From Pseudomonas sp. Teo4 (lineage in GTDB: Bacteria > Pseudomonadota > Gammaproteobacteria > Pseudomonadales > Pseudomonadaceae): DNA of 64,000 bases. The DNA lies in NCBI RefSeq assembly GCF_034387475.1, contig NZ_JAXCIL010000001.1, positions 1,798,001-1,862,000 on the forward strand, given 5' to 3'. The notes under the pieces were generated by a model. It made no database searches. It saw nothing but the letters and a program-made list of their open reading frames with translations, and had not been told where the DNA came from. Made by a program: the position numbers and the translations under genes. Positions 1-64,000 of the stretch are shown here, piece after piece. How positions within the stretch are numbered: position 1 is the first letter of the stretch; each line of letters starts with the position of its first letter.

Positions 1-292
1 CGCCCTCACGGTGCACGGCGTCGGTCAGGGCCTTGAAGTGCGGCAGGCTCTCGCGCTCCAGAATCAGTTGATTGGGCAGCGTACGCCCGTCACGGCTGAC
101 CGCGCAGTAGGCCACGGTGGTCAGCGCCACGCCGCCGGCCGCCAGGTTGGCGTGCAGCTGGGCCAGTTGCCGAGAAGGCACGCCCTGGGTGCTCATGCCT
201 TCGTTGGTGGCGGCTTTGATAAAACGGTTCTTGAGCGTCAGCGGGCCGATGTGCAGCGGGCTGAATGGGGATGGAGGCGTGTTCGGGTTCAT
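1..292 (-). CDS. Old-yellow-enzyme family NADH:flavin oxidoreductase, N-terminal part only
   Basis: The gene runs off the left edge and only about 97 residues are present. The start ATG (290-292) opens an N-terminus with the strand-1 signature of FMN-dependent OYE/2,4-dienoyl-CoA reductase proteins: 'IGPLTLKNRFIKAATNEGM', then a 'GGVALTTVAYCAVS' segment. Such enzymes reduce activated C=C bonds with FMN and NAD(P)H in the cytoplasm. In a steroid island a double-bond reductase acting on a steroid or CoA intermediate is plausible, but the substrate cannot be read from this fragment. It lies downstream of a terminator-like hairpin (321-361) and lacks the motif shared by the other steroid units. 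Family is confident; function is inference. Confidence 0.75.
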   Translation of the reverse strand, partial: MNPNTPPSPFSPLHIGPLTLKNRFIKAATNEGMSTQGVPSRQLAQLHANLAAGGVALTTVAYCAVSRDGRTLPNQLILERESLPHFKALTDAVHREG

Positions 293-320
293 GGCAGGCC
301 GTGTCCTCGATTATTGTTCG

Positions 321-361
321 AAAAACCCGGCCAGCCCCACCGCTGGCAGGCCTTGGCCGGG
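321..361 (-). terminator. Rho-independent terminator after the DUF1302 gene
   Basis: An 8-bp perfect stem (326-333 with 354-361, CCCGGCCA/TGGCCGGG) is followed on the minus strand by five U (325-321). It begins 14 bases past the stop codon of the DUF1302 gene and ends before the start of the next minus-strand gene. Confidence 0.7.
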
Positions 362-374
362 AAAGGGATGAAAC

Positions 375-2034
375 TCAGAAGGTGTACTTGGCGTTGAACG
401 ACACGTAATCGCGGTCCGCCAGCAGGCGGCCCTGGGCGACATCTGGCGAACTGAGGTAGGCCACATAGGTCAGGCCCACCTGGAAGTTGCCCAGGTACTT
501 GAAGTCGCCGCCCACGGTCAGGCGTTTTTCATCGCGCCCCAGGCCCTGGTAGGCGCTGCCGTCGACGTTCTGCTGCCACACCACCTTGGTGGTCAGGTCC
601 AGGCCGTTGGCGATGGACGGGTAATCCATGTAGGCGCCCACGCCCAGCAGGGTCGAGCCGCGGGTCTGGGTGTCGGACTCGAACTCGTCGAAACGGCCGT
701 CCACTCCGGCGCCACCGCCAGTGACCACCAGGGTGTCGACGCCGGCGATGTGCTGATGCACCACCTCGCCCATGAACGTGGTCTGCTGAGCCAGGAAGCT
801 CGGGCCCAGGATGTACGAGGCGTTGAGGTTGCCTTGCCAGATCTGCCCGGTGGTGGGTGCACCGTTGTTGAGGTAGACCGAGGCACCGTCGCGGTAGCTC
901 AGGTCGCCGGCATACTGCACCGCATCGCCGATCTTGGAGCTGAAGCTGACCCCGGTCAGCTCGACATCCTCGAAGTAGCCCATGCGGTAAGACGGCGCAA
1001 CGCTGGTGTTGGAACGCTGGCTGACCCGCGAATTCGACGAGTACTGGGTCTGCCCGGTGAAGTCGAAGAACAGTGAACCAACCCGCTCGTGGTAGCGGTA
1101 GTGGAACAGGCCGACCTCGGTGTTTTCGGTGATGCGATAGCGCACACCCATGCCCCACTGGCCGCTGTCCCGGGTTTGACCTCGCCGGCATAGTTGACGC
1201 CGGTAAAGCTCTTGTCCGGCAGGCTTTCGATCACCCCGGCGTTGAGGCGGAAGAACTCCGCCCCCGGGCCAAAGGTATCGCTGCCGAAGTAGTCGCCCAC
1301 CGGGTTGAGCTGGGTCTTCTCCCATTCGTACTGGTAGAAGCCCACCAGCGCCAGGTCTTCGTTCAACGACCAGGACGCCGACACCTGCCCCACCGGCAGG
1401 TAGGCATCCTTGGCTTCGGTGCCGGGCACGTTGAACTTGGTGGCGTCCACCGGGGCCTGGCCCTGGCTGATGTTCGCCCAGAACAGGCTCTCGCCCCAGG
1501 CCACCAGGTGGCGGCCGGCCTTGAGCGACAGATACTGGGTGTCGCCCAGCTGGTAGTTGCCATACACATAGGCGTCCAGCAGCCGCGCCCTGCTGCCGCT
1601 CAGGCGCCGGGTGTCCTCGACGAAGCCATCGCTGCGGCCAACCTTGTTCACCGTCTGCGGCGAGTCGTTGTCGTTGCGCTGGTGGTAGACGTCATCGTAG
1701 AAATGGCTGCCGCGCAGCACCGCGCCGACGTTGTCGTGGCGCAGGCGCAATTCGCCGAACAGGCTGACCCGGTTGGTGATCAGCGAGCCGCGCTTGAAGT
1801 TGCGCGTGCCGTCGTCATTGTTGATGTCGTTGAGGTACTGGTTCGCCTGCTTGGCGGTGCGCATCGAGGCGGTGTAGTTGACCGTCAACGACGACTCCAG
1901 GGTGGTGTCCTCGCCCAGCTCCAGGGTTGGCCCGGCACTGGCCGCGCCACTGGCCAGGCCAATGGCCACGGCCAGCCAGCTGCGCCCCCAAAACCCTTGG
2001 CTGCCCCGTGCGCCAACCGGTTCGACATAGACAT
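375..2034 (-). CDS. DUF1302 family outer-membrane-associated protein (two frameshifts)
   Basis: DUF1302 proteins accompany DUF1329 and MMPL exporters in steroid and other hydrophobic-substrate clusters. They have a beta-rich, porin-like sequence ending in aromatic F and are thought to act in the outer membrane; the transported compound is unknown. ATG at 2034 follows AAGGAGAG at good spacing. A signal peptide ends near 'ASGAASA'. The frame breaks twice: at a C5 run (1985-1989) inside the signal peptide and near 1172-1176, where one extra C restores 'KPRDSGQWG', a motif shared with the paralogue at 20502-22168. With two bases restored the product is 553 residues, close to the paralogue's 556. 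The breaks look like sequencing errors, not decay. A copy of the island's shared motif lies 66 bp upstream. Confidence 0.85.
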
Positions 2035-2100
2035 GCTGCTCTCCTTTGTTGTTATTGTTGCGGTGTGCCCAGGCAGACTGGAACACCGCGTACCGGCGCA

Positions 2101-2118
2101 CATCGTCCGTTTGGTGAA
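2101..2118 (-). promoter_or_regulatory. Shared steroid-regulon motif, DUF1302 promoter copy
   Basis: In gene orientation this reads TTCAC-N6-GACGATG; the right half is perfect and the left half degenerate. It sits between the fadD3 stop and the DUF1302 start, 66 bp before the ATG, so the DUF1302 gene probably has its own promoter. Confidence 0.5.
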
Positions 2119-2133
2119 ACCGCCAAGGCTCTC

Positions 2134-3744
2134 TCAGGCCTGGGCCACCGCCGCTCGCAGGTCGTTCTTGGCCACTTTGTTCGAAGGGTTCAACGGCAGC
2201 GCGCTGAAGAACCGCACCTGGCGCGGCACCTTGTAGTTGGCCATGCGCTCACGGCTCCAGCCGATCAGCTCCTGCTCGTTAAGCTGACGCCCGTCGCGCA
2301 GCACCACACAGGCGCAGCCCACCTCCCCCATGCGCGCATCGGCCACGCCGATCACCGCCACCTGGGCGATGGCCGGGTGGGCCAGCAGCGCCGCCTCGAT
2401 CTCGGCGGGGTAACAGTTGAAACCGCCGACGATGTACATGTCCTTCAGGCGGTCGGTGATGGCCAGGTTGCCGTCCGCATCCAGACGCCCGACATCACCG
2501 GTGTGCAGCCAACCCTCGGCATCGATGGCCTCGGCGGTGGCGGCCGGGTCCTGGAAGTAGCCCTGCATGATGTGGAAGCCGCGCAGGCAGATTTCCCCGG
2601 TCTGGCCCTGGGGCAGGCTTTGGTTGTCGGGGTCGCGAATACTCACTTCGGTGCCCGGCAATGGCCGGCCACTGGTGCTGGCGATCACCTCGGCCGACGC
2701 CCGTGGGTCGCACAAGGTCGCCAGGCCGCCGCATTCGGTCAGGCCGTAGGCGGTGGTCACCACGCTGAAGCCCAGCTCGTTGCGCATGCGCTCGATCAGG
2801 CTCGGCGGAATGCTGGCCGAGCCGGTGACGGCAACGCGCAGGCTCGACAGGTCGGTTTCGGCCAGCCGTGGGTGGGCCAGCAACGACAGGTACAAGGTTG
2901 GTGCACCCGGCAACACGGTCACCCGCTCACGGGCAATGCGCTGGAACACCACCTCGGCATCGAACACGGCATGGGGCAGGATGGTCGCCCCGGCGATCAG
3001 GCAGGTCAGCCAGCCGGCCTTGTAGCCGAAGGCGTGGAAGAACGGGTTGACGATCAGGTAACGGTCACCCGGGCCCAGGCCCAGCACCCGCACGTACTCG
3101 CCGAAGGCGCGAAGGTTCTGGCCGTGGGCACTCATCACGCCCTTGGGCTTGCCGGTGGTGCCCGAAGTGAACAGCAGGTCACAGACCGCTTCGGGCGCGA
3201 TGCACAAGGCGCGGCGCTGGGCGGTAAGTTTCTCGATGGTCGCGGCGCCGACCAGGAACTGCGTGTAGCTCAGGTCTTGGCCAGGCAGTGCCTGATCGCA
3301 ACCGAACACCACCTGGTGCTCCAGAGTCGAGGGACGGTGGGGCGCCAGCAACGCGGGGTAGTCGACGTCCAGGAAACGCTGCTGCACGAATAGCACCCGG
3401 CAGCAGCTGCGGGCCAGTACATCGGCCGCCTCGACGCCCTTCATGCGGGTGTTGATCGGCACCAGCACCGCACCGGCACAGTGGATACCCAAGGCGGCGA
3501 GAATCCACTCGCGGCTGTTGGGCGCCCACACGCCGACCCGGTCGCCTGGCTGGATTCCAAGGGCCATGAGGCCTCGGGTGACCTGCAAGGCCCGCTCGGG
3601 CAGGTCGGCGTAATCCAGACGTTCGCCGTTTTCCTCGATGGCGGTGTGGCCGGCGAAGCGCTGTGCGCTGTCGAACAGCAGGCGGGCAATGCTGGTATGG
3701 GTTGGCGTCTGGTTCAGGCTTTGTTTCATGTAGGGTTCGCTCAT
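2134..3744 (-). CDS. fadD3: FadD3-type acyl-CoA ligase (HIP-CoA synthetase)
   Basis: An intact 536-residue ANL-family enzyme. It has the ATP-binding 'LLFTSGTTGKPKGV' loop, 'YGLTECGG', 'WLHTGDVGRLD' and the C-terminal hinge with 'DMYIVGGFNCYPAEIE', a wording typical of FadD3. FadD3 activates the C/D-ring remnant of steroids, HIP (3aalpha-H-4alpha(3'-propanoate)-7abeta-methylhexahydro-1,5-indanedione), to its CoA thioester. The ATG at 3744 is chosen because GGAG (3753-3756) lies 8 bases upstream. A GTG at 3753 would overlap the kshB stop by GTGA and is the alternative. It is the third gene of the hsaA-kshB-fadD3 operon, which supports the assignment. Confidence 0.88.
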   Translation of the reverse strand: MSEPYMKQSLNQTPTHTSIARLLFDSAQRFAGHTAIEENGERLDYADLPERALQVTRGLMALGIQPGDRVGVWAPNSREWILAALGIHCAGAVLVPINTRMKGVEAADVLARSCCRVLFVQQRFLDVDYPALLAPHRPSTLEHQVVFGCDQALPGQDLSYTQFLVGAATIEKLTAQRRALCIAPEAVCDLLFTSGTTGKPKGVMSAHGQNLRAFGEYVRVLGLGPGDRYLIVNPFFHAFGYKAGWLTCLIAGATILPHAVFDAEVVFQRIARERVTVLPGAPTLYLSLLAHPRLAETDLSSLRVAVTGSASIPPSLIERMRNELGFSVVTTAYGLTECGGLATLCDPRASAEVIASTSGRPLPGTEVSIRDPDNQSLPQGQTGEICLRGFHIMQGYFQDPAATAEAIDAEGWLHTGDVGRLDADGNLAITDRLKDMYIVGGFNCYPAEIEAALLAHPAIAQVAVIGVADARMGEVGCACVVLRDGRQLNEQELIGWSRERMANYKVPRQVRFFSALPLNPSNKVAKNDLRAAVAQA

Positions 3745-3749
3745 CGGCG

Positions 3750-4772
3750 TCACTCCGGAAAGCGGATACGCAGGTGGGGGCTGGTCGGCACGGCCTGGCA
3801 GGCCAGGATCCAGCCTTCGGCCAGTTCGTCGGCATCCAGGGCATCGTTGTGCAGCAACTCGACGTCCCCGCTTTCAAGGGTGCACATGCACGAGGCGCAT
3901 CCCCCTACCCGGCAGGCACTCGGCGGGTTGAGGCCGGCGCGCTGCATGGCGTCGAGCAAGGTTTCGCCGCTGTCGCAGGCCAGGGTGTGCTCCTCGCCAT
4001 CCAGGCGCACCGCCAGTTGCGCGGCCACGGCGGCGTCGCTGTGGGTGACCGGCAACGCTTCGCCCTCGCCAGGCAGCGACACGAAGCGTTCCACATGCAC
4101 CCGCGCAGGCGGCATGCCGAGGCTCTTCAGTGCCTCGACCGCAGCATCCATGAACGGCCCCGGCCCGCAGATGAAGGCCTGGGCATCGATGAACGGCCGC
4201 GCCAGCTCGGCCAGCTGGCCCACCGCCGGAATACCCTGCAGCGAGTCGAGCCAGTGCACCACCTGCAGGCGTTGCGGGTGCACCGTGGCCAGCTGGCGCA
4301 GCTCATCGCGGAAAATCACCGACTGCTCGTCGCGGTTGGCGTAGATCAACAGGATGCGCCCCTGCCCGGCCAGCAGCGCCGAACGCAGAATCGACAGCAC
4401 CGGCGTGATGCCGCTGCCGCCACCGAACAGCAGCAAATCGCCCTGCAGGTCGCGGGGCACGAATACCCCAGCCGGGGGCATCACCTCCAGGGTCTGGCCC
4501 TCCTGCAGCGTTTCGCACAACCAGTTTGAGGCGCGCCCGTCGCGTACCCGCTTGATGGTGACCCGCAGCGGTTCATCCAGCAGCGGCGTGCTCGACAGCG
4601 AATAGCAGCGTGGCAGCCAGCCGCCGTCGAACGGCACGCGCAAGGTCAAAAACTGCCCCGGCTGGTAGCGAAAGCGCTCGCTGAGCGCCTCCGGCACGTC
4701 GAACACCAGGGAGCGGGCATCGGCGGTCTCTTCGACCACCCGCGCCACGCGCAAGGCTAGGTAGTCGGTCAT
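3750..4772 (-). CDS. kshB: 3-ketosteroid 9alpha-hydroxylase reductase, KshB
   Basis: An intact 340-residue flavodoxin-reductase/ferredoxin fusion. It passes electrons from NAD(P)H through FAD to a plant-type [2Fe-2S] cluster and on to the Rieske oxygenase KshA. Visible features are the FAD motif 'RCYSLSS' (residues 55-61), the nucleotide motif 'GGGSGITP', 'ICGPGPFM', and the C-terminal cluster ligands CRVGGCASC plus a distal Cys in 'ILACQA'. The segment 'IYANRDEQSVIF' is close to characterised KshB proteins. The start overlaps the hsaA stop (ATGA), implying translational coupling, and no separate Shine-Dalgarno is seen. No KshA oxygenase is in the window, so the partner must lie elsewhere. 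Service to another oxygenase is the main alternative. Confidence 0.88.
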   Translation of the reverse strand: MTDYLALRVARVVEETADARSLVFDVPEALSERFRYQPGQFLTLRVPFDGGWLPRCYSLSSTPLLDEPLRVTIKRVRDGRASNWLCETLQEGQTLEVMPPAGVFVPRDLQGDLLLFGGGSGITPVLSILRSALLAGQGRILLIYANRDEQSVIFRDELRQLATVHPQRLQVVHWLDSLQGIPAVGQLAELARPFIDAQAFICGPGPFMDAAVEALKSLGMPPARVHVERFVSLPGEGEALPVTHSDAAVAAQLAVRLDGEEHTLACDSGETLLDAMQRAGLNPPSACRVGGCASCMCTLESGDVELLHNDALDADELAEGWILACQAVPTSPHLRIRFPE

Positions 4773-5951
4773 ACGAATGGGTCCGGGTTGGGCAGGCCCA
4801 GCTGCACCGCGCCGAAGCTGCGTCCGTAGTGAAGTTGTTGGCGATATGCCCACGCGCCTGATGCAGGTCGCGGAACAGCCGTGCCACCGGGTTGGTGCTG
4901 TAAAGCCCGAGGCTGCCATGCTGCGCAGCAAGTCGCTGACCCGCTCGGCACAGATGTTGGTGACGTACGAGGACTGGTAGCGGTACAGCAGGCGCGTCTC
5001 GGTGTCGGGGTATTCGCCGGCACGGGCCAGGGTCATGAGGTGTTCGTAGTTGCGTTCGAGCACCAGTTTCAGGCAGTCGACAGTGATCACGGCCTCGGCC
5101 ACGGCGGTTTGCGCGACTGGGTCATCGGCCGTGCGCGCGCCATGCTTGCCGATGTGTTGGGCGGCGTTCTCGCGGAAAGTGTTGATCGCCCCTTGCAAGG
5201 CGCCGATGGCCGAGGTCGATACCGCACGGGAAAACACCTGGGCAAACGGAATCGCGTAGATCGGGTTGGTGTTCACCAGCCGCCCCGGGGTGGCTTCGAT
5301 CTGCCAGTTGTTGGTGCGCTGCACGCGGTGAGCCGGCACGAAGGCGTCTTCGACCACGATGTCATGACTGCCGGTGCCGCGCAGGCCCAGCACGTCCCAG
5401 TTGTGTTCGATGCGGTAGTCGGCGCGCGGCAGCAGGAAGGTGCCGTGTTCGCTGGCGAAGTCGCCGTCGGCCGGCAGGATGCCGCCCAGCAGCACCCATT
5501 GGCAGTGCTCGCTGCCGCTGGAGAAGCCCCAACGCCCGCTGATGCGATAGCCGCCGGGCACCACGGTGACCTTGGCCGACGGCATGTAGGTGGAAGAGAT
5601 CAGCGCATTGTGGTCCTGCTCCCAGACCTCGCGCTGGGCCTCGACCGGGTAGCGCGCCACCTGCCAGGGGTGCACACCCATCACGCCATACACCCAGGCG
5701 GTGGACATGCAGCCCTCGGCGAGGATCATCTGGATTTCAAAGAAGGTTCGCGGGTCGACCTCGTAACCGCCGAAAGCGCGGGGTTGCAGGGCACGCAGCA
5801 AACCTGTCGATTGCAATTCCTCGATGGTCTGGTCGGGGATCCGCTGGTCACGGTCGGCCTGCGCCGTGCGTGTCTTGAGCAGCGGCACCAGGCGCCGCGC
5901 ACGTTCGATCAGTTCGAGTTCTTCCTGGGTCTTTTCTCGCAAGCTGTGCAT
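4769..5951 (-). CDS. hsaA: HsaA-type flavin-dependent hydroxylase, acyl-CoA dehydrogenase fold (two frameshifts)
   Basis: HsaA is the oxygenase component that hydroxylates the phenolic secosteroid 3-HSA to the catechol 3,4-DHSA, using FMNH2 from a separate reductase (HsaB, not seen here). Recognisable segments are 'LLRALQPRAFGGYEVDP', 'SSTYMPSAKV', 'WGFSSGSEHCQW' and 'LGLRGTGSHDIVV', followed in other frames by 'NPVARLFRDLHQARGHIANN' and the C-terminal 'LGLPNPDPFV'. One base is missing near 4899-4902 (T run) and one near 4832-4834 (CC). Restoring both gives 394 residues, the usual HsaA length. ATG 5951 has GGGAGAG seven bases upstream and is preferred over the in-frame GTG at 5954. First gene of the hsaA-kshB-fadD3 operon; the shared motif lies 73 bp upstream. 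Confidence 0.85.
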
Positions 5952-6273
5952 CACTCATCTCTCCCGATCTCGCTGCGCCACTGCGCGAGTTGAGGTCGAT
6001 GATCGGGTTGGGCGAGGCGGGATTCATCGTCAAAGCGGACTAGGGGGTGGTAGGTAGCCTTGGCGAGACCCTGGAGGAGATTACCGAGCCCTTTCCGGGC
6101 TGCGCTGTCGCGCAAAGAACAGTGGCCACTGTGGGAGCGGGCGTGACCACGAAAAGGCCTGTGCAGGTGCTGAAAATGCAGACTGCCCCCATCAGTGCTG
6201 GGTATCCCACGCTGAACTACGTGAACAAGTAACTGGCCTCAGCCAACAGCTTCTTTTTTCATATGGATTTTCG
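5952..6273. other. Intergenic region upstream of hsaA
   Basis: No gene is seen. It holds the hsaA promoter with the shared motif at 6025-6042 and a degenerate REP-like stretch around 6130-6165 (GTGGGAGCGGGC). The neighbouring Rhs orphan converges towards hsaA transcriptionally on the same strand. Confidence 0.5.
6025..6042 (-). promoter_or_regulatory. Shared steroid-regulon motif, hsaA promoter copy
   Basis: Read in gene orientation it is TAGTC-N6-GACGATG, an exact match to the consensus, ending 73 bp before the hsaA ATG. Confidence 0.65.
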
Positions 6274-7247
6274 TCAGCCTTGTCTCACGTCCATAGCCTC
6301 GATGGAAGTAGTAGATGGAACGTCAACAGTTGGTAAAACGCTAGCAGGAAGTTGATCGTAATCAGGAGGTGGCTCGTAAGCAGGAGGTAGACCGTTACCA
6401 CTAACTTCCGGAATTCTTCCATTACGATTAAATACGTTCATTTGCATAGACCGGGAACGACTTGCGGCCTGCGAGCTGGGGCCAAAATTCCGGCCACCTT
6501 GGGCCATCGCCGATCTTCGTTGATGTGCACCACTTTGCAGCCAGAACGAGAGACTTCGTGAGTCTAGACTTGGAAGTTGAGGAAGTAAATACGATCGCCG
6601 TGCAGCGCGTAAAAATAACAAACCACCGCTTCCCAAAAATGCACCTGCTAAACCTGTAGCTAGCGAAGCTGCGGAGACTAAAGCAAATAAAGCTACGCCG
6701 CTCTCCTTCTTTGCTGCCTTGAATGCAACTGCTGCTGCCCCTGCTGCCGCGGCTCCTACTCCCGTGAACAATAGCCCAATCCGGAATAAGGGTACTTGTC
6801 CCGTGGGATCAATTCTATTTACCGGGTCCCCGAACAGTACGCATAAGCGTTCAAGCCACCCTTCTCAAACGGGCTTAGATTATCTGGGCTACAGAACCTC
6901 TTGAGCGTGGGGCTAAACAGGCGATAACCATTGCCCAGCAAGTAACCGCCGGTTATCGTGTCTAGCTGCTCACCGTTGAACGCGAAGGGGTTATACGATT
7001 CGTTCTGGTCTGGGCGTCGGCCATAGGGGGTATAAGCGAACTGCGCCTTGCTGTCATGTCCAAGTTCGCTTATGACGGTGTTGGAATCGTTCACCGTCAT
7101 GATCGAACGCGATACTTGCGCACCCGATGTGAACTGCGCCAACAGGTTACCCTTACACTGAAAAACAGACCGTGTCACAGATCCATCAAGTACGGTGGAA
7201 ACACGGCTGTGCTGGTAGAAGTGGCGTGAGCTTTTTGCAACGACCAT
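6274..7247 (-). CDS. Orphan RHS-repeat core protein with variable C-terminus (one frameshift)
   Basis: A short Rhs-core protein: 'YTPYGRRP', 'FNGEQLDTITGGYLLGNGYRLFSPTLKRF', 'LSPFEKGGLNAYAYC' and then 'DPVNRIDPTGQ', the conserved boundary of the RHS core. After it comes a non-conserved tail with a hydrophobic Ala/Gly/Leu-rich stretch and a proline-rich end. The frame breaks at a G4 run near 6826; one added G joins the two parts (324 residues). Full Rhs proteins carry many YD repeats and a C-terminal toxin. This one has only the last core unit, so it is an orphan Rhs-tip cassette with an unassigned tail, with no immunity gene evident. Its base composition is more AT-rich than the flanking steroid genes, which suggests transfer. 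Confidence 0.75.
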
Positions 7248-7403
7248 GGGGCCTCCGAGGGTTCAATGGGGCAAAGAGAAATGCATCTCTGTGGTGCCAC
7301 TATCTGAGGTGGCCCGGCTGGGCACACTATGCAATGTCTTGGAGACACTCAGCTACTGGCAGAAATACCAGTTATTCACTGATCAAATTTCGCCAAACCG
7401 CGC

Positions 7404-7421
7404 TAGTCCATTAAGACGATG
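7404..7421 (+). promoter_or_regulatory. Shared steroid-regulon motif, 7alpha-HSDH-like SDR promoter copy
   Basis: Exact TAGTC-N6-GACGATG in plus orientation, ending 58 bp before the ATG at 7480. Confidence 0.65.
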
Positions 7422-7479
7422 CCAACCCCGCCCACCCAGCGATAGTCGGCAGCATCCCCATCCCTGAGGAAGCACAGCC

Positions 7480-8253
7480 ATGAGTATCCTGCAGCGATTC
7501 CGTATCGACGGCAGCGTTGCCATCGTCACCGGCAGTGGCCGTGGCATCGGCCGCGCCATCGCCCTGGCCTATGCCGAAGCCGGCGCCGATGTCGTCTGCG
7601 CCGCCCGTTCGCTGGACGATGTCCAGGCGGTGGCCGAAGAAGTCCGGGCCATGGGCCGCAATGCCCTGGCCTTTGCCTGCGACGTCAACGACAGCGAACA
7701 GCGCCAGGCGCTGGTCCGCCACAGCCACGAACACCTGGGCCGCATCACCCACCTGGTCAACAATGTCGGCGGTGGCGGCCCCAACGACCCGCTTAGCCTC
7801 AGCCCTGAGCAGTTCGACGAGGTGCTGCGTTTCAACGTCTCCAGCGCCTATGCCTTCTGCCAGCTGTGCGTGCCACTGATGCGCGAGGCCGGTGGCGGCA
7901 ACATCGTCAACATCAGCTCAGTAGCGGCGCGTTACTCGCAGCGCCATTTCAGCGCCTACGGCACCGCCAAGGCCGGGCTCAGCCACCTGACCCGCCTGCT
8001 GGCCCAGGACTTCGCGCCGCAGGTGCGGGTCAACGCCGTCGCCCCCGGCCCGACGCTTACCGCCGCGTTGCAGGGCGTGATGCCGGCCGCGATGCGCCAG
8101 AGCATGGAAGCCAACACCCCGCTCAAGTGCCTGGGCAGCCCCGAAGACATTGCCGCCGCCGCCCTGTACCTGGCCAGCCCCGCCTCCGCCTGGGTCACCG
8201 GCAAGATCATCGACGTCGACGGCGGCGCCGATTCCAGCGTCTGGGTCGGCTGA
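7480..8253 (+). CDS. Short-chain dehydrogenase, 7alpha-hydroxysteroid dehydrogenase-like
   Basis: An intact 257-residue classical SDR. It has the NAD-binding 'TGSGRGIGRAIA', 'NNVGGGGPNDP' (compare the NNAGGGGP of E. coli 7alpha-HSDH), the catalytic Ser in 'NISSVAARYS', Tyr/Lys in 'SAYGTAKAG', and 'VNAVAPGPTLTAAL'. These match HdhA-type enzymes, which oxidise the 7alpha-hydroxyl of bile acids. An alternative is the IpdF-type reductase of HIP degradation, which is also an SDR. GAGGAAG precedes the ATG, the shared motif lies 58 bp upstream, and a strong terminator follows the stop. SDR: sure; 7alpha specificity: inferred. Confidence 0.8.
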   Translation: MSILQRFRIDGSVAIVTGSGRGIGRAIALAYAEAGADVVCAARSLDDVQAVAEEVRAMGRNALAFACDVNDSEQRQALVRHSHEHLGRITHLVNNVGGGGPNDPLSLSPEQFDEVLRFNVSSAYAFCQLCVPLMREAGGGNIVNISSVAARYSQRHFSAYGTAKAGLSHLTRLLAQDFAPQVRVNAVAPGPTLTAALQGVMPAAMRQSMEANTPLKCLGSPEDIAAAALYLASPASAWVTGKIIDVDGGADSSVWVG

Positions 8254-8263
8254 CACCTTTCTC

Positions 8264-8298
8264 AGGCCGGCGCTCACCACGCTCTAGCCGGCCTTTTT
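8264..8298 (+). terminator. Rho-independent terminator between the SDR and hsaE
   Basis: A perfect 8-bp stem AGGCCGGC/GCCGGCCT (8264-8271 with 8287-8294) runs into a T5 tract (8294-8298). It lies 10 bases past the SDR stop and 26 bases before the hsaE start. Confidence 0.8.
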
Positions 8299-8323
8299 AT
8301 TCCCTACTGCAGAGAGCCCCGTC

Positions 8324-9114
8324 ATGGACGCCCATCTGATCACAGCGCTCGGTGACGAGCTGTTCAACGCCCTTCGTGGTCGCCAGACCCTGTCACCGCT
8401 GACCCGCCGCTACCCGGCCATCACTCTCGACCAGGCCTACCGCATCTCGCTGGCCTTCCTGCAGCGCCGCGAGGCACTGGGTGAGCGAGTGATCGGCAAG
8501 AAGATCGGCGTAACCAGCCGCGCCGTGCAGGAAATGCTCGATGTCCACCAACCGGATTTCGGTTTTCTGACCGACGCCATGCAGGTCGAGGACGGCAGCG
8601 ACGTCAGCCTCTCGGCCCACCAGCTCATCCAACCCCGTGCCGAGGGTGAAATCGCCTTCGTGCTGGGCGAAGACCTGCACGGCCCCGGCATCAGCGCCGA
8701 CGACGTGCTGGCCGCGACCGAGTGGGTGATGCCCTGCTTCGAGATCGTCGATTCACGCATCGACGCCTGGCAGATCCGCATCCAGGACACCGTGGCCGAC
8801 AACGCCTCCTGCGGCGTGTTCGCCTTGGGTACGCAACGCGTCGACCCACGTTCGCTGGACCTGGCCCGGGTCGAGATGCAACTGCTCAAGAACGGCCAGC
8901 CGGCCGGCAGCGGCCTGGGTTCGGCGGTCCAGGGCCACCCCTGCGCAGCGGTGGCCTGGCTGGCCAACACCCTCGGCGAGCTGGGTATCCCGTTCCGCCG
9001 TGGCGAAATCATCCTCTCCGGCGCCCTGGCCCCCTGGTGCCGGTAGCCGCTGGCGACCGAATCAGCCTGAGCATGAGCGGGCTAGGCCAGTCCAGCCTGC
9101 GCTTCGTGCCCTGA
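8324..9114 (+). CDS. hsaE: 2-hydroxypenta-2,4-dienoate hydratase, HsaE/MhpD family (one frameshift)
   Basis: Member of the 2-keto-4-pentenoate hydratase/FAH fold family. It adds water to the 2-hydroxydienoate released after meta-cleavage of steroid ring A, giving a 4-hydroxy-2-oxoacid for HsaF. Family features are '[17 protein letters not shown]', '[16 protein letters not shown]', '[10 protein letters not shown]' and '[11 protein letters not shown]'. The frame breaks near 9029-9033 in a C5 run; one added C extends it to '[18 protein letters not shown]', the normal C-terminus, for 263 residues. AGAGAG precedes the ATG. First of the hsaE-hsaG-hsaF operon, just behind a terminator and without its own copy of the shared motif. 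Confidence 0.87.
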
Positions 9115-9137
9115 CCCCTTCCCCTGGAGCCTTAGAC

Positions 9138-10061
9138 ATGAGCAACAAGATCCGCTGTGCGTTGATCGGGCCGGGCAACATCGGCACCGACCTTTTGTAC
9201 AAACTAAAACGCAGCGAGGTGCTGGAACCGGTGTGGATGGTCGGCATCGACGCCAGCTCCGAAGGCCTGGCGCGGGCCCGCGAATTGGGCCTGAAAACCA
9301 CCGCCGAAGGCGTCGACGGGTTGCTGGCGCATGTGCTTGAAGACCGTATCCAGATCGCCTTCGACGCCACCTCTGCCTATGTGCACGCCGAGAACTCACG
9401 CAAGCTCAATGCCCTGGGCGTGCTGATGATCGACCTCACCCCGGCGGCCATCGGCCCCTACTGCGTACCACCGGTCAACCTCAAGGCCAACCTGGGCCTG
9501 GGCGTGATGAACGTCAACATGGTCACCTGCGGCGGCCAGGCGACCATCCCGCTGGTGGCCGCGGTGTCCAGCGTGCAGCCGGTGGAGTACGCCGAAATCA
9601 TCGCCACCGCCGCGTCGAAATCGGTCGGTCCTGGCACGCGCAAGAACATCGACGAATTCACCCGCACCACCGCCGGCGCGGTGGAACAGGTGGGCGGCGC
9701 CCGCCGTGGCAAGGCGATCATCATCATCAACCCGGCCGAGCCGCCGCTGATCATGCGCGACACCGTGCACTGCCTGACCGAAGGCACCCCCGACCAGCCG
9801 GCCATCCGCGCCGCGATCGACGCCATGATCGCGCAGGTACAGCGCTATGTGCCGGGTTACCGACTGGTCAACGGCCCGGTGTTCGACGGCAACCGGGTAT
9901 CGATTTTCATGGAAGTCGAAGGCCTGGGCGACTACCTGCCGCGCTACGCCGGCAACCTCGACATCATGACCGCCGCCGCGGCGCGCACCGCCGAACTGTT
10001 CGCCGAGGAAATCCTCAAGGGCGAACTGGTGCTGCGCCCTGCCCCTAACGCACTGGCCTAA
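9138..10061 (+). CDS. hsaG: Acetaldehyde/propionaldehyde dehydrogenase (acylating), HsaG
   Basis: An intact 307-residue enzyme that converts the aldehyde formed by HsaF to its acyl-CoA with NAD+ and CoA, normally in a channelling complex with the aldolase. '[12 protein letters not shown]' is the NAD fold and '[14 protein letters not shown]' holds the catalytic Cys. '[16 protein letters not shown]' is also typical. The ATG at 9138 has GGAG eight bases upstream; longer in-frame starts lie inside the hsaE tail and are rejected. The upstream gap of 23 bp and downstream gap of 10 bp make it the middle gene of the hsaE-G-F operon. Confidence 0.92.
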
Positions 10062-10071
10062 GGAGCCGACC

Positions 10072-11094
10072 ATGGACCTCACTGGCAAACGCATCACCGT
10101 ACACGACATGTGCCTGCGCGACGGCATGCACCCCAAGCGCCACCAGATCAGCCTGGATGAAATGCAGCGCATCGCCTGTGGCCTCGACGCCGCCGGCGTG
10201 CCGCTGATCGAGGTGACCCACGGCGATGGCCTGGGTGGCAGCTCGGTGAACTACGGTTTTCCAGCACACAGTGACGAAGAATACCTGTCGGCGGTGATTC
10301 CGCTGATGAAGCAGGCCAAGGTGTCGGCGCTGCTGCTGCCGGGCATCGGCACCGTCGAGCACCTGAAAATGGCCCATGAACTGGGCGTCAGCACCTTGCG
10401 CGTGGCCACCCACTGCACCGAGGCCGATGTCAGCGAGCAGCATATCGCCTATGCCCGCCACCTAGGCATGGACACCGTCGGCTTCCTGATGATGGCGCAC
10501 ATGAACAGCCCCGAAGGGTTGGTTACCCAGGGCAAGTTGATGGAAAGCTTCGGTGCCAACTGCATCTACCTGACCGACTCGGCCGGCTACCTGCTGCCCC
10601 ACCAGGTCAGCGAACGCGTTGCGGCCATGCGTGCTGCGCTGCGGCCAGAGACAGAAATCGGCTTCCATGGGCACCACAACCTGTCGATGGGCGTGGCCAA
10701 CTCGATTGCCGCCATTGCCGCCGGTGCCAGCCGCATCGACGCTGCCTGCGCGGGCCTGGGCGCCGGGGCGGGGAATACGCCGATGGAGGTGCTGGTGGCG
10801 GTGTGCAAGCGCATGGGCATCGAAACCGGGGTGGATGTGTTCGGCATCCAGGATGTCGCCGAAGACCTGGTGGTGCCAATCATGGACTTCCCCATCCGTA
10901 GCGACCGCGATGCGCTGACCATGGGCTACGCCGGGGTTTACGGGTCGTTCCTGCTGTTTGCCAAGCGCGCCGAGCAAAAGTATGGCGTGTCGGCGCGGGA
11001 GATTCTGGTGGAGATGGGCCGACGCGGGATGGTCGGCGGCCAGGAAGACATGATCGAAGACACCGCGATGACCCTGGCGCGCCTGCGCGCCTGA
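10072..11094 (+). CDS. hsaF: 4-hydroxy-2-oxovalerate aldolase, HsaF
   Basis: An intact 340-residue DRE-TIM aldolase that splits 4-hydroxy-2-oxoacids to pyruvate and an aldehyde. Metal and substrate residues are visible in '[13 protein letters not shown]' and '[15 protein letters not shown]'; '[17 protein letters not shown]' is family-typical, and the C-terminal part is the HsaG-docking region. AAGGAG lies just before the ATG. Last gene of the operon, partner of the preceding dehydrogenase. Its family also serves aromatic meta-pathways, so the steroid role rests on context. Confidence 0.92.
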
Positions 11095-11473
11095 CTGAAG
11101 GGCCTGTCGCCAGCTGCATGTGGGAGAGGTTGATTCAAACCTGCATTTTTATTGGGCTTGCCACACCATTTTCGGTGCTTTGCAGATCGAGCGCCGCCCG
11201 CGCGGCGCATCGCGAGCAAGGCTCGCTCCTACGTTTGTTTCGGGCCAGTTAGGCCTGTGGGATTTGCGCGCGAACGCCTTGGCGCATGGCTTGATATCGA
11301 GTCGTACACACAAGGCGGTCGCGCGCGCCTCCACAGGCGTTATTGGCCGTAAACAAACGTAGGAGCGAGCCTTGCTCGCGATGCGCGCGCGGGCGGCGCT
11401 CGATATACGCATCACCTACAAACCCAGGACAGGCACTTCGAAGCCCCTCCCAACATTCCGTGAAGAACCATTT
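11095..11473. repeat. Long palindromic element, copy A (core 11184-11408)
   Basis: This gap holds no gene. It is filled by a near-perfect palindrome: the left arm from ATCGAGCGCCGCCCGCGCGG is repeated inverted at the right end (11338-11406). The symmetry continues inward (GCGCGCGAACGCCTTG against CAAGGCGGTCGCGCGC) to a loop of about 30 bases containing TGATATCGA. The middle module is the AGCAAGGCTCGCTCCTAC type, as in copy D. Related copies are at 27863-28103, 40522-40770 and 58936-59167. Confidence 0.8.
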
Positions 11474-12306
11474 TTATCGCCAATCCGCCACAATCCCATG
11501 CTCAAGCGCAAATGGCTGCGCAGCCGGGGTCCGGCGCTGATAATCCACCGCCCGCGCATCTTCGGCCAGCCACAGCATCACCGCCGCTGGCACCTCGGGC
11601 GGTGCACTGCCGGCGCGCAAGGCAATCACGCCCTTCTCGCCAATGGTCGCCTTCAGCGCCTCGGTGGTCACCACCCCAGGGTTGAGGGTGTAGGCGCGAA
11701 TACCGCGCTCGCCCAGCTCCACCGAGAGCATGCCCGACAGCCGCGACACCGCTGCCTTGCCTGCGCCATACGCATACCCCCAGCCACCTTTGTCGGCGGC
11801 CACGGGCGGGTCGCTTTCGCCCGCCCCGGAGGTGACGTTGATCACCACCCCGCCGCCCTGCCCCAGCATCCGCTCCACCACCGCCTGGGTCAGCAGGAAG
11901 GGGGTGAGGATATAGCCCTTGAACATCCGCTCCAGGGTGTCTGGCTGCAGCGCCATGAACGTTGAGTTGAGGTCATTGCCCTGGTAGATCGCGTTGTTCA
12001 CCAGCACATCGATCCGCCCGAACTCGGCCAGCACGGTCGCGCAGGCCTGTTCGGCGGTGGCGCTGTCGAGCAGGTCCATCGGCACCACCAGCACCCGGCC
12101 ACCCAAGGGTGCGATCGCCTCGGCGGTGCCGTTGAGGCTGCCCGTCAAGGGCCGCCACTGGCATCGCGCAGGGCATGTGGATGCTGCTCGCCTTCTTCCA
12201 GGGTGCGGGCGCTGATCGCCACGTCATAACCCGCCCGGGCGAAGGCCAATGCCGCCGCCCGACCGATGCCACGGCTGGCACCGGTAATGAATGCCACTTT
12301 ATTCAT
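11474..12306 (-). CDS. Short-chain dehydrogenase/reductase (one frameshift)
   Basis: A classical SDR. It has 'FITGASRGIGRAAALAFARAG' at the N-terminus, 'VLVNNAIYQGND', the catalytic region 'VTSGAGESDPPV' to 'YAYGAGKAAVSRL' and 'YTLNPGVVTTEALKA'. The frame breaks near 12147-12149 in a CCC run; one added C restores 277 residues. ATG 12306 follows AAGGAC and lies 13 bp after the hsdA stop, so both are probably cotranscribed from the motif at 13141. It likely oxidises or reduces a steroid hydroxyl/keto group or a CoA-linked intermediate; which one cannot be told. Confidence 0.78.
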
Positions 12307-12319
12307 GCCAAGTCCTTAG

Positions 12320-13087
12320 TCAGAAACGCGGCGCACGCACCATCGCGTCCATGCCGCCATCGATGAACACCACGCTGCCGTGGATGAAAGCCGCCTGACC
12401 GGACTGCAGGAACGCCACCAACTGAGCAATCTCATCGGGCCGACCAGCACGCCCCAGCGGCGCGACGAACTCACGCACCGCCTTGCCAAACCGGGCGTCG
12501 TCCAGCGAAGCCTGGTGCAAAGGCGTCTCCACCGCGCCCGGCGCCACCACGTTCAGGCGAATGCCGCGTTTGGCCCAGGCCGGCGCCAAGCGCCGGGCCT
12601 GGTGGGTCACCGCGTATTTGGAGCAGGCATAGGCCACATGCGGCTGGCCCAGTTCGTTGGCTAACGCCAGTGCCTTCGCTTCGTTGCCTTCCAGCATCGC
12701 CGCGGTCATCGGCTGCTGCTCGGCACCGGGCTGGGTGGACGCCACCGAACCAATCACCAGGGCCGCCGGCGCCTGGCCACGGGCCAGTGCATCCTGCAAG
12801 CCATCGAGCAATTGGCTGACGCCAAAATAGTTCACCGCAACGATCAACCCGCAGGACGGTGCGGTCACGCCAACCCCGGCACAACAGACCAGGCCGTCGA
12901 GCACACCGCCACTGAGCTCGAGCACCTGGGCGATGGCCGCCTCGCGCCCTTGCGCGGTGGACAGGTCGGCGATGACCTCGGCGTCGCTGCGGTCGATGCC
13001 GATAACCTCGTGCCCTGCCGCACGCAACGCGTCGCTGACCGCCGCGCCAATGCCCGAGGCACTGCCACTGATAGCTGTAACAGACAT
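12320..13087 (-). CDS. hsdA: 3alpha-hydroxysteroid dehydrogenase/carbonyl reductase, HsdA
   Basis: An intact 255-residue SDR very like Comamonas testosteroni 3alpha-HSD/CR. It has 'ISGSASGIGAA', 'IGIDRSDAEVIADLSTAQGR', 'GLVCCAGVG', 'VAVNYFGVSQLLDGL', the Ser-Tyr-Lys site ('GSVASTQ' then 'YACSKYAVT') and 'LNVVAPGAVETPLHQASLDD'. It interconverts 3alpha-hydroxy and 3-keto steroids with NAD(H), an entry step for bile acids. The shared motif lies 53 bp upstream. It is followed at 13 bp by another SDR and lies next to the LuxR-type regulator. Confidence 0.9.
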   Translation of the reverse strand: MSVTAISGSASGIGAAVSDALRAAGHEVIGIDRSDAEVIADLSTAQGREAAIAQVLELSGGVLDGLVCCAGVGVTAPSCGLIVAVNYFGVSQLLDGLQDALARGQAPAALVIGSVASTQPGAEQQPMTAAMLEGNEAKALALANELGQPHVAYACSKYAVTHQARRLAPAWAKRGIRLNVVAPGAVETPLHQASLDDARFGKAVREFVAPLGRAGRPDEIAQLVAFLQSGQAAFIHGSVVFIDGGMDAMVRAPRF

Positions 13088-13140
13088 AGTGATTCTCCAT
13101 GATGGGAAGGCCCAGTATCGGCAGGACCTGCGCGCGCCGG

Positions 13141-13158
13141 CATCGTCCTGGCGGACTA
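13141..13158 (-). promoter_or_regulatory. Shared steroid-regulon motif, hsdA promoter copy
   Basis: Exact TAGTC-N6-GACGATG in gene orientation, 53 bp before the hsdA ATG and between it and the regulator gene. Confidence 0.65.
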
Positions 13159-13228
13159 AAACCGGCGCGATATGACTGACTTCAGGCCCGACGCGGGACG
13201 GCCATCGCCAGTTGGGGTGGAGGGACTT

Positions 13229-14416
13229 TCAGACGGTCGACGGCCTTGAGCGCAACCTTGGGCTTGCCAATGCCACCACGCTGTTGAGCAGAATGCGCAC
13301 CAGCTCGGTCTGTCGACGCACACCGGTCTTGGAAAAGATTGAACGCAGGTGCGCACGTGCAGTGTTGCGGCGGATGTTCAGCACCTCGGCGGCTTCTTCC
13401 AGGGAAAGGCCGTTGGCCAGCTCCATGGCCAGCGCGGTTTCGGCGCGGGTCAGGTTGAACAGCTGCTTGGTCACCACGTCGCTGGCCAGGGATTTGCTGG
13501 CCGCATCGCGGATATACACCAGCGCCGCCGGCTTGCCTTTTTCCTCGGCCCAGTCCAGTGACGGAATCGACTCCACCACCAGGCCCAGGTTGACCTGCCC
13601 CGAAGGCCGGGTCACCGACATCGCTTCGGCGCTTTTCGGCGCATCCGGGGAGAACGCAGCACGGATCAGGCGCTGCAGCTCGCGGTTGTCACTGGGGTAG
13701 GTCGCCTCCAGGCGCCCACCCACCAGCTTGAGGCCATCGGCGTTGGCCAGAATCTCCTGGGCAACCGGGTTGACCCGCAGCACGCTGCCGCTTTCGTCCA
13801 GCACCAGCGTGGCCACCGACAGGCGGCTGATGGCCTGGGAGTACAGCTCGCTCAGCGACTCGCTGCGGTCCAGCAGGTTGTGCACCTGCAACGCCCGGCG
13901 CAGGTGGGGCAGGAACATCGCGCACAACGCGCGGTCATGGGTCGAGAAATTGGGGGCATGCTTGGGGCGGGTGATGCGAAAACGCAACTTGCCGCCGTCC
14001 GGGGTGGAGATGTCGGCGCCCATCACGTGGTACACCCCTTGCGGGCCGCAGAACATCTTGAAGTAGGCGCTGTGCTCCCATTCGGTCGAGGTCATGATGT
14101 CATCGACGGTGAACACATGGTCGAGCGGCTGGTTGGCGAACGGCGTGTTGGTCTGCGGGTAGGTCATGTAGCTGACATCGCCCGCCCCTTCGATATCACC
14201 GGAAATGATCATCACGCCCATGTCGGGCTGGTCGGGTACACGCAGAATCAGGGTGACGTAGTTGGCCCCGTAGAGGGTGCGGAAGCTGGTCAGTGCCCGG
14301 GCCATCAACTTGGGGTCGAGAGCGCCTTCGTAGACCTCGCCGACCAGGCGGTCGTAATCGGCAAGGTTCAGGCCGAGGGCGGCCAGTGCTTCATGGGTCA
14401 AGACAGCTTTGTCCAC
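13229..14416 (-). CDS. LuxR-family transcriptional regulator, TeiR-like
   Basis: An intact 395-residue protein. The C-terminal 65 residues form a LuxR/FixJ helix-turn-helix ('FNLTRAETALAMELANGLSLEEAAEVL', read in two parts, then 'RRNTARAHLRSIFSKTGVRR'). The large N-terminal part looks like a PAS-type sensor, with 'LSVATLVLDESGSVLRVNPVA' midway. There is no receiver domain, so direct ligand sensing is likely. Length and layout resemble TeiR, the testosterone-inducible activator of Comamonas testosteroni. Its place beside hsdA makes it the best candidate for binding the motif shared by nine steroid promoters; its own upstream region lacks that motif. Family is sure; the TeiR role is inferred. 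Confidence 0.8.
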   Translation of the reverse strand: MDKAVLTHEALAALGLNLADYDRLVGEVYEGALDPKLMARALTSFRTLYGANYVTLILRVPDQPDMGVMIISGDIEGAGDVSYMTYPQTNTPFANQPLDHVFTVDDIMTSTEWEHSAYFKMFCGPQGVYHVMGADISTPDGGKLRFRITRPKHAPNFSTHDRALCAMFLPHLRRALQVHNLLDRSESLSELYSQAISRLSVATLVLDESGSVLRVNPVAQEILANADGLKLVGGRLEATYPSDNRELQRLIRAAFSPDAPKSAEAMSVTRPSGQVNLGLVVESIPSLDWAEEKGKPAALVYIRDAASKSLASDVVTKQLFNLTRAETALAMELANGLSLEEAAEVLNIRRNTARAHLRSIFSKTGVRRQTELVRILLNSVVALASPRLRSRPSTV

Positions 14417-14569
14417 AGTCTTCTCCTAGCTCGGGTAAGGCTTGGGCCTTCCCTTGTTATTTTTATAATTTCGGCTTGGGGGCTCGAAGCCCCTTCGTTG
14501 CATCACATGCCCGCGCCACAGTCTCGCTGGCGGCCCCGGTGCCGACAATAGGTGCAACCGAGTTTATTT

Positions 14570-16974
14570 TTAGTTACCAGATGCGTCAGTGTTGCTCTCC
14601 TGCCAGCGCCGCACGGGCGTCGCCTGCCTGGCCACCAGCGGCCGGCCGCGGTTGAACCAGGCGGCCAGCGCCGGCAGCAGGAAAATCGCGCCAAGCACGT
14701 TGACCAGGAACATGAACGACAGCAGCACGCCCATGTCGGCCTGGAACTTCAGCGGCGCGAAGGCCCAGGTGCACACGCCAATGGACATGGTCAACGCGGT
14801 GAACACCGCAGCCGTGCCGCGCTGGCACATGGCGCGGTAGAACGCCTCGCGCAGGTCCGCCCCGTCGGCCATTTCGTGCTGGATACGCTCGTACAGGTAA
14901 ATTCCATAGTCCACACCCACGCCAACCCCCAGCGCCATCACCGGCAGTGTGGCAACCTTCAGGCCAATGCCCAGCATCGCCATCAGGGCGTTGCACAGGA
15001 TCGCGACGATGGCCAGCGGCACCAGGATGCACAGCACCGCCCGCAGCGAGAAGAACGTCAGCCAGCAGAACAGCGCCACCGAACCGAACAGCGCCGCCAG
15101 CATGATCACTTCGGCGCGCTTGACCGCCTCGTTGGAGGCCGCCATCACACCGACGTTGCCCCCGGCCAGCAGGAAGTCGACCTTGGGCGTGCGCACGTCC
15201 TCGATGATGCGCCGGGCTTCGCCGATGGCATGGCTGATGGTGGCGCCTTCATGGTCGGTGAGGAACACCAGGATCTGCATCTGCTGGCAACCTTCGGTCA
15301 CCAGGCCATCATCGGGCATGTAGGCCCGCGCGCCCTGGCTAAGGCCCCGGGACGACCCCGGAATGGCCGCCCAGCGTGGGTTGCCTTCGTTGTTGCCGGC
15401 AATCACCCGCTTGCCCATGCCCGCCACGCTCTGCACCGACTGCACACCGCTGACAGCGCGCATGCGGAAGTCGAAGGCTTCCACCGCACGCATCACTTCC
15501 GGCGACAGGCACCCTTCCTCGATGCCCTTGACCTCGACGAACACCGACATCACGTCCAGGCCAATCGAGTAGCTGCCAATGATGCGGGCATTGTCCTGGT
15601 TGTAGCGCGAATCGGCGCGCAACTCCGGCGCACCGGCGCCGATGTCGCCCACCGCCAGCTCCCGCGCCTTCCAGGCACCTGCCACCAACAGCGCCAGGCT
15701 CAAACTGAACACCACCAGCGCAGGGCCAGGTTCGGCCAGCGCCGACAGCCGCCACCACAGGCGATGGCGCCCACCCTGGCTGGCCTGGGCCTGGCGCAAG
15801 GATGCAGGCTCCAGACGCAACCACGACAGGATGATCGGCAGCATCAGCTTGTTGGTGATGATCATCAGCATCACCCCGATGCAGGCGGTCACCCCAGTTC
15901 ATGCACGATGGGGATGTCGATCAGCATGATCACGGCAAAGCCCAGGGCATTCATCAGCAGGGCCAGCGAGCCTGGAATGAAGATCTTGCAGAAGGCGGTG
16001 CGCGCCGCCTGCAACGAATCGGCGCCGGCCACTACATCCTGCTTCCAGGCGTTGGTCATCTGCACCGCATGGGACACGCCGATGGAGAAGATCAGGAACG
16101 GCACCAGAATCGACATCGGGTCGATGCCCAGCCCCAGCAGCGGCAGTAACCCCAGCAACCACACCACCGGCAGCAACGCCACCACCAGCGCCACCAGGGT
16201 CAGGCGCCACGAGCGGGCGTACAGCCACAGCAGCAGCGCGGTGATGGCAAAGGCGATCACGAAGAAGCCGATCACCGTGTTCAGCCCTTCGACCACATCG
16301 CCCACCAGCTTGGCGAAGCCGACGATGTTGATCTCGATATGCTCGCTGGCGTACTTGTGCCGGATCGCCTCCAGCCGCTCGGCCACCTCGGCGTAGTCCA
16401 CCGCCTTGCCGGTCTGTGGGTCGATGTCCTGCAGGTCGGCGCGGACCATCGCCGATTTCAGGTCATTGGCCAGCAACCGGCCAATCTGCCCGGAGGCGGC
16501 GGCGTTGCTGCGCACCTGGGCCAGGTCTTCGGCGCTGCCACTAAAGCGCGGTGGCACCACCACATCGCCATAGAAGCCTTCCTCGGTGATTTCGATGTAG
16601 CGCACGTTGGCGGTGAACAACGAAGTAACACTGGCGCGGTTGACCCCGGAGATGAAGAACACATCGTCGGTGACCTTGCGCAGGGTGTCGAGAAACTCCG
16701 GGTTGTACAGGTCGCCCTCGCCTTTCCAGCGCACGCTGACCAGGAAGCGGTTGGCGCCGGTGAAGTACTGGCTGAACCGCAGGAAATTGACCATGTACGC
16801 ATGGCGCACCGGAATCTGCTTGTTGAAGCCTGGGTCCAACTGGGTGTGCGTGGCGCTGTAACCCAGCCCCAATGTCAGCAGCACGAACAGCAGCAACAGG
16901 CCTTTGCGCCCGTTCATCAAGCCGTTGGCGGTGGCCTCGACGCAGCGCGCCACTCGAGTCTGAGCCTTGTTCAT
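14570..16974 (-). CDS. MMPL/RND-superfamily exporter (one frameshift)
   Basis: A large inner-membrane protein of two MMPL halves, each with one isolated TM helix, a periplasmic domain and a five-helix bundle. TM clusters include 'LLLLFVLLTLGLGYSA', 'VIGFFVIAFAITALLLWLYA' and 'LPVMALGVGVGVDYGIYLYER' (the last near the GXXXD motif of RND pumps). The halves are split by a missing G in a G4 run near 15893-15896; one G gives exactly 802 codons. It lies 10 bp after the YCF48-like gene and with DUF1302/DUF1329 proteins forms a conserved envelope module. Movement of steroids or lipids across the envelope is inferred; direction is unknown. Confidence 0.85.
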
Positions 16975-16984
16975 CTCTCGCCCC

Positions 16985-17953
16985 TCATTTGCCCAGCGTG
17001 GCAAGGTTGCCCGCAGGTTCAACGAAAACCCCTTGCTCACCGCCCAGCAACAGCCGTGAACCCACCATTGCCGCCGACGTGAAGGTGCCGCGCCCGGCCA
17101 CCCGCGTGGCACTTGCCAGCTCGCCGCGGGCGTCCAGGCGCACCACCGAACTGCCGGCGCCGACAATCACCAGCCCGCCACCGGGTAGCCGGGCATGGCC
17201 ATACAGCGGCAGTGCATTGCCGATCTCCACCTGGCGCCAGTGCTCGCCGAAGTCATGGCTGACGAACACATGCCCGCGCATGCCATAGGTCACCCAGTCG
17301 TTGGCCGTCAGGCGCACGATGCCGAACAGCGAACCGTTGTAGAACGCCGGCAGCGTCTGCCAGTGCGTCCCCGCGTCCTGGCTGCGCAGCACCAGGCCCT
17401 GCTCGCCGACCAGCATGCGCCGGCCATCGGCGCCGCCATCCATGCCATTGAGGTGGGCGCTGTCGATGTCCAGCGCCAGGGGTTGCCAGGTCAGCCCGGC
17501 GTCGTCGGACTGGTAGAACTTGCCGAAGCTGCCGTAGGCCAGCACCCGCTCGCCACCGGCCGCCCACACGCCCAGCAGCGGCTCGCCCAAGCTGGTGTCG
17601 TAACGCACCTCGCGCCACTGCCGGCCTGCGTCTTCCGAACGCAGGATCCAACCGTCATGGCCCACCGCAAGCAAGCGCTGCTCATCGAGCGCCACCAGCG
17701 CGGTCAGGGCGACCTGGCGTTGCGGTTGAACCTGGGCTTGCTGCCAGCTGCCGCCTTGGTCATCGCTCAGCAGAATGCTGCCGCGCTCGCCCACCGCCAG
17801 CACGCGGCGGCCGACATCGAGCAAGGCGTTGATCTGTACCCGGTCGGGGCGCAGCGGCTCATCGGCCGGCACCGCCTCGGGGCGGGGAAGGAAGGTGAAA
17901 ACGATGGTCAGGCCAACGAACAGGCAGACCAGATAGCCGATCACCGAGCGCAT
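16985..17953 (-). CDS. YCF48-like beta-propeller protein, membrane anchored
   Basis: An intact 322-residue protein from ATG 17953, which follows AGGAG at good spacing. An N-terminal TM/signal anchor ('VIGYLVCLFVGLTIVFTFL') leads into repeats of the sortilin/BNR kind: 'LLSDDQGGSWQQ', 'LRSEDAGRQWREV', 'YQSDDAGLTWQPL', 'LRSQDAGTHWQTL', 'FVSHDFGEHWRQV'. These S/T-x-D-x-G-x-x-W units are the YCF48/photosystem II assembly-factor-like fold. Located directly before the MMPL gene and probably its periplasmic partner. The shared motif lies 130 bp upstream, the longest spacing of the nine. Confidence 0.85.
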   Translation of the reverse strand: MRSVIGYLVCLFVGLTIVFTFLPRPEAVPADEPLRPDRVQINALLDVGRRVLAVGERGSILLSDDQGGSWQQAQVQPQRQVALTALVALDEQRLLAVGHDGWILRSEDAGRQWREVRYDTSLGEPLLGVWAAGGERVLAYGSFGKFYQSDDAGLTWQPLALDIDSAHLNGMDGGADGRRMLVGEQGLVLRSQDAGTHWQTLPAFYNGSLFGIVRLTANDWVTYGMRGHVFVSHDFGEHWRQVEIGNALPLYGHARLPGGGLVIVGAGSSVVRLDARGELASATRVAGRGTFTSAAMVGSRLLLGGEQGVFVEPAGNLATLGK

Positions 17954-18083
17954 GGGCAGCGCTCCTGATCGTGACACACGAACAAAAAAGCCATGGAGCC
18001 ATTCCTCTTGTTCTTGTCAGGCGCCGGGCCTGCGGGCAAGGCCGCAGGGGTAGTGGGATAGTCGGCTGGAGGGCTTGGCGAAA

Positions 18084-18101
18084 CATCGTCCAAATGGCTT
18101 A
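18084..18101 (-). promoter_or_regulatory. Shared steroid-regulon motif, YCF48/MMPL promoter copy
   Basis: TAAGC-N6-GACGATG in gene orientation: right half perfect, left half degenerate; 130 bp before the ATG at 17953. Confidence 0.45.
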
Positions 18102-18131
18102 AGAATCGATGAACAGCCCGGCCACACACGG

Positions 18132-18244
18132 CCGTGGGAGCTGGCGACAGCCTGCGATGGGCCGCACAGCGGCCCCCACTGCGGCAACCGTCGTGTCGCT
18201 GCGAGCGCTTCGCGCTCGATCGCAGGCTTCGCCAGCTCCCACGG
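18132..18244. repeat. Inverted pair of REP-like sequences
   Basis: CCGTGGGAGCTGGCGACAG at the left is matched inverted by CTTCGCCAGCTCCCACGG at the right, about 25-base arms around a GC-rich spacer that itself has small hairpins (GAGCGCTTCGCGCTC). It lies downstream of the DUF35-MaoC stop. Confidence 0.65.
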
Positions 18245-18303
18245 TTACCTCACCAAATCAATGCGATAGCTTTTGTTGGATGAGAACCGGCCAGCAAAAG
18301 CGA

Positions 18304-19244
18304 TCAACGCTGGTACAGAATCACCAGGTCATTGATCACCGAAGGCCGCTCCTGACCGACCACATGGGTGTTGATCTCCAGGGTCAACTGGGTGCCCCGC
18401 TCGCGCACCTCCACCGCCTTGACCCGCGCCCGGGCATGAATACGCGAGCCGGCCGGTACCGGCGCCGGGAAGCGCAGGCGGTCGGAGCCGTAGTTGATCT
18501 GCGTGGTAAAACCGGTGATCTCGAAGCCCAACGCCAGTTTCAACCGCGACTGCAGCACCTGCACCAGCGCGCCGTGGGCGATGGTGCCGCCAAACGGCTG
18601 CTGCGCCGGGCGCGCTCGGGGTCGGTGTGAATCCAGTAGTCGTCGCCCGACAGCTGGGCGAAGGCGTCGATCAGGGCCTGGTCCACCAGCACGCTGTTGC
18701 TCCAGTCGCTGTACTGCTCGCTGACCAGCGCCTGCAACGCCGCCTGGTCGTTGCAGTCGACCTGCAACTGGCTGTTTTGCTCTGGTGGCGCTGTTTCCTC
18801 CTCGACCGCCAGGGCCTCTAGACGGCTTACGTCCTGCTCCAGCCCGGTAAAGCGCAGCAACCGCCGGCCTTTGCCATCGACCTGTGCGAACACCGGCTGC
18901 AACGGCATGCCTACGTGGATTTGCGCCTCGTCCAAGCCAACCAGGGTGGTATTGATGCGCACCCCTTCGGCCAACTCCACCACCGCCAATTTCTGCGGCA
19001 TCTCGTCGATGAAGTCCGGCAGGGTCGGAATGCGCGTCAAGGTGTAGCTGTACAGGGTCGCCTGCCCCGCCACCTCGCGCCAGCTCAGGTCATGGGCCAG
19101 GCAGGCCGGGCAGTGCCGGCGCGGGTAGAACAGCCACTGCGCGCAGGCATTGCATTGCTGAATCAGCAGCCGCCTGGCTTGCAGGCCCTCCCAGAACGGT
19201 GCGGAGATCTCGGTCGCCACGGGCATCGGTTTGTTGTTGGACAT
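18304..19244 (-). CDS. DUF35/OB-fold (N-terminal) - MaoC hot-dog (C-terminal) fusion protein (one frameshift)
   Basis: Residues 1-150 are a DUF35 unit: a rubredoxin-like zinc ribbon (C-x2-C ... C-x2-C in 'CNACAQWLFYPRRHCPAC') plus an OB-fold. After a linker comes a MaoC-type hydratase half ('SQYSDWS'-like start, 'LSGDDYWIHTDPE', 'PFGGTIAHGALV'). The frame breaks near 18600 at CCC; one added C gives 313 residues. In actinobacterial cholesterol catabolism, ChsH2 has MaoC first and DUF35 last, with its DUF35 binding the aldolase Ltp2. Here the order is reversed and the gene sits 5 bp after a thiolase-like gene, its probable partner. Likely role: hydration, and aldolase support, for a steroid side-chain enoyl-CoA. 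Confidence 0.78.
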
Positions 19245-19249
19245 ACTGG

Positions 19250-20458
19250 TTATGCTCCTGGAGGATCAATGCGCCCTGCTCGCTCATCACGCCGCCGGTC
19301 CCGGAGACGTAGACGCTGTCGCAGCGTTGCAGCTGGCGCTCGCCAGCCGTCCCGGCGATCTGCGTGACCGCCTCGATGACCTGCGACATACCACCGGCCG
19401 AGCCGGCCTGGCCGAAGCTGAGCTGGCCGCCGTGGTGTTCATGGGGAAATCGCCACGCCAGGTCAGGTCATGCTCGCGCACGAACGCCATGCCCTCGCCC
19501 TTGCCGCAGAAGCCGGCGTCTTCCAGGGTCAGCAAGGCGGTGATGGTGTAGCAGTCGTAGATCTGCGCGGCATCCACATCCGTCGGTTTCAGCCCGGCCA
19601 TGGCGAACGCGCGGCTCGATGCCGGGCCGATTGGCGTGTGCAGCATGTCCTGGGCATAGGACGGCGACTTGAAGGCCAGGTGTTCGCCAAAGCCTGTGAT
19701 GAATGCCGGGCGCTTGCGTGCCGGGCCGCCACTTCCTTGGAGGCGATGATCATCGCGGCGCCGCCGGCCACCGGCATGACGATTTCCAGCACGTGCAGCG
19801 GGTCGGCGACCATGCGGCTGGCCAGCACTTGTTCGACGGTCAGCGGCTGACCGAAGAACATCGCCTGCGGGTTGGCCTGGGCATTGGTGCGCTGGTCCAC
19901 GGCGATCTTGGCCAGCGCCTTGGGGTCGTAGCCGTACTGCGCGGCATAGCGCTGGGCGATCATGGCGTAGCCGGTGTTCTGGCCCATGTGGCCATAGGGC
20001 AGGTCGAACTCCGCCTCGGGTGCGCCGAACGCCGTGCTGTGGCCACCGAAACGCATGGCCCTGGCCATCCAGCTGGGGTCTTCATCCGGCCCCAGCGGCG
20101 CCATGCGCGCCGGCAGCACGCACAGCACAGCCTGGCACAGGCCCAGTTCGATGGCGGCGGCAGCGCGCCAGACCATGCCCACCGAGGTGCAACCGCCCAA
20201 ATCGACCACTTCGGCGAAGTTCAGCCGCAAACCCAGGTATTCGGCGGCCATGGCCGGTACGAACACCGAGGCTTCGTGGAACTGCGGGCCGTTGATCACC
20301 AGGCCATCGAGGTCCGAGGCCTGCAGGCCGGCGTCGCGCAGGGCCTGGGCGGCCAGGTCGGCGACCTGTTCGAGGTGGAACATTTTTGGTGCCGTCGCGT
20401 ACTTTTCCGGTTTGTACTGCGCGGTACCCACTATTGCAGCGTGGCCTTTGAGCCCCAT
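19250..20458 (-). CDS. Thiolase-like lipid-transfer/side-chain aldolase family protein (three frameshifts)
   Basis: A thiolase-superfamily protein of the SCP-x/Ltp2 kind. It begins 'GHAAIVGTAQYKPEKYATAP', has 'VDLGGCTSVGMVW', 'LPYGHMGQNTGYAMIA', and in further frames 'DAAQIYDCYTITALLTLEDAG', 'GGQLSFGQAGSAGGMSQVIEA' and 'SGTGGVMSEQGALIL'. Breaks near 19709, 19437 and 19256 each fit one lost base. With these restored it has 403 residues and stops at 19250, five bases before the DUF35-MaoC start. Ltp2-type proteins cleave a beta-hydroxy-CoA side chain in a retro-aldol reaction; thiolytic cleavage is the alternative. The exact C-terminus is inferred. Confidence 0.75.
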
Positions 20459-20501
20459 GGTGCCTCCATTCCAGGGCCCGCAGGCCCCGGCGTTGTTCAG
20501 G

Positions 20502-22168
20502 TCAGAAGGTGTATTTCATCGAGAAGGTGGCGTAGTCGCGGTCGGCGTACGGCCGCTTGATCGGGTCAGGCGAACCCAGGTAGCCGACGTAGTTCAGGCC
20601 GACTTCCAGGTTGCCCAGGTACTTGAAGGTGGTGCCTACGCTGATGCGTCGGTCGCCCTGCACGCCGGAGATGCTTCCGGCCATGGGTGTCGAGCCGCTG
20701 AACACATTGGAGAAGCGCACTGGCACTTCCAGATCCCAGCCCTGGAAAACCCCGGATAACTGAACGATGCGCCCACGGTGTAGGCACTGGCATCGCGGCT
20801 TTTCCAGCCAGTAGCGGTCTTGTAGGTGTAGTCATCGGAGGCTCCGACCAAGGGCGCCAGGCTGGGCAGCAGCGCAACGCCTTGCAGGTTGCTGGCAGCG
20901 GAGGTGGCGTCGACGCTGTCCACCCGCACATGAATGATTTCGCCGGTCAGGGTGGTCTGGCTGGCCCACGGCCGGTCGCCCAGCACCCGCATTGCCGAGA
21001 GCTGGAACTGCTGGCCCTTGCCCTTGGCCGGTGTCGGCCCAAGGCCGGTGTTGACCATCACTGGCGCACCGTCGCGGTACGACCACTCGGCACCGATCTG
21101 GGTTTCGCCGAGCTTGGTCGAGGCGCTGATGCCGGTGAGCTTGATGTCTTCGAAGTACTTCACCCGGTAGCCGTTGGCAGCGAAGGCGTTCAGGCCGCCA
21201 CCGATGGGTACCGCGCTGTAGCCTACCTGCGCGGTGGCCGGGTTCTTGTCGTGGTAGTTGACATGGAACAGCGACAGTTCCAGGGCCGGCACCGGCCGGT
21301 AGCGCAGCTGCACGCCCCATTGGCCGCTGTCGCGTGGCTCGTCGGTGCCACGGTAAGGCACGTTGCCGGTCGGCGTGATCAGGAACTCGCGGCCCGGCCC
21401 GATCACATCGGTGCTCGACAGGTAGCTGCCTACCGGCGCCAGTTCGGTGCCCTTCCATTCGTACTGGATGTAACCGCCGAGGGTGAACTGCGGGTTCAGG
21501 CGGTACGAGGCCGACACCTGCCCCACCGGCAGCAGCACTTCCTTGACCTCTACCCCTGGCTGCGCGGCCTTCACCGCATCCGACGGGTTTTGCACACCGT
21601 TGACGCCGGGGTAATACAGGCTTTCGCCCCAGGACTCGATATGCCGCCCGGCCTTGACGTCAAGCATCGAGTCGTTGTCGAGCGCCAGCCGCCGAACACG
21701 TAGGCGTCCAGCAGGCGGGTACATGGCCACCGCTGTAGTAGCGCGCATCGCTGGTGAACTTGTCGTTGTCGCCGTCCTTGTTCACGGTGGCAGGCGAGTC
21801 GTTGTCATTCTTGCGGTGGTAGACGTCATCGTAGAAGGTACTGGCGCGCACCACGGCGCCGTAATTTTCCATGCGCAGGATCATCTCGCCCAATGCGCCT
21901 ACGCGGTTGGTGGTCAGGCTGCCTTCGTTGAAGTTGCGGTTGGCGTCATCGGCATTGACCCCGAGCAGGCGGTCACTGGGCTTGCCCAGGCGCACCCCGA
22001 CGCCGTAGCTGGTGGTCACCGACCAGTCGATGGTCGCGCCATTGTCGAACTCGATGGTTTCCCGGACCAGGCCGGCGTGGACGCCAGCGCAATCGCCGCC
22101 GCCAGGCTGGCAAGCTGGAAGCTGCGGCAAGCAAGGGCAGTACCGTTGTTGTTGTTCTTGTCGATCAC
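20502..22168 (-). CDS. DUF1302 family protein, second paralogue (four frameshifts)
   Basis: Paralogue of the gene at 375-2034. Shared blocks are 'FYDDVYHRKNDNDSP', 'KAGRHIESWGESLYYPG', 'LPVGQVSASYRLNPQFTLGG', 'EPRDSGQWGVQLRYRP' and the end 'DRDYATFSMKYTF'. GTG 22168 follows AGGAGA; a signal peptide ends near 'ALASTPAWS'. Frames switch in the signal peptide (about 22085), twice near 21690-21710 and once near 20755. Four restored bases give 556 residues against 553 for the paralogue. It is third from last in the OYE-to-DUF35 operon, so each steroid half of the island has a DUF1302 protein. Confidence 0.8.
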
Positions 22169-22181
22169 ACGGACTCTCCTG

Positions 22182-23299
22182 TCAGGCAACCGGCTGGTCG
22201 CCTGGAATGTGCAACGTTGCCATCGGGCCGGGCGCCGCCCCGTCCGCACTCACCTGCAGGGCACGCCGATAGCGGTAGTGCGCCTGATGGTGTTCGCGGA
22301 TGAGCAGCCCTTCGGCCATGAGGTAGTTGGCATGGGCCAACGTTTCGCCAAGGGCCATCAGTTCGTCGAAACGACCGGAAAGCCTGGGAACAGCACGGCC
22401 ATCAGCTCGAGCGCGCTGCGCGGCTCGTCGCAACTGGCCAGCAACCGGGCCAGCTGCGCCTGGTGATGGGCGTGAAGCTGGTCCAGGCGGGTATGCAGGT
22501 TGTAGAACGGCCGCTCGTGGGCGGGCAGCACCAGCACGCTGTCCGGCAGGCTGCGCAGGTGTTCGAGCGAGGCCAGCCATTCACCCAGCGGGTTGGCCTC
22601 GGGCTCGGTGGCATGCACGCCCACCGTCGGGGTGATGCGCGGCAGCACCTGGTCGCCAGCGATCAGCAAGCTGCCGTCCTCGGCATACAGGCAGGCGTGC
22701 TCGGGGAATGGCCACGGCCGATCACCACACGCCATTGCCGGGCACCGATGCGCAGCCGGTCGCCGTCTTGCAGGCGCCGGTAGCTGTTGAAGTGCAGCGG
22801 GCGGAAATGGCCGTTCTGGATAACCCGGTACAGCTCACCCGCCTGCTCGTCGCTGAAGCCGGCCTTGCGGTAGAAATCGATGAAGTCCCAGCCCGGCGGC
22901 TGCTCGGCCGGTACCGCGACGTACAGCGAGCGGTACTCGGCGGCGGTCATGTACACCGGGCAGCGGAAACGCTCGGCCAGCCAGCCGGCGACGCCGGCAT
23001 GGTCGGAGTGGTAATGGGTGCAGATCACCGCCAACACGGGCTGGCCGGCGAACACTTGCTCGAACACCTGCTCCCACACTTCACGGACTGCACGGTGTTC
23101 ATGCCCGTGTCCACCACCACCCAGCCGCTGTCATGGCGCAGCAGGTACAGGTTGATGTGGTCCAGGCGAAACGGCAGCGGCATGCGCAGCCACCAAACGC
23201 CGTCCGCCACCTCGCGCACCTGGCCGCTGTCCGGCACCTGCGGCCGGGGAAGCGCAAGCCGGCGTACAGTTCGTGGCCGTTGCCGTCGCGCTTAGCCAT
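22182..23299 (-). CDS. MBL-fold metallo-hydrolase (four frameshifts)
   Basis: A metallo-beta-lactamase-fold protein. It has 'DHINLYLLRHDSGWVVVDTGM', the metal motif 'CTHYHSDHAGVAGWLAERF' (HxHxDH), 'LIAGDQVLPRITPTVGVH' and 'LVLPAHERPFYNLHTRLDQL', then a C-terminal winged-helix-like tail with 'HANYLMAEG'. This is the LACTB2/glyoxalase-II-like layout often annotated as hydrolase or thioesterase. The five frames stitch with four lost bases to 373 residues. ATG 23299 overlaps the upstream ligase stop (ATGGCTAA), so translation is coupled. Between a CoA ligase and a thiolase-like gene, an acyl-CoA or lactone hydrolase is a reasonable guess; nothing in the sequence proves the substrate. Confidence 0.75.
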
Positions 23300-25143
23300 G
23301 TTGGCCACCGACGAAGGCTGGCAGGCCCACCTGGTCGAGCACCTGCGGCGAATACGGCTGGTAGGTCTGGTTCAGCTCGTCGCGGATGAACAGCGGGTCG
23401 GCGCAGGCGGCCGGGCAATAGCCCTGGCGCTGCAAGTCGACCTTGCGCAGCTTGAAGGTGCTGGTCAGGTCTGCCGCCGCGCTCACCCGCACGAACACCG
23501 GTGCGGCGTAGCGCGGCAGGCGGGCTTCGGTCAGACGGTAGAAGGCCTGCGGGTCGAAGGCCTGGCCAGCCTGCATCAGCACCGCAGCCATGCCTGCCCT
23601 GCCCTCGTGCTGCGGCACCTGCACGCCGTAGATGTTGATCAGTTCCAGGCCTGGCAAATCACTCAGGGCGTCGGCCACTTCCTGGGTGGAGACGTTCTCG
23701 CTTTTCCAGCGGAAGGTGTCGCCGATGCGGTCGACGAAGTAGCAATAGCCATCGGCGTCCTGGCGCAGCAGGTCGCCCGAGCTCCACCAGGCATCGCCCT
23801 CGCGCAGCACGTTGCGGCGGATCTTGCTTTCGGTGGCCGCAGCGCTGGTGTAGCCCTCGAAACGGCCACCACCGATGTCTGGGTGGTCGACGATGAAGCC
23901 CATGGCCTCGCCCACCTCACCGACCTCGCACAGCTGGTAGAAGCCGTTCTCGTCACGCGGGTGGCAGTCGTTCTCGACGTCGAAGCGCACCAGGCGCAGG
24001 TTGGTGCGGTTCCAGTCCGGCACCCGGCCACAGGAACCGAGGTAATTGTCGACATTGATCAGGTTGGTGTTGGCCTCAGTCGCCCCCCAGCCCTCGTACA
24101 CCTGGATCGGCCCGAAGCGCTCGATCCAGCGTTGCCAGGACTCGCTCGACAAGCCAGCACCGAGCATGCAACGCAGGCTGTGCTCGCGCTCGCCGGCCAC
24201 CACCGGGCGGTTGAGCAGGTAGCGGCAGATTTCGCCGATGTACTGGAACACGCTGATGCGGTGGCGAGTAACGTCGCTCCAGAACTCGCGCACGCTGAAC
24301 TTGCGCCGCACCACAATGCTTGCCCGGCCCGCAGCGCGGTAGAGGTCACCGAGGTGGCGGCGGCGCCGTGGTACAGCGGCAGGCAGCAATAGAACACGTC
24401 GTCGACGCTGGCATTGAGCGTGACCTCCATCACATCCCCGACGACAGCCAGCGCATGTGGCTGTAGCGCGCGGCCTTGGGCAGGCCGGTGGTGCCGGAGG
24501 TGAAGATCAGCAACGTCGGTGCCTGGGCTTCGATCCCTGCACGATGCTCACGCGGGAACGGGGAACGTGGCGCGCAGGCCAGGTTGTCTGCGAACTGGCG
24601 GTCGAGGCCCTCGGGCCATTCACCGGCCCAGGGGTTTTCAGGATCGTTGACCAGCCACAGCGGCAGGTCTGGCAGGCCTTCGGTGGCCTGCAGGTTGGCC
24701 AGGCACTCCTCACCGACCACCAGCGCCTTGGCCCCGGTCGTCTCCAAGGCATGCAGCAGGGGGCTTGCCTGACACTTGGGTGTTGATGAATGCCACCACC
24801 ACGCCAAGCTTGACCAGGCCAAACCAGCTGGTGAAGAACGCCGGGCGGTTCTCCATCAGGATCGCGCACACATCACCGGCCCGCAGGCCTGCGGCTTGCG
24901 CGGTGTGGGCCATCTGGTTGGCCTGGCTGTCGATTTCGGCGTAGCTCAGTATCTGTTCGCCATAAATGAGGAATGGCCGCTCGGCATGACGGGCCACCTG
25001 CGCTTCCAGCCGGTCGGCCAGGGTGTAGTGGTCACGCGGTTTGATCTGCCCGCTGGCCTCGGCGCGCAGGTCGAGCAGCGCCTGGGTCTGTTCGCGGCTG
25101 ACGGGGTTTGTGGCAGTGCGCTCAAACTGTGCGGCAGGCTCAT
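23292..25143 (-). CDS. FATP-type acyl-CoA synthetase, probable steroid side-chain CoA ligase (about five frameshifts)
   Basis: An ANL enzyme of the FATP/very-long-chain acyl-CoA synthetase branch. It has 'LLIFTSGTTGLPKAARYSH' (ATP loop), 'LPLYHGAAATSV', 'YEGWGATEANTNLINVDN' and 'VDRIGDTFRWKSENVST', the last diagnostic of FATP proteins. Breaks lie near 25105, 24780 (two bases), 24432 and 24335. With five bases back it has 618 residues, normal for the family. The ATG 25143 overlaps the upstream stop as ATGA. It should activate a carboxylated side chain (for example the C24 bile-acid acid) before beta-oxidation-like shortening; this specificity is inferred from context. Confidence 0.78.
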
Positions 25144-26221
25144 TGCGCCACCTCCGCTGTGTCTTGCCAGCTGGGGTAGTCGCTGTATCCCCGGGCGCCG
25201 GGGGTGTAGAGCGTCTTGCGGTCGAACCCGGCCAGTGGCCGGTGGTGGCGCAGGCGCTCGACCAAATCGGGGTTGGCGATGAAGTGGCGGCCGAACGAGA
25301 CCGCCTCGCCCTCGCCTGCCTCCAGCGCGGCGCGGGCCGAGTCACCGTCGAACCCATCGTTGAGAATCAACCCCTGGGGGCCGTGTTCACGCGCCAGGGC
25401 GAAGGCGTCCAGCTCGGGCAGTGGCGAGCGCATGATGTGCAGGTAGGCCAGGCCCAGGGCGCCACCGCCGCGCACAGTGCAGTGGTGGTTTGTGCAGGCT
25501 CATGGTCGTCGATGTCGTTGTACGGGTTGCCGGGGCAAACGCGCAGGCCAACCCGGCCTGCGCCGATGGCAGCGGCCATGGCTTCGAGCACTTCCTTGGC
25601 GAAACGCACCCGGTTCTGCGCGTTGCCGCCGTAACCATCGGTACGCTGATTGCTGCCTGAAGCCATGAACTGCATGGGCAGATAGCCGCTGGTGCAGTGC
25701 AGCTCGACGCCATCGAAACCGGCTTCACGGGCGTTGAGCGCAGCCTGGCGATAGTCACCGATCACCTCGCCGATGCCTTCTGCGCTCAACGCCTCTGGCA
25801 TATCGGCGTCGACCAGGCCGGCGGCGTCGCTGAACAACTGCACACGGGCACGCAGCAGCGACGGCGCCACCGTTGCCGCGCCTTCGGGCTTGTTGTGGTG
25901 GCTGGCGGCGCGGCCCACGTGCATCAGTTGCAGCACGATCTGCCCGCCACGCTCGTGCACGGCGCGGGTCACCTGCTGCCAGGCGGCGATCTGCTCGCGG
26001 TTGTAGATACCCGGGGTGCGGCAGTAGCCCAGGCCACTGGCCGATGGTGCGGTGCCTTCGGCGACGATCAGTCCGGCACTGGCGCGCTGGCGGTAGTACT
26101 CGACCATTTCGCGGCCCGGCACAGCGTGGCCGTCGGCGCGGCTGCGGGTCATCGGGGCCATCACGATGCGGTTGGCCAGTTGCAGTTCGCCCAGGCGCAC
26201 AGGCTCGAACAAGATGTCCAT
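25140..26221 (-). CDS. Old-yellow-enzyme ene-reductase, NemA-like (one frameshift)
   Basis: FMN-dependent alkene reductase: 'ILFEPVRLGELQLANRIVMAP', 'LIVAEGTAPSASGLGY', 'IVLQLMHVGRAASH', 'FDGVELHCTSGYLPMQFM' (the His-x-x-Asn-like substrate-binding zone reads H-C-T-S here), 'DGYGGNAQNRVRF' and 'FGRHFIANPDLVERL'. One base is missing near 25460; with it the protein has 360 residues, standard for the family. First gene of a six-gene minus-strand operon reaching 18304, with the shared motif 91 bp upstream. Likely reduces a C=C bond of a steroid or enone intermediate. The usual active-site HxxN/HxxH appears as HCTS in this copy, which is worth noting. Confidence 0.82.
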
Positions 26222-26312
26222 CTCAGCTCCTTCACGTCTTCTTGTTTCCGGCTCGCAGGGAGCGCGAAACGCCGGATATGGGCTGAATGATTGACCGTGG
26301 GCAGGTGCGAAA

Positions 26313-26330
26313 CATCGTCCGTCGAGACTA
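26313..26330 (-). promoter_or_regulatory. Shared steroid-regulon motif, OYE operon promoter copy
   Basis: Exact TAGTC-N6-GACGATG in gene orientation, 91 bp before the ATG at 26221; the divergent copy for the MFS gene lies 53 bp away. Confidence 0.65.
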
Positions 26331-26383
26331 GGTTTGCAGGGGGCTCGCCAACCGTCGGCAAGCCTTGTGGGCACTGGAAAATC

Positions 26384-26401
26384 TGGTCTGAACAGACGAT
26401 G
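26384..26401 (+). promoter_or_regulatory. Shared steroid-regulon motif, MFS gene promoter copy
   Basis: TGGTC-N6-GACGATG in plus orientation, 61 bp before the GTG at 26463. Confidence 0.6.
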
Positions 26402-26462
26402 AAATACCGCTAGGATCCGTCGAGCATCGTGCGCACCTAAAACAAGAAGCGGAGCCTTTGCA

Positions 26463-27791
26463 GTGAACGCATCCCCACCTGTGACCTGGCGTACCCATTA
26501 CGCCCTGCTGGTGCTGGCCAGCATCTACGTCTTCAACTACATCGACCGCCAGTTGATGGCGATCCTGATCGAGCCGGTGAAGCAGGAATTCGGTATCTCC
26601 GATACCGGCATCGGCCTGCTGTCCGGAGTCACCTTCGCCGTGTTCTACACCGTGTTCGGCCTGCCGCTGGGGCGCCTGGCCGACCGCGTCGGGCGCAAAC
26701 CGGTGATTGCCTTCGCCTGCATGGCCTGGAGCCTGATGACCATGCTCTGCGGCATGGCCGGCAGTTTCTTCACCCTGGTGTTGGCGCGCATTGGCGTTGC
26801 CATTGGCGAAGCCGGCGGCACCGCGCCTTCGGTGGCCATGGTTTCCGACCTGTACCCGGCCAACCGACGCTCCACCGCGCTGGCGGTGCTGATGCTCGGT
26901 TCGAGCCTGGGCGCCATCGTCGGCCTGGGCCTGGGCGGCTGGATCGCCCAGCACCATGGCTGGCGCTATGCGTTCCTGCTGATTGGCGCGCCCGGCATTG
27001 CGCTTGGGTTGTTGCTGTTGCTGACGGTACGGGCGCCGGCACCGGTTCGGGTCAGGCAAGCGGTGGACGCACCTGGCGAAAGCTGGGGGCGCACGCTGGC
27101 CGAGCTCATGCGCATGCCATCGTTCGTGTGGCTGGTGCTCACGGGCGGCGCCGCGGCCATCGCCGGCTATGCCATCGGAACCTGGAGTCCGAGCTTCCTG
27201 ATCCGCTCCCACGGCCTGAACATGCAGCAGGCGGGGTTTCTGGTGGGTGTGGTGGGCGGCACTGGCTCGACCATCGGCACCCTGGTGTGCGGCATGCTCA
27301 CCGACCGCCTGGCCCGGCGCGACGTGGGCTGGCAGATAGGCGTGCCGTTGCTGGGCACGCTGCTCAGCATTCCTTTTGCCCTGGCGTATTTCCTCTGGCC
27401 GCAGGGCATTGCCTTCCATATCGGTGACACGCCGGTGCCGCAGGCGTTTCTGTTCTACAGCGCGTTCGGCTTCTTTGGCGTGTGGTGGGCGACGCCGTGC
27501 CTGGGGGCGATCACCCACCTGTTCCCGGCCCATCGCCTGGCCCAGGCCACGGCGGTGTTCGTCATGGCCATGACCTTGCTGGGCGTGGGTATCGGGCCTT
27601 TGTTGATCGGCTTGCTCAGTGACCTGTTCCTGCCGAGCCTGCAGGGGGAATCGCTGCGTTATGCGTTGGCGGCTTCGGTGAGTGTGCTGGTGCTGGCGGC
27701 GGGGTTCCTGGGGATGGCGTTGCCCCGGTATCGGGCACGGATGAAGGGGGTGGCGGGTGAAGATGCGGGTGTTCGGGCTGTGACGGTGTGA
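26463..27791 (+). CDS. Major facilitator superfamily transporter (spinster-like)
   Basis: An intact 442-residue, 12-helix MFS carrier of the inner membrane. It starts with helix 1 'HYALLVLASIYVFNYIDRQL', a wording typical of spinster-type/sphingolipid-like and aromatic-acid MFS proteins. The loop 2-3 motif 'GRLADRVGRKP' and 'RIGVAIGEAGGTAPSVAMVSD' follow. The GTG start has GGAG eight bases upstream. It is monocistronic, divergent from the OYE operon, and carries the steroid motif 61 bp upstream. Uptake or efflux of steroid acids is therefore inferred; the substrate is not readable from sequence. Confidence 0.85.
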   Translation: MNASPPVTWRTHYALLVLASIYVFNYIDRQLMAILIEPVKQEFGISDTGIGLLSGVTFAVFYTVFGLPLGRLADRVGRKPVIAFACMAWSLMTMLCGMAGSFFTLVLARIGVAIGEAGGTAPSVAMVSDLYPANRRSTALAVLMLGSSLGAIVGLGLGGWIAQHHGWRYAFLLIGAPGIALGLLLLLTVRAPAPVRVRQAVDAPGESWGRTLAELMRMPSFVWLVLTGGAAAIAGYAIGTWSPSFLIRSHGLNMQQAGFLVGVVGGTGSTIGTLVCGMLTDRLARRDVGWQIGVPLLGTLLSIPFALAYFLWPQGIAFHIGDTPVPQAFLFYSAFGFFGVWWATPCLGAITHLFPAHRLAQATAVFVMAMTLLGVGIGPLLIGLLSDLFLPSLQGESLRYALAASVSVLVLAAGFLGMALPRYRARMKGVAGEDAGVRAVTV

Positions 27792-28139
27792 TTGAGCGCA
27801 TGTCGGACGAGGTTTAGTGCCTGTGAAATCGAGCGCCGTAGGTCGTAGGTCGTAGGAGATGTAGCGCCTGTGAGATCGAGCGCCGCCGCGCGGCGCATCG
27901 CAGGCTTCGCCAGCTCCCACATCTGTTTCGGGCCAATTATTCCTGTGAAATTCGCGCGCGCCCCCTTTGGCGCATGGCTGGATATCGCGTCGAACAAATA
28001 AGGGGTCGAGCGCGCCTGTAACAGGCGTTATTGGCCCGAAACAGATGTGGGAGCTGGCGAAGCCTGCGATGCGCCGCGCGGGCGGCGCTCGATCTCACAG
28101 GCGCCGAATCTCTCTCGGCGAACATCTACTACCCACCCC
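27792..28139. repeat. Long palindromic element, copy B (core 27863-28103)
   Basis: No gene. The palindrome spans GCGCCTGTGAGATCGAG on the left to CTCGATCTCACAGGCGC on the right. Its middle module is CAGGCTTCGCCAGCTCCCAC, as in copy C, and the centre has GATATCGCGTCGAAC. Arms are over 95 bases with few mismatches. Just before it the sequence CGTAGGTCGTAGG is repeated in tandem, and a related stretch precedes copy C. Confidence 0.8.
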
Positions 28140-28176
28140 AAAAACAAAAAGGCCCAGCGGTCTCCCGCCAGGCCTT
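28140..28176 (-). terminator. Rho-independent terminator of the DUF1329 transcript
   Basis: On the minus strand AAGGCCTGGCGG pairs with CCGCTGGGCCTT across a short GAGA-type loop and runs into TTTTTGTTTTT. It starts 34 bases after the inferred DUF1329 stop. Confidence 0.7.
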
Positions 28177-28210
28177 CACACCAGCCCGACCTAAGCCGGG
28201 CCACCTACCC

Positions 28211-29588
28211 TTACCGCCCGATCGCCGCGCCGCATCCGCGGTATACATATCCGGCGTGAACTTGCTCTCGTTCAGAATCGGCCCCTTCTTCGCCTCGTTG
28301 GTCATGCCGTAACCGGTGTACTGCCCCGAGTTCAGGTCCATGAAGAACTGCGACCCGGCCTGCCAACCGCTCATGTCGGGGTGGTAGTAGTAGTTGATCA
28401 TGGCGTGCTTCCACAGCTGCCCACGGGCATCGTAGTTGTCGGCCATCACTGCGTTCCAGGTGTCTTCGTCAATGAACAGCACACGCTTGCCATACACGTG
28501 GCGGTAGCCTTCCTTCAGGTCCGCCTCCACCACCCACACCCGCCGCAACTCATAACGCATGAACTCCGGGTTGGGGTGGTTGGGGGTGAGCAGTTCGGCG
28601 TACTTGACGGTGCCGGCATTGGCCTTGAAGGCATTGGCCGGGCTGTAGATTTCGCGCTTGCCCAGCAGTTTCCAGGTGTAGCGCTCTGGCGCGCCGTTGA
28701 ACAGGCGGTCTTCGTCCACCGTCATGGTGCCGTTGGTGCCGATCATCGGCTGGTCGTAGCCGTAGCCAGGCATCTGCCGCACACGGCGGGTCGACGGGCT
28801 GTACGACCAGGCCTGGCGCGCCGAGGTGACGAAGTTGTACGGCTCGTGGGCAATGCTGATCACACCATTGTCACGGGCCGGCTTGAGCGTGGTGTTGTAG
28901 CTCATCGCCTGGATCATGTCCGAGGTCTTGGGTTCGACCGTCGGCGAGTTGGCCTGGGACAGGTTGCGGGCATGGGCGCGGCCCCAGCCGATGCTGCCAT
29001 TGGGCAGTACCGAGGCCAGGTCGGAGATTTTTCTTCGGTGTAGGCCCGTGCCGGCAACTGGTGGTTCCACAGCACTTCCATGCCGTTCTTGGGAATCGGG
29101 AACGGCACCTGGCCCAACCCTTCGATACCCAACCCGTCGTTCACCAGCTTGGCATTCAGAGCATTGTCCATGACCCGGCGGCACACGTAGTCGGGGTAGC
29201 GGAAGTCGCGGTGGCCTGGGTAGATGTTCATCTTGTAGCTGCTGGGGTACTTCTTCAGCAGCGCCTTCTGCCCATCGGTGAGATGCGCCGCGTACTGGTC
29301 CATGTTCTGCGCGGTGATTACCAGAATCGGCTTTTCGTTGGCGTATGGGTCCACCGGCTGGTCACCGGAGAACTTCACATGGTTCCAGCCTGGCACCTCA
29401 CCCAGGTACTTGCCGGTGTACGGCGGGATGGTGCCTTCGGCATTGCCGGCCTTCTCGGCCCCGACGCAGGTCAGGTCCTTGCCGAGCCTGGCAGCTTCGT
29501 CGGGTGGTACCGCCGCGTGGGCGACAACCACCAGTCCGGTGTTGACGGTTAGAGCAGCTGCGAGCATCACACCTTTTGTTGTTTTCAT
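28211..29588 (-). CDS. DUF1329 family outer-membrane-lipoprotein-sorting-like protein (two frameshifts)
   Basis: DUF1329 proteins have a LolB/LppX-like beta fold and are encoded with DUF1302 and MMPL genes. They are thought to carry hydrophobic compounds through the periplasm. ATG 29588 follows AGGAGG; a signal peptide ends at 'VVVAHA'. Family features are 'LGKDLTCVGAEKAGN', 'YPGHRDFRYPDYVC', 'PAYEPYNFVTSARQAWSYSP'-like text, 'RQMPGYGYDQPMIG' and 'HVYGKRVLFIDEDTW'. One A is missing in an A5 run near 29033 and one G near 28224; with both the end becomes 'DAARAIGR' and the length 459, normal for the family. It is the last gene after the CoA ligase but has its own motif 65 bp upstream. Confidence 0.85.
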
Positions 29589-29653
29589 GTACTGCCTCCT
29601 TCGCTGATAAGGCTTCTGGTATGGCTTCATTGTTCTTTTTCCGGGGTAGCCGG

Positions 29654-29671
29654 CATCGTCCGGAGAGACTA
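29654..29671 (-). promoter_or_regulatory. Shared steroid-regulon motif, DUF1329 promoter copy
   Basis: Exact TAGTC-N6-GACGATG in gene orientation, lying in the gap between the CoA-ligase stop (29677) and the DUF1329 ATG, 65 bp upstream of the latter. Confidence 0.65.
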
Positions 29672-29676
29672 AAAAA

Positions 29677-31365
29677 TCACCCGGCGCACAGGCTTGCCTT
29701 GAGTTCGGCCTTGAGCACTTTGCCGGTGGCATTGCGTGGCAGCGGCTGCGGCACGCGATAGACCTGGGCCGGCACTTTGTAGGCGGCCAGACGAGCGGCG
29801 ATGTAGCCTTTCACCTGTTCGACCGACGGCAACTCGGCGGCGCTGCCATGAATCGCCAGCGCCACCACTTCGCCCAGCGTCGGGTCGTCCAGGGCGAAGG
29901 CCGCCGCCTCTTGCACGCCGGCCATGTCGCTGACGCAGGTTTCGATCTCGACCGCTGAAATCTTCTCGCCGCCACGGTTGATCAGGTCCTTGACCCGGCC
30001 GCTGATGCACAGGAAGCCCTGGTCGTCCAGGTAGCCCAGGTCGCCGGTGTCGAGCCACCCTTCGCGCAGGCTGTCGGCACTGGCTTCGGGCAGGTTCCAG
30101 TAGCCTTGCATCAGCGTCGGCGCACGCAGCCAGATCAGCCCTGGGGTGCCCGCCGGCTCGGGGTTGAATGGGTCATCGCCGATGCGCACTTCGACGATCG
30201 GCAATGGCCAGCCAGCCGTGGCAGGCCGGTATTCGAACGCATCGCCACCGATGGCCGCGCCAATACCGTTGCTCTCGGTCAGGCCGTAGCCGCTGCCACC
30301 GATCACCTGCGGCTTGCGGGCCAGCATCTCGGCCAGCAGGCCGGCCGACGAAGCGCCACCGCCCAGGCCCAGGCCGAACAGGCTGGCCGTGTCATCCGTG
30401 CCGTAGCGCGGGGACGCCAGCAGTTGCTGCATCATCACCGGCGCACCATTGAACTGGGTGCAGCGTTCATCGCGGATCAAGTCCAGGGCCTGGCTGGCGT
30501 CCCACTTGTACATCAGCAACAGGCGCCGGCCGCCACGGAAGGCCGACAGAAACTGCGCATGCAGGCCACTGACATGGAACAGCGGCACCGCCATCAGCGA
30601 AGTGGGCGCAAAACCACTGGCGAGCATGCCGCTGATTCGCTGCGGCGAGCTCATGGCGCAGAACGCGCCCTGGAACTCCAGTGCGGCAAGCGCCTGGCAC
30701 ACGGCGCGATGGCTGGACAACACGCCCTTGGCGCGGCTGGTGGTACCCGAGGTGTAGAGAATCAGCGCTGGGTCGTCGGGCGCGATGTCCGGCACCTCAA
30801 GCGCAACCGGCTCGACCGTCAGCACGTCTTCGTAGCGCCGGATGTAGTCAGGCAATACGGTTTCAGGGGCCAACCCGACCACGATGCAGGTGTGCTCACC
30901 CGCCACAAGGTCATCCCCCATTACCGCCAGTCGTGCTTCATCGCAGAACAGCAAGCGCGCACCGCTGTCCTGAACGCCATGCAACAGCTCGTCCCGCAGG
31001 CCCCAGCTGTTGAGCGGCACGCACACCGCGCCGCAACGCTGTATGGCCGCGAAAGCCACCAGCCACGCAGGCTGGTTGCGCATGGCAATAGCGACCCGCT
31101 CGCCCGGCTTCAGGCCCAGGCATCCGGCCAGTTGCCCGGCCAGCCGGTCGACCGCGTCAAAATAAGCGGCAAAGGAAAGCCGCTGCTGCTGCCAGACGAC
31201 GAACTCCTTGTCGCCATGCACCCGGCCCGCATCAATGACCTGCACCAGGTTGCGCGCCGCGTGGCGGAAGTAGCGCGGGCCGCCATCGGCCGGGGTGATC
31301 ACTTCAAAAGGCGCGCCTGGTGCAATCAGCTGCTGCCAGGCTTCACGCCAGCGTTCAATGCTCAT
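29677..31365 (-). CDS. AMP-dependent acyl-CoA ligase, steroid side-chain type
   Basis: An intact 562-residue ANL enzyme. It has 'ALILYTSGTTSRAKGVLSSH' (ATP loop), 'VPLFHVSGLHAQFL', 'GSGYGLTESNG', 'LDTGDLGYLDDQGFLCISGR', 'RGGEKISAVEIE' and the terminal catalytic Lys in 'PRNATGKVLK'. ATG 31365 follows GGAGAG; an in-frame TTG at 31368 is less likely. It sits 21 bp after the acyl-CoA dehydrogenase pair in a steroid side-chain operon, so it probably makes the CoA thioester of a shortened steroid acid. It belongs to a different ANL branch from the FATP-type ligase at 23292. Confidence 0.85.
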   Translation of the reverse strand: MSIERWREAWQQLIAPGAPFEVITPADGGPRYFRHAARNLVQVIDAGRVHGDKEFVVWQQQRLSFAAYFDAVDRLAGQLAGCLGLKPGERVAIAMRNQPAWLVAFAAIQRCGAVCVPLNSWGLRDELLHGVQDSGARLLFCDEARLAVMGDDLVAGEHTCIVVGLAPETVLPDYIRRYEDVLTVEPVALEVPDIAPDDPALILYTSGTTSRAKGVLSSHRAVCQALAALEFQGAFCAMSSPQRISGMLASGFAPTSLMAVPLFHVSGLHAQFLSAFRGGRRLLLMYKWDASQALDLIRDERCTQFNGAPVMMQQLLASPRYGTDDTASLFGLGLGGGASSAGLLAEMLARKPQVIGGSGYGLTESNGIGAAIGGDAFEYRPATAGWPLPIVEVRIGDDPFNPEPAGTPGLIWLRAPTLMQGYWNLPEASADSLREGWLDTGDLGYLDDQGFLCISGRVKDLINRGGEKISAVEIETCVSDMAGVQEAAAFALDDPTLGEVVALAIHGSAAELPSVEQVKGYIAARLAAYKVPAQVYRVPQPLPRNATGKVLKAELKASLCAG

Positions 31366-31386
31366 CAAGGCTCTCCAACGGTGGGG

Positions 31387-32541
31387 TCAGGCGCAGGCCG
31401 CATCGAGTGCCGCGTAGCGCTCGCAGTGGAAGTCACGGTCGCCCAGGCAGGCCTGTGCCACCCGTACCCGCTTCAGGTACAGGCCCACATCCAGTTCATC
31501 GGTCACCCCGATGCCGCCGTGCATCTGCACCGCCTCGTTGGCCACCTTCAGCGCGGTGTCGCCGGCCTTCCACTTGGCCAGGCTGACCAGGCGGCCACGG
31601 CGGGCCTCGTCCAGCTCGCCGTCATCCAGTGCCGCCATGCCGGCCATCACCGCGCTGCGCGCCAGCGCCAGGTCGACATACAACTGTGCGGCCCGGTGCT
31701 GCAGGGCCTGGAACGAGCCGATCGGCACGTCGAACTGCACGCGGGTCTTGAGGTATTCGAGGGTGGTCTGGAACAGCTGCTCAGCAGCGCCCAGCAGCTC
31801 TGCCGCAACGCAGGCGCGGCCACGGTCCAGTGCAGCATCCAGTGCGCCCCAGCCCTCGTTCAGCGTTCCCAGCAGTGCTTCGCTGCCCAGGCATACCTGG
31901 TCCAGACGCAAGCGCCCGCAGTTGCGCGAGTCAATCAACGGCAGCGGGCTGCACTGCACCCCGGGGGCATCGGCTGGCACCAGGAACAGGCTGATGCCTT
32001 GGGCTTCGCCAGGCTGCCCGGCGGTGCGCGCCGCCACCACGTAGCCATCGGCACCCACGCCATCGACCACCCAGAACTTTTCGCCATGCAAGCGGTAACC
32101 GTCGCCGTCGGCCACCGCCGCCAGGGCGATGTCACGCGGCTGGTGGCGGGCTCGCTCATCCACCGCCAGGGCCAGCCGCCGCTGCCCCTTGATCAGTGCC
32201 TGCAACCAATCGCCCTGCTGCTGCGCGGAACCTGCCAGGTGCAGCAGCGAGCCTGCCAGCACCACGCTCGACAGCAACGGCGTTGGCGCAAGGTTCTGGC
32301 CAATGGCCTCGAACACCGGGCCCAGGCCCATGCAACCGAAGTCCAGCCCGCCCAGTTGCTCGGGAAACGGAATCGCGCTCCAGCCCAGTTCCACCGCATC
32401 GCGCCATACCTGCGGGTCGAAGCCAGCTTCCACCTCTTGGTCACGCAGCCGCCGCTGCGCCGCCACCGGGCTACGCGCCGCCAGAAAATCCCGTGCGCTG
32501 TCGGCCAGCAGGCGTTGTTCTTCGTTGTAGCGAAGGTTCAT
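31387..32541 (-). CDS. Acyl-CoA dehydrogenase, subunit of a probable heteromeric pair
   Basis: An intact 384-residue FadE-type flavoprotein. It has 'NEEQRLLADSARDFL', 'WSAIPFPEQLGGLDFG', the C-terminal FAD-binding 'TRVQFDVPIGSFQALQHRAA' and 'EAVQMHGGIGVTDELDVGLYLKR'. In steroid catabolism such genes occur as adjacent alpha-beta pairs that form heterotetramers sharing FAD sites, each subunit alone lacking part of the active site. This gene overlaps the preceding acyl-CoA dehydrogenase by ATGA (32538-32541), which fits that arrangement. It would introduce the alpha-beta double bond into a steroid-CoA; which chain length is not determined. Confidence 0.85.
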   Translation of the reverse strand: MNLRYNEEQRLLADSARDFLAARSPVAAQRRLRDQEVEAGFDPQVWRDAVELGWSAIPFPEQLGGLDFGCMGLGPVFEAIGQNLAPTPLLSSVVLAGSLLHLAGSAQQQGDWLQALIKGQRRLALAVDERARHQPRDIALAAVADGDGYRLHGEKFWVVDGVGADGYVVAARTAGQPGEAQGISLFLVPADAPGVQCSPLPLIDSRNCGRLRLDQVCLGSEALLGTLNEGWGALDAALDRGRACVAAELLGAAEQLFQTTLEYLKTRVQFDVPIGSFQALQHRAAQLYVDLALARSAVMAGMAALDDGELDEARRGRLVSLAKWKAGDTALKVANEAVQMHGGIGVTDELDVGLYLKRVRVAQACLGDRDFHCERYAALDAACA

Positions 32542-33742
32542 GCTGTCACTCCTTTCTTGCCGTCAGGCAGGCCAAGCACGCGCTTGGCGATGACATTGAG
32601 CTGCACTTCCGACGCACCGCCGGAAATGGTCAGGGCGTAACTGTTCAGCCAGGCGCGGGTCACAGCCAGCTCGCGCGCGCTGAAGCCTTCGGGTTGCCAG
32701 CCGAAGGCATGGCCACCCATGACATCGAGCAGCACCTCGAACTTGTCGCGTTCCTGCTCGGTGTGCACCAGCTTCATGATCGCCATCAGCCCGCTGATGT
32801 CGTCGCCACCGCGCCCCTCCTCGGCCATGCGTTGCACCGTCAGGCCGTAGGCGTGTTCATCCATGGCGCACGCCACGGCACGCGCCTGCAGCGCCAGCTC
32901 GCCTTGGCTGCGCGGCTGCGGCAGGTACTCGCGCAGCAGGCCCAGCAGGTCGAAATGCGACGGCAGGCTGAATTCACCGAACTTCGACATGGCCTTGCGT
33001 TCGTGCTGCAGCAAGTACTTGCCCAGGTTCCAGCCACCGTTCAGCGGGCCGATCAGCTGGCTCTTGGGCACTTTCACGTTGTCGAAGAACACCTGGCAGA
33101 ACGCCGACTTGCCGCTGATCAGGTCGATCGGCACGGCCTTCACCCCAGGGCTGCGCATGTCCAGGACGATCAGGCTGATGCCTTCATGCTTCGGCGCCTG
33201 GAAGTCGGTGCGCACCAGGGCATACATCCAGTCAGACTTGTCACCGTAGGACGTCCAGATCTTGCTGCCATCGACCACGAAATGATCACCGGCGTCCCGC
33301 GCCGCCATCTTCAAGCTGGCAAGATCAGAGCCGGCGTTAGGCTCGGAGAAACCCTGGCACCAGCGCACTTCACCCCGAGCCATAGGCGGCAGCAAGGTAC
33401 GCTTCTGTTCTTCGCTGCCGTAGGCCAGCAGCACCGGCCCGAGCATCCAGATACCCAGGTTGATTTGCGGCGGCCGGCAGCGCAGCCTGCGCATTTCGCT
33501 TTCCAGCACCGCCACCTGCTCGGCGCTCAGGCCGGCACCGCCGTATTCTTCCGGCCACTCGGGCAGAACCAGCGCTTGTCGCGCATGCGCTCGAACCACA
33601 GGCGCGCATCGTCATTGGGGAACTGCGGTTGGCTGGCGCCCCACACCACATCGCCTTCGCCCATGGCGACGCGCATGGACGGCGGGCAGTTGGCTTCCAG
33701 CCAGGCACGGGTCTCGTGCCTGAATTGCTCGATCGTACTCAT
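32538..33742 (-). CDS. Acyl-CoA dehydrogenase, partner subunit (one frameshift)
   Basis: FadE-type protein with 'WPEEYGGAGLSAEQVAVLE', 'CQGFSEPNAGSDLASLKMAA', 'KIWTSYGDKSDWMYALVRT', 'VPKSQLIGPLNGGWNLGKYLL' and a C-terminal 'LTISGGASEVQLNVIAKRVLG'. A G is missing near 33566 (GG to GGG restores 'RWVLPEWPEEYGG'), giving 401 residues. It overlaps the downstream dehydrogenase by 4 bp, the expected partner in an alpha2beta2 enzyme. The start at 33742 is 79 bp from the preceding gene's stop, with a hairpin between. Confidence 0.82.
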
Positions 33743-33756
33743 CAGATGCAACCCTC

Positions 33757-33786
33757 GGCCCCGCTCCGGCCTGTGCCGGAGGGGCC
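33757..33786. terminator. GC-rich hairpin between two acyl-CoA dehydrogenase genes
   Basis: GGCCCCGCTCCGGC pairs with GCCGGAGGGGCC around a 4-base loop. On the plus strand it is followed by TTTCGTT; on the minus strand, the direction of the genes, no U tract follows. It may attenuate or stabilise the operon mRNA rather than end it. Confidence 0.4.
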
Positions 33787-33821
33787 TTTCGTTGGAAGGG
33801 CTGAACGGCGCGGTGGCGCCC

Positions 33822-34988
33822 TCAGCGCTGGGTACGCGGCATGCCCAGGCCGAACTGGGCGATCAGCTCGCGCTGGATCTCGTTGGTGCCGCCGCCAAAG
33901 GTCACGGTGACCGAGGCGCGCAGCTCGTACTCCAGGTCGCCGTGCAGCACGGCGGCAGCCGAACCACCGCGCACCACGCCATTGGCGCCGACGATGGCCG
34001 ACAGCTTGCGCAGGATCTCGATGGCCGACTCCGAGCCATACACCTTGGTGGTCGAACTCAGCGCCACGTCCATGTGCTCGCGCTCAAGGTTGGCGGCAAT
34101 GCGCAGGTTGATCAGGCGCATGGCTTCGAGGCGCGCATAGCACTCGGCCAGCGAGCTGCGCACCCAGGCCTTGTCCATGGCCCGGCGGCCGTGCTCGTCC
34201 CGGGCGCGGGCCCACAGGTAGACCCTGCGGAACAACCCCGCGACCTTGTCCGACCATGAACCCAGCCCGAGGCGCTCGTGGTTGAGCTGGGCAGTGATCA
34301 GCTTCCAGCCGCCGTGCAGCTCTCCCACCAGCATGTCCTTGGGCACGCGCACGTTGTCGTAGTAGGTGGCGGCGGTCGGGTTGCTGGTGGTGGGGATGAC
34401 AGTGCTGGAGAAGCCCGGCAGTTGGGTGTCGAGAATCAGGATCGACCCCCTTGTGCCGTGCCTGGCTTGGGTCGGTGCGGGCGGCCAGCCAGATGTAGTC
34501 GGCCGATTCGGCGCCCGAGGTCCACAGCTTGTTGCCGTTGACCACGAAGGCATCGCCGTCCAGCCGGGCGCTGGTCCTGAGTACCGCCAGGTCACTGCCG
34601 GCATCGGGTTCGGAGTAGCCGATGGCGAACATGATTTCGCCTGCGGCGATACCCGGCAGAAAACGCGCCTTCTGTTCGGGGCTGCCATGCTCCATCAATG
34701 CCGGGCCAACGGTGCTGATGGTCACGAATGGCAGCGGTGCCCCGGCGATGTTGGCCTCTTCGAAGAAGATCAACTGCTCGGTGGCGGCATAGCCCTGGCC
34801 GCCGTGGGCCTTGGGCCAGCCCACCGCGAGCCAGCCGTCGCGGCCCATCTGGCGCACGGTGTTGCGGTACAACTCGCCGCCCTCCTGGCCGCGCAGTTGC
34901 TCGCGCAGCTCGGGGTCATCAAGGCCTGGAAGTAATCGCGCACTGTGCGGCGCAGCGCATGTTGCTCGGGGGTGAGATCGACGAACAT
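33822..34988 (-). CDS. Acyl-CoA dehydrogenase of the igr-like side-chain set (frameshifts)
   Basis: FadE-type protein from 'VDLTPEQHALRRTVRDYF' through 'VGWPKAHGGQGYAATEQLIF', 'AIGYSEPDAGSDLAVLRTSA', 'KLWTSGAESADYIWLAARTD', 'VPKDMLVGELHGGWKLITAQ' to the terminal 'VTFGGGTNEIQRELIAQFGLG', which contains the usual FAD-contacting GGGTNEI motif. The frame breaks near 34923 (one base) and at a G run near 34448-34452 (two missing or one extra). The length is then 388-389. It follows the ltp2-like gene by 10 bp. With the gene at 36586 it matches the ChsE1/ChsE2 (FadE28/29) pair of the actinobacterial igr operon; the assignment of which is which is open. Confidence 0.8.
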
Positions 34989-34998
34989 GCTGCGCTCC

Positions 34999-36177
34999 TC
35001 AGGCCGTGCCCAGAATCAGGCCGCTGGTGGGCACGCCGGTGCCGGCGGTCACCAGCACGTTCTCGACGTCCGCCACCTGGTTGACCGCCGTGCCACGCAC
35101 CTGGCGCACCGCTTCGGCAATGCCGTTCATGCCATGGATGTAGGCCTCGCCCAGTTGCCCGCCGTGGGTGTTGATCGGCAACTTGCCGCCACGGGCGTGG
35201 TGCCCTTCGCGAATGAACTCCTTGGCCTCGCCACGTCGGGCGAAACCGAACTCTTCCAGTTGCGGCAACACGAACGGGGTGAAGTGGTCGTAGATCACCG
35301 CTGTCTGGAAGGCATCCGGGCCAAGGCCGGACTGGCGATACAGCTCTTTGGCGACCACGCCCATTTCTGGCAGCCCGGTGATGTCGTCACGGTAGAACGA
35401 GGTCATGCTCTGCTGGCCGCTGGTGATGCCTTGCGAGCCGGCCTTGATGGTCACCGGTTTCTGCTTCAGGTCGCGGGCGCGCTCGGCCGAGGTGATGACC
35501 ATGGCCACCGCGCCGTCCGACTCCTGGCAACAGTCCAGCAGGTGCAACGGCTCGCAGATCCAGCGCGAGGCCTGGTGTTCTTCCAGGGTGATCGGTTTGC
35601 CATGGAAGAACGCCTTGGGGTTGCTGGCGGCAAAATCCCGCGCAGCTACCGCAACGCGGCCGAAGTCCTCGGAGGTGGCGCCATAGGTGTGCATGTAGCG
35701 CTGGGCGAACATGCCCACCCAGGCGGCCGGGGTGTGGAAGCCGTGCGGCATGTACCAGCCGTAGTTGACGTTGTCGAAGATCGGCGTGGCGCCAAAGCCG
35801 TAGCTGCCGGTGCCGAAGCGGTACCAGGAACGCTCGTTCATCGCCCGGTACACCACCACCACCTTGGCCACGCCCGTGGCCACCGCCATGGCCGCATGCA
35901 TCACCGGCGCACAGGCCGCGCCGCCGCCGTGGGGAATCTGCGAGAAGAACTTCACGTCCTTGCAGCCCAGCAGGCGGGCAATTTCGTATTCCGGCACCTT
36001 GTCCACCGAATACGAGCTGAAGCCCTCGACTTCGGACGGGTCGATACCGGCGTCGCGCAGTGCCTCAAGGGTGGCTTCCAGGGCCAGGCGCAGCTCGGTG
36101 CGCCCGGAGTTCTTGGAGAATTCGGTCGCGCCCAGCCCGACAATAGCGGCGCGCCCGGAAATCGACAGGTTGGTCAT
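34999..36177 (-). CDS. Ltp2-like side-chain aldolase (thiolase superfamily)
   Basis: An intact 392-residue protein from ATG 36177, preceded by GGAGG. It starts 'GRAAIVGLGATEFSKNSGR' and carries 'KFFSQIPHGGGAACAPVMHA', 'GTGSYGFGATPIFDNVNYGW', 'YDHFTPFVLPQLEEFGFA' and 'NTHGGQLGEAYIHGMNGI'. These are hallmarks of Ltp2/Ltp3/Ltp4 proteins, which lack the thiolase nucleophile and cleave 17-hydroxy steroid-CoA side chains by retro-aldol chemistry. It needs the DUF35 domain of a ChsH2-type partner, which is encoded three genes upstream. Gene order chsH2, fadE, chsH1, ltp2, fadE closely parallels the M. tuberculosis igr operon, supporting removal of the last propionyl unit. Confidence 0.85.
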   Translation of the reverse strand: MTNLSISGRAAIVGLGATEFSKNSGRTELRLALEATLEALRDAGIDPSEVEGFSSYSVDKVPEYEIARLLGCKDVKFFSQIPHGGGAACAPVMHAAMAVATGVAKVVVVYRAMNERSWYRFGTGSYGFGATPIFDNVNYGWYMPHGFHTPAAWVGMFAQRYMHTYGATSEDFGRVAVAARDFAASNPKAFFHGKPITLEEHQASRWICEPLHLLDCCQESDGAVAMVITSAERARDLKQKPVTIKAGSQGITSGQQSMTSFYRDDITGLPEMGVVAKELYRQSGLGPDAFQTAVIYDHFTPFVLPQLEEFGFARRGEAKEFIREGHHARGGKLPINTHGGQLGEAYIHGMNGIAEAVRQVRGTAVNQVADVENVLVTAGTGVPTSGLILGTA

Positions 36178-36194
36178 GCAACTGCCTCCGGTGG

Positions 36195-36614
36195 TCATGG
36201 CAGCACCAGCGCGACCGTGCCGGTCACGTGGTTGCCCATGGAGTTCTTGCCGCTCAGGGTGACTTCCACTTCGCGGGTTTCGGGGTCCTGGCGGGTTACC
36301 TGGCCGTTGAAGGTCATGCAGTCGCCTGGGTAGTTGGGCACGCCTAGCTTGATCTTCAGCGAGGTGAAGCGAGCCAGCGGGCCGGCCCAGGCTTCGACGA
36401 AACGCTGCACCAGGCCATTGGTGGTGAGGATGTTCATGAACACATGGGGCGAACCCAGTTCACGGGCGGCATCCAGGTCGTGGTGGCCGGGGAAGTAGTC
36501 GCGCGTGGCAATCGCCCCGCCCGCGATCAATGCCACGGTGATCGGCACCTCAAGCGTCGGCAAGGCTTCGCCTGGGCGCACGTCTTCAAAGCGCTTGGTG
36601 TTCTTCGAGGTCAT
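36195..36614 (-). CDS. ChsH1-like MaoC hydratase subunit
   Basis: An intact 139-residue hot-dog protein with 'IAGGAIATRDYFPGHHDLDAA' (the R-D-x-x-x-x-H-H stretch of the hydratase motif), 'SPHVFMNILTTNGLVQRFVE' and the C-terminal 'SMGNHVTGTVALVLP'. These are close in wording to ChsH1, which pairs with ChsH2 to hydrate the 17(20)-enoyl-CoA side chain. It overlaps the end of the upstream acyl-CoA dehydrogenase by 29 bp and is followed after 17 bp by the ltp2-like gene. Confidence 0.83.
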   Translation of the reverse strand: MTSKNTKRFEDVRPGEALPTLEVPITVALIAGGAIATRDYFPGHHDLDAARELGSPHVFMNILTTNGLVQRFVEAWAGPLARFTSLKIKLGVPNYPGDCMTFNGQVTRQDPETREVEVTLSGKNSMGNHVTGTVALVLP

Positions 36615-37721
36615 ATTTCCATCCCAGCTTGTCGTTGTCGCTCAGCCAGTCGCCGAGCCGTTCCAGGCAGGCCGCCGCACCACCCAGGGCAATTCCCAGG
36701 GCGCGGCTCCAGTAGAGATAACGGTGAATCGGGTACGTCAGGTCGACGCCAATGCCGCCATGCACGTGCTGGGCGACGTGGCCGATGCGGTGCCCCGCTT
36801 CACATGCCAGGTACGCCGTGGCCAATGCCTCGGAAGGTGCCGGCAGGCCGGCGTCCAGGCGGTAACACAGCTGCCACAAGGTGCTGCGCAGGGTTTCCAG
36901 GGCGATATGGGCGTCGGCCATGCTCATCTGCACCGCCTGGAAGCTGCCGATACGCCGCTCGAACTGCTGCGCCGCTCGCCCGCATAGTCGACGGTGCGGC
37001 GGATGTGCTCGGCGCTGACGCCCAGCTGCAAGGCGGCCAGGGCGGCGATGGCGCGTGGTTCCAGCCAGGCCAGGGCGGCGGCTGGCAGAACGCGGTCGGC
37101 GGTAACTTGCAGCCCCTCCACGTGAAGATCGGCAATAGCTTCGCCGTGGGTAAGCACACCGGCCTCGCGCCTCATTGCAGCTGCGCCGAGGTCAAGCAGC
37201 AGCAGGCGCACCTGGTCATCCACCCGCACTGGCACCAGCGCGGCCTGCGCCTGCCCGCCCAGGGCCAATGCGGCGACACGGCCATCGACCCGCCAGCCTT
37301 CGGCACAGGCGCTGGCGCTCAGCTCGATGCCATGGGCTGCGCTGAGGCCATCCAGGGACAGGCTCAACAGCACCTCGCCACGGGCAGCCTTGGCCGCCAG
37401 CTCGGCGGCGTCACCCAGGGCAAAGGTCGCCAAGGTCGCGGCCGCCAGCTGATGCCGCCACAGCGGCACCTGGGCAAGGCTGCGGCCCTGGGCCTGCAGC
37501 ACCAGCATCAGCTCGGTCATGCCCAGGCCGCCGCCACCTTCGCGCTCGGGAATGGCCAGCGCATGCAGGCCGGTTTCCAGGCACAGCGCCCACAGCGGCG
37601 CCATCATCGCCTTGCCTGCGGTGTCCCACTGGCGCAGGTAGTCATCGTGGCAGTGGTCGCTGAACAGGCTGTCGGCCATCTGCTCGATGGCGCGCTGGTC
37701 TTCGCTCAATTCGAAATCCAT
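36586..37721 (-). CDS. Acyl-CoA dehydrogenase of the igr-like set, second subunit (one frameshift)
   Basis: FadE-type but divergent. It has 'FELSEDQRAIEQMADSLFSD', 'AIPEREGGGGLGMTELMLVL', a poorly conserved middle domain, and after the break 'QMSMADAHIALETLRSTLWQ' and 'AQHVHGGIGVDLTYPIHRYLY'. One base is missing near 36975; the repaired length is 378. The middle domain lacks the clear FSEPxAGSD-type flavin segment of its partner at 33822, as expected for the non-canonical subunit of a heterotetrameric ChsE-type enzyme. It overlaps the chsH1-like gene by 29 bp. Confidence 0.8.
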
Positions 37722-37733
37722 GCTGTCGCCCTC

Positions 37734-38707
37734 CTACTCGACCACAGGCCGGAACAACGGCAGGGTCAATTGTTCGTCGAAGGTTTCGAACGTCACCTCC
37801 AGGCGCTGGCCGATCTGCAGTTGCTCGCGCTGCACGCCGACCAACCCGGCAATCAGGCGCACGCCCTCTTCCAGCTCGATCAGGCCGATGGGGTTGGGGT
37901 GATCGAAAGGCGGCACTTCTGGGTAATGCATCACCACGAAGGAGTACAGGCTGGCGCGCCCGCTGGCTTGCACGGTGTCCCATTCGAAGCTGTGGCACTG
38001 CATGCACACCGGCGCAGGCGGGTGGCGCAGGGTCGCGCAGGCGCTGCAGCGCTGAATCAGCAGCTTGCCTTCGGCGCAGCCTTCCCAGAAGAACCGGGTG
38101 TCGTCGCTGACCCGGGCATCGGCCGCTTGGCCTTGACCGGCGCCGCCGGGGCCTGGGGCTTGGCTGCCGGCTGTGCGTTGGCCGGGCGGAACTTGAACAC
38201 CCGGAACAACAGCTCACCCACCGGCTCGTCGCCTTCGGGCTTCTTGACGAAGTGGCTCATCACCAGGGTGACGAAGAAACCGGTGCCCAGGGCGGTGGTC
38301 TTCTCGTCGCCGACCGCATCCAGGCGCGTGGTGTAGTAAAGCTTTTCACCCAGCCGCACCGGGCGGGTGAAGCTCAGCTCGGAGTTCACCGCCACCACCG
38401 AGGCGTAGCCGTATTCCTCGATCAGCTTGAGCACTTCGTAGGGGTTCTGGTCGGTGGAGCCTGGTGGGTAGTTGTTGGCGTGCAGCCCTTCCATGGTCCA
38501 CACCTGGAGCATGGCCGGCGGGGCGATCAGTTCCTCGTAGGGGCTGCTCTGGGCGAAGGCCGCGTCGGTGTAGAGCGGGTTGTCGATGCCCATGATCTCG
38601 CACCACTGGCGGATCATCGGCGCGTTGACCGCATCCCAGGCATACACCCGGCCATATTCGCGGCCCACCAGGGCGCGCACACTGGATAGCAATTGTGGAT
38701 CAGCCAA
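37734..38707 (-). CDS. ChsH2-like MaoC (N-terminal) - DUF35 (C-terminal) protein (one frameshift)
   Basis: Residues 1-170 are MaoC-like ('REYGRVYAWDAVNAPMIRQW', 'PPAMLQVWTMEGLHANNYPP', 'SELSFTRPVRLGEKLYYTTR'), followed by an Ala/Pro linker. Then, after one missing C near 38140, comes a DUF35 unit ('FFWEGCAEGKLLIQRC', zinc ligands C-x2-C in 'CSACATLRHPPAPVCMQC', and an OB-fold with 'SFVVMHYPEVPPFDHPNPI'). Repaired length 324. This is the domain order of ChsH2, whose DUF35 part holds the aldolase Ltp2. Second gene of the operon, followed after 12 bp by the dehydrogenase. The domain order is the reverse of the protein at 18304. Confidence 0.83.
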
Positions 38708-38764
38708 AGTCGTCTCCTTCAGCGTGAGGGCGGCGAGCCGATGCGGCCACCGCTGGGTGGTCGA

Positions 38765-39539
38765 TCAGGTGGGTTGAACCTGCGCCGCGTCGAGAAACGC
38801 CGGGCGCTCGCCGCCGCCATGCAGCAGCAGGTTGCAGCCGCTGGCATAGCTGGCCAGCGGTGAGGCGATGTACAAGCAGGCATTGGCGATATCGCTGGCA
38901 GCGGCCATGCGCCCGGCCGGAATACCAGCACTGACGGCGGCGATGCCCTGTTCGCTGCCGTAATGCAGGTGGGCCTGGTCGGTCAGCACCAGGCCTGGGC
39001 TGACCGCGACCACGCGCACCTTGGGCGCCCACTCCACCGCCAGCGATTGCACCAGCGCCAGCACCCCGGCCTTGGCCGCACCATAGGCGGCGGTGCCAGG
39101 CGATGCGCGCAAGGCACTGATGCTGCCGATGAAGACGATGCAACCGCCCTGCGCCTGGCCCTGCATCAGCCGGTTGGCGTGTTGCGCGGCATTGAGCGGG
39201 GCGATGAGGTTCAGGCGCAGGATGCTCTCGTGAAAGCGCGGCGAGGCCGTGGCGGCGACTGCCGAAGGGCTGCCACCGGCGTTGTTGATCAGCACGTCGA
39301 GGCGGCCGAAGTCACGTTCGATGGTGTCGAACAGCGCCTGCAGCGAATCGCCGTCGCGCACGTCGGTGGCGATGAACACCGCGCTGCGCCCGTCCACGCT
39401 CGGCAGCTGCTCGGTGTGCGCTGCGGGCACAGACGATGACCTGCGCCCCGGCCGCCAGAAAGCCCTCGGCAATACCTGCACCGATGCCCTTGCTGCCACC
39501 GGTGACGAGCACCACCTTGCCACTGAAATCAAGCCCCAT
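38765..39539 (-). CDS. Short-chain dehydrogenase/reductase (frameshifted)
   Basis: Classical SDR: 'GKVVLVTGGSKGIGAGIAEGF', 'RLDVLINNAGGSPSAVAATA', the Ser site 'VFIGSISALRASPG', 'AAYGAAKAGVLALVQSLAVE', 'VVAVSPGLVLTDQAHLH' and 'ASGCNLLLHGGGERPAF'. The frame shifts once between about 39410 and 39430. Here the change fits one extra or two missing bases, unlike most breaks in the window. Length about 257-258. It heads the minus-strand side-chain operon and shares its motif (39598-39615) with the divergent crotonase gene. Substrate unknown; a beta-hydroxyacyl-CoA or ring hydroxyl are candidates. Confidence 0.78.
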
Positions 39540-39597
39540 TGCATGCTCCTTGGTTTGCTGTCCCGGTCGACTCTAGAGGCTATGGGTGGGCCATTCT

Positions 39598-39615
39598 TCG
39601 TCTGAACGGACGATG
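39598..39615 (+). promoter_or_regulatory. Shared steroid-regulon motif in the SDR/crotonase divergent promoter
   Basis: TCGTC-N6-GACGATG, the most symmetrical copy; flanking bases extend the inverted repeat (CATTCTTCGTC / GACGATGAATG, one mismatch). It is 61 bp before the crotonase ATG and 58 bp before the SDR ATG on the other strand, so it could serve both. Confidence 0.65.
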
Positions 39616-39676
39616 AATGGGGTAGGCCTGGGGCAACACTGGCGGGTAACCAGCCCTGTCGCCTGCGAGGAATGCC

Positions 39677-40462
39677 ATGCCTGACACCCCTGCTCCACCG
39701 GTTCTGCTCGAACGCCCGCTGCCTGGTGTGGCGTTGCTGCGGCTCAACCGCCCACAGGCCACCAATGCCCTGAGCCTGGAGTTGCAGGCGCTGCTTTCGC
39801 AGTACTTCAGCGAGCTGGCTGCGGACCCTGAAGTGCGCTGCATTCTGCTGACCGGTGGCGACAAGGTGTTCGCCGCTGGCGGCGACATCAGCAGCATGGC
39901 CGACGTGGGCCCGATCGATATCTACCAGCGCCACACCGAGCGGGTGTGGGCGCCGATCCAGCATTGCCCCAAGCCTGTGATCGCCGCCGTGTGCGGCTAT
40001 GCCTATGGCGGGGTTGCGAGCTGGCGATGCTGGCCGACCTGATCGTCGCCGGCCGTGGCGCGCGGTTCTGCCAGCCAGAGATTCGCATCGGCATCATGCC
40101 GGGCATTGGCGGCACCCAGCGGTTAGTGCGGGCGGTGGGCAAGGTCAAGGCCATGCGCATGGCACTGACCGGGCAGCCGATCAGTGCCGAGGAAGCCTGG
40201 GTGGCGGGGTTGGTCAGCGACCTGGTGGAGGATGACCAGGTGCAGGCCCATGCGCTGGAGTTGGCGCGGGTAATCGCAGCGATGCCGGCGCTGGCGGCGG
40301 AGCAGATCAAGGGAGGTGATTCTGGCGGGGATGGATGCGCCGTTGGAGACGGGGTTGGCGTTGGAGCGCAAGGCCAATGCGTTGTTGTTTGCTTCACGGG
40401 ATCAGAAGGAAGGGATGCAGGCGTTTATCGAGAAGCGGGCGGCGCGGTTTGAGGGGTGGTGA
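39677..40462 (+). CDS. Enoyl-CoA hydratase/crotonase family protein (two frameshifts)
   Basis: Crotonase fold: 'VALLRLNRPQATNALSLELQ', 'LTGGDKVFAAGGDISSMAD' (first oxyanion loop), 'CGYAYGGGCELAMLADLIVA' after one G is restored in a G4 run near 40014, and 'FCQPEIRIGIMPGIGGTQRL' with the catalytic Glu region. A second shift near 40312-40316 (an extra G) leads to 'GLALERKANALLFASRDQKE' and the normal end at 40462, about 261 residues. It hydrates an enoyl-CoA; a steroid side-chain or HIP-ring intermediate is inferred from the shared motif 61 bp upstream. Confidence 0.8.
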
Positions 40463-40920
40463 TGGGTATGGTTTGCGGGTTGGGGCGGGTGTGGGATCGA
40501 GTGGCGTAGGTCGTAAGAGTTGCAGTGGCTATGAGATCGAGCGCCGCCCGCGCGGCGCATCGCAGGCTTCGCCAGCTCCCACATCTGTTTCGGGCCAATA
40601 ACGCCTGTTACAGGCGCGCTCGATCCCTTGTTTGTTCGACGCGATATCGAGCCATGCGCCAAAAGGGGGCGCGCGCGAATTTCACAGGAATAATTGGCCC
40701 GAAACAGATGTGGGAGCTGGCGAAGCCTGCGATGCGCCGCGCGGGCGGCGCTCGATTTCATAGCCACTGCATCTCCCCCGTCATGCACCCGGCCGCCATC
40801 ACTCAATCATTTCAGATATTTCCTACGCCCCAAGACTGGTTTTGCCGAATCCCAGGAAATACCCTACGCGCTCTGTCGACACGCGTCTGATTGTCCCGGG
40901 AAACCCCACCCTCTAGGCTC
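40463..40920. repeat. Long palindromic element, copy C (core 40522-40770)
   Basis: No gene. The palindrome runs from GCAGTGGCTATGAGATCGAG to CTCGATTTCATAGCCACTGC. It carries the CAGGCTTCGCCAGCTCCCAC middle module, like copy B, but its centre is inverted relative to copies A, B and D (CGACGCGATATCGAGCC). It is preceded by GGCGTAGGTCGTAAGAG, related to the flank of copy B. The remaining 150 bases hold nothing I recognise. Confidence 0.8.
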
Positions 40921-41115
40921 TCCGGGTCGCTGAAGGTTCAGCGACCGGGGTGTGGAAACCTTGGCAACACATATGGTTATTGTCGTCATGACAGCTGTGC
41001 ACGGGAGGCTCTTGAGCCTACCGGGTTCGCCATATGCCTGGTTTTCCACCCGTGTACAGCTGTCGCCCCAATGTGTGGAAACTGAGGGGTTGCACATGAC
41101 CCATATGGTGCCGAT
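40921..41115 (+). ncRNA. Structured leader upstream of the DUF6124-DUF3077 pair
   Basis: Several nested stems are visible. GGTCGCTGA/TCAGCGACC forms a tight hairpin at about 40925-40947. GACAGCTGTGCACGGG (40990-41005) pairs with CCCGTGTACAGCTGTC (41049-41064), with one G-U-compatible mismatch. Inside it AGGCTC-TT-GAGCCT (41006-41019) forms a second hairpin. TGTGGAAAC occurs twice (about 40950 and 41073). A short open frame across this stretch looks like a by-product. It ends just before the first gene, so a cis-acting RNA or long operator is likely; its type is unknown. Confidence 0.5.
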
Positions 41116-41396
41116 ATGAAAAAATCGTTCCCGACCCACCCCACTCCTTCGACCTCCCCTCCGACAAAACCCTCACCAGCGCCATCAGCGAGCGCATCGT
41201 GCCCATAGACCACGTGGTGGCGAACGTCACCCACTACCTGATGCTGGCGTACAACCACTGCCACCTTGCCCTCAACCACATCGAGCAGGACGAAACACGG
41301 GAGTTGCTGGTGAACGGTCTGCGCTCGATGCAGATCGCCTGGGGACAGGCGGATGCGTTGTCTCTGGCGCTGGAACGTTCGACCAGCCTGCACTGA
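41116..41396 (+). CDS. DUF6124 family small protein (one frameshift)
   Basis: As read, the frame closes early. With one A added to the A run after the ATG it becomes a 93-residue protein starting 'MKKIVPDPPHSFDLPSDKT' and containing 'VANVTHYLMLAYNHCHLALNH'. That start and a short helical body are the pattern of DUF6124 proteins, common in Pseudomonas and of unknown function. It is followed after 19 bp by a DUF3077 protein, its frequent neighbour. Confidence 0.7.
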
Positions 41397-41415
41397 GGCA
41401 AGGGGGATTGAAACC

Positions 41416-41681
41416 GTGGAACCCGACGACAACACGCCCACAACCGTTGGCAAGACTTACTTCTACCAAGGCGAAAACCAGCAGCAGCCGTTGTTCCTCA
41501 TCGCACCGGGCATCCCTTGCCAACATGCGCGGGAACAGGCCTCGAGCTGATGGGCTATGTGCGGGACATGACGCTCACCGGGTTGATGGAGGAGGATCAG
41601 CAATTGATCTGGGCTTCGCATTATCTGAGTGCCCTGGCCAAGGCACTGCTGGATGATGCTGAGCTGGGCATGATGCGCTGA
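41416..41681 (+). CDS. DUF3077 family small protein (one frameshift)
   Basis: GTG 41416 follows AGGGGG. The reading 'VGKTYFYQGENQQQPLFLIA', then 'GIPCQHAREQASELMGYVRD' (one G restored near 41549) and 'QQLIWASHYLSALAKALLDDA', is typical of DUF3077, small alpha-helical Pseudomonas proteins without known function. Repaired length 88 residues. Forms a two-gene unit with the DUF6124 gene. Confidence 0.7.
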
Positions 41682-41989
41682 CTGCCGAGTCCAGGCCAAG
41701 CACGGTCGTTGTGGGAGCCGGCTTGCCGGCGATGCAGGCAACGCGGTGTCTGGCACCGGCAAGCCGGCTCTCATCAAACTACAGCTATCTCATTGATTTG
41801 GCGAGGGATCCGTGGGAGCTGGCGCAGCCTGCGATCGAGGGCGTAGCCCTCGCATGATCACGAATTAGGGCTGCTACGCGGCCATCGCAGGCTGCGCCAG
41901 CTCCCACGGGTTTGATGCGCGACAGCGCAGCCCGGCAGGGCTGGGTGATCTCCCACAGGGCCCAAGCCAGTCTGCAGAACTGTCGGACA
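41682..41989. repeat. Intergenic region with two REP-type palindromes
   Basis: No gene. One REP pair spans 41711-41774 (GTGGGAGCCGGCTTGCCGG / CCGGCAAGCCGGCT). A second, longer one spans 41810-41909 (CGTGGGAGCTGGCGCAGCC / GGCTGCGCCAGCTCCCACG). They separate the convergent DUF3077 gene and the acyl-CoA ligase. Confidence 0.7.
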
Positions 41990-43660
41990 TCACCCTAACG
42001 CCAATTCCTCGACACTGATCTCACGCATCCTGAACTTCTGCACCTTGCCGGTCACCGTCATCGGAAACTCATCGACGAAGCGGAAGTACCTGGGCACCTT
42101 GAAATGCGCGATGCGCGCCTTCGCCCACTCACGCAGTTCATCTTCGGTGGCGACATGCCCCGGATGCAATCGCACCCAGGCAACGATCTCTTCACCGTAC
42201 TTCTTGCACGGAACGCCAATGACCTGCACGTCGGCCACCGCTGGGTGAGTGAAGAAGAACTCCTCCAGCTCGCGTGGGTAAATGTTCTCGCCGCCGCGAA
42301 TGATCATGTCCTTGCTGCGCCCGACTATCCGCACATAGCCCTGCTCGTCCATCACCGCCAGGTCGCCGGTATGCATCCAACCCTCGGCGTCGATGCTCTC
42401 GGCAGTAGCCTTGGGGTTGTCCAGTAGCCCAGCATCACGCTGTAGCCGCGGGTGCACAGCTCGCCAATCTCTCCACGGGGCAGCGTGTTGCCATCGGCAT
42501 CGATGACTTTGTTTTCCAGCCGCGGCTGGGTGCGGCCGACACTGGTCACCCGCCGTTCCAGGTCGTCGTTGGCGCCGGTCTGCAGCGAAACCGGGCTGGT
42601 CTCGGTCATGCCATAGGCGATCTGCACTTCGGCCATGTGCATTTCGTCGATCACCCGGCGCATCACTTCGATCGGCAAGTGGCACCGGCCATGATGCCGG
42701 TGCGCAGGCTCGACAGGTCGAACTCGCCGCGTTGCGGGTGGTCTAGTTCGGCGATGAACATGGTCGGCACGCCATACAACGCGGTGGCCTTTTCCTCTGC
42801 CACGGCGCGCAACGTGGCCAGCGGGTCGAAGGCGTCGTTGGGGTAGATCAGGGTGCTGCCATGGGTCATGCAGCCGAGGTTGGCCATGACCATGCCGAAG
42901 CAGTGATACAGCGGCACGGGTACCACCAGCCGGTCATGCTCGGTCAGGCCCAGGCTTTCGCCAACCATGAAACCGTTGTTGAGGATGTTGCTGTGGCTGA
43001 GCGTGGCACCCTTGGGGAAACCGGTGGTGCCAGAGGTGTACTGGATGTTGATGGGGTCGTTGCAGTGCAATTGTGCCTGGCGCTCGGCCAAGGCTTCGCG
43101 GCTGATGGCTTCGGCGCGGGTTTGCAGCTCGTGCCAGGCCAGGAAACCTGCGGGTGGCGACGCCGCCAGGCTCACCACACCGCGCAGGTCGGGGAAGCGT
43201 TCGCAGATCAGCGCTCCGGGCTGCCCACTGGCAAGGCCAGGAATCAGGCCCTGCAGCATGGCGTGGTAGTCGGAGGTCTTGAAGGCATCCGCGCAGATCA
43301 CCCAGCGGCAGCCGGACTGGCCGAGGGCGTAATCCAGCTCACTGGAGCGATAGGCCGGGTTGATGTTCACCAGAATGGCGCCGACCTTGGCGCTGGCAAA
43401 CTGGGTGATGCACCACTCGGCGCAGTTGGGTGCCCAGATTCCCAGGCGGTCGCCGGGTTGCACGCCCAGGGCCATCAGTGCGCGGGCGTGGCGGTCGACG
43501 GCTTCGGCCAGCTGCTGCCAGGTGTAGCGCAAGGCCTGGTGACGGACGATCAGGGCGTCACGCTCGGGAAGCGGGCGACGGTGGCGTCGAAGGCGTCGCC
43601 GATGCACTGGTCGAGCAGGGCCTTGGCCTGGTCGCCCTGGGAATAGCTTGGCTGGGTCAT
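41990..43660 (-). CDS. AMP-binding fatty acyl-CoA ligase (three frameshifts)
   Basis: ANL enzyme with '[20 protein letters not shown]' (ATP loop), '[20 protein letters not shown]', '[20 protein letters not shown]', '[20 protein letters not shown]', '[17 protein letters not shown]' and the terminal '[13 protein letters not shown]'. Breaks near 43580, 42680 and 42420 each fit one lost base; repaired length 557. The family covers medium/long-chain fatty-acid ligases and AtoS-like enzymes. It has no steroid motif upstream and is bounded by REP palindromes, so it probably does not belong to the steroid regulon. Confidence 0.8.
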
Positions 43661-43695
43661 GGGTGCGCTCTTGTTGTTTTTGTATTGCTTTCACT

Positions 43696-43787
43696 GGCCC
43701 TATCGCCGGCAAGCCGGCTCCCACAGGTAAAGCAAGGTTCAAGGCCTGTGCAATTCCTGTGGGAGCCGGCTTGCCGGCGATAGGGCC
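43696..43787. repeat. REP palindrome pair between the acyl-CoA ligase and qhpB
   Basis: GGCCCTATCGCCGGCAAGCC is repeated inverted as GGCTTGCCGGCGATAGGGCC around CTCCCACAGG...CCTGTGGGAG. This is the classic Pseudomonas BIME-type layout, placed just after the qhpB stop (43797). Confidence 0.75.
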
Positions 43788-43796
43788 GACACTGCA

Positions 43797-44918
43797 CTAA
43801 CGAACGAACACCTGCGGCGTGGTGGTGGACATGTCGCCACCTGGCAGCTTGATGTTCTTCACCTTCGTCAGCGTTTTGGGGTCGAACACCGCCAGGTCAT
43901 TGAAGGTGCCGCCCAGGTACAGCTTGTCGCCCGCCTTGTCGAAGGTCACACAGTAGTAAGTGTGGTCCAGATTCGCCGCCTTGATCAGCTTGCGTTGCTT
44001 GATGTCGTACTTGGCCAGACGGTTGAGCACGCCGTACATCTGGTTCGGGTCCTTCGGCGAGCGCAGGCCGGTGAAGTACAGTTCGGTCAGGTCGGCGAAC
44101 TCCTGGGTATGGGTCTTGCCGGTCTTCAGGTCGACGCTCAGGTAGCCATACAGCAGCTCTGCGGTATTGGGGTCCTGCTTTTCGTCCTTGAACTTGGCGA
44201 TGGTGTAGAGCATCGAGAACTCATGCCGGGCGCTCTGGTGCGGCCAGAAGTACAGCACGTCCGGGGCGCTGTAGCCTTTGCGGTTCCAGTTGCGCAGCGG
44301 CAATGCCACTTCGTACTTGCCGGTGTTCACATCCATCTTGTAGATGTCCGGCCCGGCCACGAACAGGCTGCCATCGTCGGCGGCGCGCATCAGGTAGACC
44401 TGGCGCGGCATCGGGAAGGTGCGCGCCGGTTTGGCGTTCAGGCCATCAGCGGTACGGAACACCTCCAGGCGCGGTGGCTTGACCACATAGTGGTCGTTCA
44501 GGCGCTGGGTCGGGTTGACCGTGGCGTACACCTCTTTGCCGTCCGGGCTGATGGCGAACGAGTACATCGACTTGCCGACTTCGCCTGGCACGCTGGACAG
44601 GTTGGCGTGGAACGTGGTCTTGCAGGTGTCCAGGTCGATGCCGTAGATGTCGGCGTAATGGTTGTTGAGCACATAGGCGGTGCGGTTGTCCGGCGCCATC
44701 ATCGCGGTGCCGGGGCCGAACGAGTCGGGCATGCGGCAGCTCTTGTAGAGCGTGTCGCTGGCCACGTCCACCACGTGCAGGTTGTTCGGGTAGTTGGTGG
44801 CGATCAGGTATTCGTGGCCGGCCTTCAGGGCCGGGCCGGTATCATCGGCCTGTACTGACCAGGCGCCAGCCGTGGCGGCGACGGTGAGCGCGAGTTGCGC
44901 GCAGAGTCCAGCTTTCAT
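43797..44918 (-). CDS. qhpB: Quinohemoprotein amine dehydrogenase, beta subunit
   Basis: An intact 373-residue periplasmic seven-bladed beta-propeller: 'LIATNYPNNLHVVDVASDT', 'SFGPGTAMMAPDNRTAYVLN', 'YSFAISPDGKEVYATVNPTQ', 'YYCVTFDKAGDKLYLGGTF', 'VKNIKLPGGDMSTTTPQVFV'. These match the QHNDH beta subunit, which packs against the CTQ-carrying gamma subunit. The ATG at 44918 follows AAGGGG, and a signal peptide ends near 'GAWSVQA'. Last gene of the qhpA-D-C-B operon. Confidence 0.92.
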   Translation of the reverse strand: MKAGLCAQLALTVAATAGAWSVQADDTGPALKAGHEYLIATNYPNNLHVVDVASDTLYKSCRMPDSFGPGTAMMAPDNRTAYVLNNHYADIYGIDLDTCKTTFHANLSSVPGEVGKSMYSFAISPDGKEVYATVNPTQRLNDHYVVKPPRLEVFRTADGLNAKPARTFPMPRQVYLMRAADDGSLFVAGPDIYKMDVNTGKYEVALPLRNWNRKGYSAPDVLYFWPHQSARHEFSMLYTIAKFKDEKQDPNTAELLYGYLSVDLKTGKTHTQEFADLTELYFTGLRSPKDPNQMYGVLNRLAKYDIKQRKLIKAANLDHTYYCVTFDKAGDKLYLGGTFNDLAVFDPKTLTKVKNIKLPGGDMSTTTPQVFVR

Positions 44919-44950
44919 GCGGTTTCCCCTTGTCATTCTTGTTGGGCCGG

Positions 44951-45274
44951 TCACTTGTCTTTAGGGAACACGGTGCCGAGGTTGCGCCAGTCTTCCTGGG
45001 AGTTGGTCGCCTGGGCGTTCCAGTCCTGGTAGGTGCTCATCATGTCCGGCACCTGGGCCGGCCACCAGCAAGGGTCGGAGCAGCCGTACAGGTCGGCCTC
45101 CATTGGCTGGCACAGCGAACTCACGCCGCCAAAGGCGTCCACTTCCCAACCCGGGTCGGTGGTGGCGGTGCAGCCGGCCACCGCGCTCATGGCCATGACT
45201 TCTTCGACGCGGTCTTCGGCGGCGGCCTGCTCAAGAATCCGTGCCTTGTTGTTCAGGGGCTTCAAATGCTTCAT
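44951..45274 (-). CDS. qhpC: Quinohemoprotein amine dehydrogenase, gamma subunit (CTQ precursor)
   Basis: An intact 107-residue protein, the catalytic subunit. It carries '[20 protein letters not shown]', '[20 protein letters not shown]' and further Asp/Glu-Cys pairs. In mature QHNDH, Cys residues are joined to Asp/Glu by thioethers and to Trp to form cysteine tryptophylquinone (CTQ). There is no Sec signal peptide; the N-terminal '[17 protein letters not shown]' leader is removed after modification, as known for this family. GGAAGG precedes the ATG. As read, the frame is open backwards into qhpD; that is caused by a frameshift, not a true fusion. Confidence 0.92.
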
Positions 45275-45275
45275 G

Positions 45276-46704
45276 TCAGTGCGCCTTCCGCGGGTGATGT
45301 AGCGGTCGATGAAGGCCGGGTTGACGGCCATGATGCGGCTGTAGACCTCGATACCGAAGTCGACCCAATCGCGCATCAGCTCGCAGTAGTGGTAGGTTGG
45401 GTGCTGCGGGTCGCCGTAGCGGGCATAGCTTTCGTGGTAGCAGCCACCGGAGCACAGGTTGCGGATACGGCAGCTTTCGCAGCCGGTGTTGCTGCGGTCC
45501 AGGCGCTGGGACAGGAAGTCGTTGAGCTGCGCCTGTTTCACGCCCTGGTGCACATTGCCGAAGGTCGGCAGGTTGGAGCCGGTGAAACGGTGGCACAGGT
45601 TTAGCTCGCCTTTGTGGTCCACCGCCAGCATCTTCAGCCCGGCACCGCATGGCAGGGCCTTCTTGTGGCCCTCGTGGATGTCGGTGATCAGCTGGTGCAG
45701 GTTGGAGAAGCCGATGTTGCGGTGCTCCAGCGCCGCCTCCAGGTAGCGCCGACCCAAGGCTTTCATGTTGGCGAACACCTGCACCAGCTCTTCGCTGGTG
45801 AGGTTGAAATCGGCCATGTCGCCAGAGGTGACCGGGGCAAAGCCCACTTCAGCGAAGCCCAGTTCGTTGAACAGGTGATTCCAGATGGTTTCGACGTCGG
45901 TGATGCCGCGGGTAAGGGTCACCCGCGCGCCCACCGGGCGGCTGTTGTAACGCGACAGCAGCATGTCGGACTTGCGCCGCACCACGTCGTAGGTGCCCTG
46001 CCCGCCCACGGTGATGCGGTTGCGGTCGTGCACGGTCTTCGGCCCGTCGATGCTCACCGACAAGCCGAAGCGGTGGGCGTTGAGCCAGTCGACGATCTCT
46101 TCGGTGAGCAAGGTGGCATTGGTGGTCATGATGAACTCCACCTGCTTGCCTGCTTCGGCGAAGCGACGCTCGCAGTAGGCCACCATATGCTCGATCAACG
46201 GCCGGTTGGACAGCGGCTCGCCACCGAAGAACACCACGCTGTAGCGTTCTTCGTTGGGCGATTCCTTGAGCAGCATCTCCACCGACGCTTCGGCGGTGGC
46301 CGTGCTCATCTTCTTGCCGGCCGACGGCTTGTCCAGGTCTTCCTTGTAGCAATAGGTGCAGCTGAGGTTGCAACCGGTGTTGACGTTCAACACCACGGTG
46401 TTGAGTGCCGTACGCTCGACCTGCTTGAGGGCGATCTCCGGGGTCAGCGGCGAGCCGTCGCTGACCACTTCGAGGGCGATCAGCTCGCGCAGGGTTTCCT
46501 CGATGTCCTGCCCGGCGAACTGCTGGCCAAGGCGCTGCATCAGCTCCTCGGCCGAGCAGCCTTGCTGGCGCAGGGCGTCGATGATGCCGCCGGTGACTGC
46601 GTCGGCGGCGAACAGCGAACTGCTTGGAATGTGAAACAACATGCGGTCGGCATCGACCGCACTTCGTGCAGGTTGCGTTCGACCAGGTTCAGTAGTGCGC
46701 CCAT
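45276..46704 (-). CDS. qhpD: Radical SAM maturase QhpD (thioether formation in QHNDH gamma subunit; two frameshifts)
   Basis: SPASM-type radical SAM enzyme. The SAM cluster motif CxxxCxxC is seen in '[17 protein letters not shown]', with '[15 protein letters not shown]' next. C-terminal auxiliary-cluster cysteines lie in '[20 protein letters not shown]'. QhpD builds the intrapeptidyl Cys-to-Asp/Glu thioethers of QhpC. One G is missing near 46652 (joins the [12 protein letters not shown] start to [11 protein letters not shown]) and one near 45290. With the second restored the gene ends '...RGKAH' with TGA at 45276, two bases before the qhpC ATG. Repaired length 476; GGGAGG precedes ATG 46704. 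Confidence 0.9.
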
Positions 46705-46753
46705 GGCGACCTCCCGATAATCGATTCGTTGGAAAACGCGTCAGCCACACGCC

Positions 46754-48316
46754 TTACGGCAAGGGCGGGTTGTTCCAACGTTGGACGGTGACGATCAGAT
46801 GGCCTTCGCCCTGCTTGCCGCCGTCTTCGAGCTCGGCGATGACTTTCAGGTTGCCGGCGTTGTTGGTCATCATCTTGCGCTCAGGGTTGGGGCCCGCGCC
46901 GGCCGGCATGAACACACCGTCAGGCTGCATGTTGCCGGCGAACTTCACGTCCTCGTCCTCGATGGCCCGCTCGTTGAACGGCTCGACCTTCCATTTGGCC
47001 GGCAGGTAGCCGATACGCAGCGGCTGGCCGCTGGCGTCCTTGCCCCAGGCCTCGGCCTCGAAACGGCCCTGCACCTTGGGCACCGACGCGCCGTTCTCGC
47101 CGATACGGGCGATGGAGAATGCCGGCACCACCTTGACCTCATCGACCTTGTCGTAGACCGCAAGGTTGACGCCCTTGAGCGCACCCACCGCCACTTCGCG
47201 CTGGCCAGGCTTGGCATCTGCCGCGGCGCGGGCCTTGACCCGCACCAGGGTCGGGGTCGACTCCAGCACCTCGGTCACCTGCACGCCGGCACCGAGGTCG
47301 GGCTTGCCATCCAGACCGCTGCCCACCAGAGTGATTTCCTGTTCCGCACCTGCCTTGATGAAGGCCGGTTGCACTGCCAGCAGGCGCGCCTTGCCCTCCT
47401 TCACCGCGCTGAAGTCCAGGCCACGCTCATCGTGCTCGGCTTCGAACATGCGGCCTTTCATCTCGCCATCGAGGGCGGCGAACACCTGGCGCAGGTTGCT
47501 GTCGCCGACCTTGACGTTGCCGCGCCACTCGTAGCCGTTGTAGAGCATCGCCGAGCCGCTGCCATTGAACGGCGTGCCATCGGCGTAGGTGCCCTTGACC
47601 TCGACCTTGAAGGTGTCGCCCTGGTCGGCGGTGACGCTCATCACCCCGCGTACATCGCCCTTGGCCAGCATGTGCCCGCTGAACGCCCACTGCCCCGGCG
47701 CGCGTCCGCTTTTGGCTTGGCTTTCTCCCAGGCCGCCCACTCAGGGCTGTCCAGCGGGAAGCGCTTGGCCAGGTCAGGCACCACTTGCTTGAGGGCGATT
47801 TCCAGCCAGTCGCGGTCACGGGCCTGGGCCTGGTATTCGAGGACGGCCACTGGCCGAGGTGGAAGTTGATCAAGTGTTCCCATTCCTGGGCGGGGCGGCG
47901 CTGCAAGGCGACCCGGGCGCCGGAGTGGCAGCGGCCGCAGGTCTGGCTGAGCTGCTCGTCGAAGTGCTCGACGGTGTTAAGGCGGCGCTCCATGGCGTAG
48001 CGCACGCCATCGGTTTCGCTGGGCGCCAGGCCCTGCTTGTCGGCCAGGTACTTGACCAGCGTGCGACGGTCGTCGTCGCTGATCTGCAGGCCGTGCATGA
48101 CCTGCATGCGGGCGATACTCATCAGCCAGCCTTCCGGCGTCTTGCGCTGGTGGCTGATACGGCTGTAGGTATCGTTGCCTTCGGGGATATGGCACCCCAT
48201 GCACTTGTTCTGCAACAGGCTCGGCCCTGCTCGGCCGCCATGGCCTGGGTGCTCAGCAGTGCGGCGGCAACCAGTGCCAGTTTCCCCGCATGCCGCCGGA
48301 GTCGAGTCGTCTTCAA
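46754..48316 (-). CDS. qhpA: Quinohemoprotein amine dehydrogenase, alpha subunit, dihaem cytochrome c (three frameshifts)
   Basis: Periplasmic subunit with two c-type haem motifs, 'CMGCH' and 'CGRCH', in the N-terminal domain, followed by beta/Ig-like domains ('EITLVGSGLDGKPDLGAG', 'GNMQPDGVFMPAGAGPNPE', ending 'LIVTVQRWNNPPLP'). It passes electrons from CTQ to a soluble acceptor. Breaks near 48230, 47850 and 47708 each fit one lost base; repaired length 521. The start is read as TTG 48316, with GGAGG seven bases before it and a signal peptide ending 'STQAMAAEQG'. First gene of the operon, divergent from the aldehyde dehydrogenase. Confidence 0.9.
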
Positions 48317-48505
48317 GGTCAGACCTCCACGGTGTTGTTCTTATGGTTTTCGCACGCTTTGGTACAACAGGTGTGCATGTGACAGTTGCGATACAGAAAC
48401 TGTGCCAGGTGGCGCAAAAGCGTTCTATTTCAGCCTTTTAGCTCGTTTGGACGACAGGATCGACCCGCTACCCGGGGAGTCGGAACGTGCCATTTCGCGA
48501 CAGGG

Positions 48506-48522
48506 TGTTTCATGTTGAGACA
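48506..48522. promoter_or_regulatory. Candidate activator-binding palindrome of the amine regulon
   Basis: TGTTTCA-TGT-TGAGACA, a 17-bp inverted repeat with one mismatch, about 220 bp upstream of the sigma-54 promoter. Further half-sites (TGTTTCA 48630-48636, CGTCTCA 48641-48647 and 48651-48657) lie about 90-110 bp upstream. TGTYTCA-type repeats fit enhancer sites of AcoR-like regulators, one of which is encoded at 56912. Confidence 0.45.
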
Positions 48523-48743
48523 GGGGCCTGTTGCACAGGCCATCGCCGGCAAGCCAGCTCCCACAGGTATCGAGATCTGCGTGGTCCATGTGGGAGCCGG
48601 CTTGCCGGCGATGGGGCCGGCAAAGCCACTGTTTCACAACCGTCTCACAGCGTCTCAATGTGCAACAGCGCGGCACTGCAACCCTCTCCTTGCAACACAG
48701 CAAACCCCAGACATTTCAGGCCTTTGCATGTTATGCGCCTCTT

Positions 48744-48758
48744 TGGCACGGCCATTGC
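48744..48758 (+). promoter_or_regulatory. Sigma-54 (-24/-12) promoter of the aldehyde dehydrogenase gene
   Basis: TGGCACG-GCCA-TTGC matches the sigma-54 consensus exactly, 40 bp before the ATG at 48799. Confidence 0.8.
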
Positions 48759-48798
48759 GCCAGTGCCCGTCACATCCAATGACAAGAGGCACCGCCCC

Positions 48799-50292
48799 AT
48801 GCTTTCCGAACTGCCCATCCTGCCCGCTACCCGCGCCTTCCTCGACCGCAAGCTGAAGATGCGCATCGGCGCCGACTGGCAGGATGCCGCCAGCGGCCAG
48901 ACCCTGTCGTTCCGCAACCCGGCCACCGGCGAAATCCTTGGCGAAGTGCCCGCCGCCGATGCGACAGATGTCGACCGCGCCGTCCAGGCCGCTCGCCAGG
49001 CCTTCGACAACTCGCCGTGGAGCCGCATGCGCCCTCGCGAGCGGCAAAACCTGCTGTGGCGCCTGGCCGACCTGATGGAGCGCGATGCACAGCAACTGGC
49101 CGAACTGGAATGCCTGAACAACGGCAAGAGCGCCGTGGTGGCCAAGGTGATGGACGTGCAATTGGCCATCGACTTCCTGCGCTACATGGCCGGCTGGGCC
49201 ACCAAGATAGAGGGTAGTACCGTTGAGGCTTCGATGCCGCTGATGCCCAACGACCAGTTCCATGGCTTCGTCCGTCGCGAAGCCGTCGGTGTGGTCGGCG
49301 CCATCGTCGCCTGGAACTTCCCGCTGCTGCTGGCCTGCTGGAAGCTGGGCCCGGCCCTGGCCACCGGCTGCACCGTGGTGCTCAAGCCGGCCGACGAAAC
49401 CCCACTCACCGCACTGAAGCTCGCCGAGCTGGTGGATGAAGCCGGCTACCCGGCCGGTGTCCTTAATGTGATCACCGGCACCGGCCTGAATGCCGGCGCC
49501 GCCCTGAGCCGCCACCCTGGCGTGGACAAGCTGACCTTCACCGGCTCCACCGAGGTGGGCAAGTTGATCGGCAAGGCGGCCATGGACAACATGACCCGCG
49601 TCACCCTCGAGCTGGGCGGCAAGTCGCCGACCATCGTCATGCCCGATGCCAACCTGCAGGAAGCCGCCGCCGGCGCCGCCACGGCGATCTTCTTCAACCA
49701 GGGGCAGGTGTGCTGCGCAGGTTCCCGGCTGTACGTGCACCGCAAGCACTTCGACAACGTGGTGGCCGACATTGCCGGCATCGCCAACGGCATGAAGCTC
49801 GGCAATGGCCTGGACCCTGCCGTACAGATGGGCCCGCTGATCTCGGCCAAGCAGCAAGACCGGGTCACCGGCTATATCGAACTGGGCCGCGAGCTGGGCG
49901 CGACCATCGCCTGCGGCGGTGAAGGCTTCGGGCCGGGCTACTTCGTCAAACCGACCGTGATCGTCGATGTGGACCAGCGTCACCGCCTGGTGCAAGAGGA
50001 AATCTTCGGCCCGGTGCTGGTGGCCATGCCGTTCGATGACCTGGATGAAGTGATCGCCATGGCCAACGACAACCCTTATGGCCTGGGGGCGAGCATCTGG
50101 TCCAACGACCTGGGCGCGGTGCACCGGATGATTCCGCGCATCAAGTCCGGTTCGGTGTGGGTCAACTGCCACAGCGCGCTGGACCCGGCACTGCCGTTTG
50201 GTGGCTACAAGATGTCGGGCGTCGGCCGTGAGATGGGCGCGGCGGCGATCGAGCATTACACCGAACTCAAGTCGGTGCTCATGAAGCTCTGA
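48799..50292 (+). CDS. NAD-dependent aldehyde dehydrogenase (phenylacetaldehyde dehydrogenase-like)
   Basis: An intact 497-residue ALDH. It has 'IVAWNFPLLLACWKLGPALA' (NAD site), 'VTLELGGKSPTIVM' (catalytic Glu), 'FFNQGQVCCAGSR' (catalytic Cys), 'EEIFGPVL' and 'PFGGYKMSGVGREMG'. It would oxidise the aldehyde released by QHNDH from a primary amine, such as phenylacetaldehyde from phenylethylamine, to the acid. The 40-bp-upstream sigma-54 promoter and the regulator at 56912 tie it to the amine module. Substrate preference is inferred. Confidence 0.88.
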   Translation: MLSELPILPATRAFLDRKLKMRIGADWQDAASGQTLSFRNPATGEILGEVPAADATDVDRAVQAARQAFDNSPWSRMRPRERQNLLWRLADLMERDAQQLAELECLNNGKSAVVAKVMDVQLAIDFLRYMAGWATKIEGSTVEASMPLMPNDQFHGFVRREAVGVVGAIVAWNFPLLLACWKLGPALATGCTVVLKPADETPLTALKLAELVDEAGYPAGVLNVITGTGLNAGAALSRHPGVDKLTFTGSTEVGKLIGKAAMDNMTRVTLELGGKSPTIVMPDANLQEAAAGAATAIFFNQGQVCCAGSRLYVHRKHFDNVVADIAGIANGMKLGNGLDPAVQMGPLISAKQQDRVTGYIELGRELGATIACGGEGFGPGYFVKPTVIVDVDQRHRLVQEEIFGPVLVAMPFDDLDEVIAMANDNPYGLGASIWSNDLGAVHRMIPRIKSGSVWVNCHSALDPALPFGGYKMSGVGREMGAAAIEHYTELKSVLMKL

Positions 50293-50311
50293 CCTTCTTT
50301 GCCTGATTCGC

Positions 50312-50400
50312 CCCTTCGCGGGTAAACCCGCTCCCACAGGTTCTGCTCTGCCCTTGAGGGTTGCGCAGTACCTGTGGGAGCGGGTTTACCCGCGAAGAGG
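50312..50400. repeat. P. putida-type REP pair
   Basis: CCCCTTCGCGGGTAAACCCG and CTCCCACAGG are mirrored by CCTGTGGGAGCGGGTTTACC and CGCGAAGAGG. This is the common P. putida REP in head-to-head arrangement, between the aldehyde dehydrogenase and the porin. Confidence 0.8.
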
Positions 50401-50455
50401 CCGGATCAGTCGACACCTATTCGCCCCAATAAAACAAGAACAATGGAGCACTTCA

Positions 50456-51771
50456 ATGGCCCGTATCCGTCCGCTCGCCCTGGCATTGCTACTTGCATCC
50501 CCCTCAGCCAGGCCTACGAGCTGTACAACCAGAACGGCACCACCCTCAACGCCGACCTCGAAGCCCTGTTCGGCGCCTTCCACAGCGACGAAAGCTTCAA
50601 CCAGGCCGGCAACCGCCAACCCGGCAGCACCGCCTGGCAGGAGGGCTATGCCAAATACGGCCTGAGCGGCAGCCAGACCCTGGCCGACAGCGGCGCCCTG
50701 TATGGCGCCTTCAACCTGCTCAGTTCCGCCACCTGGGGCGATGGCGATGCCGCCGGCCTGACCCTGGGCGATGAGCGCCGCACCGCCATCGAAGACCTGT
50801 ACCTGGGCTGGCGCTCGGCCAACCTGTTCCCGGCCCTGGGCGAAGATGGCGTCGATATCTCCGGTGGCCGCCAGATCGTCACCCTCGGCGATGGCTTTCT
50901 GATCCAGGGTGACCCGGTGAACCTGGGCAAGGTCGACCTGGGCGCCAACTTCGACCGTGGCGGCGCCTACTACCTTGCCGCGCGCAAAGCCTTCGACCGC
51001 ACCGCCGTGCTGCGCCTGGGCGGCAAGCAGGGCTGGCGTGGCGACCTGATGTGGCTGAAATCCGACAACCACTTCCAGGCCGACACCTCGATGGCCGTGG
51101 CCAACCTTGAGCACGTTGCCGATGAAGGCACCGTGGGCCTGAGCTGGATCCGCGGCCTGGACGTCGACCAGCGCTACGCGCGCAAATCATGGGCCTGGAA
51201 CACCGAGATGGCATGGACACCGTCAGCCTGCGCGCGGCGCGGCAGCCTCGGCGTGAAAGACCTTGAAGTAGCCGGCGAATACGTCACCCAGGACAAGACC
51301 GGCGGCCGTGAGAACGCCTGGTACCTGGAGGGCAACTGGACCTTCTCCGAACTGCCCTGGACTCCCACCGCTACTTACCGCTACAGCCGCTTTTCCGAAG
51401 ACTTCGACCCGCTGTTCTATGGCCTGAGCCGGGGTTATGGCACCTGGTTCCAGGGCGAAGTGGCGGCCAACTATGCGGGGCCATTCAACACCAACAGCCA
51501 GGTGCATCACGTGGCGTTCAAGGCCAAGCCACGGGACAACCTGACCGTCGGGGCGCTGTACTTCGACTTCGACACGCTGGACACCGATCAGGGCAACCTG
51601 GGCGGGCGCGAGCTGGATTTGTATGTGGAGTGGATGGTCAACGACCATCTGCTGATTAGCCCGTTGGTGGGGTTCTACAAGCCTGAGCGTAGTGCGGCGG
51701 ATGGCGGCACGCAGATGGGGAGCCGGGATACCGGGACCTATATGCAGTTGGTGGTCGGGACGTTCTTCTGA
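50456..51771 (+). CDS. Outer-membrane porin, alginate-export/OprD-like beta-barrel (frameshifts)
   Basis: ATG 50456 follows TGGAG; the signal peptide 'MARIRPLALALLLASPS' is cut from the body by one missing base near 50500, after which it reads 'QAYELYNQNGTTLNADLEAL'. Barrel-type strands include 'FNLLSSATWGDGDAAGLTLG', 'DISGGRQIVTLGDGFLIQGD', 'YLAARKAFDRTAVLRLGGKQ' and a terminal 'YMQLVVGTFF' with C-terminal Phe. A local out-of-frame stretch (about 51186-51240) hides 'MGLEHRDGMDTVSLRA'. Repaired length about 438. It follows the aldehyde dehydrogenase and may admit amines or their acids across the outer membrane. Confidence 0.78.
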
Positions 51772-52144
51772 TCCATTCACTGGGGCAGCTCTACAGCTAC
51801 ATCGCCGGCAAGCCGGCGCCTACATAAAAAAACACAAACCCTGTGGGCACTTGCCGGCGATCGGACCTTCGCTAAACCCCTGATGAAATACTCAACATCA
51901 CAACATGCCCGTTGGTCTACAGACGGGTGGCCAATGGTCTACAGCAACACCTGACCTCAGCAGCACCTGCCCCATCACATGCAGTTGCTGGCCAAAGCGG
52001 AATGTTGAACTATTCCTTTGAAACACAACAGCCCCCATTATCAACATGCACCAAACCATTTAAAACGAAACTAGCAAATTTACCAGTTGCCTTGCCCATG
52101 AACAAAAGCATAATGAAGACTCAATTTATCAGAAGACACAAAAA
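51772..52144. other. AT-rich intergenic stretch before the Rhs orphan
   Basis: No gene is seen. The first part has a decayed REP pair (about 51801-51864). GGTCTACAG occurs twice around 51915-51945. From about 52000 the sequence turns AT-rich and continues so into the next gene. Confidence 0.5.
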
Positions 52145-53160
52145 ATGAACATACAGAAAATATTTTACAAGGGTAGCGCTCGATCGAGTTCATTGCAACG
52201 AGACGGGCACACATCATTCTTTTTCACCAACTCCTGCCCCATCAGCCAACAGTCGCTCGACAAACAGACAACCATAACAAACATATTTGCCACAGACCAA
52301 CAAAAAACAACATTCAATATCACAAGTCCAAATAGTCAATCCATCAACCACACACCCTACGGTTACGCACCTGCGAGAGAGCCTGACTTCACCCAAGGTT
52401 ATACAGGCCAACATCTAGAATTGATTACCGAAGGTTATTTTCTGGGAACGGCAAACGCCTCTATAGCCCTAAGCTGATGCGCTTTTTCTCCCCAGACACT
52501 TTAAGCCCTTTCGGTCTTGGTGGGCTAAATTGCTACGCTTACTGCGTGGGCGACCCAATAAACCTGACCGATCCAACCGGACAAACCCCAAATGCATTCC
52601 TTAAATTGTTTTATAAAAAGTCAGGAACAGCCTACTCACCAATCACCAATACAATTAGCAGCCCCCTCCCTCAAAATACCAAGAGTACCACCCAGCAAGA
52701 GCTCGCACACGCCCTCGCAGAAAAAACAATTGAGCTATCTAAAGTCCAAAAAGAACTAAAAGAATCCAAAGATTTATATCGCATTCTGAGCAAGCAATAC
52801 GAGATAATAAGCGACATGAATTATATTCTCAACAAAACCTCAGCAAAACTCAGCACAACTGAAATAGCAAACGCCATTATTAAAAATTACGGCAAGAAAT
52901 ATAGCGGGGCATTATTTAGTCGAACAGCCAGCAAAGCAACCATGGACGACCTACGGAAACTTTACAACCAAAACTTTATGGCTTCCGAATTCGGCCCCGA
53001 CGATCGTGCAGTTAAAGAATTAACATACTATAAAACTCTAGAGCAGTGGACTCAAACCTTCAAGACACACGAATTTAACGATACAATCAACGAACTGAAA
53101 AACCCTTTAACTAATACAGCACGCAGGTCGTCTTTAGTGCGCAACTCCCCTTTCGTATAG
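52145..53160 (+). CDS. Orphan RHS-core protein with unrelated C-terminal domain (one frameshift)
   Basis: Same plan as the gene at 6274-7247. It has 'HTPYGYAPAREPDFTQGYTG', 'LELITEGYFLGNGKRLYSPK' (after one G is restored near 52452), 'LMRFFSPDTLSPFGLGGLNC', 'YAYCVGDPINLTDPTGQTPN', and then a different tail: about 180 residues, Lys/Glu/Asn-rich, with a coiled-coil-like 'SKVQKELKESKDLYRIL' and no similarity I recognise. It is strongly AT-rich and inserted between two halves of the amine module, a sign of acquisition. The tail is a candidate effector; no catalytic motif is evident. Repaired length 338. Confidence 0.75.
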
Positions 53161-53224
53161 AAAATTTGTTTCCACCGTTATTCTGGCATGGCCTCCGAAA
53201 GACGTGACTGATGGGGGGCCTCGC

Positions 53225-54516
53225 TCAGGAATATCCCTGTTCAATTAGCCAACGACGTAACCTTACTTGCACAATTTCAGAATTATCACCCATCACTTGC
53301 TGCAGCGTCTCACCCGCCTGTAACCCCCGCACCACCGGCGCCAACTCCACCCCTTGCAGATGCCAAACCCCCAGCGGCTGATCCGCCGTCACCACCACCT
53401 CGGCCTCGTCTACCAACCCATCACGCAGCACCGGCCGACGCTCTACCCGCACTGTTTTCCAGTCCGCCGCTTCGTGCAACGGCTGCGCATCAGGCCAACC
53501 CAAGCGCCGGTCCCAGAACGTTTGCCCTGCCCGGCACTGTTCCTGGCCGTAGAAGTCCCGCCCGATGCGGGCAAAGCGCATGAACAGCTGCTCGACCCGC
53601 TGCTGATGAAACTGCTTCGCCAAGGCCGCCCGTTCCGGCCGATGCAGCAAGGTGTTGATCACCACCGGGGCCTGCAACGCCGAGGACAACGACTGGAAAA
53701 TCCCATTCCCCGAAAGTGGGTCAACCGCCATCGCCGCATCGCCCACCCGCAACCAATCGTCACCGGCACACTCACCCGCCAGAATCGCCGTGCTGCTGCG
53801 GGCGTGCACCTGCGCAGGTTGCAGCGCTTGGGCATCAAACAACTCGGCTACCAGCGCGGAACGGCGTCGGCGTTCGGCGCAGTACTCGGCCAATGCGGCT
53901 TTGCCTGGAAGCCCTTGGGCATCGAGCGTCACCTGCCAGTAGCAACGGCCATCGGCCAGCCGGGCCATCCAGGCCCACCCGTCGTCCAGGCTTTCCACCG
54001 CCGACGCCGGTGCCCCGGGCTGGCCTTGCCAGATATTGAGCAGGCTGACCGTCTCCGGGCCGCGCAAGCGGTCAGCAGTCAGCGGTGCCTGGCGGCCACG
54101 GGCTTCTACCAGGAACTCGGCTTCGAGGACCTGACCATCGTCCAGGCGTACCTGATGCCCCTGCGTACGCGATACTTCTCGCACCTGGCCTTCGATGACC
54201 GTCACCCCGGCCTGCATCAAGTCGTGACGCAATGCCTGGTCGAAGCGCTGCCGATCGAGTAGAAACTCCTGGTTCAGATGCAGGTGCTGACCATTCCAGC
54301 GCACCTGCCGGGTCGCGGGCATCGTCGCTTCCCGCAAGGCCCGCCCAAGCCTGCATGGCGTAGCCCCTCCAGCACGCGCTGCGAAACACCTTCAACAGCG
54401 GCGAAACGGCGCCACTGCGACACCACTGTTACCGGGTAACCGAGCCGACGCAGGCCGATGGCGGTGGCCGCACCGGCTGGGCCTGCACCAAGCACCAGGA
54501 TGCGTGAGTCAGTCAT
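53225..54516 (-). CDS. qhpG: QhpG, FAD-dependent tryptophan hydroxylase for CTQ biogenesis (one frameshift)
   Basis: Flavoprotein monooxygenase: 'RILVLGAGPAGAATAIGLRR' (FAD site), 'LLDRQRFDQALRHDLMQAGV', 'DWLRVGDAAMAVDPLSGNGIF' (second FAD motif, GD). QhpG hydroxylates the Trp of the QHNDH gamma subunit on the way to CTQ. One base is missing near 54340; repaired length 430. Its ATG overlaps the qhpE stop (ATGACTGA), so the two are coupled. Last gene of the regulator-F-E-G set. Confidence 0.85.
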
Positions 54517-55185
54517 TCAGCGCCCCTCGACGTTCAGGGCCGATGAAAGCCGCATGGGTTTTCAACCAGTCGACCAGTTGCTGCTGGCTCATTGCAGGCG
54601 CTTCACGCAGCAGCGCAGCAATTCGCCCGGTCAGTGCCGCACAACCCAGGCTCGCCCCGGCCATGCCGCGATCACCGACATAGCCGCCGAAATCGGCCTG
54701 GGCGGTGCCAAGCCACGACCACTGCCCCGGCGCGCAGCGGGCATCACCGGTCACCCGAATCACTCCGGGGTAACTGGCCGGGTACACCGGGCCACCCTGG
54801 GCTGGGCTCGAGGCACACAGCAACACGCCAGCGGCATGGGCTTCGGCGCAAGCCTGGCGCAGCACAGGGCGGTCCTGATGCAAGCCAAGCTCAAGTTGAC
54901 CACCGTCGCGCCCTCTTCCACCAACCACAGTAACGCCGCCGCCACCTGCAAGGCGCTGGTGCTGGCCTGTTCGGAAAACACCTGGGCCAGCAGCACCGGC
55001 ACCTCGCCCGCTTCGGCTTGCAGACGCGTCAGCACTGCGCTGCCATGGCCAAGCAGGTCCGACTGCGCCGCGCCTTCACGCAACACGCCATCCTCCAGCC
55101 AGAAACGTCGAACGGCGGCAAGCGTGCCTTGTTGAGCGGGCGAACAACCGCTGTCGATCACCCCGACACGCAGTTCAGTGCTCAT
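54509..55185 (-). CDS. qhpE: QhpE, subtilisin-like leader peptidase for the QHNDH gamma subunit (one frameshift)
   Basis: Small S8-type serine protease of 225 residues. Catalytic Asp is in 'VGVIDSGCSPAQQG', His in 'DLLGHGSAVLTRL' and Ser in 'GMAGASLGCAALTGR'. In known systems QhpE removes the N-terminal leader of modified QhpC. One G is missing near 54893 (GG to GGG restores 'NLSLGLHQDRPVLRQ'). No signal peptide, consistent with cytoplasmic processing. The ATG overlaps the end of the ABC gene by 11 bp. Confidence 0.85.
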
Positions 55186-56908
55186 GCTTGGTGGCCTCCT
55201 GCGGGAGCACCCGCAGTTGCCCATCGTGCAGGTGCAGGTGCAGATCGGCGTCGGCCAGGGTCGAGGCGCGATGGCTGATCAGGATGCGCGTACGGCCGGC
55301 GAACAGCTCGTCGATGGCTGCGATCACCTCACGCTCGGTGGCTTCGTCGACCGCCGACGTGGCTTCGTCCAGCACCAGGATCGCCGGCCCCTGCAACACC
55401 GCACGGGCGATGGCGATGCGTTGTTTCTGGCCGCCAGAGAGCTGCTGACCACGTTCGCCGAGCAGGCCATCGAGGCCCAGCGGCAGGCTTTCGAGCAAAC
55501 CCTCAAGGCGAGCCAGGCGCACCACCCGTTCAAGGTCCGCACGGCTGGCCTGGGGCGCGCCGTAGGCCAGGTTATGGGCCAAGGTGCCGCGGAACAACAC
55601 GATGTCCTGGCTGACCACCGCAATCTGCCGGCGCAGCGCCGCAAGGTCCAGCTCGCGCAAGTCGCTGCCGTCCAGCAGGATGCGACCGGCATCAGGGTCG
55701 TAGAAGCGTTGCAACAGGTCGATCAAGGTCGACTTGCCGACCCCGGAAGCGCCACTGATGGCAACCTTCAGGCCACCCGGGATGCAGGCATCGACACCCT
55801 GCAACACAGCGCCCTGACGCCCATCGTGAGCAAAACACACGCCCTCCAGGCGCAGCTCGCCCGGCCCTTGCGGCATCGACTGCGGTGTAGCGGACTCGTT
55901 GACGGCCACCGCCTCCTGCTTGAGTTCCATTACCCGCCCCAGGCTCACGGCCATGCGCTGCACCGCCACGTACAGCCCCAACAGGCTCTGCACCGGCCCG
56001 ACCGCCATGCCCATGTAGGTGGAAAACGCAATCAACGCACCCAGTTGCCAGGTGCCCTGGATCACCCACCAGCCGCCGATCAGGAAGGCACAGGCGCGGC
56101 ACCAGGACGTCAGGGTGCCGGGCACCGCCTGAGTGAAGAACTCCGTGACCTGCACCTTCAGCAGCTGGCCCATGTAGCCCTGGCCCAGCTGGTCCAGCCG
56201 CTCGGCCTCGCGGCGCTGCTGGCCTGAGGCCTGGATGAATTTCATCGCCGGTAGCGTCTCGACCAGGAACGACGACACATCCGCGGAACGTTCACGCAAG
56301 CTGCGCACCTCACGTTCCACCTTGCGCCGCATCCAGCGCAGCCACAGCACCTCGACCGGCACCAGCAAGGCCAACAGCAGCGATAACTGCCACGACAGCA
56401 TCAGCATCAACGCCACCGCGCCCACCAGGCCGATCACCGCGGACACCGCCGAGAACAGCGAATCCACGGCAAAACGCTGGATTTCGGCGACATCGCCATC
56501 CAGCCGCGAGAGGATGTCACCCGTGCGGCGACGGCCGTAAAAGGTCGGCGACAACCGCTGAAGGTGACGGTAGAGGTCATCGCGCAAGGCAAACAGGATT
56601 CGCCCGGACAACCGTGTGTGCAGGTAGCGGTTGACCCCGGCCAGCACGGTGCCAGCGAGGCCCGCGACGATCATGATCGCCGCCATGTGCCACAGGGTTT
56701 GATAATCCTTGGCCAGCAGGCCCTCGTCGATCAGGGTCTTGACCAGCCAGGGCTGGGCCAGGGCGAGCAACGATGCGCCCAGGGACAGGCCCAACAGCAC
56801 TGCAATGGCACGCCGATGCGGGCGGACGAAACCATATAGCCAGGCCAACGCCTGGCGCATGAGTACCGGGTCGCTGGACTCCACCAGCCTTGCGAACAGT
56901 CTGCCCAT
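55175..56908 (-). CDS. qhpF: QhpF, ABC exporter for the modified QHNDH gamma subunit
   Basis: An intact 577-residue fused ABC exporter. Six TM helices are in residues 30-300 (for example 'VSAVIGLVGAVALMLMLSWQ'). The nucleotide-binding domain has Walker A 'GASGVGKST' near residue 385, 'VVSQDIVLFRGTLAHN', signature 'LSGGQKQRIAIARA', Walker B 'AILVLDE' and the H-loop 'LISHR'. In this neighbourhood it fits QhpF, which moves processed QhpC to the periplasm. It starts 3 bp after the regulator's stop and overlaps qhpE. Confidence 0.88.
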   Translation of the reverse strand: MGRLFARLVESSDPVLMRQALAWLYGFVRPHRRAIAVLLGLSLGASLLALAQPWLVKTLIDEGLLAKDYQTLWHMAAIMIVAGLAGTVLAGVNRYLHTRLSGRILFALRDDLYRHLQRLSPTFYGRRRTGDILSRLDGDVAEIQRFAVDSLFSAVSAVIGLVGAVALMLMLSWQLSLLLALLVPVEVLWLRWMRRKVEREVRSLRERSADVSSFLVETLPAMKFIQASGQQRREAERLDQLGQGYMGQLLKVQVTEFFTQAVPGTLTSWCRACAFLIGGWWVIQGTWQLGALIAFSTYMGMAVGPVQSLLGLYVAVQRMAVSLGRVMELKQEAVAVNESATPQSMPQGPGELRLEGVCFAHDGRQGAVLQGVDACIPGGLKVAISGASGVGKSTLIDLLQRFYDPDAGRILLDGSDLRELDLAALRRQIAVVSQDIVLFRGTLAHNLAYGAPQASRADLERVVRLARLEGLLESLPLGLDGLLGERGQQLSGGQKQRIAIARAVLQGPAILVLDEATSAVDEATEREVIAAIDELFAGRTRILISHRASTLADADLHLHLHDGQLRVLPQEATKHEH

Positions 56909-56911
56909 GGG

Positions 56912-58825
56912 TCAGCCGCGCAACTGTTTGAGCTTGCGGTACAGCGTCGCCCGGCTGATGCCCAGCGCCTCGGCGGCGGCCGAGACATTGCCCTGATGCC
57001 GCGACAAGGCGCCGCGAATCAGCTCCAGTTCGTTGTCCTTCAGGCTGCCGGAAGCTGGTGTGCCGCTAGCCAGTTCGTCGAGCAGGCAATCGGTGAGGTG
57101 GTCGAGGGTCAGCACCTGTTCGCCGTCCTCGCGCATGGCCAGCGCCGTGCGCACGACCATTTCCAGCTGGCGGATGTTGCCTGGCCAGTCGAAGCCCTCC
57201 AACAGCTCGGCCAAAGGCGGGTCGAGGGTGACGCCCTTGGCGCCTGCCTTTTGCAGCAGGCCCTCGATGATTCCGGCCAGGTCGTCACGCTCACGCAGGG
57301 CCGGCAGGCGCAGGGAAACGCCGTTGACCCGGTAGTAAAGGTCTTCGCGGAAATGCTGCTCCAGCACCAGCCGTTTGAGGTCGCGGTGAGTTGCGCAGAT
57401 CAACGCAACATCGATTTCCTGCTCGTCACCCGCGCCCAGCGGCGCCACCCGGCGCTCTTGCAGCACCCGCAGCAACCTCGCCTGCAACGCCAGTGGCATG
57501 TCGCCGATCTCATCGAGGAACAACGTACCGCCATGGGCCTGCATCAGGCGCCCGACCATGCCGCCTCGGCGCGATCCGGTGAACGCACCCTCGCGGTAGC
57601 CGAACAGTTCGGACTCGATCAACCCTTCGGGAATGGCGGCGCAGTTGACCGCCACGAAGGGTTTGTCGGCCCTGGGGCTGGCCTGGTGCAGGGCACGGGC
57701 CACCACTTCTTTACCTGTGCCGGTCTCGCCCAGCAGCAACACCGGCAGGCCGTTGCCCAAGCCCTGGCGGGCCATGCGCAGGTTGCGGGCCAGGCGCGGG
57801 TCGCCGCCGGCCAATGCTTCCAGCGCCAGTGCCTTGCTGGGTTGCGCCGGCTTGTTCGCTGTCACGCTGCCATTGACCTGGCCATGGCGAGGCAACTGCA
57901 GGGCGCGGAAGAAGAACTCGCCCTTGGCGGTCTGCACGCTGCTGACCCCGCCCTGCCACAGGCGGGCGATGAACGCCGGTGAGCGCTCGCCCAGCAGGTC
58001 GCTGCTGCGGCGGCCGATCAAGCCTTGGCGGGAGACCTGCAACAGCTGGCAGGCGTTGTCGTTGGCAGCCAGCACTTCACCGTCCAGGCTCAGGGCCAAC
58101 AGCCCATGCCAGGCGCTGTTGAGGTATTGCGGGCGACTGTGGAAGGCCAGCACCAGTTGCTCGGGGTGGCATAGGCCGAACATCCGGCTTTCGATGTTGC
58201 CGGCCGCCAGCATCAGGGTCGACAGGCTGTCCTGGGGCTGGGCCATGACCCCTTCGCGGGTGATGTCGAGCACGCCGATCACTTCACCGCGCGGGTCGCG
58301 CAGCGGCACCGAGGTGCAGGAGAACGGGCTGAGTCGGTCCAGGTAGTGCTCGCCGCAGTTGATCAGGGTCGGGCGCCCTTCGACCACGGCAGTGCCTATG
58401 GCGTTGGTGCCGCGCAGCGATTCGCTCCAGCAGCTGCCGGGGTGCAGGTCGCGCAGGCCTTCGCGTTCGAGCACGTGGGTCTGGCCTTCGATGGCCAGTA
58501 CGTTGGCCTGGGCGTCGCCGAGAATGACGATACCGGCCTTGCCTTGGCGGGCGACCAGGTAATCCAGTTCGGGGGTAACGGCGTCCAGCAGCAGGCGGTT
58601 GCGTTCGAGCAAGGTGCGCAGGTCGTGGCCCTGCTCCAGGCCCAGGCCGACTTGTTCGCCCTGCAGGCAATTCAGGCCGTGGCCCAGGCTGCGCCGCCAC
58701 GAGGCATCGATTTCGTCGCGCAGCATGCCCAGAGGCAGCTCGCCTTCGCTGGCCAGCTTCAAGCGGGCCTGGCGGGATTCGTGTAGCGGGTCTTGGGCGT
58801 TTGTTATGGGTAATTGTCGCGCCAT
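56912..58825 (-). CDS. Sigma-54-dependent Fis-family regulator (AcoR-like) of the amine module
   Basis: An intact 637-residue enhancer-binding protein. The N-terminal GAF-type sensor is of the AcoR sort ('GSCWSESLRGTNAIGTAVVE'), followed by a PAS-like region. The AAA+ domain has Walker A 'LGETGTGKE', the sigma-54 contact loop 'GAFTGS' and 'GTLFLDEIGD'. It ends with a Fis helix-turn-helix ('VSAAAEALGISRATLYRKLK'). It fits activation of the sigma-54 promoter at 48744 and possibly of qhpA. It lies directly upstream of qhpF in the same direction, so regulator and maturation genes may be cotranscribed. Confidence 0.88.
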   Translation of the reverse strand: MARQLPITNAQDPLHESRQARLKLASEGELPLGMLRDEIDASWRRSLGHGLNCLQGEQVGLGLEQGHDLRTLLERNRLLLDAVTPELDYLVARQGKAGIVILGDAQANVLAIEGQTHVLEREGLRDLHPGSCWSESLRGTNAIGTAVVEGRPTLINCGEHYLDRLSPFSCTSVPLRDPRGEVIGVLDITREGVMAQPQDSLSTLMLAAGNIESRMFGLCHPEQLVLAFHSRPQYLNSAWHGLLALSLDGEVLAANDNACQLLQVSRQGLIGRRSSDLLGERSPAFIARLWQGGVSSVQTAKGEFFFRALQLPRHGQVNGSVTANKPAQPSKALALEALAGGDPRLARNLRMARQGLGNGLPVLLLGETGTGKEVVARALHQASPRADKPFVAVNCAAIPEGLIESELFGYREGAFTGSRRGGMVGRLMQAHGGTLFLDEIGDMPLALQARLLRVLQERRVAPLGAGDEQEIDVALICATHRDLKRLVLEQHFREDLYYRVNGVSLRLPALRERDDLAGIIEGLLQKAGAKGVTLDPPLAELLEGFDWPGNIRQLEMVVRTALAMREDGEQVLTLDHLTDCLLDELASGTPASGSLKDNELELIRGALSRHQGNVSAAAEALGISRATLYRKLKQLRG

Positions 58826-59381
58826 CTTCTACTCCAGCTGTGCCCCTGCTTGGGGGTCGCATGCTTGGTATTTTTCCGCAGTGTGCGGGAGATTTTTCTG
58901 GGCGTCGAGGTGCTTGTCTTGAGTTTTGAGGGGATGCGGATATCGAGCGCCGCCCGCGCGGCGCATCGCGAGCAAGGCTCGCTCCTACGTTTGTTTCGGG
59001 CCAGTTATGCCTGTGGGATATGCGCGCGACCGCTTTGGCGCATCGCACGATATCGCGTCGAGCGAACAAGGCGGCGCGCGCGCCTGTCACAGACGTTATT
59101 GGCCGTAAACAAACGTAGGAGCGAGCCTTGCTCGCGATGCGCCGCGCGGGCGGCGCTCGATATCCGCCTCACCCCAACCCCAAGACATGCACCTACCGCC
59201 CCACCACCCCCAATCCTGGGGAACAGCGCCCACAGCAACCCTGGCCCTTCCATCAAACGCAAAAGCCAGAACCCAAGCCGCACAAGCCCTCCAGCCCATT
59301 TTTCAAAACTTGGCACGGCTGTTGCCGACTCCTGCTCAGACGCCCCAAGTCCATGGGCTCGTTCGCAGGAGGAATTGACTC
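58826..59381. repeat. Long palindromic element, copy D (core 58936-59167), and gap before the secreted-protein genes
   Basis: No gene. The palindrome runs GCGGATATCGAGCG to CGCTCGATATCCGC with the AGCAAGGCTCGCTCCTAC middle module (as copy A) and a centre with CGATATCGCGTCGAGC. The following 210 bases show no gene; they contain runs of C and A and end with AGGAGGAATTGACTC in front of the ATG at 59382. Confidence 0.8.
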
Positions 59382-60709
59382 ATGCTCCGACCGATACCCC
59401 ACCCGCTGGCTGTGGCGATCTTCGCCGGCATGCTCCAGCTCCCGGCCCACGCTGCGCTGTACGCAGTCGACACCGGTACCTATACCGAAAACAACGGCAA
59501 GTTCCCCGCCTGGTACGAGGACAGCCACGGTCGAACCCTCGACCTGTGCCTGACCAAGGCGGTGAGTTCGCGGGTCCCCGGTGCCCCCGGCGCACCTTCG
59601 TACATGTGCACGCTGTTGCCGACACCCGGTGTGTTCGACGACACCCTGCCCATTGCCTTCCCCACCAACTTCCCGGATGAAGCCTTCTGGTTCACCGCCG
59701 ACGCAGCCATTGTCGACGCTGCTCGTGGCATCGATCTGAGCTTCGGCACAGCCATCGAAGCGGCGTTCAGTGCCGAAGAGCCGGTCGATGGTGACCAGGT
59801 CAGCTTCGCCCGTGTGCGTATCCGTGTCGACGTGCCAGCGGCGGGTACCTACGTGATCACCCACCCCTACGGCGTCGAAGTGTTCGATGTGCCTGCCGCC
59901 GGGCGCCGGGCGATCAACATGACCCGCGACATCGGAATCGGCAGCCCAGGCGACTTCACCGGTGCGCTCAAGGGTGATGTCGGCCCGTTCCTGCGCAGCG
60001 TCAACGGGCCGTACACCGAGGGCAGCGAGCGCTTCATCGGCGACCCCAACCTCGAAGAACGGGTCACCGGCAGCCCGTTCAACACCAACTTCGTACGCAT
60101 TGAAGGCCCCAACGGCATCGACCTGCGCACCGAGCTGTTCGCGGTCTCGGGCAAGCTCTCCAACGTCACCCGGCCAACCCCGCTGATTCCGCAGCGCAGC
60201 ACCTACTCGCGGCGCACCCAGAATAACGAAGTGCAGGCCCAGCAAGATGTGTTCGTGCTGGCCCCACCGCCACCGGCCACCGTCACCCTCACCAGCCAGA
60301 CCCCAACCCTGCCGCTGACAGAAGCCAACGGCACCGGCGCCTGGTACGCCCAGTCGGCCCTCAACCCGGCCCCAGGCACCAACCTGCTGGTGCATGCCGA
60401 CAACAGCGTGGCCATCCCCACCAGCAGCGCGACCGACGCCCTGATGCCACTGACCGACCTGGTGACCATCACCCGCGCCGAGTACAGCCTGGGAAGCGGC
60501 ACCTGACCCTGGTGGCCAGCACCAGTGACGAGACCGCGCCACCCGCGCTTACGGCCCACACCGGTAACGGCGCGTTGATCGGTGACCTTTCGGGTAATGG
60601 CGCAGTGAAGTCGCTGACCACCAACCAGTCGCCCCTCCCACCGGCCAAGGTGCAAGTCACCAGCGCCAATGGCGGCAGCGACAGCGAAGACGTGGTGCTG
60701 GTGCCATGA
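59382..60709 (+). CDS. Secreted protein upstream of curli genes, paralogue 1 (one frameshift)
   Basis: AGGAGG precedes the ATG. A signal peptide ends near 'LQLPAHA'. The mature part shares with the next gene the blocks 'GAPGAPSYMCTLLP-PGVFDD', 'PVDGDQVSFARVRIRV', 'THPYGVEVFDVPAAGRRAIN', 'MTRDIGIGSPGDFTGAL' and 'GSPFNTNFVRIEGPNGIDL'. The end resembles a linker to Ig-like modules ('KVQVTSANGGSDSEDVVLVP'). One G is missing near 60493; repaired length 442. I do not recognise the family. The 32-bp gap to the next gene and the curlins beyond suggest an extracellular matrix role; this is inference only. Confidence 0.75.
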
Positions 60710-60741
60710 ACAGACAAAGGTTTCGCCTTCAAGGAGGCAGC

Positions 60742-62976
60742 ATGAACACTTGGTCTCGCCGGGCGCTGTGCGCCGCTGGTTTCACCCTGACCGTCAGCAG
60801 TGCGGCCTGGGCCGCGCTGTCGGAGGTCGATCTTGGCCCGTACACCTTCGCCACCGGCGGTTACCCGATGTGGTACAAGGACTCCAACGGGTTGTCCCTG
60901 GAACTGTGCCAGTCGCGGGCAACCAGCACCCGGGTGCCCAGTGCACCGGGCGCGCCTTCCTATATGTGCACCCTGCTGCCGGAGCCGGGTGTCTACGATG
61001 ACGCCCTGCCGTTGGTGTTCCCCGACAACTGGCCGCCAGAGATGTTCTGGTTCCTCGCCGAGGCCACCATCCCGGCGGTGGGCAACAACGGCTTCGAGCT
61101 CGATGCCTACGTCGCGGGGATCGAAGCGGCCTTCGCCGCCGAGAACCCGGTCGATGGCGACCAACAGAGCTTTGCCCGCATCCGTATCCGCGTCTCGGTA
61201 CCCGTCGCCGGCACCTACAAGATCACCCACCCGTACGGTGTCGAAAACGTCAATGTCACCGCCCCAGGGCGGCGGGCGATCAATATCACCCGTGATATCG
61301 GGATTGGCGCGCCAGGCAACTTCACCGGTGCACTCAACGGGGCTGTCGGGCCATTCCTGCGCGGTGCCGCTGGGCCCTACGTCGAGGTCAACCCGGATAC
61401 CGGTGCCAGCGAAACCTTCATCGGTGACCCGAACCGTACCGAAACCGTGCTCGGCAGCCCGTTCAACACCAACTTCATCCGCATCGAAGGCCCGAACGGC
61501 CTCAATATCCAGACCGACCAGTTCACCGTCTCCGGCAAGATACTGGACCAACGCGCGCAGACCCCGGTCACACTTGAACGGGCCACCTATTCGCGCAACG
61601 GCTCCGGCACCCGCGTCGCGGTATTCGCCAAGGCGCCGGCCACTGCCAACGTGTGCATGCGCAACGGCCTGGCACTGGTCGGCACGCCACCTTCGCCCTG
61701 CCAATTCAGCCTGACACCGGACAACAACGGGCTGTTCTTCACCCAGCAACTGAGCCAGACCGCGCCGCCTTCGGTGGTGGTGGTCACCGCCAGCAGCAGC
61801 ACCGCCGCGACCCAGCCTACCGCCCTGTCGAGCAAGCTGTCCGACCTGGTCAAGGTGAGCCTGGCGCGCTATGACTGGGCCAACAAACGCCTGGTGATCG
61901 AGGCCAGCTCCAGCGACGAAGTGGTCATCCCGGACCTGGTCGCCCAGGGCTACGGGCGCATGTCCAAGTCTGGCACCCTGCAGACGTTGACCGTCAACAA
62001 CCTCAACCAGCCACCCGCCACGGTCACCATCAAGTCGGCACATGGCGGCAGCGATGTCGAGCCGGTGGTGGTGGTCGGCAATGCCCCGGTCGAAGCTGCC
62101 AACCAGCCACCGCTGGCCCAGGCCGATACCGGCGCCACCAGTGTCGGTGTGCCGATTACCCTCAACCTGTTGCTTAACGACAGTGACCCGGATGGCAACG
62201 TGCCGCTGACCCTCAGCGACCTGACCCAACCTGGTACCGGCCTTGGCGGCGTGGTGCTCAACGGCACCACCTCGGTAACCTACACCCCACCGGTCGGTGC
62301 CACCCAACCGCTGGTGGCCACCTTCACCTACCGGGCCGTGGACGCCAAGGGCCTGAAGTCCGAGCCTGCCACCGTCACCATCAACGTTGCGCCCAACCAG
62401 GCCCCGACCGCCGTGGCCGAAACCGTTACCACCCTGGGTGTGCCAATCACCATCAACGTGCTGGCCAACGACACCGACCCTGAAGGCAACCTGCCGCTCA
62501 CCGTCGCCAGCGTCGGCCAACCCGCTGTCGGCAGAGGCACGGTGAGCACCGATGGCACCACGGTCACCTATACACCGCCGGCCACCGTCACCACGGCCTT
62601 CACCACCACCTTCACCTACGTGGTGCGTGACTCGATCGGTGCCAACTCCACCCCAGGCACGGTCACGGTCAACGTGTCGCCACGCCCGGCAGCGGAGACC
62701 TTCACGGTCACCACGGCCACGGTCACGGCACGCTCCAACAACCGCTTCAACTGGGACTTCAGCGGCACATCGTCGGTGACCACCGGCAACGTCGTGACTG
62801 TGCGGGCAACCACCACCACCGGCGTACAGACCCTGGGCACCGCAACAGTGCCAGCCAATGGCCGCTGGCGCCTCTCGGTCAGCAATAGCACCACCGCAAT
62901 CCCGACTGCCGCGCCGACGGCCACCATCACCACCAGCCCAGGCACTACACGCACCGTCAACGTGGTCGTGCAGTAA
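60742..62976 (+). CDS. Secreted multidomain protein with Ig-like repeats, paralogue 2
   Basis: An intact 744-residue protein. AAGGAGG precedes the ATG and a signal peptide ends at 'SSAAWA'. Residues 25-290 are the same unnamed domain as in the preceding gene. Then comes a spacer domain, two cadherin/Big_9-like repeats marked by 'LLLNDSDPDGNVPLTLSDL' and 'NVLANDTDPEGNLPLTVASV', and a final Ig-like domain ('PANGRWRLSVSNSTTAIPTA'). Such repeats are typical of extracellular adhesins. It lacks a C-terminal secretion signal of the RTX type. It stands 15 bp before a curlin gene, so a curli-associated matrix or surface protein is plausible. Confidence 0.8.
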   Translation: MNTWSRRALCAAGFTLTVSSAAWAALSEVDLGPYTFATGGYPMWYKDSNGLSLELCQSRATSTRVPSAPGAPSYMCTLLPEPGVYDDALPLVFPDNWPPEMFWFLAEATIPAVGNNGFELDAYVAGIEAAFAAENPVDGDQQSFARIRIRVSVPVAGTYKITHPYGVENVNVTAPGRRAINITRDIGIGAPGNFTGALNGAVGPFLRGAAGPYVEVNPDTGASETFIGDPNRTETVLGSPFNTNFIRIEGPNGLNIQTDQFTVSGKILDQRAQTPVTLERATYSRNGSGTRVAVFAKAPATANVCMRNGLALVGTPPSPCQFSLTPDNNGLFFTQQLSQTAPPSVVVVTASSSTAATQPTALSSKLSDLVKVSLARYDWANKRLVIEASSSDEVVIPDLVAQGYGRMSKSGTLQTLTVNNLNQPPATVTIKSAHGGSDVEPVVVVGNAPVEAANQPPLAQADTGATSVGVPITLNLLLNDSDPDGNVPLTLSDLTQPGTGLGGVVLNGTTSVTYTPPVGATQPLVATFTYRAVDAKGLKSEPATVTINVAPNQAPTAVAETVTTLGVPITINVLANDTDPEGNLPLTVASVGQPAVGRGTVSTDGTTVTYTPPATVTTAFTTTFTYVVRDSIGANSTPGTVTVNVSPRPAAETFTVTTATVTARSNNRFNWDFSGTSSVTTGNVVTVRATTTTGVQTLGTATVPANGRWRLSVSNSTTAIPTAAPTATITTSPGTTRTVNVVVQ

Positions 62977-62991
62977 GGCAAGGAGAACGCC

Positions 62992-63463
62992 ATGAAACGC
63001 CTGTACCCACTGCTGTTGTGCCTGGCCCTTGGCGGCCAGGCCTACGGGCCGAAGACCTGATGGACAACGCCGACCTTGCGGCCGGCAACGACCTGGGTGA
63101 CTCCGTCATCGTCCGCCTGCTGCCGGTCGGCGCCGGCCAGGTGGCAGTCATCGAGCAGCAAGGGACAGGCAACCGTGCCGCCCTCGACCAGAACGGCCAG
63201 GCCCTGCTGGGCCGGATCGTCCAGGCCGGGGGCGCGCAGGAGGCTTACATCCTGCAGGAAGGCAGTGACCTGATGGCCAGCATCAGCCAACAGGATATGG
63301 CAACAGCGCGTCGATCCGCCAGAGCGGCAGCAGCAACAGCGCCACCATCGAGCAGATCGGCAACAACAACAGCGCCAGCATCGAGCAGTCCGGCTCGGGA
63401 CTCAGCAGCGCCGTGACCCAGGCCGGCAATGGCCAGCATGTTCAGATCACTCAATATCGATAG
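62992..63463 (+). CDS. Curlin-type minor subunit, CsgB-like (two frameshifts)
   Basis: AAGGAG precedes the ATG; the signal peptide reads 'KRLYPLLLCLALGGQAY'. After one G is restored near 63050 and one near 63293 the chain shows curlin repeats of the form S-x5-Q-x-G-x4-N-x-A: 'IRQSGSSNSATIEQ', 'IGNNNSASIEQSG', 'VTQAGNGQHVQITQ'. Length 157. It precedes a second curlin gene, the csgB-csgA order. Curlins are secreted through CsgG and polymerise as amyloid; secretion genes are not in the window. Confidence 0.8.
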
Positions 63464-63479
63464 ACCTGGAGGCACCACC

Positions 63480-64000
63480 ATGTACAAGCTCGCCCTTTAA
63501 GGTGCCGCTATCGTCCTGGCCCTGGCCGGCCAAGCCATGGCTGACGACAGCACCTCGGACCAGTCCCAAAGCGGTAACGACAACATTGCCGAAGTCACCC
63601 AGACCCTGGCGCCCTACGCCTCGGCCACCCAGACCCAGACCGGCAAGGGCCACAACCACATGGCCCTGCAGGACGGCAGCACCAGCGACATTCAACAGAG
63701 CGCCACCGGCTCGTACAACGCCGGCTACGGCGAGCAGTACGGTGAAAACGGCAGCCAGATCAAGCAGCAGGCCGGCGGCTCGTACAACGACGCCTTCGCC
63801 AGCCAATCCTACGGCGAGGCCAACCAGACGCTGCAGGTACAACAAGGCAGCGAAAACCGCTCGACCATCTGGCAGGACATGCAGATGGGCAGCCAGGCCC
63901 TTACCGGGCAATCCGGCCAACGCAACGAAGCCTTCATCGAGCAGATGTTCGGCGGCACCAACAACAAAAGCGTGATCACCCAGGACGGTGCCGACAACTA
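63480..64000 (+). CDS. Curlin-type major subunit, CsgA-like, with an in-frame stop in the signal peptide; runs off the window
   Basis: ATG 63480 follows GGAGG by six bases. The frame reads MYKLAL, then TAA (63498-63500), then 'GAAIVLALAGQAMADDSTSD', which is plainly the rest of a signal peptide. A single T-to-A change (TTA to TAA) would explain it. The mature part has curlin-like Gln/Asn/Gly units ('SDIQQSATGSYNAGYGEQYG', 'GSQIKQQAGGSYNDAFASQS', 'QSGQRNEAFIEQMFGGTNN') and stays open to the window end. Either a base error or a true nonsense mutation that would abolish the subunit. Confidence 0.72.

Follow-up and report, generated by a model that had tools for sequence, protein, structure and literature searches.

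The sequence TAGTC-N6-GACGATG recurs through the 64,000-nucleotide stretch of Pseudomonas DNA analyzed here (the window), which raises the question of what reads it and how it might switch the genes behind it. A preliminary description of the locus listed nine such 18-mers, and all nine were found in place, with the halves and the 6-bp spacer as reported:

2101..2118, minus strand: putative operator copy TTCACC-AAACG-GACGATG with a weak left half, preceding a DUF1302 gene; predicted −10 box after 19–21 bp; rank 18 in the model scan of the own genome
6025..6042, minus strand: putative operator copy TAGTCCGCTTTGACGATG, preceding an HsaA-like / PaaE-like reductase frame (5954-3750) and an acyl-CoA ligase (3753-2134)
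7404..7421, plus strand: putative operator copy TAGTCCATTAAGACGATG, preceding SDR (7480), FAA-hydrolase (8324), acetaldehyde dehydrogenase (9000), and aldolase (10072) genes
13141..13158, minus strand: putative operator copy TAGTCCGCCAGGACGATG, preceding an SDR gene (12320-13087)
18084..18101, minus strand: variant putative operator TAAGCCATTTGGACGATG, heading the YCF48-MMPL-TeiR run
26313..26330, minus strand: putative operator copy TAGTCTCGACGGACGATG, preceding an Oxidored_FMN (old yellow enzyme) gene
26384..26401, plus strand: putative operator copy TGGTCTGAACAGACGATG, preceding an MFS transporter gene (26463-27791); divergent partner of the 26313 copy
29654..29671, minus strand: putative operator copy TAGTCTCTCCGGACGATG, preceding a DUF1329 gene (split over two frames here)
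39598..39615, plus strand: putative operator copy TCGTCTGAACGGACGATG, a near-perfect dyad, preceding an enoyl-CoA hydratase-like gene (start 39677)

The distances to the downstream starts also agreed with those first claimed: in eight copies the motif ends 70/73, 58, 53, 130, 91, 61, 65, and 61 bp before a start preceded by a Shine-Dalgarno sequence, and for the 2101 copy 66 bp were counted in the sequence to a Shine-Dalgarno-preceded ATG. The frame downstream of the 2101 copy closes after ~50 codons in this assembly. The consensus, TAGTC-Y-N4-N(mostly R)-GACGATG, is an imperfect dyad with the GACGATG half toward the promoter. GACGATG, originally called invariant, is indeed present in all nine copies, but the statement is partly circular, the set having been picked on this word. 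The two left halves called degenerate do differ from TAGTC, but they are conserved variants that recur elsewhere, TCACC of the 2101 copy being found again in locus L028 and in the relative G208.

GACGATG occurs 29 times in the whole window (11 on the plus and 18 on the minus strand), as would be expected of a word frequent in coding sequence, from which nine copies had been picked by chance. Loose genome searches could be read in the same way: TAGTC-N6-GACGATG with at most one mismatch gave 87 matches compared with 29 for the reversed pattern, and TVGTCYNNNNRGACGATG with two mismatches gave 710, close to the 701 of the control, so that neither pattern is specific. Many matches in unrelated genes, the outcome named beforehand as speaking against an operator, were seen with the loose patterns but not with the refined motif: exact TAGTC-Y-N5-GACGATG matched the own genome 10 times, with five matches each in the window and in the other steroid loci. 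A model built from 95 sites, with the own genome and G208 left out (R1), placed 16 island sites within its top 19 matches in the own genome. Chance selection is already contradicted by this out-of-sample model, the reversed-pattern controls, the −10 box, and conservation across classes, and we give it almost no weight.

Seven more sites were located outside the window (C1:1477681, 1480861, 1773562, 1778324, 1790840, 1795814, and 1795839), together with one weak site (C1:1477716). Behind the extra sites lie hsaC-, hsaD-, kstD-, and hsaB-like genes and an SDR gene, as well as a run from DUF1329 to kshA and another YCF48-MMPL-TeiR module. Genome matches before hsaC, hsaD, kstD, and kshA had been predicted, and an HsaC-like gene follows directly after 1790840, an HsaD-like gene after 1795839, and a KstD-like gene after 1480861, every NCBIfam match behind these three assignments lying below the curated cut-off; 1773562 precedes a DUF1329 gene in a same-strand run that continues into kshA (KshA_C above cut-off in Pfam). 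The sites found in the own genome precede genes of predicted steroid catabolic or uptake type.

The promoters behind the sites have a fixed geometry. A −10-like NAnnnT hexamer lies 19–21 bp past GACGATG in 9/9 window copies, compared with 0/20 of the other GACGATG words in the window (Fisher p = 1e-7). The box was first noticed on these nine sites, and its spacing in other genomes is the cleaner test: among 122 sites from 12 genomes, 77 had NAnnnT starting exactly at motif position 39, and 108 had it starting within positions 38–40, whereas 34 control offsets averaged 15.0 with a maximum of 22. A search of the 122 sites for a −35 element revealed none that was recognizable (≤0.15 bits at any of positions 19–38), and activator help is therefore to be expected. 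Over the 122 sites, the dyad center falls near −42.5 of the predicted start, and the arrangement, with a center at about −41.5 to −42.5 kept at a constant distance from the −10 box and no consensus −35, is that of a class II activator-dependent promoter, as far as this start is correctly placed. In class II activation at the lux box, the operator is positioned at about −42.5, and the LuxR-type proteins acting there share with the present system this center, the missing −35 element, and a C-terminal GerE domain. Unlike the lux-box systems, the motif here has another sequence with asymmetric halves in fixed orientation, and the sensor appears GAF/PAS-like instead of binding an acyl-homoserine lactone. 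A repressor bound at −42.5, with the GACGATG half over the −35 region, could also block polymerase; such a repressor operator is very unlikely, considering that the 122 sites hold no recognizable −35 element and that published work assigns TeiR and TesR a positive regulatory role.

The preliminary description had proposed that a single regulator uses the site as its operator, the simplest candidate being the LuxR-type protein of the window, whose gene lies in the following run and has a counterpart elsewhere in the genome:

13229..14416, minus strand: TeiR/TesR-type regulator of 395 aa, the proposed binder, with a LuxR-type (GerE) DNA-binding domain at residues 322-375
14570..17166, minus strand: MMPL/RND-type transporter, split over two frames and containing a sterol-sensing-like stretch; codirectional with the regulator and upstream of it
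16985..17977, minus strand: YCF48-like protein, the first gene past the variant operator at 18084
C1:1773627-1774777: TeiR-type paralogue in the second YCF48-MMPL-TeiR module

The GerE match at residues 322-375 (E 6e-6, above the Pfam cut-off) identifies a C-terminal LuxR-type helix-turn-helix, and the protein is encoded among steroid catabolic genes and is a TesR homologue by its 46% identity to the homologue of Comamonas sp. NoAH. A PDB sequence search with the regulator returned no match. Its structure model is of moderate quality (pLDDT 70, pTM 0.46) and resembles GAF/PAS-type sensors in Foldseek with low TM-scores, by which a sensor fold of GAF-like plus PAS-like type is only suggested. 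Of the 32 loci L024–L055, 23 carry the TAAGCC variant of the 18084 copy ahead of the regulator gene, and this variant operator is probably autoregulatory.

Motif and regulator occur together across genomes. At least five exact motif matches were present in 38 of 40 Pseudomonas genomes with a TeiR homologue but in 0 of 209 without (249 genomes), and 42 TeiR loci held 95 matches versus 0 for the reversed pattern. Eight whole genomes with TeiR, seven of them outside Pseudomonas, contained 8 to 21 matches each against 0–1 in the comparison, and TeiR-holding genomes with the motif include Thauera, Zoogloeaceae, Comamonas, Polaromonas, Vibrio, and Glaciecola. In Comamonas sp. NoAH, the tesB (HsaC) homologue, which shares its strand with TesR and lies upstream of it, has one site at its head, and a second site precedes an HsaA homologue. 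The DNA-binding core keeps 41–43 of 43 residues in six non-Pseudomonas homologues, compared with 37–58% for the sensor part; over nine homologues the values are 41–43/43 identical and 37–67%. Two genomes are exceptions: G225 has a 37% TeiR homologue and 0 motif matches, and G573 has four TeiR homologues of up to 410 bits and 0 exact matches. G573 still has sequences close to the motif that are followed by −10 boxes and have changed left halves; a direct-repeat search of two of its five stretches gave no motif-bearing family among those listed. HsaA (NF045629) was unsuitable as a phylum-wide marker of steroid degraders, as 211/398 genomes matched it and none at the curated cut-off, so that it cannot prove a pathway without TeiR. 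Ten genomes reached at least 339 bits for HsaA, and the four of them without a TeiR match at E ≤ 1e-20 (G642, G478, G505, and G460) held 0, 1, 0, and 0 motif matches, which is suggestive only.

Co-occurrence, the conserved DNA-binding domain, and the promoter geometry thus support the earlier proposal at the level of sequence: with a probability of about 85%, the TeiR/TesR-type LuxR-family activator at 13229-14416 has the motif as its operator, and the paralogue at C1:1773627-1774777 probably shares it. A regulator dimer would sit centered at about −42.5, its near half standing in for a −35 element. RNA polymerase would be recruited to the −10 box 20 bp downstream once the sensor half (GAF-like plus PAS-like in the moderate model) is loaded with a steroid or steroid metabolite. 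Through the TAAGCC variant before the presumed YCF48-MMPL-TeiR operon, the regulator may activate itself, probably more weakly. The two TeiR-type paralogues, the variant site before the regulator's gene run, the fixed −10 box, and the beta-/gamma-proteobacterial spread go beyond what was first proposed.

The operator might instead be that of a different transcription factor, a constant companion of the steroid genes, with TeiR acting upstream of it, for example as a sensor kinase. According to reviews, TeiR of Comamonas has kinase activity and is a polar membrane protein, a poor fit with a plain DNA-binding activator, and RepA, RepB, HsdR, and PhaR are further regulators there; moreover, a motif that accompanies TeiR accompanies the pathway as well, and co-occurrence does not fully separate the two. 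We consider another factor unlikely in view of the conservation of the TeiR DNA-binding core together with the operator, the dyad position suited to a LuxR-type activator, and the lack of a second regulator family among the Pfam-scanned ORFs of window positions 1-40000. Pfam recognized no kinase domain in the regulator. Returning to TeiR as the binder, we find it fairly likely that its helix-turn-helix and the asymmetric TAGTC-Y-N5-GACGATG 20 bp above a bare −10 box form a common switch for the 9,10-seco steroid pathway wherever beta- and gamma-proteobacteria carry TeiR, near-unchanged while identity in the sensor drops to 37%, as though a fixed DNA code allowed clusters to move between hosts, the Pseudomonas regulator promoter keeping a separate weakened version.

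The KstR / KstR2 operators of Actinobacteria likewise mark a steroid regulon by a single operator family, but these proteins are TetR-family repressors unrelated to TeiR, and their operator sequence is not known to be related to the window motif; no TetR-family match occurred among the scanned ORFs. TeiR / TesR of Comamonas testosteroni, a LuxR-type regulator inside a steroid cluster, is homologous to the window protein, and in strain TA441 the tesB-tesR, tesA1-tesG, and tesA2-ORF18 clusters reportedly need TesR for their induction (PMC6895838). Our literature search found no operator for it, and a search with the bare heptamer GACGATG was uninformative; in contrast to that system, an operator is proposed here, together with a paralogue and a self-regulatory variant. 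Pseudomonas stutzeri Chol1, as described in part of PMC8399759, resembles our strain in having two TeiR-like genes among its steroid genes, deletion of one of which delays growth on cholate; the same part terms the regulatory mechanisms largely unknown and gives no binding site for these genes. A defined operator would make the regulon readable from sequence and start sites predictable, provide parts for steroid biosensors, and make it possible to test directly whether the protein is a DNA-binding activator or a membrane kinase, bringing within reach of experiment a regulatory question that has stood for about twenty years. The spread of TeiR contradicts a statement, cited in PMC6895838, that tesR-like genes exist only in C. 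testosteroni strains; such genes were already named in P. stutzeri Chol1 in the 2021 review (PMC8399759).

The nine 18-mers of the TAGTC-N6-GACGATG type (starting at 2101, 6025, 7404, 13141, 18084, 26313, 26384, 29654 and 39598 in the window) were located exactly where the preliminary description had placed them. The invariance of GACGATG that it stressed was found in all nine, and proves little since the word itself is common (29 occurrences in the window). A hexamer of the form NAnnnT, resembling a -10 box, followed after 19–21 bp in the nine copies and in no other of the 29 (p = 1e-7). Because this box was first spotted while reading the flanks of these same copies, other genomes offered the cleaner form of the test.

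Of 249 Pseudomonas genomes, 40 encode a TeiR homologue (E <= 1e-30), and 38 of these contained at least five exact motif matches, the exceptions being G223 (3 matches; 73% complete) and G225 (0 matches; 37% homologue). The 209 genomes without a homologue never contained more than 3. In a phylum survey of 398 genomes, at least five matches occurred only in Teo4, G317, G337, G554 and G288, which are five of the six genomes with a TeiR match of at least 280 bits; the sixth, G573, had zero exact matches. Weaker TeiR relatives (<=210.5 bits) were found in 48 of the 398, with 0–2 motif matches each. Within 42 TeiR loci, the motif pattern was detected 95 times and the reversed pattern, a control, 0 times, and three short loci of the 42 (L038, L053 and L065) lacked the motif pattern. 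A pyrimidine at motif position 6 is supported by its presence in 94 of these 95 matches, as the base was not imposed there. Whole-genome counts in eight TeiR-bearing genomes (seven non-Pseudomonas) were 21, 19, 8, 9, 9, 21, 15 and 15, with reversed-pattern controls of 0, 0, 0, 0, 1, 0, 0 and 0 in the same order; some scattered matches in these counts may be chance.

Promoter geometry was analyzed using 122 distinct sites from 12 genomes, in stretches chosen around clustered matches with scattered ones left out, and with fully symmetric sites counted on both strands. The search pattern fixed motif positions 1, 3–6 and 12–18; at the free positions, A occupied position 2 in 85/122 and a purine position 11 in 108/122. 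The strong downstream signal was A at 40 with T at 44, corresponding to bases two and six of a -10 hexamer that begins at 39. This hexamer lay at the exact position in 77 of the 122 sites and within 1 bp in 108, compared with a mean of 15.0 and a maximum of 22 for NAnnnT at 34 control offsets. Positions 19–38 carried <=0.15 bits across the 122 sites, so no -35 element was recognisable. If position 39 is taken as -12, transcription would start near position 51, with the dyad centre (8.5) falling at -42.5. An ATG preceded by a Shine-Dalgarno sequence and opening a frame of at least 150 codons lay 40–180 bp downstream of 83 of 121 sites, versus 182 of 2420 random positions. Fully symmetric sites (TCGTC...GACGATG on both strands) were seen in L101, L104 (Polaromonas), L124 (G204) and L127 (G242), and a single operator of this kind may act on divergent promoters to both sides.

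Ninety-five sites from other genomes, with Teo4 and its relative G208 excluded, were used to train a sequence-only model spanning 53 positions, which then scored 150 of 1706 first-look candidates in Teo4. Among those scored, island sites took ranks 1–11 and 16 of the top 19, the other three having E of 0.11 to 0.44; all nine window copies ranked 18 or better, and a weak site at 1477716 was absent from the listed matches. Exact TAGTC-Y-N5-GACGATG occurs 10 times in the 6.5-Mb genome, 5 in the window and 5 in neighbouring or kstD loci. Including inexact copies, seven sites were added outside the window, plus the weak one:

1477681, before a flavin reductase related to HsaB
1477716, weak (GACGAGG), before an aldehyde dehydrogenase
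1480861, before KstD
1773562, before a DUF1329 gene, in a same-strand run extending to kshA at 1770984-1771584
1778324, variant, before a second YCF48-MMPL-TeiR module
1790840, before HsaC
1795814, before an SDR
1795839, TGGTC left half, before HsaD

Gene names here are family matches, the NCBIfam ones under their cut-offs; at this level all four genes that had been predicted, kshA, hsaC, hsaD and kstD, were recovered, kshA via the DUF1329 run. Four more exact TAGTC-N6-GACGATG matches elsewhere (1118295, 2218879, 2884128 and C2:2240674) have G after TAGTC, and the -10 box was found at none of them. A perfect palindrome, CATCGTCAAAAGTGACGATG, lies outside the steroid loci (L014, C1:3366632-3366651), with no -10 box at the expected place on either strand.

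The DNA-binding core is identical at 41–43 of 43 positions in nine TeiR homologues, whose hosts range from Pseudomonas to Vibrio and Comamonas, and their sensor part at 37–67% (37–58% in the six non-Pseudomonas). A more distant Pseudomonas group retains 32–33 of 43, and the motif is still present in its members G242 and G204. G573 contains sites with one or two mismatches plus the -10 box, and its TeiR-type regulators have an altered DNA-binding domain, which together are suggestive of a drifted operator code. In this genome, which lacks an exact standard operator, a TeiR-type gene is preceded at about 3 kb by two divergent near-motifs (TAGTCCACCCGGACGAAG; L140, 4739-4807), possibly reflecting a shifted code.

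The copy at 18084 (TAAGCCATTTGGACGATG) stands at the head of the YCF48-MMPL-TeiR run. The fetched loci contain 27 copies of the variant TAAGCC-N5-GACGATG: two in Teo4, one ahead of each module, and the rest in 23 of the 32 loci L024–L055 and in G208 and G042. In those listed of the 23, the regulator gene follows the variant at a distance of about 2.7 to 4.1 kb, and the variant has a -10 box; an intervening YCF48 gene was confirmed only in Teo4 and G208. In seven further loci of the 32, TAAGCC is replaced by TAGGCC, TAACCC or TACTCC, and L051 carries this site close to the regulator gene itself; neither form was seen in L026 or L038. That a non-consensus site is conserved at one gene suggests autoregulation through a site tuned to be weaker. 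The module of YCF48, MMPL transporter (with a sterol-sensing-like stretch) and TeiR-type regulator occurs twice in Teo4 (L009 12092-18341; window 12320-18101). Both copies are preceded by the TAAGCC variant and followed, immediately past the regulator gene, by a standard operator.

The fetched stretch of Comamonas sp. NoAH has eight sites, preceding homologues of HsaC (TesB) and HsaA, two SDRs, two MFS transporters (starting 146 and 186 bp from their sites) and a DUF1329 gene; for site 167408, the rule applied found no downstream ORF. The HsaA homologue, which we presume to be tesA1 or tesA2, probably marks a second TesR-dependent cluster. In strain TA441, TesR was reported to be necessary for inducing the tesB-tesR, tesA1-tesG and tesA2-ORF18 clusters (PMC6895838); together with the site before the HsaC (TesB) homologue, this indicates that one TesR-dependent cluster, of the tesB-tesR type, has a putative operator at its head in NoAH. 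TeiR induction seemingly needs a testosterone metabolite (PMC8700777), and kinase and membrane claims have been made for Comamonas TeiR (PMC6678751). That TeiR binds the sites described here is an inference, as are induction and its inducer, the transcription starts and the operon structure.

Eighteen of 48 matched G208 open frames map to two or more frames in Teo4, a few perhaps antisense. Frame-split genes lie at 378-2083, 15641-16974, 18313-22061, 23292-26221, 28216-29588, 32727-34956 and 36589-40459 in the window and at C1:1770984-1771584 outside it, reflecting either assembly indel errors or real decay. In G208, the counterpart of the 734-aa HsaA-reductase frame (window 3750-5954) is a pair of separate frames.
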